From a virus, in IMG/VR virus record IMGVR_UViG_3300045425_000095, positions 1 through 45,255 of that record: 45,255 nt of DNA; one strand, given 5' to 3'. The translations under genes and the position numbers were made by a program. Numbering within the stretch: position 1 is the first letter of the stretch; each line of letters starts with the position of its first letter. Below are positions 1 through 45,255 of the stretch, piece by piece. The notes under the pieces are model-generated. The model saw only the letters and a program-made list of their open reading frames with translations, was not told where the DNA came from and did not search any database.

Positions 1-768
1 TCGGTAATAACAATTAATCTTTCAATAGACAATACTTCACTAAAATCTGGAACATCATTTTCTATCTGTAGTGATACTTCTTCTTTTCATAAAGCAACTG
101 GTATAAGTTCTTATAATACGGGTATTACGACTACAGTATCTACAGCAACCACAAGTCATTCATTAAATCTAAATGTTTCGGGTATAAGTTCTTATAATAC
201 GGGTATTGTAACTACAGTATCTACAGCAACCACAAGTCATTCATTAAATCTAAATGTCTCCGGCATTTCCTCATATAATACGGGTATTGTAACTACAGTA
301 TCTACAGCAACCACAAGTCATTCATTAAACATTAATGCTTCTGGTATAAGTTCTTATAATACGGGTATTGTAACTACTTTTGCGGAAGGTTTGTATTCAT
401 CATCATATCATCCAGAGTTTGAGTTAAGTTTTTATCTAGAACCCACCTCAATAAAGTTAAAAAACAAAAGTTCAAACCATTTATCATACCTCAACTTTTC
501 TGCTGACCCACAAGAAAAAAATATATACTCCGTCATTTATAGGACTTTTTCTACAAACTCTACTCCTATATCATTATATCAAAATGGTGTTTTGGTTGCC
601 AATTCCGATCAACAATCTGGAAGCAGTCAATTTGAGAATGTTGGGATATCGTTATTTAATATTGGCAATAGTCATTATTCACAATATGGCATACGATTTA
701 TAAATGCATATAGTAAAGAATTGACCGAACAGGAACTTTTACTCATAAATAATCTAAAAACTAATTAA
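1..768 (+). CDS. Tail-fibre/adhesin-like virion protein, 3' part only
   Basis: The frame is open from the first base, so only the last 255 residues are in the window; an apparent TTG start at 391 is just an internal codon. Residues about 34-121 are three near-identical 27-residue repeats beginning G-I-S-S-Y-N-T-G-I, with a broken fourth copy. Residues about 135-250 look like a LamG/concanavalin-like beta-sandwich: the pattern ISLYQNGVLVA, then FINAYSKELTEQEL near the end, is usual at the C-terminus of such domains. Repeats followed by a lectin-like tip suggest a distal fibre or surface-binding virion protein. It sits 5 nt upstream of another virion-type gene. Structural role is inference from architecture. 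Confidence 0.7.
   Translation, partial: SVITINLSIDNTSLKSGTSFSICSDTSSFHKATGISSYNTGITTTVSTATTSHSLNLNVSGISSYNTGIVTTVSTATTSHSLNLNVSGISSYNTGIVTTVSTATTSHSLNINASGISSYNTGIVTTFAEGLYSSSYHPEFELSFYLEPTSIKLKNKSSNHLSYLNFSADPQEKNIYSVIYRTFSTNSTPISLYQNGVLVANSDQQSGSSQFENVGISLFNIGNSHYSQYGIRFINAYSKELTEQELLLINNLKTN
100..372 (+). repeat. 81-bp tandem repeats inside fibre gene
   Basis: Three full 81-bp units start at 100, 181 and 262, and a fourth starts at 343 but diverges after about 30 bp. Units 1 and 2 differ at only a few bases. The period is 27 codons, so unit gain or loss keeps the frame. Confidence 0.9.
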
Positions 769-773
769 GTATT

Positions 774-2102
774 ATGGCGATTACGAAAAGAGAATATACG
801 ATAAATCCTTATTGGAACTCAAACGAATTGTTGGATGTATTAGAAACTGCCCTGGCAGATGTAGGTTTTCATGCACCAACACAATCTGGAACTATTTTAA
901 CTTTTACGAATACTGCGGGAACTACAATTGCAGGGCAAAAAGGAAAGAGATATCTTGTAAAACAATCAGCAACAAGTGGTAGTGGTGTTTATGCTACTTT
1001 TGATATTGTTAGAAATGCTGCAACTGGTGCTGTTGCTACCGTAACTCTTGTGAATGGTGGTAAAGATTATGCCGGAACTAATACTGTTACAATTGCCGGT
1101 GCTGATATTGGTGGAGTAACTCCAACTGATAACATTACAATTACTGTATCTACAGTATCTGGTGCTCAAGGTTCAACCACAACTTGGTATGATAAGGATA
1201 CTGCAAATCCTTATACTTGGGGAATTTGTTGTGTGAATAATGATGAGACCAAAAAGATGGGTCAAACTTATTATTCATTTCAAATGCCAGCAAACCCATC
1301 TTTTGCTCCTACACTTTCAATTAAATCTGGTGCTGGTTTCCAATCTACTACAAATGTCTTTAACGGCGTAAGCACATTGGATTTTATTAATAATACTCCA
1401 AGTGCAGTAAACGCATTATTTTCTCAAGTTATCTCAAGAACAAACACAACACCAATTCGTCTTGTAACATTTCAATCTGGTATTGACCCAAATTTCGTAG
1501 CATTTCAATTCTCGGATGTGGAAAAATATGGAGATGTCTTCCGAGATCCATTCATTCTTTCCAAGTATAATACTGCCACGCAACCTTGGAGTTTAGAAGA
1601 TTGTTTTACTGGTGCAGTATATAATATTGGTAGATTAGCAATCGCAAACACTGCTGATACGCAAATACAGATTTCTACCTTAGCGAGTTCTATGCCTAAG
1701 AGATGTGGTGAATGGGGATATTCAGGATGGCCTTCTGTTGTTGCAAGAACTATTTTTGGAATTTATGAATCTGTTTTTGGAAAGAGAATGAATGCTATTG
1801 CAAACTTAAATAACCTTAATCCATCAATTTACCAAAGATCATTAAATGACTTGGTGCATGAACCTTTGGAGTATAATCCAGTTATTACAGGACTTCCGAT
1901 TTGTCATACTATGATTCCAGTTCCATACTATATGCCGGATGATTTTGGAATTACCGAAATTCTTGGTACTAATACCATCGCTCATAGAGATACCATTAAA
2001 GTTGGAAGTACAACTACTTGGAGAGTATTGCAATATGGAAACAACCTAAACGCCGCTACATATAATTCTGCTTTGGCATTTGTCTGTAAAATTGTAGATT
2101 GA
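774..2102 (+). CDS. Phage virion protein (fibre/tail-associated, unknown)
   Basis: A 442-residue protein starting at an ATG 5 nt after the preceding stop. The N-terminal third is Thr/Gly/Val-rich beta-type sequence containing V-N-G-G-K-D-Y-A-G, the G-x-D/G-Y strand motif that also recurs in the giant baseplate protein downstream. The C-terminal half is a compact globular sequence with many aromatic residues, for example MIPVPYYMPDDFG near residue 385. No signal peptide or membrane segment is visible. Position after a fibre gene and composition suggest a virion component, perhaps a fibre or tail accessory. I do not recognise a named T4 counterpart. Confidence 0.6.
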   Translation: MAITKREYTINPYWNSNELLDVLETALADVGFHAPTQSGTILTFTNTAGTTIAGQKGKRYLVKQSATSGSGVYATFDIVRNAATGAVATVTLVNGGKDYAGTNTVTIAGADIGGVTPTDNITITVSTVSGAQGSTTTWYDKDTANPYTWGICCVNNDETKKMGQTYYSFQMPANPSFAPTLSIKSGAGFQSTTNVFNGVSTLDFINNTPSAVNALFSQVISRTNTTPIRLVTFQSGIDPNFVAFQFSDVEKYGDVFRDPFILSKYNTATQPWSLEDCFTGAVYNIGRLAIANTADTQIQISTLASSMPKRCGEWGYSGWPSVVARTIFGIYESVFGKRMNAIANLNNLNPSIYQRSLNDLVHEPLEYNPVITGLPICHTMIPVPYYMPDDFGITEILGTNTIAHRDTIKVGSTTTWRVLQYGNNLNAATYNSALAFVCKIVD

Positions 2103-2112
2103 GGAAAATAAA

Positions 2113-2358
2113 ATGATTAAATGGAACAGTAATTTCAATATTGTAGATTCAACTATTCAACTTGCCGAAGCATTTGTAAAAGTGGTTGATTATAAAAATA
2201 TCAATAATCATTCTACTGTAAATGTAAGTATTGCTGATGAAAGTGGAAATATTATAATAAAAGAATATACTAAAGAGTTTGATAGAACCTTTGAGAATGT
2301 GGATGAAATTTATGGAGAACTTCTATTAGATTATGAAGACGCAGAAATTATAAGTTAA
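2113..2358 (+). CDS. Small acidic hypothetical protein
   Basis: 81 residues. A good Shine-Dalgarno (GAGG) lies 8 nt before the ATG, unlike the genes of the later array. The sequence is soluble, acidic, with beta-like N-terminal two thirds and a Glu/Asp-rich end. It is last before the terminator at 2381, so it probably closes the virion transcript upstream. Function not recognised. Confidence 0.65.
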   Translation: MIKWNSNFNIVDSTIQLAEAFVKVVDYKNINNHSTVNVSIADESGNIIIKEYTKEFDRTFENVDEIYGELLLDYEDAEIIS

Positions 2359-2380
2359 GACACTTCTCAAACCGTCCACC

Positions 2381-2406
2381 AGACCCTTCACGGGGTCCTT
2401 TTTTTA
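2381..2406 (+). terminator. Intrinsic terminator
   Basis: Stem GACCC (2382-2386) / GGGTC (2393-2397) followed by a seven-T run. It ends the virion transcript; its right half overlaps the next promoter. Confidence 0.8.
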
Positions 2407-2415
2407 TGCTATAAT
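2387..2415 (+). promoter_or_regulatory. Extended -10 promoter overlapping the terminator
   Basis: TATAAT at 2410-2415 is preceded by TGC (extended -10). A weak -35 (TTCACG, 2387-2392) at 17 bp lies inside the terminator stem. It drives the coupled small-gene string starting at 2439. Confidence 0.7.
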
Positions 2416-2438
2416 ACTTTCATACACACAGAAACCTG

Positions 2439-2657
2439 ATGACTATAGACGAACTCTTTGAGATTGTAACCAAGATGATTGCGGAACCTCATTCACAAAT
2501 TTGCGAACACGACAAACGCCGTGCTATTCAGGTATTTCTTGCCTTTGATGAATTTATGATGGAGAATGTGCCCGAGTATTGTGCTGATACGGCGTTGGGC
2601 GAGGTTGATTTTGGATATTATGCTTCGGGTGTTTTGGATGAACTGGAAGGAAAATGA
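2439..2657 (+). CDS. Small hypothetical protein, first of coupled string
   Basis: 72 residues, starting about 17 nt after the expected transcription start of the 2410 promoter. It is helical and acidic, containing C-A-D-T-A and ending D-E-L-E-G-K. The stop overlaps the next start in an ATGA junction, and the last 21 bases (2637-2657) are identical to the end of the next gene (2792-2812), where GGAAGGA serves as the next ribosome binding site. Function unknown. Confidence 0.65.
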   Translation: MTIDELFEIVTKMIAEPHSQICEHDKRRAIQVFLAFDEFMMENVPEYCADTALGEVDFGYYASGVLDELEGK

Positions 2658-2812
2658 AAAAGTGGTTTGAAGATGCTTATTGGCACTGGCGTAATGTATT
2701 CTATTTTAGATTTGTTGATTATAATGACAACATAGACCGACTGGCATTTTTTTGTGAGATTTCCTATGGTTGGTATCAAATGTATTATAATGATGAACTG
2801 GAAGGAAAATGA
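2654..2812 (+). CDS. Trp/Tyr-rich small protein (paralogue 1)
   Basis: 52 residues, with ATGA overlaps at both ends and a GGAAGGA ribosome binding site inside the preceding gene. It is unusually rich in Trp, Tyr and Phe and carries the motif I-S-Y-G-W-Y-Q-M-Y near residue 40. Related motifs occur in the next two genes (L-S-N-G-W-C-E-M-Y and I-N-S-G-W-C-D-M-E), suggesting tandem duplication. No membrane segment is evident despite the aromatic content, because charged residues are interspersed. Function unknown. Confidence 0.65.
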   Translation: MKKWFEDAYWHWRNVFYFRFVDYNDNIDRLAFFCEISYGWYQMYYNDELEGK

Positions 2813-3099
2813 ACCTACTTCAAAAATATAAGAACTACACTCAAAAAGAATACGATAAGTATGTAGATTTTTATGATTTCAAACCTCATTTTCGGTGGAA
2901 TCCCTTTGATACAAACAACGATTTTGTATATGATAATAAGAAATGGTATGACTTTCTTTGTGGTTGGATTGGTGTAGGATATGCTTGGGAAGCATATACA
3001 TATTGGATGAGAGATATGAAGTATTCTTATAAACTTCCTAATGCTTTCTGGACGGAATTGAGTAATGGGTGGTGTGAAATGTATGAGTGGAAAAAATGA
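2809..3099 (+). CDS. Trp/Tyr-rich small protein (paralogue 2)
   Basis: 96 residues, ATGA-coupled to both neighbours, with GGAAGGA 4 nt before the start. Aromatic residues make up a large share of the sequence. It ends with L-S-N-G-W-C-E-M-Y-E-W-K-K, sharing the S-x-G-W-x-x-M signature with the flanking genes. Function not recognised. Confidence 0.65.
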   Translation: MNLLQKYKNYTQKEYDKYVDFYDFKPHFRWNPFDTNNDFVYDNKKWYDFLCGWIGVGYAWEAYTYWMRDMKYSYKLPNAFWTELSNGWCEMYEWKK

Positions 3100-3437
3100 A
3101 CTTTCCAGTATTCATAAACAAGTGGATAATCAGCAACAAGTATCTCCGTTATCATCCCATATGGTGGTGGTATCGTTTGATGTCTCACGAAGGATTTAGA
3201 TTTGATGACTATCATATCTGGAAGGAGTTCTGGTATTCTATTAACTCTGGATGGTGTGATATGGAGTATGATTGGGAGTTTGAGAAGTTCTGGGGTAAGG
3301 GTGCCAAAGCAGAGCAGATTGTACTACACCGAGAAGATTATGATGCTATTGTAGAAATGTTGAATGAACCGCCAAATGCTGCTATAATGGAGAGGTTGAA
3401 AGAACTTATGAACCGTAAAGCACCTTGGGAACAATGA
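3096..3437 (+). CDS. Trp/Tyr-rich protein with DUF1778-like tail (paralogue 3)
   Basis: 113 residues from the ATG at 3096, chosen over an in-frame ATG at 3087 because it forms the same ATGA overlap as its neighbours. The N-terminal about 70 residues are the aromatic-rich unit with I-N-S-G-W-C-D-M-E. The C-terminal about 40 residues (I-V-L-H-R-E-D-Y-D-A-I, then L-N-E-P-P-N, then N-R-K-A-P-W-E) resemble the end of DUF1778/TacA-type antitoxins, where that segment follows a ribbon-helix-helix domain. No such DNA-binding N-terminus is visible, so antitoxin function is doubtful; the resemblance is from memory. Confidence 0.6.
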   Translation: MNFPVFINKWIISNKYLRYHPIWWWYRLMSHEGFRFDDYHIWKEFWYSINSGWCDMEYDWEFEKFWGKGAKAEQIVLHREDYDAIVEMLNEPPNAAIMERLKELMNRKAPWEQ

Positions 3438-3622
3438 TTATGAAACTACCTACTAAAGAAGAACTAATTCACCTTAAAATTCAAGCAGCGATGCGTGAGA
3501 ATGTATTTGCCGAAGACCAAATGAAATATCTTGGAGAACGTGCAGGGCATCACTGGTATTTGATTGATGGGCAGCACGAAGTATCATCCGACCAACTTGA
3601 AGATTTTGAGGTGGTAGAATGA
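3434..3622 (+). CDS. Small hypothetical protein
   Basis: 62 residues from the ATGA-overlap start at 3434 (an in-frame ATG at 3425 would add three). Begins M-I-M-K-L-P-T-K-E-E and ends in an acidic stretch E-D-F-E-V-V-E. It is soluble and coupled to both neighbours. The middle R-A-G-H-H-W-Y-L-I-D-G-Q-H-E-V looks like a short beta hairpin. Function unknown. Confidence 0.55.
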   Translation: MIMKLPTKEELIHLKIQAAMRENVFAEDQMKYLGERAGHHWYLIDGQHEVSSDQLEDFEVVE

Positions 3623-3852
3623 ATAGACTTGATTACTACCGTGCCGTGCTATTTGGTGTGGTGATTGGTATGGTGTTTATTACTGGATTTTATGTGTTTA
3701 TAAGTCCGGGAGAGAATGTAAAACCAGCAGAGGCATTAGATTCTAAAGGTAGTTTTACCGTAGTAGACAATTACAAAGGATGTGATGTAGTCCAGTGGCA
3801 TTATAGTATGCTTGCGGAGTATAAGTATTTCTTAGTCTGTGACAACAAATGA
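3619..3852 (+). CDS. Small single-pass membrane protein
   Basis: 77 residues, ATGA-coupled to the gene before. Residues about 9-29 form one hydrophobic helix (A-V-L-F-G-V-V-I-G-M-V-F-I-T-G-F). The soluble C-terminal part contains Y-K-G-C-D-V-V-Q-W and Y-K-Y-F-L-V-C, a two-cysteine beta motif I associate with a small phage family. Probably anchored in the inner membrane; role unknown. It closes the string that begins at 2439. Confidence 0.65.
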   Translation: MNRLDYYRAVLFGVVIGMVFITGFYVFISPGENVKPAEALDSKGSFTVVDNYKGCDVVQWHYSMLAEYKYFLVCDNK

Positions 3853-3885
3853 AACTAAATAATACTAAAGATATTCTTGAGTATT

Positions 3886-4974
3886 ATGTTTACCGCCGAC
3901 GATTATTTCAATATCACTAATGCACATATTCTCAACGAAAATGTGAATCATTTGGATGAGCGTAAAGTTGAACCAGATGAGAAACTTCCATCAGGTAAAA
4001 CTCCAAATGAAAAGATGGAAATAGCACAAGGAAAGCACGGTGCAAACTACATGCTTACTCCTGGAAGAGGAAGAAATAATCCAGCGAGAGATTCACATTT
4101 TTCCAGAGGCAGTAAAGTTAAGAAAATTGCCGATATTATAAAGTCAGGAGAAGATCCTCGCAATTCACCACAGGCAGGTGTGGGTTGGGGTAATGATGCA
4201 AGAAAAATTGGTCGCCCTGGTGTCAGCACTGCCGATAGAACCAGCAAAACTCAAAGAAATGATGATACTGATGCAAAATCAACACATACACAAGGTGGAT
4301 TGAGAGCACATAAAACCAGAGCAGGTGGTTATAGAACAGTTACAAGAAAAGAAGAATATGAATATAATGAATTACTCAAGTTTCTGTATTTTGAAGGATA
4401 TGCTGATTCTTATGCAGAAGCAGAAGAGTTATTAGAATCAATGAGTAATGATGAGTTTGAAGACTTATGTGAAAAGAAACTTGCTCATTCATTTCCTCTC
4501 AAACCATCAGAGAAAAGATCTGTAGAAAATATAAAAAGAATGAATGATGGAGATTTTAGTGTTTCTCCTGGTGGAAGATCATCCACAGAAACAAGAACAA
4601 AATCAGCATCAAAACCCACACCAAAAACAACAAAAAGAAAAACTGATCTGAGTAAGGTTATTATCGCTCAGTATCTTTATGTTGAAGGATACGCAGATAC
4701 CATTGAATCTGCTGAACTGATGGCAGAGGGTATTAGTTCAGGATGGGTGGAAGAGATTCTTGATGAAAAGCATGTGAAGGCAATGGATACTACTGGTAGA
4801 GGTCCAGATCATCGTACTCGTTTTCCAAAATTCAAAGGAAAAGATGATGAATTTGATCCAAAATTTACCCAACAAAGAGTAAAAAGTAACACTAAAAAAA
4901 TAGATCCTTACTTTTCGGGAAGAAAAGAAAGAAAAGACGAAAAAAGACAAGGAACTGGTGGGTTTGGTGCATGA
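3886..4974 (+). CDS. Head-associated-looking protein with paired helical motifs
   Basis: 362 residues from the ATG at 3886; a TTG at 3877 is in frame but unnecessary. It is very rich in Lys, Arg, Gly and Ser in long low-complexity linkers. Two short helical motifs recur: L-K-F-L-Y-F-E-G-Y-A-D-S-Y-A-E-A-E (about residue 165) and I-A-Q-Y-L-Y-V-E-G-Y-A-D-T-I-E-S-A-E (about residue 262). Such E-G-Y-A-x-(S/T) motifs are, as I recall, common in cyanophage internal or head-associated proteins. It overlaps the next gene by ATGA, and the next two genes carry capsid-targeting leaders, which supports a head-related role. This one lacks such a leader. A TAAATA motif at 3854-3859 could be a late -10. Confidence 0.6.
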   Translation: MFTADDYFNITNAHILNENVNHLDERKVEPDEKLPSGKTPNEKMEIAQGKHGANYMLTPGRGRNNPARDSHFSRGSKVKKIADIIKSGEDPRNSPQAGVGWGNDARKIGRPGVSTADRTSKTQRNDDTDAKSTHTQGGLRAHKTRAGGYRTVTRKEEYEYNELLKFLYFEGYADSYAEAEELLESMSNDEFEDLCEKKLAHSFPLKPSEKRSVENIKRMNDGDFSVSPGGRSSTETRTKSASKPTPKTTKRKTDLSKVIIAQYLYVEGYADTIESAELMAEGISSGWVEEILDEKHVKAMDTTGRGPDHRTRFPKFKGKDDEFDPKFTQQRVKSNTKKIDPYFSGRKERKDEKRQGTGGFGA

Positions 4975-5189
4975 AAACATTCTCTGAGTTTATTGCAGAA
5001 GGTAAAAAGAAATCTAACCTTCCACCTAATGCGGTTCCCGATCCTGAAGATGGACATAGAGAATATACTTTAGCACCTCATACAGGTTCAACAAAACCAC
5101 TCAAGAAAGTAAAGAAAATACTAAAACTACTTAAAGACCAAGGTGGTATTGGTGGAAAAGCAGTTCAAAAAGCAATGAAAAAGAAATGA
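4971..5189 (+). CDS. Capsid-targeted small basic protein (internal protein candidate)
   Basis: 72 residues. The first eleven, MKTFSEFIAEG, closely resemble the capsid-targeting sequence of T4 internal proteins (MKTYQEFIAEA in IPIII). The I-A-E/G junction at residues 8-11 fits the T4 gp21 prohead protease rule (I/L-x-E before a small residue). The rest is very basic, ending in Lys-rich helices (K-P-L-K-K-V-K-K-I-L-K-L-L-K), as expected for a protein packed with DNA. ATGA overlaps link it to both neighbours. Packaging in the head and injection with DNA are inferred from the T4 analogy. Confidence 0.65.
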   Translation: MKTFSEFIAEGKKKSNLPPNAVPDPEDGHREYTLAPHTGSTKPLKKVKKILKLLKDQGGIGGKAVQKAMKKK

Positions 5190-5581
5190 AAACATTCTCC
5201 CAATTCATTACTGAGGCAGAAAAAACATTAAAAATGGTGAGACTTAAGCACGGTACATCCTCTGATTCTGCCAGGGAGATTAAAAAGTCTGGATTTAAGG
5301 GGGATGAGGTTCATACATCTACTAATACAAATACTGCTCGTGGATTTGGTAGAAGATATGATAAGAACCCTTCTGTAATTACGATGTTGGTTTCAAAGAA
5401 GAAGATTAAAGATAAACCAGAAAAAGGTGCAAGTGCAGTAAAGACTCAAGGTCAACGAGGTACTGATGCTCTCGGAAGAAAGCATTATTCAGTTGCAATG
5501 GATCCAGAGTATGCATCTAAAAGAGTTGTAAATACTACAGGAACAGTACAGAAACCAAAGGTGCCGAAGAGGTTTAGATAA
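5186..5581 (+). CDS. Capsid-targeted protein resembling a small ADP-ribosyltransferase
   Basis: 131 residues, beginning MKTFSQFITEA: again a T4-like capsid-targeting leader with a gp21-type site (I-T-E/A). The body has the layout of small ADP-ribosyltransferase folds: L-K-H-G-T-S (H22), then a helix A-R-E-I-K-K-S-G-F, then V-H-T-S-T-N-T (43-48), then A-R-G-F-G-R-R-Y, and strands V-I-T-M-L-V and H-Y-S-V-A-M. T4 packages one such enzyme, Alt, and injects it. The final catalytic Glu cannot be assigned with confidence. A non-enzymatic member, or another fold with an H-G-T-S motif, is possible. Confidence 0.5.
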   Translation: MKTFSQFITEAEKTLKMVRLKHGTSSDSAREIKKSGFKGDEVHTSTNTNTARGFGRRYDKNPSVITMLVSKKKIKDKPEKGASAVKTQGQRGTDALGRKHYSVAMDPEYASKRVVNTTGTVQKPKVPKRFR

Positions 5582-6660
5582 TGATAATTGAATCTAGTTC
5601 GGAATTACATAATTTTTTAAACAAAGAACTTTCTGTGGAAGTTAAATTGATGAAGAATTTTCGTCAATATAATACAAAAGGTGAATATGCTGAGAATAAA
5701 TCTGGTCAAAAGATCACTTGGTTGGGAATAAAAGAGACTGCAACAAAAACAAGATTTGATTTAAGAGATGATGTAGAAAAAATTCTCAAAAATCGTATTT
5801 CATATGAGATTAAATCAACACCACAATCATCATTTCCTTTTGTTCTTATTACCACCAAATCAAAAAAAGAGGTGCGTATTATCTTTAAAAAAAAGAATGG
5901 ATTAGATGATTTAAATTATGAGTGTTGGAATGAGAAACTAAAGGAACTGGTGGGTAAAAACACAATTGCATCAAATAAACTTAGAAAACCAACAGATAAA
6001 AACGAACAAAAAGTACTCACGGAAATAAACAGTTCAATTTCTCGTATCGGTGAAGGTAGTCCAATAACTCTTAAAATTAAAAATAAAAATTATAAAAATA
6101 TTGTTGGGTTTATTCCTGGACCACATATGAAAAAAGCAGATTTTGTTGGTGTAACTGATAAAGGAGAAGAAATATGTTTTATTTCATATAAGGCAGGAAG
6201 TTCCGCAAATGATTTTCAGCAATATGCAGGAATCACCGAAAGATCTGGACTGTTTAATGATCCTGAAGTTGCAAAGTTTCGTAAGGATGTAGTTGAACAA
6301 TTATCAAAAGAACCATTGGGATCTGAAGCATTATATCGACCTATTACTGATAATCGTTTAAAAAATAAGGCAATCTTTGGAAGTCAATATGGAAGAAGAA
6401 TTGGATATGATAATGTTGCATTTATTGCTCAAGGAACTCCATCTCTTGTAAAAATAAGAACAAATGTAATTGAACTTAAGTTTCCAGTTCTTATTCGTGC
6501 GGGTAGTCTTGCGTCTCTTCCAAATGGATATGAACCCATATTAGGAGTGAGAAAAGGAGAGGCATATCGCAAAATCAAATACAAAAATAAAACTGTGCAA
6601 GGTAGAGGTGGTGTCTGGACTTCAAAGTATATGAAAGATAGAAACTCAAAAGAGATCTGA
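5581..6660 (+). CDS. Putative PD-(D/E)xK-like nuclease
   Basis: 359 residues. Start overlaps the preceding stop in TAATG. The most telling segment is A-D-F-V-G-V-T, then I-C-F-I-S-Y-K-A-G (D187, S202, K204), followed by F-Q-Q-Y-A-G-I. An Asp strand followed by a strand ending in x-x-K is the core of PD-(D/E)xK nucleases, but the middle acid is Ser here, so activity is uncertain. N-terminal residues 1-120 are lysine-rich and may bind DNA. It has no capsid-targeting leader. It lies just before the helicase and split methyltransferase and could be the cleavage subunit of that set, although a promoter separates them. Confidence 0.45.
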   Translation: MIIESSSELHNFLNKELSVEVKLMKNFRQYNTKGEYAENKSGQKITWLGIKETATKTRFDLRDDVEKILKNRISYEIKSTPQSSFPFVLITTKSKKEVRIIFKKKNGLDDLNYECWNEKLKELVGKNTIASNKLRKPTDKNEQKVLTEINSSISRIGEGSPITLKIKNKNYKNIVGFIPGPHMKKADFVGVTDKGEEICFISYKAGSSANDFQQYAGITERSGLFNDPEVAKFRKDVVEQLSKEPLGSEALYRPITDNRLKNKAIFGSQYGRRIGYDNVAFIAQGTPSLVKIRTNVIELKFPVLIRAGSLASLPNGYEPILGVRKGEAYRKIKYKNKTVQGRGGVWTSKYMKDRNSKEI

Positions 6661-6673
6661 ACCACTTCCTAAA

Positions 6674-6718
6674 CTGGCACACACCCCCTTTCCAGATGCC
6701 CATGTGTGCCCCTATAAT
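6674..6718 (+). promoter_or_regulatory. CTGGCACA-box promoter of helicase/methyltransferase genes
   Basis: Box 6674-6681; perfect 8-bp inverted repeat GGCACACA (6676-6683) / TGTGTGCC (6703-6710); TATAAT 6713-6718, 39 bp from the box start. No consensus -35. Transcript start is expected near 6725, 16 nt before the helicase ATG. Confidence 0.75.
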
Positions 6719-6740
6719 AGTGAAGTATTTACACCTTATT

Positions 6741-9050
6741 ATGAGCACTCTTAAAGAACGACGGAAAAATGAAAACTGGTTGTATCTGCTAGTTCCAGAA
6801 AATGAACTTGCTCATGCAAAGACAGGATCTGGACCTTGGCGTGGTTGGGTTGGAATGACGATGGGAAATCGTAAGTATCATAAGCAGGCATATAAACTTA
6901 CGCAAATAGACTCTATGATTGATATCTCTGGACTTACGGATAATGATGTTCACGTCATAATGCGATCTCGTCCAGTATCTATTCTTAAGAATATTGAGTC
7001 TCATCTACTTGCAGGTGAGCATAATCATGGTTCAGCTGAACTTTTTGAATTTTATTGCACCTTAAAAGAAGGATACGCACTGATTAATGAATGTGCAAGA
7101 GATGCCAAAAAAATAACATTTGGTAAGATGATTTTAAAGGATCAAGTAACATTTAATGCATATCCCTACCAAGAAAAGTTTAAACTTAAATTCTGTGCTC
7201 ATACTGGTAATTATTTCTTGCTTGCCATGAAGTGTCGCAGTGGTAAAACTGCTTCATCTTACTATGCAATGCAGTCAATGGGTTATCAGAAAGTTCTTGT
7301 GATTTGCTATTACAGTTCTCCCATTGATGGTTGGGAAAGTGATGCAATCACCTTTAACTTTGGACGTACTCCCATCATGGCAAACAACGTTACAAATCCA
7401 TCTTGGGACCGGCAAGTTAGAGCTTGTCTGGAAAGTGGTGAGCACTTTGCTCTGATTGCAACTGCTCAGTTCTTTGCTGATGAACGTAAGAATCTATCCC
7501 GTCTTACGGAGGTAATTGATAAGTTTGATTGCATTATTCTGGATGAGTGTCATTATGGTGGTACTTCGGTCAGTCTGAATAAGTTCTTGGAGAATTATCC
7601 AGGAACAAGAATTCTTGAGGTTTCTGCAACTCCATTCCGTGCCTTTGTTGAGTGTGATCCAAATGATGTATTCATTCATTCCTATGCAGATGAACAGCGG
7701 GCAAAGAAGAATGGTGAGGCATGGGCACAAGATAAACCCGAAATGAAACTCATTACAAAAGTGTATAATTCTCCAAGTGCTCATGCAGCATATCCCGGAT
7801 ACACCTCAGACCGTATTGGATGTATATTTAGTCTGAATGCTCCAAAGGTTGAGGATGCAACAAATTTCCTCGATGAGACTTGTGTTGAAGAGTTTGTCAC
7901 AGATTTATTTGACCGTAAGAACAGAAGTCGTCATGAATATGCTCTCTACTATTCAAAGCATATTGTGGCATCTATGCCATCCAATCTATCCTGTGTGCTT
8001 TTTGCAGAAGTTCTCAAGAGAATGAATGTTGAGTACGTTCCACTTGTCATCAATGATGGTAAGACAAAGACTCAAGACATCATTAATCACTGCAAAAAAC
8101 ATGAGAAAACAATCTGCCTGACCTTTATGGGGAATGTTTGTGGTGTTACCAATCCCTATTGGGATACTGCATTGTTCCTTCATGACTATCCTTCTGCACA
8201 GAATTGGATTCAATTTGCTTTCCGTGCTGGTTCGGTAAAGAATCGTAAGTTCTTTACCGTGATTGATTTTGCACCAACACGCTCAATTCGTTCACTGTAT
8301 GACATGATCGCAATTGGACAATCTGATGAAGATATTGCTGATGGTGTAAGTGTTGTCCGTACTATGACGGATATTATTGATATGAATGCCTTTCATGAAA
8401 AGTGCGTGAAGTGGACTCAGGATGACATCATTAATCTTCTTGCAAAAGATCCCGAAGATCTTGGTAATAATCTTGGATCTCTAAAAGTTAATGTTGACAT
8501 GGAGGATAACCAGGTACTGAATAATATTTTACAGATTCTTTCTGGTTTGCAATCATCCAATTTTGTTTCTGGATTTGAGGATGCTGTGATTTCGGATAAC
8601 GAAACGTTTAACAAATCAAATGTTAAGATTGAGCGTAATGGTTCTCAGACATCCACAAAAAGTCTGGAGAAGGAATTGGAGAATATGGTAAGAGAAATGA
8701 AACGTTCGATTGTCAATGCGGCATTTGTTGCTGAACTTGATGATCACAATTCCAGCAATTTACACTCTCTTTTAGAATATCCAAATCTAGATGAAGTTCT
8801 GGATATTAGTCCCAGTGACATGTTAAACTTAATTGAACGTGACAAACTTTTTGGTCCCAATGGATTGAGGGTTTTGAATGTGGATCTTTCTGAAGTCAGT
8901 ATGGGAATCCGCAAGATCATTTCCAATTCTCAAACTTGCGCAGATTGCGAAGGTATGCTAAAATTAACTGATAGACTATTTCATGCTCAAAAGCATCGTC
9001 CTCTACCAAACTCTTTGATTTCCCAATTTCATGAATGTCTTGCCGAATAA
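6741..9050 (+). CDS. SF2 DNA helicase/translocase, restriction-enzyme type
   Basis: 769 residues from the ATG at 6741, the first in-frame start after the 6713 promoter (an upstream ATG at 6696 would lie before the -10). Residues 1-90 resemble a small N-terminal recognition region. Motor motifs: Walker A R-S-G-K-T (GKT from about 168), Walker B/DEAH-type D-E-C-H (268-271), motif III S-A-T (295-297), and F-A-F-R-A-G in the position of motif VI. This is the architecture of helicase parts of type I, III and ISP restriction enzymes. The last 250 residues are helical and unassigned. It overlaps the NPPY methyltransferase by 20 nt, implying coupling. An alternative is a phage replication or recombination helicase. 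Confidence 0.75.
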   Translation: MSTLKERRKNENWLYLLVPENELAHAKTGSGPWRGWVGMTMGNRKYHKQAYKLTQIDSMIDISGLTDNDVHVIMRSRPVSILKNIESHLLAGEHNHGSAELFEFYCTLKEGYALINECARDAKKITFGKMILKDQVTFNAYPYQEKFKLKFCAHTGNYFLLAMKCRSGKTASSYYAMQSMGYQKVLVICYYSSPIDGWESDAITFNFGRTPIMANNVTNPSWDRQVRACLESGEHFALIATAQFFADERKNLSRLTEVIDKFDCIILDECHYGGTSVSLNKFLENYPGTRILEVSATPFRAFVECDPNDVFIHSYADEQRAKKNGEAWAQDKPEMKLITKVYNSPSAHAAYPGYTSDRIGCIFSLNAPKVEDATNFLDETCVEEFVTDLFDRKNRSRHEYALYYSKHIVASMPSNLSCVLFAEVLKRMNVEYVPLVINDGKTKTQDIINHCKKHEKTICLTFMGNVCGVTNPYWDTALFLHDYPSAQNWIQFAFRAGSVKNRKFFTVIDFAPTRSIRSLYDMIAIGQSDEDIADGVSVVRTMTDIIDMNAFHEKCVKWTQDDIINLLAKDPEDLGNNLGSLKVNVDMEDNQVLNNILQILSGLQSSNFVSGFEDAVISDNETFNKSNVKIERNGSQTSTKSLEKELENMVREMKRSIVNAAFVAELDDHNSSNLHSLLEYPNLDEVLDISPSDMLNLIERDKLFGPNGLRVLNVDLSEVSMGIRKIISNSQTCADCEGMLKLTDRLFHAQKHRPLPNSLISQFHECLAE

Positions 9051-10062
9051 CTCACCCCTTAACAGATCTTTCCTTTTGATTGATGCGGGTTGTAAGTTTG
9101 CTCTAAACCTAATTCAATCAAAAGTTTCTTCAAAAGACATCACTATTTGGGAACCAGTAGAAAGGTATTATGCTTTTGCAGAAAAGTTGCAAAGAATATA
9201 TGGTTTTAATCTAGTAAAGGAGGTTCCTGTGATTCAATTTGAGGTAACAATATCCAATCCACCATACTCTCTGGATTCTCATAATACGGGCAGTAGTGCC
9301 TATGAGGATTTTGTAGAGAAGCAATATCAACTAACCAAAGATAATGGTTTGATGATTGCAGTACACCCTCCTGGTCTGAGAAAACCAAACAACTCACACC
9401 GCAATCTATTGATTGACAATCAGGTGGAGAAACTGTCCATTCACTCCTCTGTGGAGGGCAGGAAGACCTTTAAGGCAGGGACGCCTTATGATTGGTATGC
9501 TCTTCACAAGACACCCCGTACAGGACCGACACAGGTGCGTTTTGAGGGGTCTGAGAATTGGACTGAGGTTGACTTTCGGGATTATCCTTTTATTCCAAAC
9601 CATAGTCTGGATATTCTTCAGAAATACCTGAATACTGATTCATCCATTCCTCGTCTAAATCCACAAATTGGAAGAGCATGGCGTCACATTTGCCGTTCAA
9701 AGACTTATGATCCAATGATTCCTTTTGAAGGTGCATTTGTGAGCATCAATAAGACTAGTACATCAGGAAAACTGAATCTATGCTATAATAAGACACAAGA
9801 ACCAGAAGCAACAAAGAAAAAGGTTGTGTTCCGTGAAGGTGGAAACTTCTACCCATATTATGATGATGGTAAATATGGTGTGTCTGATAATTGTATGTTT
9901 ATTGTAGTGGACTCAAAAGAAGAAGCAGATGATATTATTGAATATTTGAATTCACAAGAAGCAGATAAGTATCGTAGGGCATGTCAAATTAGTGGTGGGT
10001 TCCGTACAGTTTGTGATATGTTAAAAGTTATACCAAATCCGCATTATGTCAAAAAAGGTTAA
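9031..10062 (+). CDS. Adenine-N6 methyltransferase, catalytic and target-recognition part
   Basis: 343 residues. The catalytic motif IV is intact: I-S-N-P-P-Y (N76-Y79), followed by F-V-E-K-Q-Y-Q-L-T-K-D-N-G-L-M-I-A-V-H-P-P as in N6-adenine enzymes. Residues about 170-320 look like a target-recognition domain. Before motif IV, F-L-L-I-D-A-G-C-K-F occupies the motif I position but lacks the normal glycine loop, so SAM binding here is doubtful. The following gene supplies a proper motif I. Overlaps the helicase (20 nt) and the next gene (17 nt). Probably modifies phage or host DNA, or is a restriction-modification remnant. Confidence 0.7.
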   Translation: MNVLPNNSPLNRSFLLIDAGCKFALNLIQSKVSSKDITIWEPVERYYAFAEKLQRIYGFNLVKEVPVIQFEVTISNPPYSLDSHNTGSSAYEDFVEKQYQLTKDNGLMIAVHPPGLRKPNNSHRNLLIDNQVEKLSIHSSVEGRKTFKAGTPYDWYALHKTPRTGPTQVRFEGSENWTEVDFRDYPFIPNHSLDILQKYLNTDSSIPRLNPQIGRAWRHICRSKTYDPMIPFEGAFVSINKTSTSGKLNLCYNKTQEPEATKKKVVFREGGNFYPYYDDGKYGVSDNCMFIVVDSKEEADDIIEYLNSQEADKYRRACQISGGFRTVCDMLKVIPNPHYVKKG

Positions 10063-10453
10063 GAATGTAGGTTCTGATATTGAAAGAACAAAAGAAAGAA
10101 TTGATAATACTGGTGAAGTTTTTACTCCACCAGAATTAGTCAATGAAATGTTACATGAAATACCAGTAGAAACACTCAAGAATCCAGATTCTAAGTTTTT
10201 AGATTTTTGTGCTGGTTCCGGTAATTTTATTGTACGTCTTAAGGAACTTTTATGTTTGTATCATTCAGAAGAACACGTTTTGAACCATATGTTATATGCA
10301 ATTGAATATCAGAGCGATAATCATAAGGAACTCTGTGATATTCTTGGTGTATCAGTAAATCACGATCATTATGTGTGTGCAGATGCTCTCACGTATCATT
10401 ATAAGTTTGATGGAACTCCTTCTGAAATTACACTAGATCTTTATTATAACTGA
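10046..10453 (+). CDS. SAM-binding half of an N6-adenine methyltransferase
   Basis: 135 residues. It has motif X-like T-G-E-V-F-T-P-P-E-L-V, perfect motif I D-F-C-A-G-S-G-N-F (D53-F61), motif II Y-A-I-E-Y-Q and motif III C-A-D-A-L, then stops just where the catalytic N-P-P-Y would follow. That catalytic motif is in the preceding gene, so the two proteins carry complementary halves in the order catalytic-then-SAM-binding, as in beta-class enzymes. Either they form a heterodimer or this is a truncated relic. The 17-nt overlap implies co-translation. A CTGGCACA-box promoter follows. Confidence 0.65.
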   Translation: MSKKVKNVGSDIERTKERIDNTGEVFTPPELVNEMLHEIPVETLKNPDSKFLDFCAGSGNFIVRLKELLCLYHSEEHVLNHMLYAIEYQSDNHKELCDILGVSVNHDHYVCADALTYHYKFDGTPSEITLDLYYN

Positions 10454-10466
10454 ACCACTTGAAGAA

Positions 10467-10509
10467 CTGGCACAGACACCCCTTCAGGGCACTCAAAACC
10501 CTGTATAAT
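10467..10509 (+). promoter_or_regulatory. CTGGCACA-box promoter
   Basis: Box 10467-10474, hairpin CAGGG (10485-10489) / CCCTG (10499-10503), TATAAT 10504-10509 (37 bp). The 12 bases after the preceding stop match those before the 6674 promoter at most positions (ACCACTT then AACTGG). Confidence 0.7.
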
Positions 10510-10535
10510 AACAAGGTAATCAACGGACACCTCTC

Positions 10536-10697
10536 ATGGTCACTGATACCACTCAAGACAAGCAAATCCGTCGTTCTATCATCAAGCAGGTAGAGAACAT
10601 GGATCTGCGTTTGCTTCAACGAATTGCCTACGAGGTTCGCTGTGAGGAACTGGGTCTTCATGCTGACTCCTGGAAACTTTACCCTGAGGAAAACTAA
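10536..10697 (+). CDS. Small hypothetical protein
   Basis: 53 residues, first ATG after the 10504 promoter, with a leader of about 20 nt (CTCATGG-type context, no Shine-Dalgarno). Charged and helical: R-R-S-I-I-K-Q-V-E-N-M-D, then L-L-Q-R-I-A-Y-E-V-R-C-E-E-L-G. The next gene starts 2 nt after its stop. Function unknown. Confidence 0.6.
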   Translation: MVTDTTQDKQIRRSIIKQVENMDLRLLQRIAYEVRCEELGLHADSWKLYPEEN

Positions 10698-10699
10698 TT

Positions 10700-10966
10700 A
10701 TGACTACTGATACTGAACTGTTTGTTGAAAAACTCAACGAACTTCGTATGACTCCAGAAGAACGTAAACTTAAAAAAGCAAAGGAACTGGGAAAAGCATT
10801 TGGTAATGTAATTGCTGACATTATTTTTCTTCTGCTTGTTCCTACAACCATCTGGGCAGTTCTTACCTTTATCTTTGCTCTGAATATTGCCTGGGTAAAA
10901 GTATTTGGTGCTTATTTTCTGTTTAATCTGTTCAAGAACATTATCATCAAATCTTTCAAAAAATGA
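10700..10966 (+). CDS. Small membrane protein
   Basis: 88 residues. The first 30 are charged and helical (E-R-K-L-K-K-A-K-E-L-G-K-A-F). Residues about 35-60 and 62-80 are hydrophobic, giving one long or two membrane helices, with a Lys-rich C-terminus. Start ATG is 2 nt after the preceding stop; the end overlaps the next gene by ATGA. Probably an inner-membrane protein made from the 10504 promoter; role unknown. Confidence 0.65.
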   Translation: MTTDTELFVEKLNELRMTPEERKLKKAKELGKAFGNVIADIIFLLLVPTTIWAVLTFIFALNIAWVKVFGAYFLFNLFKNIIIKSFKK

Positions 10967-11430
10967 AAACAAAAATCACACTTGAAATTGACAAAGTACC
11001 AGAAGGAGTTGCAATTAAAATTCTTTCTCGGGCATTAGATCTATACAACTTTCATCATGAAGAAGAAATGGGCGAATCTGATATAGAAGAATATGTTGCT
11101 ATTTCTGATTCAATTTTTAGTTGTTATACTGATTGGTATATCAAATCTGGAGTTATGAATGTTGAAGATTCTATGCACCCACCTTCTACAAATTCTGAAT
11201 ATGATGATATAGATTCAGAACATCTTATGACATGGTTAGTTGATTCTGGAGCATTGAAATTTAATGAAGATGGATCTCCGGATTTTATGGGTATGAGAAG
11301 TCCCGAACTTATTATTGAACAAGAGAAGAAGGCAAAAGAAAATGAGTTACTTTATAATAGTGGCAGAGAGAAGTATAATAAGTTTCTAAAATCACTTACA
11401 CAAGAAGAAAGGAAAGTTTTAGAAATATGA
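10963..11430 (+). CDS. Hypothetical acidic protein
   Basis: 155 residues, ATGA-coupled on both sides. N-terminus M-K-T-K-I-T-L-E-I-D-K-V-P-E-G-V-A-I-K-I-L is a beta-alpha unit; the middle is very acidic (E-E-E-M-G-E-S-D-I-E-E-Y), and the C-terminal 40 residues are a charged helix. No catalytic motif recognised. Confidence 0.6.
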   Translation: MKTKITLEIDKVPEGVAIKILSRALDLYNFHHEEEMGESDIEEYVAISDSIFSCYTDWYIKSGVMNVEDSMHPPSTNSEYDDIDSEHLMTWLVDSGALKFNEDGSPDFMGMRSPELIIEQEKKAKENELLYNSGREKYNKFLKSLTQEERKVLEI

Positions 11431-11483
11431 AAATACCAGATCTACAAATGATAAACATTCTTTATGGAGAACAAACATTATGA
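11427..11483 (+). CDS. Possible 18-residue leader peptide
   Basis: An ATG overlapping the preceding stop (ATGA) opens an 18-codon frame that ends in another ATGA overlap with the next gene. This chain of couplings is the only support; it may merely carry ribosomes across the gap. Confidence 0.3.
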   Translation: MKIPDLQMINILYGEQTL

Positions 11484-11623
11484 CAATCTTACTTTGGTAC
11501 TTTGGCGGAATGATCACCGCACTTGTTTTTAATTATGCATTACATCAACCGAATAAGGATTATGAAGAGAAACTGAAAGAACTGGAAGATCGTCTTCATC
11601 GTAACTCTGGACACAAAAACTAA
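11480..11623 (+). CDS. Small membrane-anchored protein
   Basis: 47 residues. Residues 2-20 (T-I-L-L-W-Y-F-G-G-M-I-T-A-L-V-F) form one membrane helix, followed by a charged helix (K-D-Y-E-E-K-L-K-E-L-E-D-R-L-H-R) suited to coiled-coil contact. GGAGAA upstream serves as ribosome binding site. Role unknown. Confidence 0.55.
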   Translation: MTILLWYFGGMITALVFNYALHQPNKDYEEKLKELEDRLHRNSGHKN

Positions 11624-11624
11624 G

Positions 11625-11969
11625 ATGACCTACCAATGCCCTAGATGCTCCACCAGAGTAAAAGATTGGAATGGTGATGATCCAAAATGTGGTTTTGATG
11701 AGAATGGAAACTTTCTTGAACATAACTGGAACTGCGATACATTAAATGCACTTCGTGAGATAGCAGAAGAAAATGCAGTATTCTCTGATAATCAAAACAA
11801 GGTATCTGTCATTCAAAGGTATGATGTAGGACATGGTATTCTCTCATGGTATAAGAGTCGTGGACAAACTGATGATTTCCGTGATGGATACTTTGATCGT
11901 GGAACACTTCATTATGCTCAACAACTTCTGGGTGATGTAGAACCTGATAGTAATGGTTGGGATGATTAA
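11625..11969 (+). CDS. Zinc-ribbon-like small protein
   Basis: 114 residues, starting 1 nt after the preceding stop. N-terminal C-P-R-C (residues 5-8), then C22 and C37, suggests a zinc ribbon, though the second pair is not a clean C-x2-C. It is followed by W-N-C-D-T-L-N-A-L-R and an acidic tail. It may bind nucleic acid or a host protein. Its stop codon shares the bases TTAA with the stop of the opposing HNH gene, leaving no room for a terminator. Confidence 0.6.
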   Translation: MTYQCPRCSTRVKDWNGDDPKCGFDENGNFLEHNWNCDTLNALREIAEENAVFSDNQNKVSVIQRYDVGHGILSWYKSRGQTDDFRDGYFDRGTLHYAQQLLGDVEPDSNGWDD

Positions 11970-12505
11970 GAGTTTTCTATGGCATACATTGTCTTCTTGA
12001 GACCAAATCTATTGATATATTCATTCAATGATTCATTTAAGATTCCATGAAAGAACTCATAAGTGTCAGGTACAGGAATACCCTTCTTAATTGCAGATAG
12101 GTGTACTAGTTTAATGTATTCACTGAGATCTTCATTTAGTTCAAGTCTATCAGTGTCTAATCCTATTACACCATCTCTTTCTTTTTTTCTTCCTAACCAT
12201 TCTAGGTTCTCAAGAGCATTATTGGTTACATCACCATCCTTATGTCTTATACCCCAAGAGTCAGTATGATTAGGAAGAAAGGCAGCTGCTACAATACGAT
12301 GAACATAGAATCCTTTAGTATTACCTTTACCATCTGATAGTCTTATTACTTGATAAGATTTACCTTTTCCTGATAGAGAATTTGTTCTTAATTTTCTTGA
12401 GTTCTTATATTTGTGAGAGTATATGTCTCCATTCATATCAACATAGTAAAAGTTATAGTTCTCCATTCCTTCTATCTTAGATACCTCTTTTCTAGATGTC
12501 TCCAT
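11966..12505 (-). CDS. HNH homing endonuclease (NUMOD4-HNH type)
   Basis: 179 residues, the only gene I support on the minus strand. Residues about 15-55 resemble a NUMOD4 region (Y-Y-V-D-M-N-G-D-I-Y-S). The HNH core is F-Y-V-H-R-I-V-A-A-A-F (H69), I-R-H-K-D-G-D (H88), T-N-N-A-L-E-N-L-E-W. This is the free-standing homing endonuclease pattern common in T4-like phages; it cuts DNA and spreads its own gene. A consensus minus-strand promoter lies about 270 bp upstream (12771-12799), giving a long leader full of CATAAG motifs. Opposite orientation suggests insertion into a pre-existing control region. Confidence 0.85.
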   Translation of the reverse strand: METSRKEVSKIEGMENYNFYYVDMNGDIYSHKYKNSRKLRTNSLSGKGKSYQVIRLSDGKGNTKGFYVHRIVAAAFLPNHTDSWGIRHKDGDVTNNALENLEWLGRKKERDGVIGLDTDRLELNEDLSEYIKLVHLSAIKKGIPVPDTYEFFHGILNESLNEYINRFGLKKTMYAIENS

Positions 12506-12583
12506 ACACTCAAGTTTGATATACTTTTTTTATGTAGGTCATAGTATGAGCAATTTTGTGTGTAATTGGAGACAATTCATACC

Positions 12584-12623
12584 TGTGGAAAACCTGTGGA
12601 AAACTATTGGGTTCGGTGGAAAA
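12584..12623. other. Cluster of cyanobacterial-type DnaA boxes
   Basis: TGTGGAAAA at 12584-12592 and 12595-12603 are exact reverse complements of TTTTCCACA, the DnaA box of Synechococcus elongatus oriC, spaced 11 bp apart (one helical turn). A third copy at 12615-12623 has one mismatch. Binding is inferred. Confidence 0.55.
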
Positions 12624-12670
12624 CTTTTCTTATGATCTTATACTAGCATAAAGATCTTATGAATCTTATG

Positions 12671-12728
12671 GTTCTTATGTGTATATTATGATTCTTATGG
12701 TTCTTATGTGTATATTATGATTCTTATG
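12671..12728. repeat. Perfect 29-bp tandem duplication
   Basis: 12671-12699 and 12700-12728 are identical. Each unit has two CTTATG motifs flanking the AT-rich core GTATATTATGA. Confidence 0.9.
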
Positions 12729-12770
12729 TTCTTAAAATACACCAGATTCTTATGTGATCTTAGAAGTATT

Positions 12771-12799
12771 ATTATACCATAAGACCTCGTTTTTGTCAA
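12771..12799 (-). promoter_or_regulatory. Consensus sigma70 promoter toward the HNH gene
   Basis: Read on the minus strand: TTGACA (12799-12794), 17-bp spacer, TATAAT (12776-12771). Both hexamers are perfect. A CATAAG motif (12778-12783) sits in the spacer next to the -10. Confidence 0.8.
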
Positions 12800-12869
12800 G
12801 ACCCCGCCGAAATTTTCCCAGACCCCCGACATAAAAATCCACATAAGACCTCAAAACCACACATAAGAC

Positions 12870-12898
12870 TTGACAGAATCCTCATAAGGTCTTATAAT
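12870..12898 (+). promoter_or_regulatory. Consensus sigma70 promoter with CATAAG sites
   Basis: TTGACA 12870-12875, 17-bp spacer, TATAAT 12893-12898. A CATAAG motif ends 2 bp before the -35 and another is in the spacer, suitable positions for repressor sites. Confidence 0.8.
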
Positions 12899-12961
12899 AT
12901 ACCAAAATTCACATAAGATCTCACAGTTCTCATAAGACTCACATACATACTCTCAACACCC

Positions 12962-12990
12962 TTGACAGATCCTCTAGATCATTCTATAAT
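12962..12990 (+). promoter_or_regulatory. Consensus sigma70 promoter
   Basis: TTGACA 12962-12967, 17-bp spacer, TATAAT 12985-12990; second of two tandem promoters for the 13019 gene, expected start near 12997. Confidence 0.85.
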
Positions 12991-13018
12991 ACATTTAGAT
13001 CAATCACACGGAGTTCTT

Positions 13019-13180
13019 ATGTCAGTTGCATTTCTTCAAGCGCAAAAGAAAAAAGTCAGAGTGACCTTAGAGTTTGATGTATTTGAGGATTTTAATGCCA
13101 AGGATATTGACTTTGAGAAGGTATTTGACCTAGAACCTGCTGAGAAGGTAGAGGCATATGTAGAGGATTTTAGTATCTGA
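13019..13180 (+). CDS. Small acidic hypothetical protein
   Basis: 53 residues from the ATG at 13019, preceded by CGGAG; a TTG at 12962 is rejected because it lies in the -35. Sequence V-R-V-T-L-E-F-D-V-F-E-D-F, then an acidic C-terminal half. Two tandem strong promoters suggest high early expression. Function unknown. Confidence 0.65.
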   Translation: MSVAFLQAQKKKVRVTLEFDVFEDFNAKDIDFEKVFDLEPAEKVEAYVEDFSI

Positions 13181-13209
13181 CACATAAGGATTGCTAATGG
13201 TTCTAAGGG

Positions 13210-13238
13210 TTGACAGATCCCCCTAGAACCCTTATATT
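13210..13238 (+). promoter_or_regulatory. Consensus-like sigma70 promoter
   Basis: TTGACA 13210-13215, 17-bp spacer, TATATT 13233-13238. The stretch TTGACAGATCC is shared with the 12962 promoter, and a CATAAG lies at 13182. Confidence 0.8.
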
Positions 13239-13265
13239 ACATTCGTTACACACCACTGAAATCTC

Positions 13266-13691
13266 ATGAGCACCAGGTCACGCATTGGTATTGAACTCAA
13301 AGATGGTTCAATTCTGTCTGCTTATCATCACAGTGATGGTTATCCTTCTTGGTTGGGACGCATTCTTAACACACATTACAACAGCAAAGAACTTGCTGAA
13401 GAACTCATCGACGGTGGTGATATGTCTTCTGCTTGGACTAATGAGCGTTGGACTAATGATTTGTTAGATCGTCATAGGGAAAAGTATGGTCCCAACTATT
13501 ACTCTTATCGTGGTGAAGATTCTCCTCCTCGTTTAGATGCTGACCTGTGTGAGTATCTGCTTCCTGATGGTAGTGAGGAATATGCTTATATTTTCCGTAA
13601 TGGAGAATGGGTATGTTACGATATGCATCAGTTTGAGGACTCTAAACTACCTGAAGTGGTAGAGATTCCTGCTTGTGCTCTTGCGGTGTGA
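13266..13691 (+). CDS. Conserved phage protein of MSTRSRIG type
   Basis: 141 residues. The opening MSTRSRIGIELKDGSILSAY followed by H-H-S-D-G-Y-P-S-W-L-G matches a family I remember as common in phages and cyanophages, of unknown function. The rest is acidic with a strand pair E-Y-A-Y-I-F-R-N-G-E-W-V-C-Y. It has its own TTGACA promoter and a leader ending GTTACACACCAC, nearly the same as that of the 13772 gene. No catalytic residues can be assigned. Confidence 0.75.
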   Translation: MSTRSRIGIELKDGSILSAYHHSDGYPSWLGRILNTHYNSKELAEELIDGGDMSSAWTNERWTNDLLDRHREKYGPNYYSYRGEDSPPRLDADLCEYLLPDGSEEYAYIFRNGEWVCYDMHQFEDSKLPEVVEIPACALAV

Positions 13692-13702
13692 CAGTTTAAG
13701 AA

Positions 13703-13746
13703 CTGGTCTAAGGGCACTGGATTTGCTCTGGTGCCCCTGTTACATT
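13703..13746 (+). promoter_or_regulatory. CTGG-box promoter
   Basis: Variant box CTGGTCTA 13703-13710; hairpin GGGCAC (13712-13717) / GTGCCC (13731-13736); extended -10 TGTTACATT with TACATT at 13741-13746 (38 bp). Confidence 0.65.
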
Positions 13747-13771
13747 ACATTTGTTACACACCACCAAACCA

Positions 13772-14029
13772 ATGCGAACCGTTTACACTCACTCCGAAAA
13801 GTCCCTAAGGTTCACTAATCACGCAAGAACCTGGTGTATTATTCTCAACACTTATAAGAGGTTTCATCCTAAGTGTACCTTCAAAGAGATGTCAGAAGCA
13901 TTCAATTTGAGTCAAACTAGCACTCGTAGGTATTACTATGGTGTTCACCACGTTAATCTAGGAATGTTTGGTTGTGGTTACAGTCAAGTCCGTCAAGGTG
14001 CTTGTGTGCCACTTTATGAACTGGTCTAA
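13772..14029 (+). CDS. Small HTH-like DNA-binding protein
   Basis: 85 residues from the ATG at 13772 (an in-frame TTG at 13751 lies at the expected transcription start). Residues about 36-58, T-F-K-E-M-S-E-A-F-N-L-S-Q-T-S-T-R-R-Y-Y, read as a helix-turn-helix: a helix, a turn at the Asn-Leu-Ser, and a recognition helix. Overall basic. Candidate regulator of array promoters. Its last codons, GAACTGGTCTAA, double as the box of the next promoter. Confidence 0.6.
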   Translation: MRTVYTHSEKSLRFTNHARTWCIILNTYKRFHPKCTFKEMSEAFNLSQTSTRRYYYGVHHVNLGMFGCGYSQVRQGACVPLYELV

Positions 14030-14063
14030 ACACTCTTGAAACCACCTCCTGGTGCCCTATATT
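14021..14063 (+). promoter_or_regulatory. CTGG-box promoter overlapping a stop codon
   Basis: Box CTGGTCTA 14021-14028 encodes the end of the upstream gene; TATATT 14058-14063 (37 bp). A small CACC/GGTG inverted repeat lies between. Confidence 0.6.
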
Positions 14064-14110
14064 AAGTGCATCGGGAGGGAAACCAACCGTCAACCACCAC
14101 ACTTCTAACA

Positions 14111-14620
14111 ATGACTATCACACTTTCCGCCACCTATAAGGAAACACTGACTCCTGAGATTGTTGAGATCGTTGACAATCTTGTTGAGAATGATTACGAT
14201 TTGGAGAATATTCTCATTGTCCTAGATTACTTTGGCGAAGAGTATCAGAAAAACCTGGAAGAAATTATTGAGGTTCTTGAGGATACTGATTCTTCCAGGA
14301 GTGATCTTTATGATTACATTGAGGAGCACGGTGTAGATAATCTAGAATACTTTGAGAAGTATTCGGAACTGCGGGATGATCACGATCCTGCTGCTGTGGA
14401 TGCTTTCATTTCACTCTATGATCTAAGTGGTCTGGAGGATTTTGAGGATGCTTATGAGGGGCAATTTAATCGTGTGGAAGATTTTGTAGAGCATTATATG
14501 GAAGTAAATGATGTAGAGATTCCTACTTGGATTTGTGTAGACTATGAAGCAACTTGGAACTGTTCTCTACGTCACGATTATTGTGAAGAGAACGATTATT
14601 ACTTCCATTCTAACTTGTGA
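14111..14620 (+). CDS. ArdA-like antirestriction protein
   Basis: 169 residues from the ATG at 14111; a GTG at 14066 would start at the -10. Very acidic throughout. Residues 97-167 match the ArdA pattern: V-D-A-F-I, G-L-E-D-F-E-D-A-Y-E-G-Q-F, V-E-D-F-V-E-H-Y, V-D-Y-E-A-T-W-N-C-S-L-R-H-D-Y, ending Y-Y-F. ArdA proteins mimic B-form DNA and block type I restriction enzymes. The N-terminal 95 residues are acidic and helical, perhaps extending the mimic. The leader is A/C-rich without a Shine-Dalgarno. A terminator follows. Confidence 0.7.
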   Translation: MTITLSATYKETLTPEIVEIVDNLVENDYDLENILIVLDYFGEEYQKNLEEIIEVLEDTDSSRSDLYDYIEEHGVDNLEYFEKYSELRDDHDPAAVDAFISLYDLSGLEDFEDAYEGQFNRVEDFVEHYMEVNDVEIPTWICVDYEATWNCSLRHDYCEENDYYFHSNL

Positions 14621-14626
14621 ATCATA

Positions 14627-14651
14627 AGGACTCTTTATGAGTCCTTTTTTT
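14627..14651 (+). terminator. Intrinsic terminator
   Basis: Perfect 7-bp stem AGGACTC (14627-14633) / GAGTCCT (14639-14645) with a seven-T run. Confidence 0.9.
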
Positions 14652-14664
14652 ATGTTTTGTTTCT

Positions 14665-14765
14665 TATTATTTCATTGCAGGTTCGGTGGCGACCTTTTAC
14701 ATCTAGTCCTACATCAGACCTCGTTTGGTTGTGAATACATCATAAGGCATGAGAGAGTCCTTATG
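14665..14765. repeat. Recurrent post-terminator element, copy 1
   Basis: Contains GCAGGTTCGGTGGCGA at 14677-14692 and TTTGGTTGTGA further on; related copies at 16808-16894 and 19914-19943 also follow terminators. It ends in an inverted repeat CATAAGG (14741-14747) / CCTTATG (14759-14765). No ORF or tRNA fold seen. Confidence 0.65.
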
Positions 14766-14790
14766 TGAAGATGCTGTGCCACTTCTAGAA

Positions 14791-14833
14791 CTGTACCAGA
14801 GGCACCTAGAAGCGCCTGTAAGACCCCTATACT
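14791..14833 (+). promoter_or_regulatory. CTGG-box promoter (variant)
   Basis: Variant box CTGTACCA 14791-14798 preceded by GAA as in other copies; TATACT 14828-14833 (37 bp). Confidence 0.55.
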
Positions 14834-14856
14834 ACAGGAGTCAACCAAAGAGACCC

Positions 14857-15102
14857 ATGAGCACTTTAATTGTTGATTTCACCCTGAACGTTGAAGCACG
14901 GGAAGACGCTCTGGATATTCCTGGAGTGTGCATCTATGGTGCTGGTGGTATTGATCCTACCATTGAAGACGGAACTATTGTTGTTCGCTTTAAGGAAGTG
15001 GATGAGGTTCTGTTAGAATCAATGACCGCAGATGAACTTCTAGAGTTTCTGGGTATTGATGCTGAGTATCTTATTGCTATGGAGGTTGTGAATCTAGTAT
15101 AA
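14857..15102 (+). CDS. Small acidic hypothetical protein
   Basis: 81 residues from the ATG at 14857. An in-frame ATG at 14749 lies upstream of the 14828 promoter and is rejected. The leader carries GAGTCAACCAAAGA, the motif of many array leaders. Beta-rich and acidic: V-D-F-T-L-N-V, V-C-I-Y-G-A-G-G-I, T-I-V-V-R-F, then a helix A-D-E-L-L-E-F-L. Function unknown. Confidence 0.65.
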   Translation: MSTLIVDFTLNVEAREDALDIPGVCIYGAGGIDPTIEDGTIVVRFKEVDEVLLESMTADELLEFLGIDAEYLIAMEVVNLV

Positions 15103-15117
15103 GAACTCTAAGAAGAG

Positions 15118-15175
15118 TCTTATGTTACGGTTTGTTAACATAAGACTTGACAGATCTTTAAACCAGTATTAGACT
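15118..15175 (+). promoter_or_regulatory. TTGACA promoter with CATAAG palindrome
   Basis: Perfect 10-bp inverted repeat TCTTATGTTA (15118-15127) / TAACATAAGA (15136-15145) ends 1 bp before TTGACA (15147-15152). A weak -10 TAGACT (15170-15175) follows at 17 bp. The palindrome looks like a repressor operator. Confidence 0.65.
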
Positions 15176-15237
15176 AGGTTTGTCCCGGTTGAGAGTAATT
15201 GTACTCTAAGATACTCTAAGACCCTTCAGAAACACTT

Positions 15238-15381
15238 ATGGCACTTAATGAGCAACAGTTTTATGATCTCTGGGAGAAGTTTACTGTATCAGACATTATA
15301 AAAGAACTACCTGATAATGTAGAAGAATTCTGTAAGAAGCATCAGATTACAGTAGATTACTTCATTGAAGAGTTTATGTAG
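15238..15381 (+). CDS. Small hypothetical protein
   Basis: 47 residues: A-L-N-E-Q-Q-F-Y-D-L-W-E-K-F, then I-K-E-L-P-D-N-V-E-E-F-C-K-K-H-Q-I-T-V-D-Y-F. Helical and acidic; the second half could be a tiny HTH but lacks basic residues. Long leader of about 50 nt after the 15147 promoter. Function unknown. Confidence 0.55.
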   Translation: MALNEQQFYDLWEKFTVSDIIKELPDNVEEFCKKHQITVDYFIEEFM

Positions 15382-15385
15382 ATCT

Positions 15386-15457
15386 TATACGTTAACCAAT
15401 GAGTTCTTATACGTTAACATATATAATAATAAGTTAACGTATATTAGGTAACGTATG
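15386..15457 (+). promoter_or_regulatory. Promoter flanked by GTTAAC palindromic operators
   Basis: TATACGTTAAC at 15386-15396 and 15408-15418 (22 bp apart), and its inverse GTTAACGTATA at 15433-15443; a partial copy GGTAACGTATG (15447-15457) includes the start codon. TATAAT (15422-15427) sits between the second and third sites, so binding would block polymerase. Confidence 0.75.
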
Positions 15458-15658
15458 GGTAATTCTCTTAAAGGGCATCAAGGATTCATAAAGAAATATC
15501 AGATGTTAGGTGAAACGAAACATATAAGAATTCCTATTTCTGTTTGTAGTAAAATTAAGCATATAACATTATTACTTGAATCTATTGCCTTTGAAAAAGG
15601 TATGGATAAAGTAAATCTTATTTTAGATAAGATTATAGTGGGATTAGAAAACGTGTGA
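15455..15658 (+). CDS. Ribbon-helix-helix-like repressor candidate
   Basis: 67 residues. Residues about 20-45, T-K-H-I-R-I-P-I-S-V-C-S-K-I-K-H-I-T-L-L, give a basic strand followed by a helix as in ribbon-helix-helix (Arc/CopG) proteins and cyanobacterial plasmid relatives. The lower-GC, Lys/Ile-rich sequence differs from its neighbours. The palindromic sites around its own promoter make autorepression likely. The fold assignment is by eye. Confidence 0.6.
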   Translation: MGNSLKGHQGFIKKYQMLGETKHIRIPISVCSKIKHITLLLESIAFEKGMDKVNLILDKIIVGLENV

Positions 15659-15669
15659 CACCTTAAGAA

Positions 15670-15713
15670 CTGGCACACTAGACCTCATAAGACTCTTAAG
15701 AACCTGTTATTCT
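15670..15713 (+). promoter_or_regulatory. CTGGCACA-box promoter
   Basis: Box 15670-15677; extended -10 TGTTATTCT with TATTCT at 15708-15713 (38 bp). A CATAAG lies between; hairpin weak. Confidence 0.6.
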
Positions 15714-15736
15714 TCGTCTTGTTGCAAGAACACCTC

Positions 15737-15955
15737 ATGGCACTCTCTGAAAAAACCATTCAAAACCTTTCTATTGCTCTGACGCCAGATGTGATTGATG
15801 ACATCTTTCAGGATGAAAGGTATATTGAATTGATGATGGAATTGATTCCTGAATTTGTTGCAAAGAATCTTCAATCAGAAGATATTGATATGGTTGTAGG
15901 GATTGGTATTTGTATCATGGATAATATTGTTTTGAAACCACGTAAGACACTTTGA
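15737..15955 (+). CDS. Small acidic helical protein
   Basis: 72 residues from the ATG at 15737 (TTG at 15719 rejected: it lies 6 nt after the -10). Sequence begins M-A-L-S-E-K-T-I-Q-N-L and is helical and acidic, with a hydrophobic run V-V-G-I-G-I-C-I-M. Function unknown. Confidence 0.6.
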   Translation: MALSEKTIQNLSIALTPDVIDDIFQDERYIELMMELIPEFVAKNLQSEDIDMVVGIGICIMDNIVLKPRKTL

Positions 15956-15958
15956 CAA

Positions 15959-16002
15959 CTGGCACAGTGTTGCCTTGAAGCAACCTAAGATCGCTTTATG
16001 AT
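15959..16002 (+). promoter_or_regulatory. CTGGCACA-box promoter
   Basis: Box 15959-15966, 2 nt after the stop; hairpin GTTGC (15969-15973) / GCAAC (15980-15984); TATGAT 15997-16002 (38 bp). The spacing rule picks this hexamer over the TAAGAT at 15986 and places the gene start downstream. Confidence 0.6.
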
Positions 16003-16027
16003 GTATTCAGTCAACACCACCAAACCA

Positions 16028-16189
16028 ATGGAAACCATCAACCGCACTGATTACTCTGCTCTCGATATCATTCAAATGGTTCTGAAGACTTATGAGAATG
16101 ATGCAATTTCTATGGATTCTCATGAGAATGCTCTGTGGGCAATTTCAATGATTAAACATGAAGTTGAGCAGACTGGTAGGACACTCTGA
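16028..16189 (+). CDS. Small hypothetical protein
   Basis: 53 residues from the ATG at 16028. In-frame ATGs at 15998 and 16001 overlap the -10, while 16028 follows the AGTCAAC-CCAAACCA leader typical of the array. Helical: S-A-L-D-I-I-Q-M-V-L-K-T-Y, then A-L-W-A-I-S-M-I-K-H-E-V. The stop is followed within 3 nt by the next box. Function unknown. Confidence 0.6.
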   Translation: METINRTDYSALDIIQMVLKTYENDAISMDSHENALWAISMIKHEVEQTGRTL

Positions 16190-16192
16190 CAA

Positions 16193-16236
16193 CTGGCACA
16201 TAAGGCACCTAAGATCCGCTCTAGGTGCCCTAAGAT
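16193..16236 (+). promoter_or_regulatory. CTGGCACA-box promoter
   Basis: Box 16193-16200; perfect 8-bp hairpin GGCACCTA (16204-16211) / TAGGTGCC (16222-16229); TAAGAT 16231-16236 (38 bp); leader AACAAGTCAACCAA. Nearly identical to the module at 16428. Confidence 0.8.
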
Positions 16237-16262
16237 AAACAAGTCAACCAAGACACACTCCA

Positions 16263-16424
16263 ATGCCTTACACTGTTTACATCACCGAAACCAGTTACAC
16301 TTCTGCTTCTTTTGCTACTAAAGAAGAAGCGGAAGCATTTATGGAAGAACCTGATTATGATTTGTGTCGTAGTTGGGAAATGTCCGATTCTAGTATTGAA
16401 CTAGAGGAGGATGTGACAGCATAA
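16263..16424 (+). CDS. Small acidic hypothetical protein
   Basis: 53 residues. N-terminal strands P-Y-T-V-Y-I-T-E-T and helix T-K-E-E-A-E-A-F-M-E-E resemble the small beta-alpha proteins common in such arrays; the C-terminus is acidic (E-L-E-E-D-V). Enclosed by two nearly identical modules. Function unknown. Confidence 0.6.
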   Translation: MPYTVYITETSYTSASFATKEEAEAFMEEPDYDLCRSWEMSDSSIELEEDVTA

Positions 16425-16427
16425 GAA

Positions 16428-16471
16428 CTGGCACAAGAGGCACCTAAGATCCGCTCTAGGTGCCCTAAGAT
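16428..16471 (+). promoter_or_regulatory. CTGGCACA-box promoter
   Basis: Box 16428-16435; hairpin GGCACCTA (16439-16446) / TAGGTGCC (16457-16464); TAAGAT 16466-16471 (38 bp). Copy of the 16193 module across about 60 bp. Confidence 0.8.
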
Positions 16472-16499
16472 AAACAAGTCAACCAAGACACACACTCTC

Positions 16500-16670
16500 A
16501 TGGCATTTGTTTCCTGGTCTGTTGCTCCTAAGTCTGATCCTGAAGACCGTCAGTTCTTTACATCAGATTATCATGCTCTAGAGATTGCTATGGATTGGTC
16601 GGTTAATGATCATGGAGCACCAATGATTATTTTCCGTAATGATGTTAAATGGGCAGAGATTACTGCTTAA
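16500..16670 (+). CDS. Small hypothetical protein
   Basis: 56 residues: M-A-F-V-S-W-S-V-A-P-K, a helix Y-H-A-L-E-I-A-M-D-W, and strands P-M-I-I-F-R-N-D-V-K-W-A-E-I. A compact beta-alpha-beta layout like its upstream neighbour. Followed by a 333-bp gap with a terminator. Function unknown. Confidence 0.6.
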   Translation: MAFVSWSVAPKSDPEDRQFFTSDYHALEIAMDWSVNDHGAPMIIFRNDVKWAEITA

Positions 16671-16764
16671 ATTGAATACGAGGAATGGGTTTGCCTCACT
16701 ATAAGAAAAGTTACCCAATGAGTAGAGTAAGATATAATTAATGTGGATTAGTGTATGGGTGATT

Positions 16765-16796
16765 ATAGATCAGGGTGGTGCCTGATCTATTTTTTT
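16765..16796 (+). terminator. Intrinsic terminator
   Basis: Perfect 10-bp stem ATAGATCAGG / CCTGATCTAT with a 6-nt loop and seven T residues. Confidence 0.9.
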
Positions 16797-16807
16797 GTTT
16801 GTATATT

Positions 16808-16894
16808 CTTATTATTTTATTGCAGGTTCTGTGGCGATCATTTAATCATAAAGCATACCTCTGCTCTCTTTGGGTTGTGAGTCTATTATAAGGG
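16808..16894. repeat. Recurrent post-terminator element, copy 2
   Basis: GCAGGTTCTGTGGCGA at 16822-16837 preceded by TTATTATTTTATT as in copy 1, then CCTC, TTTGGGTTGTGA and TATAAGG in the same order as copy 1 at 14665. Function unknown. Confidence 0.65.
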
Positions 16895-16935
16895 TCTTGT
16901 AGGTCATTGTGGGCACCTGTCAGACAGTTCCTCAA

Positions 16936-16979
16936 CTGGCACAGCAGGTACTCAGTTCCCCCACCAGACCCCTTAAGAT
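16936..16979 (+). promoter_or_regulatory. CTGGCACA-box promoter
   Basis: Box 16936-16943; TAAGAT 16974-16979 (38 bp). The hairpin is degenerate on its left arm (GGTACT instead of GGGGGACT). It drives three linked genes from 17004. Confidence 0.7.
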
Positions 16980-17003
16980 AAACAAGTCAACCAAAGACAC
17001 TTC

Positions 17004-17177
17004 ATGACTTACAAAGAACTTCTCAATCAGTTACAGAAACTGAATGAAGAACAACTCAATCAGGATGTTGCTATCTGGGATGAAGATAATGATGAGTTTT
17101 ATCAACAGGATGTTGATTTACTCTTTGTAGATGATACTGATGTGCTTGATGTTGGTCACCCTATTATTCGTTTCTGA
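17004..17177 (+). CDS. Small acidic hypothetical protein
   Basis: 57 residues: helix K-E-L-L-N-Q-L-Q-K-L-N-E-E-Q-L, then acidic strands V-A-I-W-D-E-D-N-D-E-F and V-D-L-L-F-V-D-D-T-D-V-L-D-V. The stop overlaps the next start (TGATG), one of the few coupled pairs in the array. The strand pattern recalls small acidic proteins in other cyanophages; function unknown. Confidence 0.65.
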   Translation: MTYKELLNQLQKLNEEQLNQDVAIWDEDNDEFYQQDVDLLFVDDTDVLDVGHPIIRF

Positions 17178-17386
17178 TGAAGTTTCAAGTCACTGAAATT
17201 GAGTTTGATTTTTCTTCTGATGATTCTACCTGGGGAGATGTAGATCCCGATTATCAACATGAAGTAACAGAGGAAACCATTGGTCAAATCTGGGATGCTG
17301 ATGATGAAGATGATCTCGTAGAAGAGATTACTTCTGCTACAGGTTGGTGCATCAACTCTATTGATTACCGTCACATTCTTTCCTAA
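17177..17386 (+). CDS. Small very acidic protein
   Basis: 69 residues, coupled to the gene before by TGATG. F-Q-V-T-E-I-E-F-D-F then an Asp/Glu-rich centre (D-A-D-D-E-D-D-L-V-E-E-I) and T-G-W-C-I-N-S-I-D-Y-R. Highly negative charge would suit a DNA mimic or a protein-binding inhibitor, but nothing specific is recognised. Confidence 0.65.
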   Translation: MKFQVTEIEFDFSSDDSTWGDVDPDYQHEVTEETIGQIWDADDEDDLVEEITSATGWCINSIDYRHILS

Positions 17387-17388
17387 TC

Positions 17389-17616
17389 ATGACACTCAAC
17401 AAAGCACAATTTGAACAGTTCGTTTGTAATTATGTTCAGCATATTGTAGATGGACTGGATACAGAATCTCTTGAATGTATGGTCTCTGATTTACTTTTTA
17501 AGGAGTATCAGACTTATACTGAAGAGGAGATTGTTGGTGAGATTGAGTATCTTTATGGTGAGGAGTTTGCCACAGAGTTGTTAGAATCAGTAGATCCGCA
17601 TGTGCCAATCGCATAA
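17389..17616 (+). CDS. Small acidic helical protein
   Basis: 75 residues, starting 2 nt after the preceding stop. Amphipathic acidic helices: Q-F-E-Q-F-V-C-N-Y-V-Q-H-I, E-E-E-I-V-G-E-I-E-Y-L-Y. The next CTGGCACA-type box begins at the base after its stop codon. Function unknown. Confidence 0.65.
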   Translation: MTLNKAQFEQFVCNYVQHIVDGLDTESLECMVSDLLFKEYQTYTEEEIVGEIEYLYGEEFATELLESVDPHVPIA

Positions 17617-17660
17617 GTGGCACAAGGGGTCGCCCATAAGACCCCACCACCTCTTAAGAT
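17617..17660 (+). promoter_or_regulatory. CTGGCACA-box promoter
   Basis: Variant box GTGGCACA 17617-17624; hairpin GGGGTC (17626-17631) / GACCCC (17640-17645) with CATAA in the loop; TAAGAT 17655-17660 (38 bp). Confidence 0.75.
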
Positions 17661-17684
17661 TAACAAGTCAACCAAACAAAGCAA

Positions 17685-17810
17685 ATGAATCCATTTCTTG
17701 ACACTCCACAAATTGAAGAACTAGATTCATTCCACGATTGGGATGAAGAAAAGGAAGATTATGATGATTCTTCTTTCTCCGAACTTCTTAACTCTGAAAA
17801 CGACTTCTAA
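17685..17810 (+). CDS. Very small acidic protein
   Basis: 41 residues, about half acidic in its centre (D-W-D-E-E-K-E-D-Y-D-D). First ATG after the AAGTCAACCAA leader. Its stop overlaps the next start in TAATG. Possibly disordered; function unknown. Confidence 0.55.
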   Translation: MNPFLDTPQIEELDSFHDWDEEKEDYDDSSFSELLNSENDF

Positions 17811-17938
17811 TGCTTGAACTACTTGCTTTTGCTATGATCGTAGGACAGGTTGAAATTGCTCCCGGAGTGATTCAAACTGAATACCTACAAAACTCTACTG
17901 AAATCATCACCATTATTGAGAAGAAAAATGACGCCTGA
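17810..17938 (+). CDS. Small hypothetical protein
   Basis: 42 residues: M-L-E-L-L-A-F-A-M-I-V-G-Q-V-E-I-A-P-G-V. The first 15 residues are hydrophobic, perhaps a signal or short membrane segment; the rest is a beta strand and a charged end. It resembles short proteins I recall from cyanophages, with no known role. Coupled at both ends. Confidence 0.55.
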   Translation: MLELLAFAMIVGQVEIAPGVIQTEYLQNSTEIITIIEKKNDA

Positions 17939-18116
17939 ATCACTACAATTCACTGGTGATGCTGTTACTTTCTTGGGGTTGATTGGTGTAGTTTCTACTG
18001 GTATCATTATTGTTACCGCATTTCGTAGATTTTTCAACTCACCAATGAACTTCCGTATGCCAGTTTCTGAAGTGGCACAAGAACCCACACAGGACCCTGA
18101 AGATCTGGTATCTTAA
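17928..18116 (+). CDS. Small membrane protein
   Basis: 62 residues from the ATG at 17928, overlapping the preceding gene by 11 nt; GAGAAGAAA lies just before it. Residues about 12-32 (V-T-F-L-G-L-I-G-V-V-S-T-G-I-I-I-V-T-A-F) form one membrane helix followed by R-R. Its last 15 codons contain the box and -10 of the next promoter. Confidence 0.6.
   Translation: MTPESLQFTGDAVTFLGLIGVVSTGIIIVTAFRRFFNSPMNFRMPVSEVAQEPTQDPEDLVS
18072..18114 (+). promoter_or_regulatory. CTGGCACA-box promoter embedded in a coding region
   Basis: Variant box GTGGCACA 18072-18079 and TATCTT 18109-18114 (37 bp; TGG just before it gives an extended -10) both lie inside the 17928 gene. The leader has AAGTCAACCAA. Confidence 0.6.
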
Positions 18117-18139
18117 GTAAGTCAACCAAAGGCAAACCA

Positions 18140-18292
18140 ATGACTACCACTGACACCATGAAAGAGTTCTTTACTGAAACTGAATGGGACATGATTTATG
18201 AATTCATTGGTCGTGCTCTGGATGATGATAATTGTGAAGACAATGAGCAAGTGTATGCCATTCGCTCTAAGATTCACAATCTATTCCTGTGA
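18140..18292 (+). CDS. Small acidic hypothetical protein
   Basis: 50 residues: helix M-K-E-F-F-T-E-T-E-W-D-M-I-Y-E-F-I-G-R-A-L, acidic turn D-D-D-N-C-E-D-N-E, helix V-Y-A-I-R-S-K-I. A helix-turn-helix hairpin without basic surface. Function unknown. Confidence 0.6.
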   Translation: MTTTDTMKEFFTETEWDMIYEFIGRALDDDNCEDNEQVYAIRSKIHNLFL

Positions 18293-18303
18293 CACTTTAA
18301 GAA

Positions 18304-18347
18304 CTGGCACAAGGGGTCTTGTGTTCTCATAAGATCCCTGCCATAAT
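18304..18347 (+). promoter_or_regulatory. CTGGCACA-box promoter
   Basis: Box 18304-18311; hairpin GGGGTCTT (18313-18320) / AAGATCCC (18331-18338) with one G-T pair; CATAAT 18342-18347 (38 bp). Long leader of about 60 nt. Confidence 0.65.
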
Positions 18348-18413
18348 ACATTTAAGGAATGAGATGCGCCTTAAAGACACTCAAACCCTTTAATTTTTCT
18401 ATTTCTTATTATT

Positions 18414-18650
18414 ATGACTTTCACTTTCACTGAGCAACAATCTTCCTGCATCGCTTCCGTTAGCGTTGACGGTCAAGAGGTTAGCATCACTTTCCAGAGC
18501 AATCTGGATAAGGTTTACACTTTCGTTACTGAAAGTGAGGACGCGATTGTTAACTACCTGCAAACCCCCAGCGGTTCTATTGGTCAAACCTACCGCCGTT
18601 GGGTTGCCGAGCGTATGCTGATCCCTGCCGAAGAACTGGCAGCAGTGTGA
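18414..18650 (+). CDS. KTSC-domain-like small protein
   Basis: 78 residues. S-V-D-G-Q-E-V-S-I-T-F, Y-T-F-V-T-E-S, then L-Q-T-P-S-G-S-I-G-Q-T-Y follow the pattern of small KTSC-type domains (strand, strand, then a helix with S-x-G). A second array gene at 22298 has a similar layout. From here codon use is noticeably GC-richer than before. Role unknown. Confidence 0.6.
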   Translation: MTFTFTEQQSSCIASVSVDGQEVSITFQSNLDKVYTFVTESEDAIVNYLQTPSGSIGQTYRRWVAERMLIPAEELAAV

Positions 18651-18661
18651 CGGTCTAACAA

Positions 18662-18705
18662 GTGGCACGAGGGGGACTCAGTTCCCCCTCCAGACCCCTT
18701 AAGAT
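18662..18705 (+). promoter_or_regulatory. CTGGCACA-box promoter, GGGGGA hairpin class
   Basis: Variant box GTGGCACG 18662-18669; hairpin GGGGGA (18671-18676) / TCCCCC (18683-18688); TAAGAT 18700-18705 (38 bp). Same class as 20323 and 20867. Confidence 0.8.
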
Positions 18706-18733
18706 AAACAAGTCAACCAAACCGCTTCAAACC

Positions 18734-19051
18734 ATGCGTAAGATCGAAACCCTGATGAACGCTGCAATCCTTAACCGTAAGGATTGGTCCCTTGATAATA
18801 CTCGCGTTGAGTATGAAGAGGGTAACGAAGTTTCCCGAGTTTACCTTCACGGTCATAAGATTGCTGAGATTGGTGAAGGTTACATCACTCTCCATCATTG
18901 CGGTTGGAAGACTAAAACAACTAAGTCTCGGTTAAATGCAATTCTCCGCGCTAATGGTACGGGCAATGAATCAATCTATCAGAAAAATCACACTTGGTTC
19001 ATTGCTTATGATGGTAAGATCGAAGAGTTTGATTCTGCTGTGACACTCTAA
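18734..19051 (+). CDS. Conserved phage hypothetical protein
   Basis: 105 residues from the ATG at 18734, after the leader AACAAGTCAACCAA. Contains S-R-V-Y-L-H-G-H-K-I-A-E-I, then L-H-H-C-G-W-K-T-K-T-T-K-S-R-L-N-A-I-L: a beta hairpin followed by a basic helix I remember from several phage proteins of unknown role. The end is W-F-I-A-Y-D-G-K-I-E-E-F. It may bind nucleic acid given the K/R/S-rich helix. Confidence 0.7.
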   Translation: MRKIETLMNAAILNRKDWSLDNTRVEYEEGNEVSRVYLHGHKIAEIGEGYITLHHCGWKTKTTKSRLNAILRANGTGNESIYQKNHTWFIAYDGKIEEFDSAVTL

Positions 19052-19054
19052 GAT

Positions 19055-19098
19055 CTGGCACAAGGGGGATCACATAAGATCCCCCAGTCCCTTAAGAT
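19055..19098 (+). promoter_or_regulatory. CTGGCACA-box promoter
   Basis: Box 19055-19062; perfect 8-bp hairpin GGGGGATC (19064-19071) / GATCCCCC (19078-19085), loop ACATAA; TAAGAT 19093-19098 (38 bp). Confidence 0.8.
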
Positions 19099-19121
19099 AA
19101 ACACAGTTCAAACAAACACCA

Positions 19122-19364
19122 ATGAACACTCAAGTCTGGGGAATTGAACACACCGATACTTTCGGTGGTGAAGCAAACTATTGCTGGTGCAATCGTAGTG
19201 AGATTGCTATTCCTGAATCTTACAATCGCGCTTGGATTGTGCGTAAGATTAAAGAGCAATTAGGTTGGACAGGTGATAAGATCTCGGTCGAAGACTGGGG
19301 TGATTATCTTACACTCCGTCACAATCATCACTGTGAAGTTGCATTTGCAACTCTGCGGGATTAA
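19122..19364 (+). CDS. Small hypothetical protein
   Basis: 80 residues: V-W-G-I-E-H-T-D-T-F-G-G-E-A-N-Y-C-W-C then a helix A-W-I-V-R-K-I-K-E-Q-L-G-W and D-Y-L-T-L-R-H-N-H-H-C-E-V-A-F. Several Cys and His residues (C20, C22, HNHHC) could bind a metal, but no standard zinc motif is formed. Function unknown. Confidence 0.65.
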   Translation: MNTQVWGIEHTDTFGGEANYCWCNRSEIAIPESYNRAWIVRKIKEQLGWTGDKISVEDWGDYLTLRHNHHCEVAFATLRD

Positions 19365-19373
19365 GTGTAAGAC

Positions 19374-19474
19374 AGGGGAGTTAATTCTCCCCTATAAGAT
19401 TATCTTATCTCATTGATAAGCAACACTTATCCAAAACCTCTTGACTTAAGATGCCAGATCCAGTATCTTAAGAT
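19374..19474 (+). promoter_or_regulatory. Hairpin and TTGACT promoter before 19496
   Basis: Hairpin AGGGGAG (19374-19380) / CTCCCCT (19387-19393) without a T-run, then inverted repeat CTTATC/GATAAG near 19404-19420, then TTGACT (19441-19446), 17 bp, TATCTT (19464-19469). No CTGGCACA box. Confidence 0.6.
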
Positions 19475-19495
19475 CAGTTCACCACCCGAACCACA

Positions 19496-19636
19496 ATGTC
19501 TTTCCAACTCGCATCAGATCTTAAGACCCGCCAGACTATGTGGATTTGTAATGGTAAGACCTACAATCCCGTTAAGGTTTGTGGTCATTATGCCGAAAAG
19601 TATGCTCACGAAGTAAAGCGTGTGACAATCGGTTAA
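19496..19636 (+). CDS. Small basic hypothetical protein
   Basis: 46 residues: S-F-Q-L-A-S-D-L-K-T-R-Q-T-M-W-I-C-N-G-K-T-Y, then C-G-H-Y-A-E-K-Y-A-H-E-V-K-R-V-T-I-G. The last ten bases of the gene and the following module are identical to the end of the unrelated 21208 gene, so the C-terminal T-I-G is shared. Function unknown. Confidence 0.6.
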   Translation: MSFQLASDLKTRQTMWICNGKTYNPVKVCGHYAEKYAHEVKRVTIG

Positions 19637-19681
19637 GTTGCACAAGGGGACCCGCAACGGTCCCCACCAACCTGCTACAAT
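19637..19681 (+). promoter_or_regulatory. CTGGCACA-box promoter, GGGGACC hairpin class
   Basis: Variant box GTTGCACA 19637-19644 directly after the stop; 7-bp hairpin GGGGACC (19646-19652) / GGTCCCC (19659-19665); extended -10 TGCTACAAT with TACAAT 19676-19681 (39 bp). Confidence 0.75.
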
Positions 19682-19707
19682 TAACAAGTAAACCGCCCCG
19701 CAGACCA

Positions 19708-19863
19708 ATGGCATTCATCGCAACTTTCAAAGACGGATACAAGCGTACCATCGCACTCAAGACACAATCTGCCGCGCTAAAGTATGCGAAAGATCTCGAA
19801 GTTTGGTTTGCTGAAGGTTTCTATCCCGAGCGGATTCTTCTAAACGTAACGCCAAAGAAGTAA
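19708..19863 (+). CDS. Small basic hypothetical protein
   Basis: 51 residues from the ATG at 19708: A-F-I-A-T-F-K-D-G-Y-K-R-T-I-A-L-K-T-Q-S-A-A-L-K-Y-A-K-D-L, a beta hairpin and helix of the kind seen in small phage proteins that cap with Y-P-E-R-I. Followed by a terminator, so it ends a transcription unit. Function unknown. Confidence 0.6.
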   Translation: MAFIATFKDGYKRTIALKTQSAALKYAKDLEVWFAEGFYPERILLNVTPKK

Positions 19864-19869
19864 GGTATA

Positions 19870-19900
19870 CTTAAGGGAGACTAATCCTCTCCCTTTTTTT
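19870..19900 (+). terminator. Intrinsic terminator
   Basis: Stem AGGGAGA (19874-19880) / TCTCCCT (19888-19894) with a seven-T run. Confidence 0.9.
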
Positions 19901-19913
19901 ATACTTAATTGTT

Positions 19914-19990
19914 ACAATTATTTGAACGCAGGTTCGGTGGCGATAGTTGGTCAACCGGCGACCCAGCCGGTGTCTTTGCTGATTGTCCCC
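19914..19990. repeat. Recurrent post-terminator element, copy 3
   Basis: GCAGGTTCGGTGGCGA at 19928-19943 again directly after a terminator. Beyond it the sequence departs from copies 1 and 2 and holds an inverted repeat CCGGC/GCCGG near 19956-19970. Confidence 0.6.
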
Positions 19991-20044
19991 TTACTATAGG
20001 GCCAACCCAACCCATAAAACCGCCAAGGTGTGCCAGTTCGCCAA

Positions 20045-20088
20045 GTGGCACAGAGTACCCTCAGATCCCCCATCGGGCCCCTTAAGAT
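20045..20088 (+). promoter_or_regulatory. CTGGCACA-box promoter
   Basis: Variant box GTGGCACA 20045-20052; TAAGAT 20083-20088 (38 bp); the hairpin between is weak (CCC/GGG only). Confidence 0.7.
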
Positions 20089-20111
20089 AAACACAGTTCA
20101 ATCAACCGATC

Positions 20112-20318
20112 ATGATCGCAACCTACGCAACCGCCGCCGACTTCGCCAACTGGGAGGCCAAGGCCAAGGTCATGACGACCGCCTGTCTGCTCTGGTCTGC
20201 CCGCGATGCCCGCGCCGCTGCTCAGGCAATGAGAGGATGGAACCCCATTGCCGAGGGACGCTACGACGACGAGGCCAGCACCTACGGCGATGAACTTCGC
20301 CGCCGCCGTGCCGCCTGA
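20112..20318 (+). CDS. Conserved small phage protein (A-M-R-G-W-N-P type)
   Basis: 68 residues. The segment L-L-W-S-A-R-D-A-R-A-A-A-Q-A-M-R-G-W-N-P, followed by Y-D-D-E-A-S-T-Y-G-D-E-L-R-R-R-R, matches small phage proteins I recall, of unknown function; both parts are amphipathic helices. GC-rich codons. Start follows the ACAGTTCAATCAACCG leader; no Shine-Dalgarno. Confidence 0.7.
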   Translation: MIATYATAADFANWEAKAKVMTTACLLWSARDARAAAQAMRGWNPIAEGRYDDEASTYGDELRRRRAA

Positions 20319-20322
20319 GGCA

Positions 20323-20366
20323 CTGGCACAAGGGGGACTCTGATCCCCCTCCAGACCCCTTAAGAT
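20323..20366 (+). promoter_or_regulatory. CTGGCACA-box promoter, GGGGGA hairpin class
   Basis: Box 20323-20330; hairpin GGGGGA (20332-20337) / TCCCCC (20344-20349); TAAGAT 20361-20366 (38 bp). Confidence 0.8.
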
Positions 20367-20388
20367 AAACACAGTTCAATCAACCGAC

Positions 20389-20556
20389 ATGCGAATCGAA
20401 GTCCGCTACCAGAACCCCTACAATGCTTGCGAGTGGCGCTCCCAGTGGTTCTCCACAATGTCGGAGGCTGAGTGTATGGTGGAGTTCTACCGCTCCTGCG
20501 GGTCACCCTCGCACATCGCCCCCTCATCCCTGGCACAGTTCGCCCACCTTGCCTAG
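20389..20556 (+). CDS. Small hypothetical protein
   Basis: 55 residues: R-I-E-V-R-Y-Q-N-P-Y-N-A-C-E-W-R-S-Q-W-F-S-T-M-S-E-A-E-C-M-V-E-F-Y. A beta-alpha unit with W and C pairs. The next variant box starts at the last base of its TAG stop. A CTGGCACA also occurs inside the gene (20530) without a -10 at the right distance. Function unknown. Confidence 0.6.
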   Translation: MRIEVRYQNPYNACEWRSQWFSTMSEAECMVEFYRSCGSPSHIAPSSLAQFAHLA

Positions 20557-20600
20557 TGGCACAAGGGGACCCGCAACGGTCCCCACCAACCTGCTACAAT
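20556..20600 (+). promoter_or_regulatory. CTGGCACA-box promoter, GGGGACC hairpin class
   Basis: Variant box GTGGCACA 20556-20563; hairpin GGGGACC (20565-20571) / GGTCCCC (20578-20584); extended -10 TGCTACAAT, TACAAT 20595-20600 (39 bp). Confidence 0.8.
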
Positions 20601-20625
20601 TAACAAGTAAACCGAAAGGAAACCG

Positions 20626-20865
20626 ATGACTACCGCAACCGCCACCGAGACCTACAACGAATGGGCAAACTGGGCAACCTGGAACGTTGCTCTCTGGATT
20701 CAGAATGACGAGCGTCTCTATAAAGTTGCTCGCCAATATGATCGCTACGATGCACTCATCCCCCGCCTAGAGTATGCATTCGGTCAGATGACCCCAGACG
20801 GTGCCCGATGGATGGATCCCACCATCGACACCGCCGCCCTAGATGAGATGCTCGCCGATCTCTGA
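20626..20865 (+). CDS. DUF7249-like small phage protein
   Basis: 79 residues. Y-N-E-W-A-N-W-A-T-W-N-V-A-L-W-I-Q-N-D-E-R-L-Y near the N-terminus matches the signature of DUF7249-type phage proteins (N-G-W-x-N-x-x-T-W-N-V-x-L-W). The C-terminal part is acidic and ends A-A-L-D-E-M-L-A-D-L. Its leader includes GAAAGGAAACC, one of the few in the array with a Shine-Dalgarno-like AAGGA. Biochemical role unknown. Confidence 0.75.
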   Translation: MTTATATETYNEWANWATWNVALWIQNDERLYKVARQYDRYDALIPRLEYAFGQMTPDGARWMDPTIDTAALDEMLADL

Positions 20866-20866
20866 A

Positions 20867-20910
20867 CTGGCACAAGGGGGACTCGGTTCCCCCTCCAGAC
20901 CCCTTAAGAT
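20867..20910 (+). promoter_or_regulatory. CTGGCACA-box promoter, GGGGGA hairpin class
   Basis: Box 20867-20874, 2 nt after the stop; hairpin GGGGGA (20876-20881) / TCCCCC (20888-20893); TAAGAT 20905-20910 (38 bp). Confidence 0.8.
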
Positions 20911-20935
20911 AAACACAGTTCACACCCCGAGACCA

Positions 20936-21130
20936 ATGCAAATCTCCAAAGTCTACGCTGTGATGGGTGGGTTTGATTATGAAGGCGAATCCTTCAAATC
21001 GCTCCGCTTGTTCGACTGCTACTCAACTGCAGTTAAGTATATGCATCACCTCGAAGAACAGGAGGGTTTCGATTATTCTGTGATGGATACCCGCGAGGTG
21101 TGCATGGAGTCCGCTCTCGCAACCGCCTGA
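20936..21130 (+). CDS. Small phage protein (G-G-F-D-Y-E-G type)
   Basis: 64 residues from the ATG at 20936. K-V-Y-A-V-M-G-G-F-D-Y-E-G-E-S, then S-L-R-L-F-D-C-Y-S-T-A-V-K-Y and F-D-Y-S-V-M-D-T-R-E-V match a small beta-alpha-beta family widespread in phages, without known function. Stop is followed by a box 4 nt later. Confidence 0.7.
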   Translation: MQISKVYAVMGGFDYEGESFKSLRLFDCYSTAVKYMHHLEEQEGFDYSVMDTREVCMESALATA

Positions 21131-21134
21131 GGCA

Positions 21135-21179
21135 CTGGCACAAGGGGACCCGCAACGGTCCCCACCAACCTGCTACAAT
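21135..21179 (+). promoter_or_regulatory. CTGGCACA-box promoter, GGGGACC hairpin class
   Basis: Box 21135-21142; hairpin GGGGACC (21144-21150) / GGTCCCC (21157-21163); extended -10 TGCTACAAT, TACAAT 21174-21179 (39 bp). Confidence 0.8.
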
Positions 21180-21207
21180 TAACGAAGTTCAATCAACCGA
21201 ACAGATC

Positions 21208-21471
21208 ATGCTCAGCACCGTCATCCGCAGCAGCATCCGCAGCATCCTGATTCAGCACGGTCCCCATACCTGCTCCGATCTGGTTCGTGAAATGGGTCTA
21301 GATCCTCGCCGCCACAAGGGCACCATCCACGCTATGATGGTGGACATGGAGCGCGATGGGATTCTGGATGCCACTCGCGCCGACAATGGCAAGCGGGACC
21401 TCTGGTTCATCGTGCCAACCGCGATCCGCAAGCGGGACCGCCTCGCCGCCGCCTTTATGACAATCGGTTAA
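21208..21471 (+). CDS. Small winged-helix DNA-binding protein
   Basis: 87 residues from the ATG at 21208. S-S-I-R-S-I-L-I-Q-H-G-P-H-T-C-S-D-L-V-R-E-M-G-L-D, then K-G-T-I-H-A-M-M-V-D-M-E-R-D-G-I-L and R-D-L-W-F-I-V-P read as a winged helix-turn-helix: two helices, recognition helix with the M-x-x-M-E-R-D-G-I-L pattern, and wing strand. Candidate transcription regulator within the array. GC-rich. Its last ten bases match those of the 19496 gene. Confidence 0.7.
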   Translation: MLSTVIRSSIRSILIQHGPHTCSDLVREMGLDPRRHKGTIHAMMVDMERDGILDATRADNGKRDLWFIVPTAIRKRDRLAAAFMTIG

Positions 21472-21516
21472 GTTGCACAAGGGGACCCGAAACGGTCCCC
21501 CCTGACCGACTACAAT
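21472..21516 (+). promoter_or_regulatory. CTGGCACA-box promoter, GGGGACC hairpin class
   Basis: Variant box GTTGCACA 21472-21479 directly after the stop; hairpin GGGGACC (21481-21487) / GGTCCCC (21494-21500); TACAAT 21511-21516 (39 bp). Confidence 0.75.
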
Positions 21517-21538
21517 TAACGAAGTTCACCACCGACCG

Positions 21539-21733
21539 ATGCCTACCACCGAAATTATCAACGGGCAGACATTCACGATCACCCGCCTCCCTGCCGCTCC
21601 AATTAAGCGTAGCGACCTCATGTTCTCTCGCGTGGGAGGTGCCAAAACCCGCTTCTACGCCGCCACTGGCGCCGGTAGGAATGGGAGGGAAGTGGAGCGC
21701 CGCATCGCTGCCGCCGGTACTGAGATCGCATGA
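21539..21733 (+). CDS. Small basic hypothetical protein
   Basis: 64 residues: T-E-I-I-N-G-Q-T-F-T-I-T-R-L-P, then K-R-S-D-L-M-F-S-R-V-G-G-A-K and G-R-N-G-R-E-V-E-R-R-I-A-A-A-G. N-terminal strands and a basic helical tail. Leader GTTCACCACCGACCG without Shine-Dalgarno. Function unknown. Confidence 0.6.
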   Translation: MPTTEIINGQTFTITRLPAAPIKRSDLMFSRVGGAKTRFYAATGAGRNGREVERRIAAAGTEIA

Positions 21734-21741
21734 TCCCTACG

Positions 21742-21775
21742 GGGGGTTGCAAAATCCCCCTCAACCGACTACAAT
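21742..21775 (+). promoter_or_regulatory. Array module without the box
   Basis: Hairpin GGGGG (21742-21746) / CCCCC (21756-21760), TACAAT 21770-21775. No CTGGCACA at the expected place. Its leader is nearly identical to that of the 22231 module. Confidence 0.65.
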
Positions 21776-21800
21776 TAGCGAAGTTCACCACCCGAGACCG

Positions 21801-21998
21801 ATGCCTACCACCGCAACCCTGACCCTGATCGGCGCAACCTTCGCATCCGTTGCCGAAACCGATCCGCGTGGAATCTCCGAAGACATTCGCACGATGCACA
21901 AAACCGATCTGGGCGCCGAGATCCTTCGCCTGATTGTGCGGGATGACCTCGGCGGCGCTGCTAATGTCATCGCCAACGCTCTCTGGGTTAACCTCTGA
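21801..21998 (+). CDS. Small acidic hypothetical protein
   Basis: 65 residues: T-A-T-L-T-L-I-G-A-T-F-A-S-V-A-E-T-D-P-R-G-I-S-E-D-I, then helical G-A-E-I-L-R-L-I-V-R-D-D-L-G-G-A-A-N-V-I. GC-rich. Start chosen as the ATG after the GTTCACCACCCGAGACCG leader. Function unknown. Confidence 0.6.
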   Translation: MPTTATLTLIGATFASVAETDPRGISEDIRTMHKTDLGAEILRLIVRDDLGGAANVIANALWVNL

Positions 21999-22005
21999 TT
22001 CTCAA

Positions 22006-22040
22006 GGGGGGACGCTGATCCCCCCGATCCATGCTACAAT
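22006..22040 (+). promoter_or_regulatory. Array module without the box
   Basis: 7-bp hairpin GGGGGGA (22006-22012) / TCCCCCC (22019-22025); extended -10 TGCTACAAT (22032-22040). CTGATTCTCAAGG before it may be a decayed box. Confidence 0.65.
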
Positions 22041-22065
22041 TACAGCAGTTCACCACCCGAGACCA

Positions 22066-22230
22066 ATGACCCGCCTCCTGACCGTCCGCTGCCCATCCGC
22101 TGCCTGGGAGAACGACACGCTTCCTGCTGATCAGGCGCAGGACCTCTGCTTTGACCTCTCCATTGAGTACGGGTACGCGATGATCCTAGAAGGCGAGCAG
22201 ATCATTGGAGAGTACCGCAACGGGCAATGA
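22066..22230 (+). CDS. Small hypothetical protein
   Basis: 54 residues: R-L-L-T-V-R-C-P-S-A-A-W-E-N-D, then A-Q-D-L-C-F-D-L-S-I-E-Y-G-Y-A-M-I-L-E-G-E. Beta-alpha-beta, acidic, GC-rich. Leader GTTCACCACCCGAGACCA. Function unknown. Confidence 0.6.
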   Translation: MTRLLTVRCPSAAWENDTLPADQAQDLCFDLSIEYGYAMILEGEQIIGEYRNGQ

Positions 22231-22237
22231 TCCCCAC

Positions 22238-22272
22238 GGGGGGTTGCAAAATCCCCCCCGACCGTCTACAAT
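22238..22272 (+). promoter_or_regulatory. Array module without the box
   Basis: Hairpin GGGGGG (22238-22243) / CCCCCC (22253-22258), TACAAT 22267-22272; second copy of the 21742-type module. Confidence 0.65.
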
Positions 22273-22297
22273 TAACGAAGTTCACCACCCGAGACCG

Positions 22298-22567
22298 ATG
22301 ACTACCGCAACCGCTCCCGCTTACCGCACTTTCACCACCGCCGAGTCGAGTGCTATCTACAACCTGCACATTGAGCAGGAAGGTTATGTGGAAGTGATCT
22401 TTCAAAATAACCCTAACCGCGCTTATGGTTTCAACAGCAATCCTACATTTTGCGCTGACCTGATTGACATCCTTTCCTATAGCGATCTGCGCGGAGAATC
22501 GCTGGGTCGCGTTATCGCTCAAGCGCGGAAGAATGGCAACCTGGAAGCAATCGCTGAGGAGATCTGA
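22298..22567 (+). CDS. KTSC-domain-like small protein
   Basis: 89 residues from the ATG at 22298. Y-V-E-V-I-F-Q-N-N-P-N-R-A-Y-G-F then L-R-G-E-S-L-G-R-V-I-A-Q-A-R-K-N-G match the strand-strand-then-S-x-G-R-helix layout of KTSC-like domains, as in the 18414 gene. Possibly a paralogue of that gene at low identity. Role unknown. Confidence 0.65.
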   Translation: MTTATAPAYRTFTTAESSAIYNLHIEQEGYVEVIFQNNPNRAYGFNSNPTFCADLIDILSYSDLRGESLGRVIAQARKNGNLEAIAEEI

Positions 22568-22582
22568 GTAAGGTATATTTAA

Positions 22583-22621
22583 GGGGGCGGGTCACACCTC
22601 CCCCCGAATCCATGCTACAAT
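22583..22621 (+). promoter_or_regulatory. Array module without the box
   Basis: Hairpin GGGGG (22583-22587) / CCCCC (22601-22605); extended -10 TGCTACAAT ending 22621. Leader same as the 22006 module. Confidence 0.65.
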
Positions 22622-22646
22622 TACAGCAGTTCACCACCCGAGACCA

Positions 22647-22823
22647 ATGATCGCCACCGCCTTCGCCGACCTCTGCTCCAATGAACTGCTGATCGAACTG
22701 GATTGGTTGCTGGATCAACCCGACACCGCTACCAACCGCCGCCAGATCCGCGCCTACCGCAAAGAACTGCAGACACGCGGGCAGCGGCGCCAGTACCTGG
22801 AGGACAACTTCGCCTGGGGTTGA
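22647..22823 (+). CDS. Small helical hypothetical protein
   Basis: 58 residues: C-S-N-E-L-L-I-E-L-D-W-L-L-D-Q-P-D-T-A-T-N-R-R-Q-I-R-A-Y-R-K-E-L-Q-T-R-G. Two amphipathic helices, the second strongly basic. GC-rich. Could bind nucleic acid; not recognised. Confidence 0.6.
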   Translation: MIATAFADLCSNELLIELDWLLDQPDTATNRRQIRAYRKELQTRGQRRQYLEDNFAWG

Positions 22824-22829
22824 CCCCAC

Positions 22830-22863
22830 GGGGGGCACCGATCCCCCCGATCCATGATACAAT
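22830..22863 (+). promoter_or_regulatory. Array module without the box
   Basis: Hairpin GGGGGG (22830-22835) / CCCCCC (22843-22848); extended -10 TGATACAAT with TACAAT 22858-22863. Confidence 0.65.
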
Positions 22864-22889
22864 TAACAAGTCCCCAACCGACACCGATC

Positions 22890-23087
22890 ATGCAAGTCCA
22901 AATCACACCCGTCGTTCTCAACCTGACCCCGATGCAGTTAGTCTGCCTGCAGGATGCAGTCTCACTTCGCTACCACGAAATGAGCGGCATCGTTAACAAC
23001 GAAGACCTGTATCCTGATCAACCTCAGGACAATCCCCAGCGCCTGACTGCACTTCGTGATCTACACTTACTGATGAACAACTACTGA
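22890..23087 (+). CDS. Small phage hypothetical protein
   Basis: 65 residues from the ATG at 22890: L-T-P-M-Q-L-V-C-L-Q-D-A-V-S-L-R-Y-H-E-M-S-G-I-V, then R-L-T-A-L-R-D-L-H-L-L-M. A helical hairpin resembling small phage proteins with L-x-x-L-x-x-A-V-x-x-R-Y. Function unknown. Confidence 0.65.
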   Translation: MQVQITPVVLNLTPMQLVCLQDAVSLRYHEMSGIVNNEDLYPDQPQDNPQRLTALRDLHLLMNNY

Positions 23088-23100
23088 GTTAGTTACATCT

Positions 23101-23136
23101 GGGGAGACACACTCTCCCCCCTCATTCGTTACACTT
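23101..23136 (+). promoter_or_regulatory. Hairpin with possible TACACT -10
   Basis: 7-bp stem GGGGAGA (23101-23107) / TCTCCCC (23113-23119), then GTTACACTTT, about where array -10 elements lie. The leader has no AGTCAACC motif. Confidence 0.45.
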
Positions 23137-23153
23137 TCCTCCGCATTATCACG

Positions 23154-23459
23154 ATGTCTACTCTCACCGTCAAGACTAACAACATCCCCCGTGATCTAAT
23201 CTCGGCGTTCGAACTTCCGCCGGCAAAATATAGCGAACTCCGCAAAGAGTTTGACTACCTGGACGACGCAGACTTCGAGTATGCGATGTTTTTTGAGTAC
23301 AGGGGACAAGTGTATGCTCTGGCGGAGTTTCTTCGGACAGAGGGTGATCTACTGGCGCAGGGTTGGCAGGGTATCTGTAACCAAACCTATTTCAGCGGTT
23401 TGGTTGTTAAGATCGTTGAATCTTGCGAGCGTATTGTAGTCGGCAGGTATTGCGTCTAA
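23154..23459 (+). CDS. Conserved phage hypothetical protein, end of array
   Basis: 101 residues. The pattern I-P-R-D-L-I-S-A-F-E-L-P, E-F-D-Y-L-D-D-A-D, Y-A-M-F-F-E-Y-R-G-Q-V-Y-A-L-A-E-F and G-W-Q-G-I-C-N-Q-T-Y-F-S-G-L-V-V belongs to a family I recall from phages and cyanobacteria with no known biochemical role. It is the last gene of the GC-rich array. Confidence 0.7.
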   Translation: MSTLTVKTNNIPRDLISAFELPPAKYSELRKEFDYLDDADFEYAMFFEYRGQVYALAEFLRTEGDLLAQGWQGICNQTYFSGLVVKIVESCERIVVGRYCV

Positions 23460-23471
23460 GTTACACTTAGG

Positions 23472-23500
23472 GGGTGCTGAGTTCGTTACACTTAGCACCC
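23472..23500 (+). terminator. Strong hairpin closing the array
   Basis: GGGTGCT (23472-23478) / AGCACCC (23494-23500), extendable by three inner pairs including one G-T; no T-run, so termination is uncertain. A 9-bp direct repeat TCGTGCTTA follows. I see no tRNA or gene in the rest of 23501-23663. Confidence 0.5.
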
Positions 23501-23654
23501 TTATGTTCGTGCTTAAATACAGTCATCAGTCGTGCTTATGGACAGTGTTTTTATTGATTAGCGTTCCTTATGGGCGGCGCCATGCGGATAAAAATCGATG
23601 GGTCCCTGTAACCTACAAATCTTAAGAAACGCGATAGTTATATAAGACTCTCAC

Positions 23655-23669
23655 AAAAAATGCTATAAT
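23655..23669 (+). promoter_or_regulatory. Extended -10 promoter
   Basis: TGCTATAAT at 23661-23669; no -35 match. Expected start near 23676, upstream of the 23712 gene. Confidence 0.6.
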
Positions 23670-23711
23670 GTTCTGAGTCCTCAAAAAAAATCACGGCCGT
23701 AAAAAATCAAA

Positions 23712-23894
23712 GTGAATTACCCTATCCCTCAAAAAAATCGCGTCCAAAAAAATTCACGGAAAACCCCCTATTGGAATTTTTGGAAGGTTGTGTTTGCTGG
23801 GTGGTTGATTCGTTACCCTGGTAAGGTTTTCCGTATTATTGGAGTACCTCTGGGATTCTTATTAGTGATGATATATAATGCGTTGACAAAATAA
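23712..23894 (+). CDS. Possible small membrane protein, GTG start
   Basis: 60 residues. The only possible start is GTG at 23712, since an in-frame TAA lies 12 nt upstream and no early ATG exists. N-terminus basic (K-N-R-V-Q-K-N-S-R-K), then F-W-K-V-V-F-A-G-W-L-I-R and V-F-R-I-I-G-V-P-L-G-F-L-L-V-M-I-Y, one or two membrane segments. No Shine-Dalgarno. Real protein likely but start weak. Confidence 0.5.
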   Translation: MNYPIPQKNRVQKNSRKTPYWNFWKVVFAGWLIRYPGKVFRIIGVPLGFLLVMIYNALTK

Positions 23895-23900
23895 CACTAT

Positions 23901-24086
23901 ATGTCTCATAAATTATATCACATATATGCTCGTGGTCAATGCATTTACCATTCACTTAAAGAAGATGAATTTGAAACAACTTGGATTGCATTAAATCGTC
24001 TCTCAGATTTATTATCAACCAATAAAGAATTATCATATGAAGAAGTAACAGTAAATAAGGAATTAATTTTAAATTCTTCACATTGA
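23901..24086 (+). CDS. Conserved small cyanophage protein
   Basis: 61 residues: K-L-Y-H-I-Y-A-R-G-Q-C-I-Y-H-S-L-K-E-D-E-F-E-T-T-W, then L-S-Y-E-E-V. I recall near-identical small proteins next to baseplate genes in other T4-like cyanophages; function unknown. Six nt after the preceding stop. Confidence 0.75.
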   Translation: MSHKLYHIYARGQCIYHSLKEDEFETTWIALNRLSDLLSTNKELSYEEVTVNKELILNSSH

Positions 24087-24093
24087 CAAATTC

Positions 24094-24100
24094 TAAATAG
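24094..24100 (+). promoter_or_regulatory. Possible T4-type late promoter
   Basis: CTAAATA 24094-24100, close to the T4 late -10 (TATAAATA), 35 nt before the glycosyltransferase ATG. Confidence 0.4.
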
Positions 24101-24134
24101 AACGCTAAAATGACTTGAGGTTTAAATAAAATTT

Positions 24135-24917
24135 ATGGCAAAAGGATTTACCGTTAAAGCAGCAGCACCAACTCCCAAGACTGAAGATTGGGATTATGAT
24201 GCAATCAAAAATAGAATGAAAGGAAAATCAATTGTTTTCTGCCTTCCAGGTAGAGGATGTTCTTTTACCTTTCTTAAAGCATTTGTTCAGTTATGTTTTG
24301 ATGTAGTTCAAAATGGAATGAGTATTCAGATCTCTCAAGATTACTCATCAATGGTTAACTTTGCTCGTTGTAAGGTTTTAGGAGCAAATGTTCTTCGTGG
24401 ACCTAAGCAAATTCCTTGGGATGGAAAACTTAATTATGATTACCAACTTTGGATTGATAGTGATATTGTTTTCAACACAGAAAAGTTTTGGCAACTTTGT
24501 GATATGGCATTATCAGAACCTGATGAAGAAGGTAACGTAAATGAAAGAGAAATTGTTGGTGGTTGGTATGCCACAGAAGACGGAGTTACCACTTCTGTTG
24601 CACACTGGTTGGAAGAAGATGACTTCCGTAAGAACGGTGGAGTTATGAATCACGAGACTGTTGAATCAATTAGTAAGCGTCGTAAACCATTCACAGTTGA
24701 TTACACTGGATTTGGTTGGGTACTCATTAAGAAAGGAGTTTTTGAGAGTCTTGAATATCCTTGGTTTGCTCCAAAGATGCAAGTCTTTGAATCAGGTGCA
24801 GTTCAGGATATGTGCGGAGAGGATGTTTCATTCTGCCTTGATGCAATTGAAAAGGGTTTTGATATTTGGTGTGATCCACGTATTCGCGTTGGTCATGAAA
24901 AAACACGTATTATTTAA
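24135..24917 (+). CDS. GT-A type glycosyltransferase
   Basis: 260 residues. A Rossmann-like start (S-I-V-F-C-L-P-G-R-G), then L-W-I-D-S-D-I-V-F (D108-x-D110), the metal- and nucleotide-sugar-binding DxD motif of GT-A enzymes. G-W-V-L-I-K-K-G-V-F-E (about 194) and G-E-D-V-S-F-C (E229, D230) followed by H254 fit the acceptor side and catalytic base region. It would transfer a sugar to phage DNA bases, virion proteins or a host surface glycan; the target cannot be told. Such enzymes are common in cyanophages. GAGG-TTTAAATAAA precedes the start. Confidence 0.75.
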   Translation: MAKGFTVKAAAPTPKTEDWDYDAIKNRMKGKSIVFCLPGRGCSFTFLKAFVQLCFDVVQNGMSIQISQDYSSMVNFARCKVLGANVLRGPKQIPWDGKLNYDYQLWIDSDIVFNTEKFWQLCDMALSEPDEEGNVNEREIVGGWYATEDGVTTSVAHWLEEDDFRKNGGVMNHETVESISKRRKPFTVDYTGFGWVLIKKGVFESLEYPWFAPKMQVFESGAVQDMCGEDVSFCLDAIEKGFDIWCDPRIRVGHEKTRII

Positions 24918-24933
24918 TTGGAGATTTTAAATT

Positions 24934-25074
24934 ATGGCAAAAAGACCAAATCTAAGTTCAGAGCAAATTGAATCTAAACCCAAGTCTACCCGTCAAGGAC
25001 TTGGAAGAAATACAAAATATGCTGCAACCTCAAGGAATAGGGCAAGAAAAAAATATAGAGGTCAAGGAAAATAA
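24934..25074 (+). CDS. Small very basic protein
   Basis: 46 residues, starting 17 nt after the glycosyltransferase stop with TTGGAG upstream. M-A-K-R-P-N-L-S-S-E-Q-I-E-S-K-P-K then R-N-T-K-Y-A-A-T-S-R-N-R-A-R-K-K-Y-R-G-Q-G-K. Strongly positive, probably nucleic-acid binding or a head component. I recall close relatives in other T4-like cyanophages. A terminator follows. Confidence 0.75.
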   Translation: MAKRPNLSSEQIESKPKSTRQGLGRNTKYAATSRNRARKKYRGQGK

Positions 25075-25082
25075 TTTTTATA

Positions 25083-25108
25083 AATCGGAGAACTCTCCGA
25101 TTTTTTTT
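25083..25108 (+). terminator. Intrinsic terminator
   Basis: Perfect 8-bp stem AATCGGAG (25083-25090) / CTCCGATT (25095-25102), 4-nt loop, eight T residues. It separates the small-gene region from the baseplate block. Confidence 0.95.
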
Positions 25109-25130
25109 TATGTTTATAACATACATTTTT

Positions 25131-25140
25131 CTCTAAATAC
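25131..25140 (+). promoter_or_regulatory. Possible T4-type late promoter of baseplate genes
   Basis: CTAAATAC (25133-25140) resembles the late -10; it follows the terminator and precedes the 25199 gene by about 60 nt. No -35, as expected for the late sigma. Confidence 0.5.
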
Positions 25141-25198
25141 TTATAGTAGGGATAGAAACCCCTTAAAAAGTTCTGATTTTTTACATCAGGAGTTTAAA

Positions 25199-25441
25199 AT
25201 GGGACAATCTTCCGATAGAAATGCACAATTTATGAATCAAATGTGGGGAACTAACAGTTTGGTGACTGATTATACACCTTCAGATCAAAAAAAGATGCTT
25301 CGTGAAATCAATAATGATGTGTTAGTACCTAAAAAACATGATTTTGCTATTCAAAATGAAATTCATGAAAAAATTAGAAATGATACAGATTATGATGATT
25401 GGGAGTATGGTACAGAACCTCTTTATGAAGTGAATAAATAA
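25199..25441 (+). CDS. Small hypothetical protein before baseplate genes
   Basis: 80 residues from the ATG at 25199, with CAGGAG 6 nt upstream; the frame is open farther upstream but that part crosses the terminator. M-G-Q-S-S-D-R-N-A-Q-F-M-N-Q-M-W-G-T, then acidic R-N-D-T-D-Y-D-D-W-E-Y-G. Helical, charged. Likely a late virion or assembly protein by position; function unknown. Confidence 0.65.
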   Translation: MGQSSDRNAQFMNQMWGTNSLVTDYTPSDQKKMLREINNDVLVPKKHDFAIQNEIHEKIRNDTDYDDWEYGTEPLYEVNK

Positions 25442-25461
25442 GTTAGATTTATTAAATTTTT

Positions 25462-25863
25462 ATGCCTCTAGAGAGGATAAGTCAAGGTTTTAAAGATATC
25501 AGTATGACATTCCAGGTTAATCCCTTGAATTATGATTTAATATCCCTCAAAAATGAGTCTGCAATTTCTCGTTCAATACGAAATATTGTCTTCACATTGC
25601 CAGGTGAAAAGTTTTTTAATCAAGATTTTGGTTCAAAAGTAAGTAGATCTTTGTTTGAAAATATTGACGAAATATCAGCATCTATTATTCGAGATGAAAT
25701 AAGAAATTCTATTATTAACTATGAACCTAGAGTTAAATTAATAGATGTTCAAACAAAACCAGATTATGATAATGGAGAATTCAATGTAACTATTGTTTAC
25801 AGAATTGTTGGTGTAGATGTTCCTGCACAGCAATTAGAGTTCGCTTTACAACCAACCAGATAA
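25462..25863 (+). CDS. 25: Baseplate wedge subunit gp25
   Basis: 133 residues, against 132 in T4. I-S-R-S-I-R-N-I-V-F-T-L-P-G-E-K-F-F, then G-S-K-V-S-R-S-L-F-E and I-R-D-E-I are the gp25/gpW-like signature (N-x-x-x-T-x-P-G-E-R). The protein joins wedge to hub and seeds sheath assembly in contractile tails. Its TAA stop directly abuts the gp6 start, so the two are co-translated. Confidence 0.92.
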   Translation: MPLERISQGFKDISMTFQVNPLNYDLISLKNESAISRSIRNIVFTLPGEKFFNQDFGSKVSRSLFENIDEISASIIRDEIRNSIINYEPRVKLIDVQTKPDYDNGEFNVTIVYRIVGVDVPAQQLEFALQPTR

Positions 25864-27807
25864 ATGCCATTAGTAAATTTTTCAAATCTGGATTTTAACC
25901 AGATAAAAACAACTCTCAAAGATTACTTAAGATCTAATCCAAATTTTACGGATTATGATTTTGAGGGATCAAATTTATCAACAATTCTAGACGTACTGGC
26001 ATATAATACCTACATCACTTCATACAATGCCAATATGGTGGCAAATGAGGTTTTTATTGATAGTGCTACTCTCAGAGAAAATGTAGTAGCACTTGCAAGA
26101 AATATTGGATACATTCCACGTTCAAGAAAAGCAGCAAAAGCAACAATAAGTTTCTTTGTAGATACTTCAAATATACCTCTCACACCATCCTCCCTAACCC
26201 TCCGTAAAGGACCTGTAGCAAGCACCTCAGGTAGTTTTGGTAATCAGTCCTTTGTGTTCTGTATTTTAGAAGATATTACAGTTCCAGTCTTCAATGGTAT
26301 AGCAACATTTGAAGATCTTGAAGTTTATCAAGGAACCCTTTTAACAAGTAATTTTACTTTTAGTTCTAATAATCTAAATCAAAGATTTATTTTACCAAAT
26401 AGTGGTATTGATACAGATTTAATTTCTGTAATTGTGAGAGATAGCGAACGTTCAGTAAAATACAGTTTTCAAGATAGTCTTTTTGATATTAATAATGAAT
26501 CAAAAGTTTTCTTCTTACAAGAGATTGAAGATGAAAGATATGAACTTATTTTTGGTGATGGAATCTTTGGTAAAAAACTTGAACAGGGAAGTGTTATAGA
26601 AGTTGGATATATTACATCTAATGGTGATAGTGCGAATGGCATAAGTCAATTTACATTTTCTGGTAGAATTATATACAATAGAAACTCCATAGAATATCCA
26701 ATTACTTCTGGAATTTCTTTGCTAACAACCGGATTAATTGCATCAGGTGGAGAAAACATTGAATCCGTAGAGTCGATTAAAAAATATGCACCAAGAATAT
26801 ATGCTTCTCAAAATAGAGCACTTACTGCAAATGACTATGAAACATTGATTCCTGCAAAAATTTACCCAGAAACTGAATCTATTTCTGTGTTTGGTGGAGA
26901 AGATTTAATTCCACCACAGTATGGTAAGGTTTTTATTAGTATCAAACCAAGGTCTGGAGATTTTTTACCAAACTTAGTTAAAGAAAATATTAAACGTAGT
27001 CTTAAAAAATATGCCGTTGCTGGAATTGTTCCTGAAATTCTAGACTTAAAATATATTTTTCTTGAAATAAATTCAAAAGTTTATTATGATACAAATCTTG
27101 CCCCAAATTCAGATTTTGTATCAAGTATTATACAGAACAACGCAACAAAATACGCAGAGTCAACTGAGTTAAACAAGTATGGTGCAAGATTTAAATATAG
27201 TAAATTTCTAAAAATAATTGATGAAAGTCACGAATCTGTTACATCAAATATCACAACAATTCAAATGCGAAGAGATTTGCGAGTTGTACTGAATACATTT
27301 GTAGAGTATCAAGTTGGTTTTGGAAATGAGTTTCATATTAACAGTATGAACGGATATAATATTAAATCTTCTGCATTACGGGTATTTGGTATATCGCAAA
27401 TTGTCTATATTTCAGACGTTCCTAACGTAAATGGAGAAACTGGATCTTTATTTTTATTCACAGTCCCTTCACCAAATTCGACAACTCCAACAATAGTAAA
27501 AAGAAACATAGGTAATATAAATTATAAAAAAGGTATAATAACTTTAAACCCAATAAATATTCAAGCAGGAAAAATAAGAGATGGACAAACAATTGTTGAA
27601 TTTTCTACAACTCCACGTTCAAATGACATAATTGGATTACAGGATTTATATTTGCAACTAGATATTAGTAACAGTAATTTTGAAATGGTAATTGATAGTA
27701 TTTCATCGGGTCTTGATCCATCTGCATCTAGTTATATTCAATCCTCAAGTTATGTAAATGGTCTTTTAGTTCGTCCAACCAATAATATTGCAGGTATTTC
27801 TCCTTAA
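25864..27807 (+). CDS. 6: Baseplate wedge subunit gp6
   Basis: 647 residues, close to T4 gp6 (660). The N-terminus has F-S-N-L-D-F-N-Q-I-K-T-T-L-K-D-Y-L, F-E-G-S-N-L-S-T-I-L-D-V-L-A-Y-N-T, and F-I-D-S-A-T-L-R-E-N-V-V-A-L-A-R-N-I-G-Y, standard for gp6/baseplate J-like proteins. I-Y-A-S-Q-N-R-A-L-T-A-N-D-Y-E (about residue 317) is the conserved core motif. gp6 dimers knit the six wedges into the inner baseplate ring. The frame continues in a coding-like way for 27 codons beyond the TAA, suggesting recent shortening or readthrough. Confidence 0.95.
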   Translation: MPLVNFSNLDFNQIKTTLKDYLRSNPNFTDYDFEGSNLSTILDVLAYNTYITSYNANMVANEVFIDSATLRENVVALARNIGYIPRSRKAAKATISFFVDTSNIPLTPSSLTLRKGPVASTSGSFGNQSFVFCILEDITVPVFNGIATFEDLEVYQGTLLTSNFTFSSNNLNQRFILPNSGIDTDLISVIVRDSERSVKYSFQDSLFDINNESKVFFLQEIEDERYELIFGDGIFGKKLEQGSVIEVGYITSNGDSANGISQFTFSGRIIYNRNSIEYPITSGISLLTTGLIASGGENIESVESIKKYAPRIYASQNRALTANDYETLIPAKIYPETESISVFGGEDLIPPQYGKVFISIKPRSGDFLPNLVKENIKRSLKKYAVAGIVPEILDLKYIFLEINSKVYYDTNLAPNSDFVSSIIQNNATKYAESTELNKYGARFKYSKFLKIIDESHESVTSNITTIQMRRDLRVVLNTFVEYQVGFGNEFHINSMNGYNIKSSALRVFGISQIVYISDVPNVNGETGSLFLFTVPSPNSTTPTIVKRNIGNINYKKGIITLNPINIQAGKIRDGQTIVEFSTTPRSNDIIGLQDLYLQLDISNSNFEMVIDSISSGLDPSASSYIQSSSYVNGLLVRPTNNIAGISP

Positions 27808-27891
27808 AATAACAGACTTTCCACACCACTTGCACTTGAAACATTTGGTGTTTCTACTCCATCAACATCATCAGAACCATCTTATTATTAA
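27808..27891 (+). other. Coding-like extension of gp6 beyond its stop
   Basis: Directly after the TAA (27805-27807), the same frame encodes 27 codons (N-N-R-L-S-T-P-L-A-L-E-T-F-G-V-S-T-P-S) ending S-Y-Y and TAA at 27889. Composition and codon use match gp6, and no gene starts here. Either a nonsense change, readthrough, or a base error. Confidence 0.55.
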
Positions 27892-27911
27892 TAACAAGAT
27901 AAATTAATCAA

Positions 27912-30900
27912 ATGATAGAAAAAAGAATTCAGTTTAGTAACATAGTTTACAACCAACTTCCAGCATATGTTAGGGAGGAATTTCCATTAGTTGCTGAATT
28001 TCTTTCTGAATATTATCGTTCACAAGAGTTTCAAGGAGCTCCTATTGATTTAATTCAAAATATTGACAAGTATATTAAAGTTGATGAAGTATCTCATCAA
28101 ATTGATTCTGTAGTATTGTCTAATGATATTACAATCATCGATGATATTTTAAATATTAATATTTTAGAATCTCCTACCGGAACTGATGGGTTTCCTGAAA
28201 AATATGGGTTATTAAAAATTGATAATGAAATAATTACCTACACTGGAAAAACATTCAATTCTTTTACTGGGTGTATTAGAGGATTTAGTGGAATTGATTC
28301 GTATAAGAATCCGAATAATCCCGACAAATTAATATTTTCCAAATTGGAATCTACAAATCATCTTGCGGGATCTATTGTTATTAATCTAAGTTCTTTATTT
28401 TTAAAAGAATTTTTACTTAAAATTAAATATCAATTAACTCCAGGATTTGAAAGTAGAACTTTAAACGAAAATTTAAATGAATCATTATTCATTAAACAAT
28501 CAAAGGATTTTTATAGAAGTAAGGGTACAGACGAATCGTTTGAAATTTTATTCAGATCACTTTATGGAGAAGATGTAAGTATTATTAGACCAAAAGAGTA
28601 TCTTTTTAGACCATCGGATGCACAATATCAAATAACATCAGATTTAGTTGTAGAAAGTATTGAGGGGAATCCCGAAAATTTAATAAATTCTACTTTAATT
28701 CAAGATGAATATCTAGATTTTACAAAAGCATATGCACCAATTACAAACGTAGAAAAAATAATTTCCAAAAATGGTAAAGAATATTATAAATTGAGTATAG
28801 ATTCTGATTATAATAAAGATATAACATTTGATGGTGGATTGTATGGAGAGTTTAAAGTTCATCCACAAACTAAAGTAATAGGTTTATATTCTCCAACATT
28901 GTTTGTAGTAACTGTATCAACAAATCCAGGAATATCACCACCAGATAGCGTATATGCAATTAATGGACAAATTCAACAACAACTTACTTTAGTAAAGGGA
29001 AATACTTACAGATTTGATGTATCCGATTCTTCTAATGATGGACACTCTTTTATATTTAAAACAATATATGGAAGTTCTATTTCTTCATCATATTATTCTA
29101 TATCAAGTAATGGAATTTCCGGACAAACTGGATCTTTTATTGATTTAACTATTAATTTAACTGCTCCGGATGAAACAATAACATATAAATGTTTAAATCA
29201 TAATGGGATGGGTGCAAATATTAAAATAACTCCTAATTCTATTGATAATCTTACGGCTCTTGATGTCGATTCAACTATAGGATTTCCGAATAGTGGCGAA
29301 CTGTACGTTACATATAATGATCAAACACAAGGTACTATAAGATATGAATCAAAAAGTATAAACCAATTTTTAGGATGCTCAAATATTATCGGAATCATTG
29401 AGGACTCTACAAATATTGGTATTAGTACTTATGCAAGAACTTTTGATAATACTAATAAAGTAAGAATTACTTCAGTTATAAAAGATTTTAACTTAATTGA
29501 TGATACATATTATTTTAAAAAGGGATATACTTCTGAAATTAAAACTTTAGGAGTTAACTCAGAAGATGTATCTTCAAATAATTGGTTTTTTAATATTTCA
29601 ACTTCTTATGACATAGAATCAATTTCTTTAATTGATATTTCTGATTTTAGTTATCAAATTACTACAAAATTAAATAACATTTTTAAAATAGGGGATAGTT
29701 TAAAAATAATTGATAATAGTGGGGTTGAAAAAAACTCCACTATTACTGATATTGTTTCAGAAAAATCTTTTAATGTGCGGGGGCAGGGGCAACTATTACT
29801 TTCTAATACTTACACAATAAAACGAAATATCTTAAAAACAAATTCTTCATCATTTCCAAATACTTCTATTTTCAATGCTAACGTTCAAAACGTATATAAA
29901 CAAGGCAATAAAACTATAGTTGCATCACCATCTCTTCCATACTATAACAACCAACCACTAAATGTTTCATCAAAACAAATAGTTTTTTCTGGAACATTTG
30001 ATTCAGATGTTTTTAAAATTACTTCTAATATAGATCACGGATTTTACACCGGAGATGTCGTTTATTATACCCCAGAAAAAATTCTGGCACAATCACAAGA
30101 TATAAATGGAAATATTGTTGAAACTTTAACAATATTGAGTCAGTTGTTTAATGAAGGAATATATTTTGTAAAAAGAATTGATAAAAATAATATTAAACTT
30201 TCTCTAAGTAAGTCTGATATTTATAATTCAAAATTTATTTCTGTTAATAGTCCAATAAAAGTAACATTAAACAAATTTGAATATTATAAATTTAAATCAA
30301 AAACACTCAAATCGCAAAATCTTTTTAGAGAAATTTCCCCTCCTATTAATGATGGAGCAGAATATTCAACAGAACCTGGATTTACCGGAATTTTAATTAA
30401 TGGTGTTGAAATATTAAATTATAAAACCAGAGACACTGTGTATTATGGATCTCTAGATGAAATAGAAGTTACTTCTTCTGGTATAGATTATGATATAATC
30501 AACCCTCCAGTATTATCGATTAGTGATCTAGTGGGGCTTGGTGCTAACGCATACTGTGCGGTAAGAGGTTCTCTTAATGAAATAAGAATTGTTGATCCCG
30601 GATTTGATTATGCGGAAACTCCTACTATTAAAATAACTGGAGGAAATGGTGTAGGTGCTAAAGCTTACGCATCAATGAAATTAGTTGACCATAAAGCAAC
30701 TTTTAATTCTGAAGGTAAGTATGAACAAGTATCTTTAGTTGACAATATTATTGGATTTAGCACCTATCATAAATTTAGAAATGCTGAGCAAATAATTTAC
30801 AATACCTATGGACAAACAGGAGTTGGTGGTATATCTACAGATTCTACATACTTTGTTTCAGTGCAATCGCCAACTGAAGTTAAGTTACACAATACTTTAG

Positions 30901-33900
30901 GTGATGCAGTATCTGGAATTAATACTATTAACTTAATTTCGCACGGAATTGGAAATCATGATCTTAGATCTTTCGATAAAAAATCTATTTTAGGATCAAT
31001 TAATATCACAAATTCTGGTTTTGGATATGAAAATAAGAAAAAAACAATATTAAGTTCAGTAACAGGTATTAACACTTCAATTAATCAAGTTAATATTTTA
31101 AATCACGAATTTAAATCAGGAGAAATTGTAAACTATTCTACAAATGGATCTGTAATTGGTGGATTAACTAACAATAAGGAATATTATTTAACAAAAATTG
31201 ATAATGATAGTTTTAAACTATCAGAAATTGGAACTGGGTTAATAGAAAAAGATTTTTATTATAATACGAGACAATTTATTAATTTAACTTCGGTTGGTTT
31301 AGGAACTCACATTTTTAATTATCCAAAAATTTCCGTCGAAATAATTGGAAACGTTGGTATTTCTTCAATCGGTTCTAATAATTTTAAAGCAATTATTCAA
31401 CCAATTTTTAGAGGGGAAATTATTTCAATACATTTAGAAAATAATGGTCTTAATTATGGATCGCCAGAAATTTTAAATTATAATAGACAACCTTTAATTA
31501 CTTTGAATAGTGGTTCAGGTGCTGCGGTTGTTCCTATTGTCTCGGATGGGAAAATTGTAGAAGTTTTAATAATTTCTCCTGGAAGTGGATATAATTCTCC
31601 TCCAGATTTAGTAATTAGTGGAAGTGGTTTTGGTACTGTACTCACTCCAATTATTGAAAATGGTCAGTTAATTAAAGTTAACGTAATTGAATTTGGTACT
31701 GGATATCTTCCAAATACCACTTCAATAGATGTTATTTCTGCGGGATCCTTAGGAACATTTGATACAAAAATTCAAAAATGGAATGTCAATCTTTTTCAAA
31801 AAAATCTATCAATTATTTCTGATGATGATGGATTTTTATCTGAAGGCATTAATAAAAACTTTGATCTAGAGTACTGTCATCTCTATGCGCCAAGAAAACT
31901 TAGAGAAGTTATTTATTCCTTAGATTCTGATGGAAACATTTTATATGGAAGAAAAGATTTAAGAAAGTCTCAAAATAAAGAAGTATCATCAACTAATCAC
32001 TCACCAATTATTGGATGGGCATATGATGGAAACCCAATTTATGGTCCATATGGATATTCTACGAAGCAGGGTGGAATAATATCTCAAATGAAGTCTGGAT
32101 ATGAACTCAAGTTAAAACAAAATAGACCCCCAGTTTCCGTTTTTCCTGCAGGATTTTTTATTGAAGATTACACTCACTTTGAAGTATCTGATGAAACAAT
32201 ATTGGACAAAAATAATGGAAGATTTTGTGTTACTCCGGAATATCCAAATGGAGCATATGTATATTTTGCAACAATTAATATTTCTGATGCAGATTCATCT
32301 GGACCTTTTTCTGGATATAAATCACCAGTATTCCCGTATTTAATTGGAGACAACTTTAATTCAAGACCAAATCAATTTAATTTTAAAAAAGCATCAAATC
32401 AAATTGATCTTGATTTAAATGAAACAAGTTTTTCAAGAAATACTAATCCGTATAATTTGATTGAAGATGGCGCTTCTTATTCATATTTAGAGACTCCAAA
32501 TCTTTTAAATCAAACTGCTAGTATTAAATATGCAACTCCTGGATTTATCGAAAAAATAAATATAATTTCTGGTGGTTCTGGATATAAAATTGGAGACAAA
32601 TTAGTATTTGATAATGATGACACTAATGGTTTTAATGCGTCTGCTGAAGTAGAAAGAATTTTTGGTCGATCCATAAATTCTATTAGTGTTGCAACTACAT
32701 CAATATCGAATGTTGAATTTTACCCAAGCACATCTCAAGGAAATTTCTTAGTATTTTCGGAAAATCCTCATAATTTTACAAATAAGGATTTAATTGTTGT
32801 CTCCGGATTAAATACAACTTCATCTTTAATTGAAGGATCTTATAGAATTGGAGTAACAACAAATACAATTGCTCTTACTTCTGGTATTGGTAGTACCGCA
32901 ACAACTGGGATTGTTACTTATTTTTCTGTTGCAGGAAACTTAAATTATCCAAACATTCGTGAAAATGATATTTTAGGAATTGGTACAGAACAAATTAAAG
33001 TATTAAATGTTGATACTAAATCATCGAGAATTAGAGTTCTTCGTGCAGTAAATGGGACAGTAGGATCCTCTCACAGTGTTACTGATGTTTTATATGAGAA
33101 TTCAAGAAAACTCATAATAAATGCTGGGTTTAGATCTAATTATGATTATAAAGTTAATCGTGAAATTTATTTTAATCCAATTGATGCTGTTGGTTTGGGT
33201 ACATCTTCTGGAATTGGAATTGGTGTTACTTTAATTTTTTCAAATCCCGGAGTTGGTATTACTCAGATTTTTATTCCCACAAGATCCATTTATATACCAA
33301 ATCATCAATTAAATACTGGTGATAAATTAATATATTCTACAAATAATGGATCTGCAATTGGAGTTTCTACAAATGGAATATCCACTTCAGTATCACTTTC
33401 AAATCAGTCGATAGTATATGTTGCAAAAATATCAGATGATTTAATTGGTATTTCTACATTCAAGGTTGGTCTTGGAACAGGAGGAACTTTTGTTGGAATT
33501 ACAAGTCAAACAAGTGGAATGGGAATTTTACATTTTACTAATGTAGGCACGGGGGAAAACCATAGCTTTAAAACAACTTATAATGGATTATTTGGAAACA
33601 TTTTAAAAAACATAGTCACAGTATCTACTGCACAAACTCATGGACTTTTAAATAACGATACAGTTTTTATTGATGTAAACCCATCAATATCAACCACATT
33701 TACTTTTAAATATAATGATTACAATAAAAAATTATTAGTAAATCCAAAAGATTTTATTTCTGCGGGAATTAATACAATTACAAATACAATTACAATTATT
33801 GATCACAAATTTGAAAGTGGACAAAAAGTAATTCACACTGCAACAATCCCTGCAATTGGTCTTGAAAATAATAAAGAATATTTTATTTTTGTAGTTGATA

Positions 33901-36900
33901 CAAATAATATTAGACTTACTAATACTTATTATGATTCTATCAATATAAATCCAGAAATTGTTGATATTACTAGTGCTTCTAATGGGACATTATCTTCAAT
34001 TAACCCCCCAATTAAAGTATATAGAAATTCTTTAATTGTATTTGATTTATCAGATTCTTCTCTTTCACACACTCAACAAGCAACACCTTATCCGGCGTTT
34101 GATTTAAAAATTTTTAAAGATTCTAATTTTACGGAAAATTATATTAATAATTTTGATAATGAAGTTTTTAAGGTACAAAAAACCGGAATAGTCGGCATTA
34201 CTAGCGATGCAAAAATTATTCTAACAATTGATGAAAATACGCCACAAAATCTTTATTACAATTTAATTCCAATTTTTGATGGAATAAATCTTCCAGATAG
34301 TAAAAAATTAATTAGTGAAGATAGTGATGTCTTGTCAAATAATGAAATTCAAGTCATTAAAAGTGAATATAATGGCGTACATAATATTATAGTGGGATCT
34401 AGCACATCATTTACTTATAATATCACAAAAACTCCAGAAAAAGATTTATATACTTCAGATATATCCAGCATAACATATGAAACTAATTCATTAAATTCTA
34501 ATGGTACTATTTCAAAAATAAAAATAACAAATAAGGGACAAAATTATTATTCTATTCCCGAAATTTCAAATATTATATCTAGAATTGGAACGGGAGCAAT
34601 ACTAGAATCTTCAAGCACTTCTATTGGTAAAATTAAATCTACAAAAATTAATGATATTGGATTTGATTTTCCTTCAGATTTAACTATGAGACCAAGTGCA
34701 GCAATTCCACAAATTATAAAAATAGCACCTCTTTCATCTCTTGAATCCATTAAAATATCTTCATTTGGAAAGGGATATACTTCTCCACCAAAACTTATAG
34801 TTTTAGATGGGAAAACTAATAGTATTGTTCCTGAAGTTAATTTGAAATTTACTTTGGGCGATAACCAAATAAAAATTTTAAAAAATACTTTTGGATTAAA
34901 TGCTACAACTCCAACAATTTTACCAATTCAAAATTCAAATGGAGTTGAAATTTCTGATATTCAATATAATGCCAACACAAAAGATGTAACAGTAGTTTTA
35001 TCGGTTGGGTTTAGTACTGTAAACTCATTCCCGTTCGCAGAAAATGATAAAGTTTTAATTGAAAATATTAGTGTGGAAGATGGGTCTACAGGAAGAGGAT
35101 ATAATTCAGAAAATTATAACTATCAACTCTTTACTCTCACTTCAGTTATTGAAAATCTTGGAGGACTTGGTGGATCTGTAACTTATAATTTAAATGAATT
35201 TCTTAATGATTCAGAATTTCCAGGTGTTTTTGATCCCAATAATTCTTCTGGTAGAATTATTGCACAGAAACATTTTCCAATTTTTGATGTAGTTTTGAAA
35301 AAAAATAACTATTTTACAAAAGAAATTGTAATGTCAGAATCTACTACAGGAATAGTAGAAGATTGGGATTCAAAATCAAATTTTGTAGCGGTTTTATCTA
35401 AAAAGAATTTTAAAGTTGGTGAAGTAATAAAAGGATCTTCTTCAAAAACTCAAGGAGTTGCATCTTCAATTGAAAAATTTGATGGGTTTTTTAATACTAA
35501 TGCAACATCAAGATTTATACAGGGGTGGAAATCTGATGCAGGAGTATTAAATAACAATATACAAAGAATTCAAGATAATTTATATTATCAAAATTTTTCA
35601 TATTCAATTAAATCTAAAGTAGATTTCAATACTTGGAATGATGCCGTAAGTGCTTTAAATCACACCACTGGGTTTGTAAAATTTTCAGATTATCAATTAG
35701 AATCAAATTTAAGTGACAACACTTCAAATACACTTAATATTGACATACCACTAAACTTAACCCAAGTTGATATTATAAGTGACATTGTTAGTGTTATAAA
35801 TCTAAATTGTGTTTATGGTTTTGATTTAGTAAAAGAAAATTCACTTCAAATCAATTCTCAAATTTTTTCAGACGAAATACTCTTTTCAAATAGAATTCTG
35901 ACAGACTATGCAGAATCTGTTGGAAATAGAGTTTTATCTATTGATAATATTAGTTCACAATTTAACACTAATTCGAGACCAACAAGATTTTCTGAAGTTT
36001 ATAGATTTAATCTGGCAAATGTACGATCACAAAAGTATCTTACATATGTGAGAGATAAAACATTTACTGGGGAAAGACAATTTTTAATTGTTACATCTCT
36101 TATTGATGAAATTGGCAATGTATATTTAAATCAATATGCAAAGGTTAAAAGTACTTACGATATGGGGTCCTTTGATATTACTATTGATGGATCTGATGGA
36201 GTTCTCCAGTTTTTTCCAACAAAATTTAATGTTAATAATTTTGATGTGACAACTCTTTCATATAATATTAATGACAATCTCACAAGTGTTGGAAGCACAA
36301 ACTTTGGAGGTGTTGTTGATATACAATCAAGCAGTGTTGAGGTTTTCTCTGGACCCACTACTATTATTGGGATTGCAAATACTTATAGAGCTATAAAAGT
36401 TTTAGTTTCAATTGCAGGAAATAATAATCAATATGAATTTGATGAGTTGAATATAATTCACGATGGAACTAATGTAGAATTTTTAGAATATGGTCAGTTA
36501 ACAAATCATTCTCAAGATGTATATTCAAGTTCAGGTCTTGGAACATATTATTCATATCTTTCCGGATCTCAACTTAAAGTTGATTTTACACCAAATGTTG
36601 GAATTGCGGCAACAATTAACACGGTTCAAGTTGCATTTGCATCTACAATAATTGTTGGTGTAGGAACTCATGATATGAAACACGCTAGATTGGAGGGTAG
36701 GTCTACATCTATTGCTTCAACATCAACTCCAACACCAGTAGTTATTAGTAAATATCCAGATATCTATGATACTGCATATTTTATTGTTCAAGTATCAGAT
36801 AATACAAATAATATTCACCAATTATCGGAGGTATGTCTTATTGATGATGATACTAATGTTTATGTTACTGAATATGCTGTTATTAATACTCTTTCAAGTC

Positions 36901-39900
36901 TTGGAACAATTGGTGCTGAAAGAAATTCTTCAATAGTAGATTTAACATTTACACCATTACCAAATATTAATGTTGATGTAAAAGTGTACTTAAATGCCTT
37001 AAGGTGTGAAGATGATGATAAAGATGTAATTGATTTCTTGAACTCAGAAATTCAAACAAATTGCGGAAGTTATGAAGGAACTGACACAGATATCAAACAG
37101 TCATTTAATTTAACCCACAAAAATAATCCAATATTTGAAAAACATTTTATTGGGAGTTCTTCTACAGTTGTTAACATAACTTCAGATATTATTTCTATAC
37201 CAAATCATTTCTTTGTAACTGGAGAAAAAGTTAGATATATTAATGCTGGTGCGGGAACATCTCAAGCAATTGGAATAGCAACAACTACTTTTGTTGGTGT
37301 TGGAGTGACTAATAAGTTACCGGATACTGTCTATATTGTAAAAATTGATAATAATAATATTCATCTAGCAAGAAGTGCGGAAGATGCTCTCAAATTTACT
37401 CCAAAAATTTTAGATATTACTAGTGTTGGAATTGGAACTTTACCTAGTAGTTTTGTTTCTACAAATCAAAATGCAAAAGTAGTTATTGCAATTGATAATA
37501 TTATTCAATCACCGATAGTTTCTACTGCAATAACTACAACATTAGCAACTAATACGTTTACAACAGAAAATATATTGTTTTTAAATCAAATTACATCATT
37601 CTTTAGTAGTGATTTAATTAAAATTGGTGATGAGATAATGAGAATTGATGGTGTTGGTATTGGAAGTACTAATGCAATTCGAGTTAGTAGATCTAGATTA
37701 GGGACAGTGTTAGCAGGATATTCAACTGGATCTTTGGTTACAAAAGTAACAGGTAATTATAATATAGTTAATAATGTTATTAATTTTGCAGAACCCCCTT
37801 ATGGAAACATTCCATTAAGTGGGGTAACAAATAGTCCAGACGAAAGAGATTATGTTGGAATATCAACTGGGTCTTCATTCCAAGGAAGATCATTTATTAG
37901 ATCTGGAGTTGTAAATTCATCAAATGAAACTTATCGTAAAAATTATATTTTTGATGATATTTCTGAAGGATTTAATGGTATTACTAAACAGTTTGCATTA
38001 AAATCTAGTGATGCTGATGTAAACGGAATTACAAATGAAAATGCAATTATTTTAATTAATGATATTTTCCAAGGTCCTGGATTGACGCACGATTATTACT
38101 TATCAGAATCGGTAGGTATCACCACTATTGTCTTCACTGGTACTGCTACATCAGTTTCATATGACGTTAATAATGCAAGCATTCCTCGGGGTGGAATTAT
38201 AGTTTCTGTTGGTTCTATAGAAGGTCTTGGATATCAACCATTAATTTCTGCGGGAGGAACTGCAACAGTTTCTATTGCTGGTACTATTTCAACAATTAGT
38301 ATTGGTAACAGTGGATCTGGATATCGTTCAGGTGTTCAAATTGTCAATGTTGGTGTTGCACTTTCTTCAACTAGCACTCCAATTATTGAATTTATTGGAA
38401 CTGCTTCGGTTACTAATGGTAGTATTGTAAGCATCGCAATTACAAATCCAGGTTCTGGATATACATCTACAAATCCACCATATGTCATATTTGATTCTCC
38501 ACTGCCATACACAAACATTCCACTCATTTATAGTTCAGGATCTTCTGGTGTTGGTACGGAAGCAAAAGTTAATATTATTGTTGGTCAAGATTCTAGTGTT
38601 ATTGATTTTGAAATCACAAATATCGGATACGGATATAGTGAAGATCAAATTTTAACTGTTCCAATTGGAGGTGCAATTGGAATTCCAACTACAGGAGTAA
38701 CATCTATAACTATAGGAGGAACTGGAGCAACATCCATAACTGTAGGAGGAACTGGAGGAATACCTGTAACTGTAGGAGGAACTGGAGGAACACCGGTAAC
38801 TGCTGGGGGAATACCCTTAATTGCAGGAGGAACTGGAGGAACACCTGTAACTGCAGGAGGAACTGGAGGAACACCTGTAACTGCTGGGGGACTACCCGTA
38901 ACTGCAGGAGGAACTGGAGGAACACCTGTAACTGCTGGGGGACTACCCGTAACTGCTGGGGGAATACCCTTAATTGCAGGAGGAACTGGAGGAACACCTG
39001 TAACTGCAGGAGCAATCGGAGGAATACTTGTAATTATAGGAGGAACCCCCGGAACTGTTATTACAGAAATTAATTTTAAAGAATTTCAAATTTCAATTCA
39101 AAAAACCTTTAAAGATAAGTTTTCTGGGTGGTCAATTGGGGAACTTCAAATTCTTGATGAGTTAGATGATAAATTTGATAATAAAAGAAGTACATTCCCA
39201 CTCACACTCTCTGGTAATTTATTTTCTATAAGATCATCAAAGGGTTCAAATATTAACGTACAAGATACATTATTAATCTTTATCAATGATATTCTTCAAG
39301 AACCTGGAAAAGGATATGTATTTCCTGGAGGAAGTATTATAAGATTTACGGAATCACCAAAAATTGGAGATACTTCAAAAATTCTTTTCTATCGAGGAAG
39401 TGGATCTATTGATGTTGTAGATGTTAATATTTTAGAAACTGTTAAGATTGGTGATGAACTTACAATTGGTTATGACCCCTTTCTCAGACAGTCACCAACT
39501 CTGCAAGAAGAAGAGAGAACAGTTACTACTATTAATTCTATAGATTTAGTTAATACTAATCCATATTTTGGACCAGGAAATATTAATGATGAAACTCTTG
39601 AAAGACCCATAACTTGGTGTAGACAAACTGAAGATAAAATTATTAATGGATTAGTAATTGGAAAAGATAGAATACTTTATGAAGCGGGGATCACCCCAAC
39701 ATCATATTTAATACAATCTGTTGGAGTTGGAAATACTATTCTTTATGTGGATAATGTAAGACCATTCTTTAATGCAATAAATGAAAATGATACCTCATTA
39801 GCATTTCAAAATAAAGTTACACTTATTCCTCAAGAACCTAAAGTAGGTGCCTCTGCAACTGCAATAGTGTCTATTTCTGGAACTATTACTTCTATTCAAA

Positions 39901-40697
39901 TTAGTGACGGCGGAGTTGGATATATGAATATCCCATCAGTTACTATTCAAAATTCTGTTGGGATTGGAACTACATTACCTGTCAATGCAACTGCATCAGC
40001 ACTCATATCTTCTGGAAATGTAACTTCAATTAGTGTTGTAAATCCTGGTATCGGTTATACATTTACAAATCCACCAATTGTATTTGTTGAACCACCCTCA
40101 TTTGAAACTGAAACTAATGATGTAACTAATTATGCAGGAGATTCTGGTATTATTGTTGGATTTGGAACAACAACAATTTCTGGAACTAATAAAATTATCT
40201 TCGATTTTCATATTCCTCTAGATTCATATTTAAGAAATACTTCAATTGTTGGAAGTGCAGTTACGATTAGTTCTATTAGTGTTGGGGACTACTTCCTGAT
40301 ATATAATTCAAATGTTGGATCTGCATCTACGTTGATCACTTCGAGAGATATTAGTAATAATGTTATCGGAATTGGAACTAATTTTGTAAATAATGTTTAT
40401 CAAGTAGATGCCATAAATAATATTCAATCTAATATTATTGGAATAGGAACAACAAGTGTAAGAAGAATATTTGCAAGAATTAGTGGTATTTCTAATATTA
40501 CAGGATATTCTGGGGTAGGGATAGGTACTACTTCAACTAATTTTGGCAATTTTAGTTGGGGAAAAATTGAACTTGCAACAAGAACAGAAGAAAATTCTTA
40601 TAACTTCTATGGAAATAACGGAGTTGGTGGAATTTCAACTTCTGGAGTTGTTAAAAGAACTCTTCCACTCAGGTTTGAAAAGTATATTATTACTTAA
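27912..40697 (+). CDS. Giant baseplate protein at the gp7 position
   Basis: 4261 residues between gp6 and gp8, where T4 has gp7 (1032 residues). N-terminal 250 residues (Y-V-R-E-E-F-P-L-V-A-E-F-L-S-E-Y-Y, D-L-I-Q-N-I-D-K-Y-I) are the most conserved-looking part. A cupredoxin-like domain follows (about 330-442; H378, C427, H430, M433), then repeated beta units with G-S-G-Y-x-S-P-P, a YHYH domain near 1330-1480 (H-S-P-I-I-G-W-A-Y-D-G-N-P-I-Y-G-P-Y-G-Y), long beta-rich repeats, and a Gly/Thr minisatellite (about 3600-3716). Probably a multi-domain peripheral baseplate or fibre-like structural protein. The frame is intact throughout. Assignment as gp7 is by position only. Confidence 0.8.
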   Translation: MIEKRIQFSNIVYNQLPAYVREEFPLVAEFLSEYYRSQEFQGAPIDLIQNIDKYIKVDEVSHQIDSVVLSNDITIIDDILNINILESPTGTDGFPEKYGLLKIDNEIITYTGKTFNSFTGCIRGFSGIDSYKNPNNPDKLIFSKLESTNHLAGSIVINLSSLFLKEFLLKIKYQLTPGFESRTLNENLNESLFIKQSKDFYRSKGTDESFEILFRSLYGEDVSIIRPKEYLFRPSDAQYQITSDLVVESIEGNPENLINSTLIQDEYLDFTKAYAPITNVEKIISKNGKEYYKLSIDSDYNKDITFDGGLYGEFKVHPQTKVIGLYSPTLFVVTVSTNPGISPPDSVYAINGQIQQQLTLVKGNTYRFDVSDSSNDGHSFIFKTIYGSSISSSYYSISSNGISGQTGSFIDLTINLTAPDETITYKCLNHNGMGANIKITPNSIDNLTALDVDSTIGFPNSGELYVTYNDQTQGTIRYESKSINQFLGCSNIIGIIEDSTNIGISTYARTFDNTNKVRITSVIKDFNLIDDTYYFKKGYTSEIKTLGVNSEDVSSNNWFFNISTSYDIESISLIDISDFSYQITTKLNNIFKIGDSLKIIDNSGVEKNSTITDIVSEKSFNVRGQGQLLLSNTYTIKRNILKTNSSSFPNTSIFNANVQNVYKQGNKTIVASPSLPYYNNQPLNVSSKQIVFSGTFDSDVFKITSNIDHGFYTGDVVYYTPEKILAQSQDINGNIVETLTILSQLFNEGIYFVKRIDKNNIKLSLSKSDIYNSKFISVNSPIKVTLNKFEYYKFKSKTLKSQNLFREISPPINDGAEYSTEPGFTGILINGVEILNYKTRDTVYYGSLDEIEVTSSGIDYDIINPPVLSISDLVGLGANAYCAVRGSLNEIRIVDPGFDYAETPTIKITGGNGVGAKAYASMKLVDHKATFNSEGKYEQVSLVDNIIGFSTYHKFRNAEQIIYNTYGQTGVGGISTDSTYFVSVQSPTEVKLHNTLGDAVSGINTINLISHGIGNHDLRSFDKKSILGSINITNSGFGYENKKKTILSSVTGINTSINQVNILNHEFKSGEIVNYSTNGSVIGGLTNNKEYYLTKIDNDSFKLSEIGTGLIEKDFYYNTRQFINLTSVGLGTHIFNYPKISVEIIGNVGISSIGSNNFKAIIQPIFRGEIISIHLENNGLNYGSPEILNYNRQPLITLNSGSGAAVVPIVSDGKIVEVLIISPGSGYNSPPDLVISGSGFGTVLTPIIENGQLIKVNVIEFGTGYLPNTTSIDVISAGSLGTFDTKIQKWNVNLFQKNLSIISDDDGFLSEGINKNFDLEYCHLYAPRKLREVIYSLDSDGNILYGRKDLRKSQNKEVSSTNHSPIIGWAYDGNPIYGPYGYSTKQGGIISQMKSGYELKLKQNRPPVSVFPAGFFIEDYTHFEVSDETILDKNNGRFCVTPEYPNGAYVYFATINISDADSSGPFSGYKSPVFPYLIGDNFNSRPNQFNFKKASNQIDLDLNETSFSRNTNPYNLIEDGASYSYLETPNLLNQTASIKYATPGFIEKINIISGGSGYKIGDKLVFDNDDTNGFNASAEVERIFGRSINSISVATTSISNVEFYPSTSQGNFLVFSENPHNFTNKDLIVVSGLNTTSSLIEGSYRIGVTTNTIALTSGIGSTATTGIVTYFSVAGNLNYPNIRENDILGIGTEQIKVLNVDTKSSRIRVLRAVNGTVGSSHSVTDVLYENSRKLIINAGFRSNYDYKVNREIYFNPIDAVGLGTSSGIGIGVTLIFSNPGVGITQIFIPTRSIYIPNHQLNTGDKLIYSTNNGSAIGVSTNGISTSVSLSNQSIVYVAKISDDLIGISTFKVGLGTGGTFVGITSQTSGMGILHFTNVGTGENHSFKTTYNGLFGNILKNIVTVSTAQTHGLLNNDTVFIDVNPSISTTFTFKYNDYNKKLLVNPKDFISAGINTITNTITIIDHKFESGQKVIHTATIPAIGLENNKEYFIFVVDTNNIRLTNTYYDSININPEIVDITSASNGTLSSINPPIKVYRNSLIVFDLSDSSLSHTQQATPYPAFDLKIFKDSNFTENYINNFDNEVFKVQKTGIVGITSDAKIILTIDENTPQNLYYNLIPIFDGINLPDSKKLISEDSDVLSNNEIQVIKSEYNGVHNIIVGSSTSFTYNITKTPEKDLYTSDISSITYETNSLNSNGTISKIKITNKGQNYYSIPEISNIISRIGTGAILESSSTSIGKIKSTKINDIGFDFPSDLTMRPSAAIPQIIKIAPLSSLESIKISSFGKGYTSPPKLIVLDGKTNSIVPEVNLKFTLGDNQIKILKNTFGLNATTPTILPIQNSNGVEISDIQYNANTKDVTVVLSVGFSTVNSFPFAENDKVLIENISVEDGSTGRGYNSENYNYQLFTLTSVIENLGGLGGSVTYNLNEFLNDSEFPGVFDPNNSSGRIIAQKHFPIFDVVLKKNNYFTKEIVMSESTTGIVEDWDSKSNFVAVLSKKNFKVGEVIKGSSSKTQGVASSIEKFDGFFNTNATSRFIQGWKSDAGVLNNNIQRIQDNLYYQNFSYSIKSKVDFNTWNDAVSALNHTTGFVKFSDYQLESNLSDNTSNTLNIDIPLNLTQVDIISDIVSVINLNCVYGFDLVKENSLQINSQIFSDEILFSNRILTDYAESVGNRVLSIDNISSQFNTNSRPTRFSEVYRFNLANVRSQKYLTYVRDKTFTGERQFLIVTSLIDEIGNVYLNQYAKVKSTYDMGSFDITIDGSDGVLQFFPTKFNVNNFDVTTLSYNINDNLTSVGSTNFGGVVDIQSSSVEVFSGPTTIIGIANTYRAIKVLVSIAGNNNQYEFDELNIIHDGTNVEFLEYGQLTNHSQDVYSSSGLGTYYSYLSGSQLKVDFTPNVGIAATINTVQVAFASTIIVGVGTHDMKHARLEGRSTSIASTSTPTPVVISKYPDIYDTAYFIVQVSDNTNNIHQLSEVCLIDDDTNVYVTEYAVINTLSSLGTIGAERNSSIVDLTFTPLPNINVDVKVYLNALRCEDDDKDVIDFLNSEIQTNCGSYEGTDTDIKQSFNLTHKNNPIFEKHFIGSSSTVVNITSDIISIPNHFFVTGEKVRYINAGAGTSQAIGIATTTFVGVGVTNKLPDTVYIVKIDNNNIHLARSAEDALKFTPKILDITSVGIGTLPSSFVSTNQNAKVVIAIDNIIQSPIVSTAITTTLATNTFTTENILFLNQITSFFSSDLIKIGDEIMRIDGVGIGSTNAIRVSRSRLGTVLAGYSTGSLVTKVTGNYNIVNNVINFAEPPYGNIPLSGVTNSPDERDYVGISTGSSFQGRSFIRSGVVNSSNETYRKNYIFDDISEGFNGITKQFALKSSDADVNGITNENAIILINDIFQGPGLTHDYYLSESVGITTIVFTGTATSVSYDVNNASIPRGGIIVSVGSIEGLGYQPLISAGGTATVSIAGTISTISIGNSGSGYRSGVQIVNVGVALSSTSTPIIEFIGTASVTNGSIVSIAITNPGSGYTSTNPPYVIFDSPLPYTNIPLIYSSGSSGVGTEAKVNIIVGQDSSVIDFEITNIGYGYSEDQILTVPIGGAIGIPTTGVTSITIGGTGATSITVGGTGGIPVTVGGTGGTPVTAGGIPLIAGGTGGTPVTAGGTGGTPVTAGGLPVTAGGTGGTPVTAGGLPVTAGGIPLIAGGTGGTPVTAGAIGGILVIIGGTPGTVITEINFKEFQISIQKTFKDKFSGWSIGELQILDELDDKFDNKRSTFPLTLSGNLFSIRSSKGSNINVQDTLLIFINDILQEPGKGYVFPGGSIIRFTESPKIGDTSKILFYRGSGSIDVVDVNILETVKIGDELTIGYDPFLRQSPTLQEEERTVTTINSIDLVNTNPYFGPGNINDETLERPITWCRQTEDKIINGLVIGKDRILYEAGITPTSYLIQSVGVGNTILYVDNVRPFFNAINENDTSLAFQNKVTLIPQEPKVGASATAIVSISGTITSIQISDGGVGYMNIPSVTIQNSVGIGTTLPVNATASALISSGNVTSISVVNPGIGYTFTNPPIVFVEPPSFETETNDVTNYAGDSGIIVGFGTTTISGTNKIIFDFHIPLDSYLRNTSIVGSAVTISSISVGDYFLIYNSNVGSASTLITSRDISNNVIGIGTNFVNNVYQVDAINNIQSNIIGIGTTSVRRIFARISGISNITGYSGVGIGTTSTNFGNFSWGKIELATRTEENSYNFYGNNGVGGISTSGVVKRTLPLRFEKYIIT
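38714..39057 (+). repeat. In-frame Gly/Thr minisatellite of 30- and 21-bp units
   Basis: Encodes mixed units G-G-T-G-G-T-P-V-T-A (30 bp) and G-G-L-P-V-T-A or G-G-I-P-L-I-A (21 bp). Every unit length is a multiple of three. AGGAGGAACTGG, containing a Shine-Dalgarno-like core, recurs. The opposite strand is also open (38710-39015) but only as a mirror of the repeat. Confidence 0.85.
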
Positions 40698-40723
40698 ATA
40701 AATAGATAAAAAGTTATCATAAA

Positions 40724-42274
40724 ATGGCAGCAATCATAACCGACCAAATTAGAATATTAAATGCAAAGAATTTTGTTGCAGGAGTAAGTTCTTCAACAAA
40801 TTCTTACTATTCTTTTATTGGTTTACCAAATCCTACTGATATTCAAAGTGATTGGGATACTAATCCACCATCACCTAGAGATAGTTTTGATGAAGAAAAC
40901 AATTATTGGGATACTATGATTGCATTAAAAAAAATAAATGCAAGTGATATAAGACAAGTAGTTCAAAAACGTTTTTGGTCATCAGGTACATCTTATGATA
41001 TGTATCGCCACGACTACAGTACATCAAATACTGCAAAGGTTTCTGGCGCAACTAATTTATATTCAGCATCATATTATGTTTTGAATAGTGATTATAGAGT
41101 ATATATTTGCTTACAAAATGGGACTACTCCAGATAATTTAAATGGTGGACCATCACTCGATCCTCCATTATTTACTGATTTGGAACCAAGGAAAGCAGGA
41201 ACTAGTGATGATGGATATATTTGGAAATACCTTTATACAATTAAACCATCTGACATTATTAAATTTGAATCTACTGATTTTATGCCGGTTCCTATAAATT
41301 GGGAAACGAGTGCTGACAATGCAACAGTTAGAGAAAATGCGATTGATGGATCTATTAAAATTGTAACTATTACTAATAGAGGATCCTCTGTAGGACCTCC
41401 TAATGAAACCTACACAAGAGTTCCTATTCGCGGTGATGGGTCTGGAGCAGAATGTACCATTGTTGTTGATAACAACCAACAAATTGAATCTGTTACAGTA
41501 TCAAATCAAGGTTCTGGTTATACTTTTGGTACTATTGATTTAGATGCGGGAAATGTTCCTACTGGTGTTACCATACCAACATTTAATGTAATTATTTCTC
41601 CTAAGGGAGGACACGGAGCAGATATTTACCGAGAACTTGGAGCATATAATGTCCTGATGTATTCTAGAATTGAAAACGATAATCAAAATCCAGACTTTAT
41701 TACAGGAAATAAGATTGCAAGGATTGGAATTATTGAAAACCCAGAATCATTTGATTCATCTCAAATTCTACCTTTAGATAAGGCAAGTGCTGTGTATGCA
41801 CTAAAGTTAACTGGTATTGGAATTGAGTCTGCAACATATAATACAAATTCAGTTATTACCCAAACAGTTTCTACCGGAACTACTGCTGTTGGTAAAGTTA
41901 TTAGTTATGATCAGATTACTGGAGTATTAAAGTATTGGCAAGATAGATCTAATTCGGGATTTTCAACAGTTGGAGTTGCAATAACTAACCCAGTTTTCGG
42001 ATTTGATCAAGTTAAATTTACAAGTTCTCCTGGCACTGGAGGAAGTCTTGTAATTACTGGCGGATCTTCAAGTTTATCAATTGATGATACATTTGATGGT
42101 TTATCTACTGTGATAAATAATAGAATATATTACCTTGGACAATCCTTTACGAGGGGTCTTTCAAATCCAGAAGTAAAAAAATATTCTGGAAATATTATTT
42201 ACGTAGATAATAGACCGTCAATTACAAGGTCATTAAATCAAAAAGAAGATATTAAAGTCATTTTGCAGTTTTAA
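40724..42274 (+). CDS. 8: Baseplate wedge subunit gp8
   Basis: 516 residues; longer than T4 gp8 (334), as I recall is usual in cyanophages. N-terminus I-I-T-D-Q-I-R-I-L-N-A-K-N-F-V and S-Y-Y-S-F-I-G-L-P-N-P, then W-D-T-N-P-P-S-P-R-D and D-D-G-Y-I-W-K-Y-L-Y-T-I-K-P are gp8 hallmarks. It forms part of the wedge arm. A G-S-G-Y-T-F-G beta unit (about 260) like those in the giant protein marks an inserted domain. A TAAATAAATA run at 40695-40704 may be a late -10 for this gene. Confidence 0.9.
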   Translation: MAAIITDQIRILNAKNFVAGVSSSTNSYYSFIGLPNPTDIQSDWDTNPPSPRDSFDEENNYWDTMIALKKINASDIRQVVQKRFWSSGTSYDMYRHDYSTSNTAKVSGATNLYSASYYVLNSDYRVYICLQNGTTPDNLNGGPSLDPPLFTDLEPRKAGTSDDGYIWKYLYTIKPSDIIKFESTDFMPVPINWETSADNATVRENAIDGSIKIVTITNRGSSVGPPNETYTRVPIRGDGSGAECTIVVDNNQQIESVTVSNQGSGYTFGTIDLDAGNVPTGVTIPTFNVIISPKGGHGADIYRELGAYNVLMYSRIENDNQNPDFITGNKIARIGIIENPESFDSSQILPLDKASAVYALKLTGIGIESATYNTNSVITQTVSTGTTAVGKVISYDQITGVLKYWQDRSNSGFSTVGVAITNPVFGFDQVKFTSSPGTGGSLVITGGSSSLSIDDTFDGLSTVINNRIYYLGQSFTRGLSNPEVKKYSGNIIYVDNRPSITRSLNQKEDIKVILQF

Positions 42275-42280
42275 AAAATT

Positions 42281-45255
42281 ATGTCTCAGCAAACTAATCT
42301 CAATGTAGCACCATATTTTGATGATTTTAATGCAAATAATGACTACCATAAAGTTCTGTTCAAACCAGGAGTACCTGTTCAAGCAAGAGAATTAACAACT
42401 CTTCAATCAATTCTCCAAAATCAAATTCAAAAGTTTGGTCAGCATTTTTTTAAAGAAGGTGCTAAAGTAATACCAGGAAACACTGGATATACACAATTAT
42501 ATAATTGCGTTCAACTTCAAAATAATTTTCTTGGAGTTCCTGTTGAAGCATATATAAATCAACTTATTGGGGCTAAAATAACAGGACAAACTTCTGGTGT
42601 AACTGCAGTTGTAGATAATATTCTTTTTTCTCAAGATTCCGAAAAAGGAAATCTTACCCTTTATATTAATTATTTGGGATCAAGTACTCAAAATAATGCA
42701 ACTCAACAATTTTCTGATGGTGAATCTTTAGTCACAAATATTATAATTTCTTCAGGTCTTTTAGGAAATACTTCTATTGCTGCGGGGCAACCATTTGCAT
42801 CCACGCTTGCAAATAATTCCACTGCAGTAGGATCTTCTTTTAATATAATAGAAGGTGTATATTTTATTCGCGGACAGTTTATAAATGTACAGACCGAAAC
42901 TTTAATTTTAGATCAATATAATAATAAACCAAATTATAGAGTGGGTCTATTTGTAAATGAACAAATTATCAACTCTGACATTGATGAAACACTAAATGAT
43001 AATTCTCAAGGATTTAATAATTACGCAGCACCAGGCGCAGACCGATTAAAAATTTCAGTATCCTTATTCAAAAAAAGTTTAGAAGATTATGATGATAATA
43101 ATTTTATAGAATTAGCAACTATACAAGATGGAATTTTACAAACTGTTCGCTGGCCTGGATCAAACTATAATTTACTCCAAGATGAATTAGCAAGAAGAAC
43201 TTATAATGAATCTGGTGATTATGTTGTTACACCATTTGATGTCTCAGTAAAAGATTCTCTGAATGATAACAAAGGAAATCGAGGTATTTTTAATCTTGGG
43301 CAATTTACTTATGGAGGATCAACTCCATCTGATGATTTAGCAGTTTATCAAATATCTCCAGGTAAAGCAATTGTTAGGGGATATGAGGTAGAAACAATTA
43401 GCCCAACGTTTTTAGATGTAGAAAAACCAAGAACAACTAAAACACTTGAAAATCAATCAATAAACTATAATACTGGATCAACATTATCATTAAATAATGT
43501 GCAGGGATCTCCAATAATTGGAATTGGAAATACTTATGTTTTAAGTTTAAGAAATGAAAGAGTAGGAACATCAAATACAATTGCATCCGGTAAAGAAATT
43601 GGCGTTGCTAGGGTGTATGATTTTAGATTAGAATCTGGATCTTACAGACTTTCAAATGCAAACTTAAATGAGTGGAATATTTCACTATACGATGTTCAAA
43701 CCATCACAGAAATTACTTTAAATGAACCTATTACACTATCAGTACCAACCTTTGTTGAGGGTGCAAATAGCGGGGCGAACGGATTTATTAAAGATGCAGT
43801 TTCAGCAAGTAATTTAATTACACTCTATGATACTCAAGGTACTTTTTTAAGAAACGAAACGTTTATTTTTGATGGAATTCCAAATGGAAGAGTAGCAACT
43901 GCGATTACATCATATGGACTTTCTGATGTTAAGTCTGTCTATGGTTTAGTGGGTTCTGCATCAACATTTTCAGCAGATTCTATACAATCCACAAAATCTA
44001 ATATTGGAATTGCACTTATTTCTCCAGTTTCTTCGGGTGTTAGCACTATCACAAGTTCTAACGTATTATTTCCAGGAAACCTTGTTAAAAAAGATAATTT
44101 AATTTCATATAGTGATACTTCATTGGCAGATTCCGTTTTTGCAAAAGTTGTAAGTGTAGGATCTACTGCGATTACAATCACAGGAGTTACCACTATTTCT
44201 GGAATTGCCCAAGGACAATTACCAACTACAGCATTAGAAGTAACAGATCTTAAAGTATTAACAACTGCATCAGTATCATCAAATGATAATACTTTATATA
44301 CAATACTTCCAAAACGTAATATTTCTTCAGTTGATTTAACAGATGCTAGTTTAATTATTAGAAAATCTTTCACTGTTAATATTGCATCAAATAAGTTATC
44401 GGTTCCAATAAGTGCGGGAACGAATGAAACGTTTCTACCTTTTGATGAAGAAAGATATTCATTAATTAGATCTAATGGATCCACTGAAGTACTAACTTCA
44501 GATAGATTTGCGTTTATTGACGGAGGAAGGCAACTTCAAATTTTTAACTTAGGAACTAATGATACTGGAGCAATTTTAATTACTACTTTAAGAAAAATTA
44601 AACCAACCTCAAAAATTAAAAGGAGAAATAGAGTTAATAGTATCATAATTAATAAATCAAAATACAATGGGTCGGGTATTGGTGAAACTACACTAAATGA
44701 TGGACTTGAATTTGGAAATTATGCTTTTGGTACTAGGGTGCAAGATAAAAATATTTCATTAAATGTTCCTGATATTATTGAAATACACGGCATTTTTGAG
44801 TCGGCAGATACTGAAAATCCTTCCGCACCAAAAATGGTTCTTTCTTCTATTAGTGGTCCAACTAATACAACATCCGACTTAATAATAGGAGAGGAAATTT
44901 TAGGGCAAAATGGAAGCACTATTGGTATTGTTGCAGAAAAATTAACTACATCACAAATTATCTTTGTATCTAAAAACGATAATGCCTTTAAAGAAGGCGA
45001 GACTGTAACTTTCAGAGAATCTAATATTCAGGCAATAGTAACAGCATTAGATTCACCAAGTTTTAATATTTCATCTAACTATACATTTACAATTGGACAA
45101 AAAGGATCTTTTTATGATTATGGATTTATTAGTAGAAAATCAAATGCCGACGAACCAAATAAAAAAATAAAAATTTATTTTTCAAATGGGTTTTATGATT
45201 CTTCCGATGATGGTGATATTACAACAGTAAATTCATACAATACATTCGATTATGG
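42281..45255 (+). CDS. DUF4815 structural protein, 5' part
   Basis: The frame starts at the ATG 6 nt after gp8 and is still open at the window end (991 full codons visible). M-S-Q-Q-T-N-L-N-V-A-P-Y-F-D-D-F, H-K-V-L-F-K-P-G-V-P-V-Q-A-R-E-L-T-T-L-Q-S-I-L-Q-N-Q-I is the usual start of DUF4815 virion proteins that follow gp8 in T4-like cyanophages. Later parts are beta-rich fibre-like sequence. Likely a baseplate-attached tail or fibre protein; C-terminus not seen. Confidence 0.85.
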   Translation, partial: MSQQTNLNVAPYFDDFNANNDYHKVLFKPGVPVQARELTTLQSILQNQIQKFGQHFFKEGAKVIPGNTGYTQLYNCVQLQNNFLGVPVEAYINQLIGAKITGQTSGVTAVVDNILFSQDSEKGNLTLYINYLGSSTQNNATQQFSDGESLVTNIIISSGLLGNTSIAAGQPFASTLANNSTAVGSSFNIIEGVYFIRGQFINVQTETLILDQYNNKPNYRVGLFVNEQIINSDIDETLNDNSQGFNNYAAPGADRLKISVSLFKKSLEDYDDNNFIELATIQDGILQTVRWPGSNYNLLQDELARRTYNESGDYVVTPFDVSVKDSLNDNKGNRGIFNLGQFTYGGSTPSDDLAVYQISPGKAIVRGYEVETISPTFLDVEKPRTTKTLENQSINYNTGSTLSLNNVQGSPIIGIGNTYVLSLRNERVGTSNTIASGKEIGVARVYDFRLESGSYRLSNANLNEWNISLYDVQTITEITLNEPITLSVPTFVEGANSGANGFIKDAVSASNLITLYDTQGTFLRNETFIFDGIPNGRVATAITSYGLSDVKSVYGLVGSASTFSADSIQSTKSNIGIALISPVSSGVSTITSSNVLFPGNLVKKDNLISYSDTSLADSVFAKVVSVGSTAITITGVTTISGIAQGQLPTTALEVTDLKVLTTASVSSNDNTLYTILPKRNISSVDLTDASLIIRKSFTVNIASNKLSVPISAGTNETFLPFDEERYSLIRSNGSTEVLTSDRFAFIDGGRQLQIFNLGTNDTGAILITTLRKIKPTSKIKRRNRVNSIIINKSKYNGSGIGETTLNDGLEFGNYAFGTRVQDKNISLNVPDIIEIHGIFESADTENPSAPKMVLSSISGPTNTTSDLIIGEEILGQNGSTIGIVAEKLTTSQIIFVSKNDNAFKEGETVTFRESNIQAIVTALDSPSFNISSNYTFTIGQKGSFYDYGFISRKSNADEPNKKIKIYFSNGFYDSSDDGDITTVNSYNTFDY

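Follow-up and report, generated by a model that had tools for sequence, protein, structure and literature searches.

Takeover genes share one dyad by the dozen in T4-like viruses of marine and freshwater cyanobacteria, pointing to a single, probably virus-supplied activator that would turn them on together

Promoter units and their dyad

The window, the whole stretch of 45,255 nucleotides analysed here (IMG/VR virus record IMGVR_UViG_3300045425_000095), is a fragment of a T4-like cyanophage. On its plus strand, 22 promoters carry the box CTGGCACA or a close variant (Table 1). The original prediction placed these boxes correctly, with −10 hexamers that start 37, 38 or 39 bp from the start of the box. 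The hexamer reads TAnnnT in 21 of the 22 units, the exception being CATAAT at 18304, and its distance to the start codon is usually about 30 nt. Exact copies of STGGCACA number 18 on the plus strand, 13 of which have a TA...T −10 at 37-39 bp, while every other distance in a scan from 25 to 59 bp gives only 0-1 −10s. With a tolerance of one mismatch, the number of boxes with a −10 at 37-39 bp is 17, compared with 0.66 on average and at most 4 in 100 order-1 Markov sequences. The further claim that these promoters have no −35 consensus holds for most of them, with at most three of six matches to TTGACA in 18 of the 22, and fails for the four whose −35 hexamer has at least four matches. The box-less promoters predicted in the same region are as described, with TTGACA followed 17 bp downstream by a TATAAT-like −10.

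The original prediction took the box alone; the 24-bp dyad described here is an added feature. CTGGCACA makes up just the right half of this dyad, TGTGMCASTTNNNNAASTGGCACA, which lies at about −66 to −43, can be derived from the window alone, and consists of the half-sites TGTGMCA and TGGCACA spaced 10 bp apart. Scanning the plus strand for the dyad recovers the 22 promoters and nothing more. Two boxes reported outside promoters, at 20530 within a small ORF and at 30084 within the large ORF 27912-40697, are real, and both are without the left half-site. The resemblance of the box to the −24 element of sigma54 promoters (−24 TGGCAC, −12 TTGC) goes no further on inspection, as N5-TTGC follows none of the 22 boxes and a sigma70-type −10 is found at 37-39 bp instead. 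The half-sites also do not match CRP- or NtcA-type sites (TGTGA-N6-TCACA or GTA-N8-TAC).

A repressor, too, can bind a dyad placed upstream of a promoter, and, as is generally known, the sign of regulation is not readable from sequence; the IMG/VR spacing, the promoter logo and the site counts in cultured phages given below are compatible with such a role. The units could then be host-type promoters that a phage repressor later shuts off. However, the site lies upstream of the −35 at a rigid 37-39 bp and overlaps neither the −35 nor the −10. Moreover, most units of the window lack a usable −35 and would be weak without help, which makes a repressor operator an unlikely reading of the dyad.

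Table 1. Dyad promoters of the window and one box-less promoter for contrast; distances run from the start of the box to the start of the −10.
Feature	Position	Strand	−10	Other features
Dyad promoter	6658..6718	+	TATAAT (6713-6718)	dyad 6658-6681; upstream of ResIII-domain helicase ORF
Dyad promoter	10451..10509	+	TATAAT (10504-10509)	dyad 10451-10474
Box-less promoter TTGACA-N17-TATAAT (contrast class)	12870..12898	+		like copies at 12962, 13210, 15147
Dyad promoter	13687..13746	+	TACATT, 38 bp	right half CTGGTCTA; spacer stem-loop
Dyad promoter	14005..14063	+	TATATT	−35-like TTGAAA; upstream of protein matching anti-restriction family phrog_36653
Dyad promoter	14775..14833	+	TATACT, 37 bp	same dyad: minus-strand −10 TATGAT at 38 bp
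Dyad promoter	15654..15713	+	TATTCT	minus-strand −10 at 36 bp too
Dyad promoter	15943..16002	+	TATGAT	
Dyad promoter	16177..16236	+	TAAGAT	spacer stem GGCACCT/AGGTGCC, then repeated leader AAACAAGTCAACCAA
Dyad promoter	16412..16471	+	TAAGAT	cassette near-identical to 16177
Dyad promoter	16920..16979	+	TAAGAT	same dyad: minus-strand TATAAT at 37 bp
Dyad promoter	17601..17660	+	TAAGAT	dyad TGTGCCAATCGCATAAGTGGCACA
Dyad promoter	18056..18114	+	TATCTT, 37 bp	
Dyad promoter	18288..18347	+	CATAAT	dyad with top score
Dyad promoter	18646..18705	+		Kyano_Gp96 (PF23790) gene; Syn9 and P-TIM40 homologues likewise with dyad promoter
Dyad promoter	19039..19098	+	TAAGAT	spacer stem GGGGGATC/GATCCCCC
Dyad promoter	19621..19681	+	TACAAT, 39 bp	box GTTGCACA; spacer stem GGGGACC/GGTCCCC
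Dyad promoter	20029..20088	+	TAAGAT	dyad TGTGCCAGTTCGCCAAGTGGCACA; minus-strand −10 TATAGT at 38 bp
Dyad promoter	20307..20366	+	TAAGAT	spacer stem GGGGG/CCCCC
Dyad promoter	20540..20600	+	TACAAT, 39 bp	left half weak; stem-loop 20565-20571/20578-20584
Dyad promoter	20851..20910	+	TAAGAT	spacer stem
Dyad promoter	21119..21179	+	TACAAT, 39 bp	left half weak; spacer stem-loop
Dyad promoter	21456..21516	+	TACAAT, 39 bp	box GTTGCACA; spacer stem-loop

Distribution in viruses and host genomes

Megablast of the region against phages gave no match, and an Rfam search of 6-23 kb returned nothing credible. The dyad itself is widespread. IMG/VR was scanned with the dyad alone, leaving the −10 out of the pattern, and at least 120 stretches were found whose −10 hexamers peak sharply at 37-38 bp. 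A −10 stands at this distance in 113 of 224 oriented sites on multi-site contigs and in 42 of 74 sites on single-site contigs, while most other distances collect about 0-9, with the exception of 43 bp on the multi-site contigs, where a lesser side peak reaches 21. In the logo of 169 unique promoters, the −35 shows a weak TTG and the −10 reads TATAAT. Cultured cyanophages also carry the site, with 34 copies in ACG-2014f, 22 in S-CRM01, 16 in P-SSM2, 10 in P-TIM40 and 8 in Syn9, compared with 0-2 in Markov controls; most of the real sites have a −10 at 36-39 bp (for instance, 6 of 8 in Syn9 and 9 of 10 in P-TIM40). Loss of the spacing in relatives had been named beforehand as grounds for rejecting the promoter family, and the spacing is kept in both IMG/VR contigs and cultured phages. 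T4 has no dyad sites, and the reversed pattern used as a control gives 0-1. S-SM2 and P-TIM68 have only two sites each, though they are close to the window by gp6, and this counts against the explanation that we prefer. A scan covering part of S-SM2 would suggest that relatives lack the motif, which is wrong for the family overall, given the site counts in cultured phages.

The dyad promoters are concentrated among the small ORFs ahead of gp25-gp6. Orthologues in different phages retain the dyad promoter, and in 73 of 109 cases the distance between start codon and −10 is about 30 nt.

A regulator of the cyanobacterial host could bind the dyad and be exploited by the phage, much as host PhoB is at pstS of P-SSM2 and at some S-PM2 genes. 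Early promoters must function before phage proteins exist, and early genes that come on within minutes are most simply explained by a host factor. There is also a precedent in S-PM2, where binding of host PhoB to cyanophage promoters has been found experimentally (PMC10976474). Those cyanophage promoters resemble the present ones, as predicted here, in being bound by a regulator but differ in their box (PyTTAAPyPyT/A), their host factor and their response to nutrients (PMC10976474). If the host had such a regulon, however, its own genome should contain sites, and 95 cyanobacterial genomes of up to 2.3 Mb contain 53 dyad-like matches against 44 with the reversed pattern. Such near-control counts speak against a host regulator and favour a factor supplied by the virus. 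Likewise, 257 Gb of cellular genomes gave 20 scattered exact matches to the dyad plus −10, none of them titled Synechococcus or Prochlorococcus. Some larger cyanobacterial genomes do exceed the control in dyad-like palindromes, one of them with an exact copy, and a variant of the idea would be a host factor with looser sites. Altogether, we regard a host regulator as doubtful, while giving it more weight than any other alternative discussed here.

Spacer stem-loops and repeated cassettes

A GC-rich stem-loop stands between the box and the −10 in 12-14 of the 22 window units, and the stem score reaches at least 18 in 12 of the 22 spacers, as against 0.9% of shuffles. The T-run of an intrinsic terminator follows none of the 22 window stem-loops; T-tailed ones occur in S-CRM01, ACG-2014f and P-TIM68. 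Since a stem-loop or terminator is often nested between dyad and −10, the intergenic unit may serve as terminator and promoter in one, and could be exchanged by recombination as a cassette.

The palindrome might instead act as RNA, as a hairpin at which the upstream message is terminated or processed, with the promoter geometry as a by-product. The dyad is indeed intergenic and palindromic, many units have a second stem-loop downstream, and annotated Rho-independent terminators overlap or adjoin this spot in S-CRM01. However, RNA pairing is not preserved in the dyad. Of 104 sites, 48 have A-G at the mirrored pair 4/19, where 46% are Watson-Crick, and just 18 could form the full set of seven outer pairs; the half-sites also differ in conservation (8.4 vs 11.1 bits). 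The distance from dyad to −10 is held within 1-2 bp, and a terminator, where there is one, forms a hairpin of its own further downstream. An RNA role is thus the least probable of the alternatives.

The units also recall the T4-type promoter-early stem-loop (PeSL) cassettes described under that name (Arbiol 2010; Comeau 2014; both cited in PMC4503421). In both, a promoter stands beside a stem-loop in intergenic spacers among small, shuffled genes, and near-identical cassettes are repeated; the window differs in that its stem-loop is placed between an activator-type dyad and the −10. Could the units be kept mainly as recombination cassettes of this kind, with the box conserved by gene conversion and not by regulation? 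Near-identical cassettes are present in the window (16177/16412; 19621/20540/21119) and also in ACG-2014f. Across phages, however, spacer and leader vary while dyad, spacing and −10 alone are kept, and the site is retained at orthologous genes of different phages. This, too, seems very improbable.

A putative activator-dependent early class

The fixed geometry in unrelated contigs, the mostly weak or missing −35, the dyad symmetry and the retention at orthologues give good support to a dedicated activator site that controls many units. The original prediction is supported in this part, and its choice of a phage-encoded or host factor can be narrowed, with virus-supplied the favoured option. 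Judged from sequence, the units are likely to be activator-dependent promoters of a T4-like cyanophage, at which a dimeric protein bound to the dyad would recruit host RNA polymerase. The downstream half-site is predicted to bring this protein into contact with the upstream edge of the polymerase carrying the main sigma factor, a contact that would compensate for the missing or weak −35, and transcription would start at the TATAAT-like −10. We infer that the regulon comprises the cluster of small takeover genes that precedes gp25-gp6, together with a few core genes (CobS, helicases and a peptidase family), and most likely represents the phage early class. The activator would most likely be virus-supplied, either expressed from the box-less TTGACA promoters or brought in with the particle. 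More tentatively, as many as about 30 dyad promoters may recruit host RNA polymerase at once through a sequence-specific activator that T4-like cyanophages deliver or rapidly make, although we hold this to be somewhat short of an even chance.

T4 middle promoters combine a MotA box near −30 with TATAAT and depend on sigma70 appropriated by AsiA. They resemble the dyad promoters, as predicted here, in having a phage activator site in place of the −35 upstream of a normal −10; the cyanophage element differs in its position and is unlike the MotA box in sequence. A novel element controlling early genes and conserved among T4-like cyanophages was reportedly described by Doron in 2016 for Syn9 and P-TIM40, and we take the dyad promoter to be probably this element. 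The phage family (Kyanoviridae) is the same, and both phages studied there carry the dyad promoter.

The small helix-turn-helix proteins at 13772 and 21208 had been proposed as candidates for the activator. They are not supported, as tblastn finds no relative of either among 50,697 phage records, though many phages in the same collection carry the site. Syn9 gp230, labelled a transcriptional regulator (phrog_385), was also set aside; it has no Pfam domain and appears FmdB-like by eye. A comparison of short proteins identified ten that are common to 7-8 of 8 cyanophages. These are clamp loader, RegA, gp55, baseplate and virion proteins and DUFs, with no new DNA-binding domain; the late sigma gp55 homologue is the only short core protein tested with a recognised one. 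No activator gene was found among the candidates tested.

Cyanomyoviruses are without alt, modA, motA and asiA, through which T4 redirects RNA polymerase, and their early control has been called unclear (PMC2984593). A precise operator of rigid geometry, present in many aquatic cyanophages and without clear enrichment in hosts, can be used as bait for the responsible protein. The dyad promoter can also serve to predict the takeover genes of any cyanophage contig and may provide a part for phage-inducible expression in cyanobacteria. If the proposed activator exists, it would constitute an early-transcription switch without a T4 counterpart, built on one symmetric site that would sometimes be bidirectional. 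In the window, about four dyads are also matched on the minus strand by a good −10 at 36-38 bp, and a −10 flanks the dyad on either side in 16 of 112 sites, where about 7 are expected.

A dyad at a rigid distance from the -10

Re-reading of the window sequence confirmed all 22 coordinates of the box (CTGGCACA or a close variant) named in the original prediction, together with their 37-, 38- or 39-bp spacings to the -10. The + strand holds 18 exact copies of STGGCACA, 13 of which have a TA...T hexamer at 37–39 bp; with one mismatch permitted, 17 boxes have a -10 at 37–39 bp, whereas 100 Markov sequences average 0.66 and never exceed 4. When the 22 sites are aligned, TGTGMCA also proves conserved, its first base 16 bp upstream of the box, and CTGGCACA is therefore the right half of a 24-bp dyad, TGTGMCASTTNNNNAASTGGCACA, at about -66 to -43 (start taken as 12 nt past the first base of the -10). 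A matrix built from these sites and scanned against both strands returns, on the + strand above threshold, exactly the 22 promoters and no others. The left half-site is missing from both orphan boxes (20530, 30084). The contrasting box-less promoters, TTGACA-N17-TATAAT, are also real in the window. Dyads starting at 14775, 15654, 16920 and 20029 have a good -10 at 36–38 bp on the minus strand as well, which would yield antisense or divergent transcripts.

The dyad appears to be a DNA site and not an RNA hairpin, since the half-site sequence is kept and the pairing is not: all seven outer base pairs can form in just 18 of 104 sites, and at one mirrored pair 48 of the 104 have A-G. A true stem-loop is a separate second element, nested between dyad and -10: 12 of the 22 window spacers reach a stem score of 18 or more, versus 0.9% of shuffles. 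Several spacer stem-loops in S-CRM01, ACG-2014f and P-TIM68 are followed by a T-run, like intrinsic terminators, and such terminators are marked by the annotators of S-CRM01; no T-run follows the stem-loop in any window spacer. The closest structural analogue of these units is the PeSL cassette of T4-type phages. A start codon lies 25–40 nt past the 37-bp point in 73 of 109 units, a distance that would fit a short leader. The leader AAACAAGTCAACCAA (window 16237–16251) recurs after many TAAGAT -10s, as if entire cassettes had been copied.

Distribution among T4-like cyanophages

The window, a virus record of 45,255 bases, has ORFs with matches to T4-like gp6 and gp8, its gp6 being closest to Synechococcus phages S-SM2 and Bellamy (73–75% identity). 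It is a piece of a T4-like cyanophage genome and takes in the small-ORF region ahead of gp25-gp6. By eye only, small genes at ~19.4–22 kb seem GC-richer than their flanks, as if recently acquired. Dyad sites number 34 in ACG-2014f, 22 in S-CRM01, 16 in P-SSM2, 10 in P-TIM40, 8 in Syn9, 6 in Bellamy (200 of 205 kb covered) and 2 each in S-SM2 and P-TIM68, compared with 0–2 in Markov versions of these genomes; the majority have a -10 at 36–39 bp. The pattern search found no site in T4, and the reversed pattern gave 0–1 in every record searched. Sites in ACG-2014f and P-SSM2 are concentrated in the small-ORF region ahead of gp25-gp6, and homologous genes retain the dyad promoter across different phages.

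Gene families with a dyad promoter in more than one phage (window sites by dyad start)
Family	Window site	Cultured phages
~300-aa family		ACG-2014f, P-SSM2, P-TIM40, Syn9
Peptidase		P-SSM2, P-TIM68, Syn9
Kyano_Gp96	18646	P-TIM40, Syn9
CobS		ACG-2014f, P-SSM2
Helicase	6658	ACG-2014f
Helicase		ACG-2014f, Bellamy

A DUF7717 (PF24835) protein of P-TIM40 (L220, 13843–14316) is common to all eight cyanophages compared, with dyad promoters at its gene and at its relatives in ACG-2014f and Bellamy. In the window, a protein matching anti-restriction family phrog_36653 (14111–14620) lies immediately behind a dyad promoter.

The predicted conservation of spacing in relatives was borne out when IMG/VR was scanned with the dyad alone (at least 120 stretches) and -10-like hexamers were then measured downstream. 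Among the matches listed, the -10 lies at 37–38 bp in 113 of 224 oriented sites on multi-site contigs and 42 of 74 on single-site contigs; most other distances hold 0–9, and the multi-site contigs also show a minor side peak of 21 at 43 bp. In 169 unique promoters, again among the matches listed, nothing stands out but the dyad, TATAAT and, at -35, a weak TTG. Of these promoters, 32 have 5 or 6 matches to TTGACA at -35 (~2 expected), and a partial -35 is therefore present in some relatives, although in the window the -35 is mostly absent, as proposed. The sequence itself shows the dyad, its rigid spacing and the nested stem-loop, and the dyad promoters are a real, family-wide promoter class.

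Timing and the proposed binding factor

Doron et al. (2016) reportedly described a novel element controlling Syn9 early genes and conserved in T4-like cyanophages. Both Syn9 and P-TIM40 carry the dyad, and this class is probably that known, little-explained early element. Cyanomyoviruses are without alt, modA, motA and asiA homologues, and their early and middle control was called unclear in a 2010 review (PMC2984593). In P-HM2, early transcripts reach their maximum at 0.5 h (PMC5082946), and promoters of this kind would have to act on that time scale. We infer that the dyad may be bound by an activator and serve early transcription.

Across 95 cyanobacterial genomes no larger than 2.3 Mb (typical picocyanobacterial size; a hand-tallied subset), dyads with up to 2 mismatches show no clear excess (53 versus 44 for the reversed control), and the exact dyad with a -10 gave 20 matches in 257 Gb of cellular genomes, spread across many phyla; a host regulon is thus unlikely, and a virus-supplied activator is the better guess. 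The small HTH proteins at 13772 and 21208, put forward for this role, lost ground, being without relatives in sequenced phages, and short proteins shared among the cyanophages compared include no convincing activator candidate. Two AT-rich contigs whose gene content is of another kind, with one ORF HigA-like in appearance, carry tandem dyad arrays in 57–58 bp steps (L075, 89–1193; L081, 316–2322), and after most of these dyads comes TTACCTATTGACA or a sequence close to it; one 24-mer from these arrays has an exact copy in a cyanobacterial genome (G137:C113:95601).
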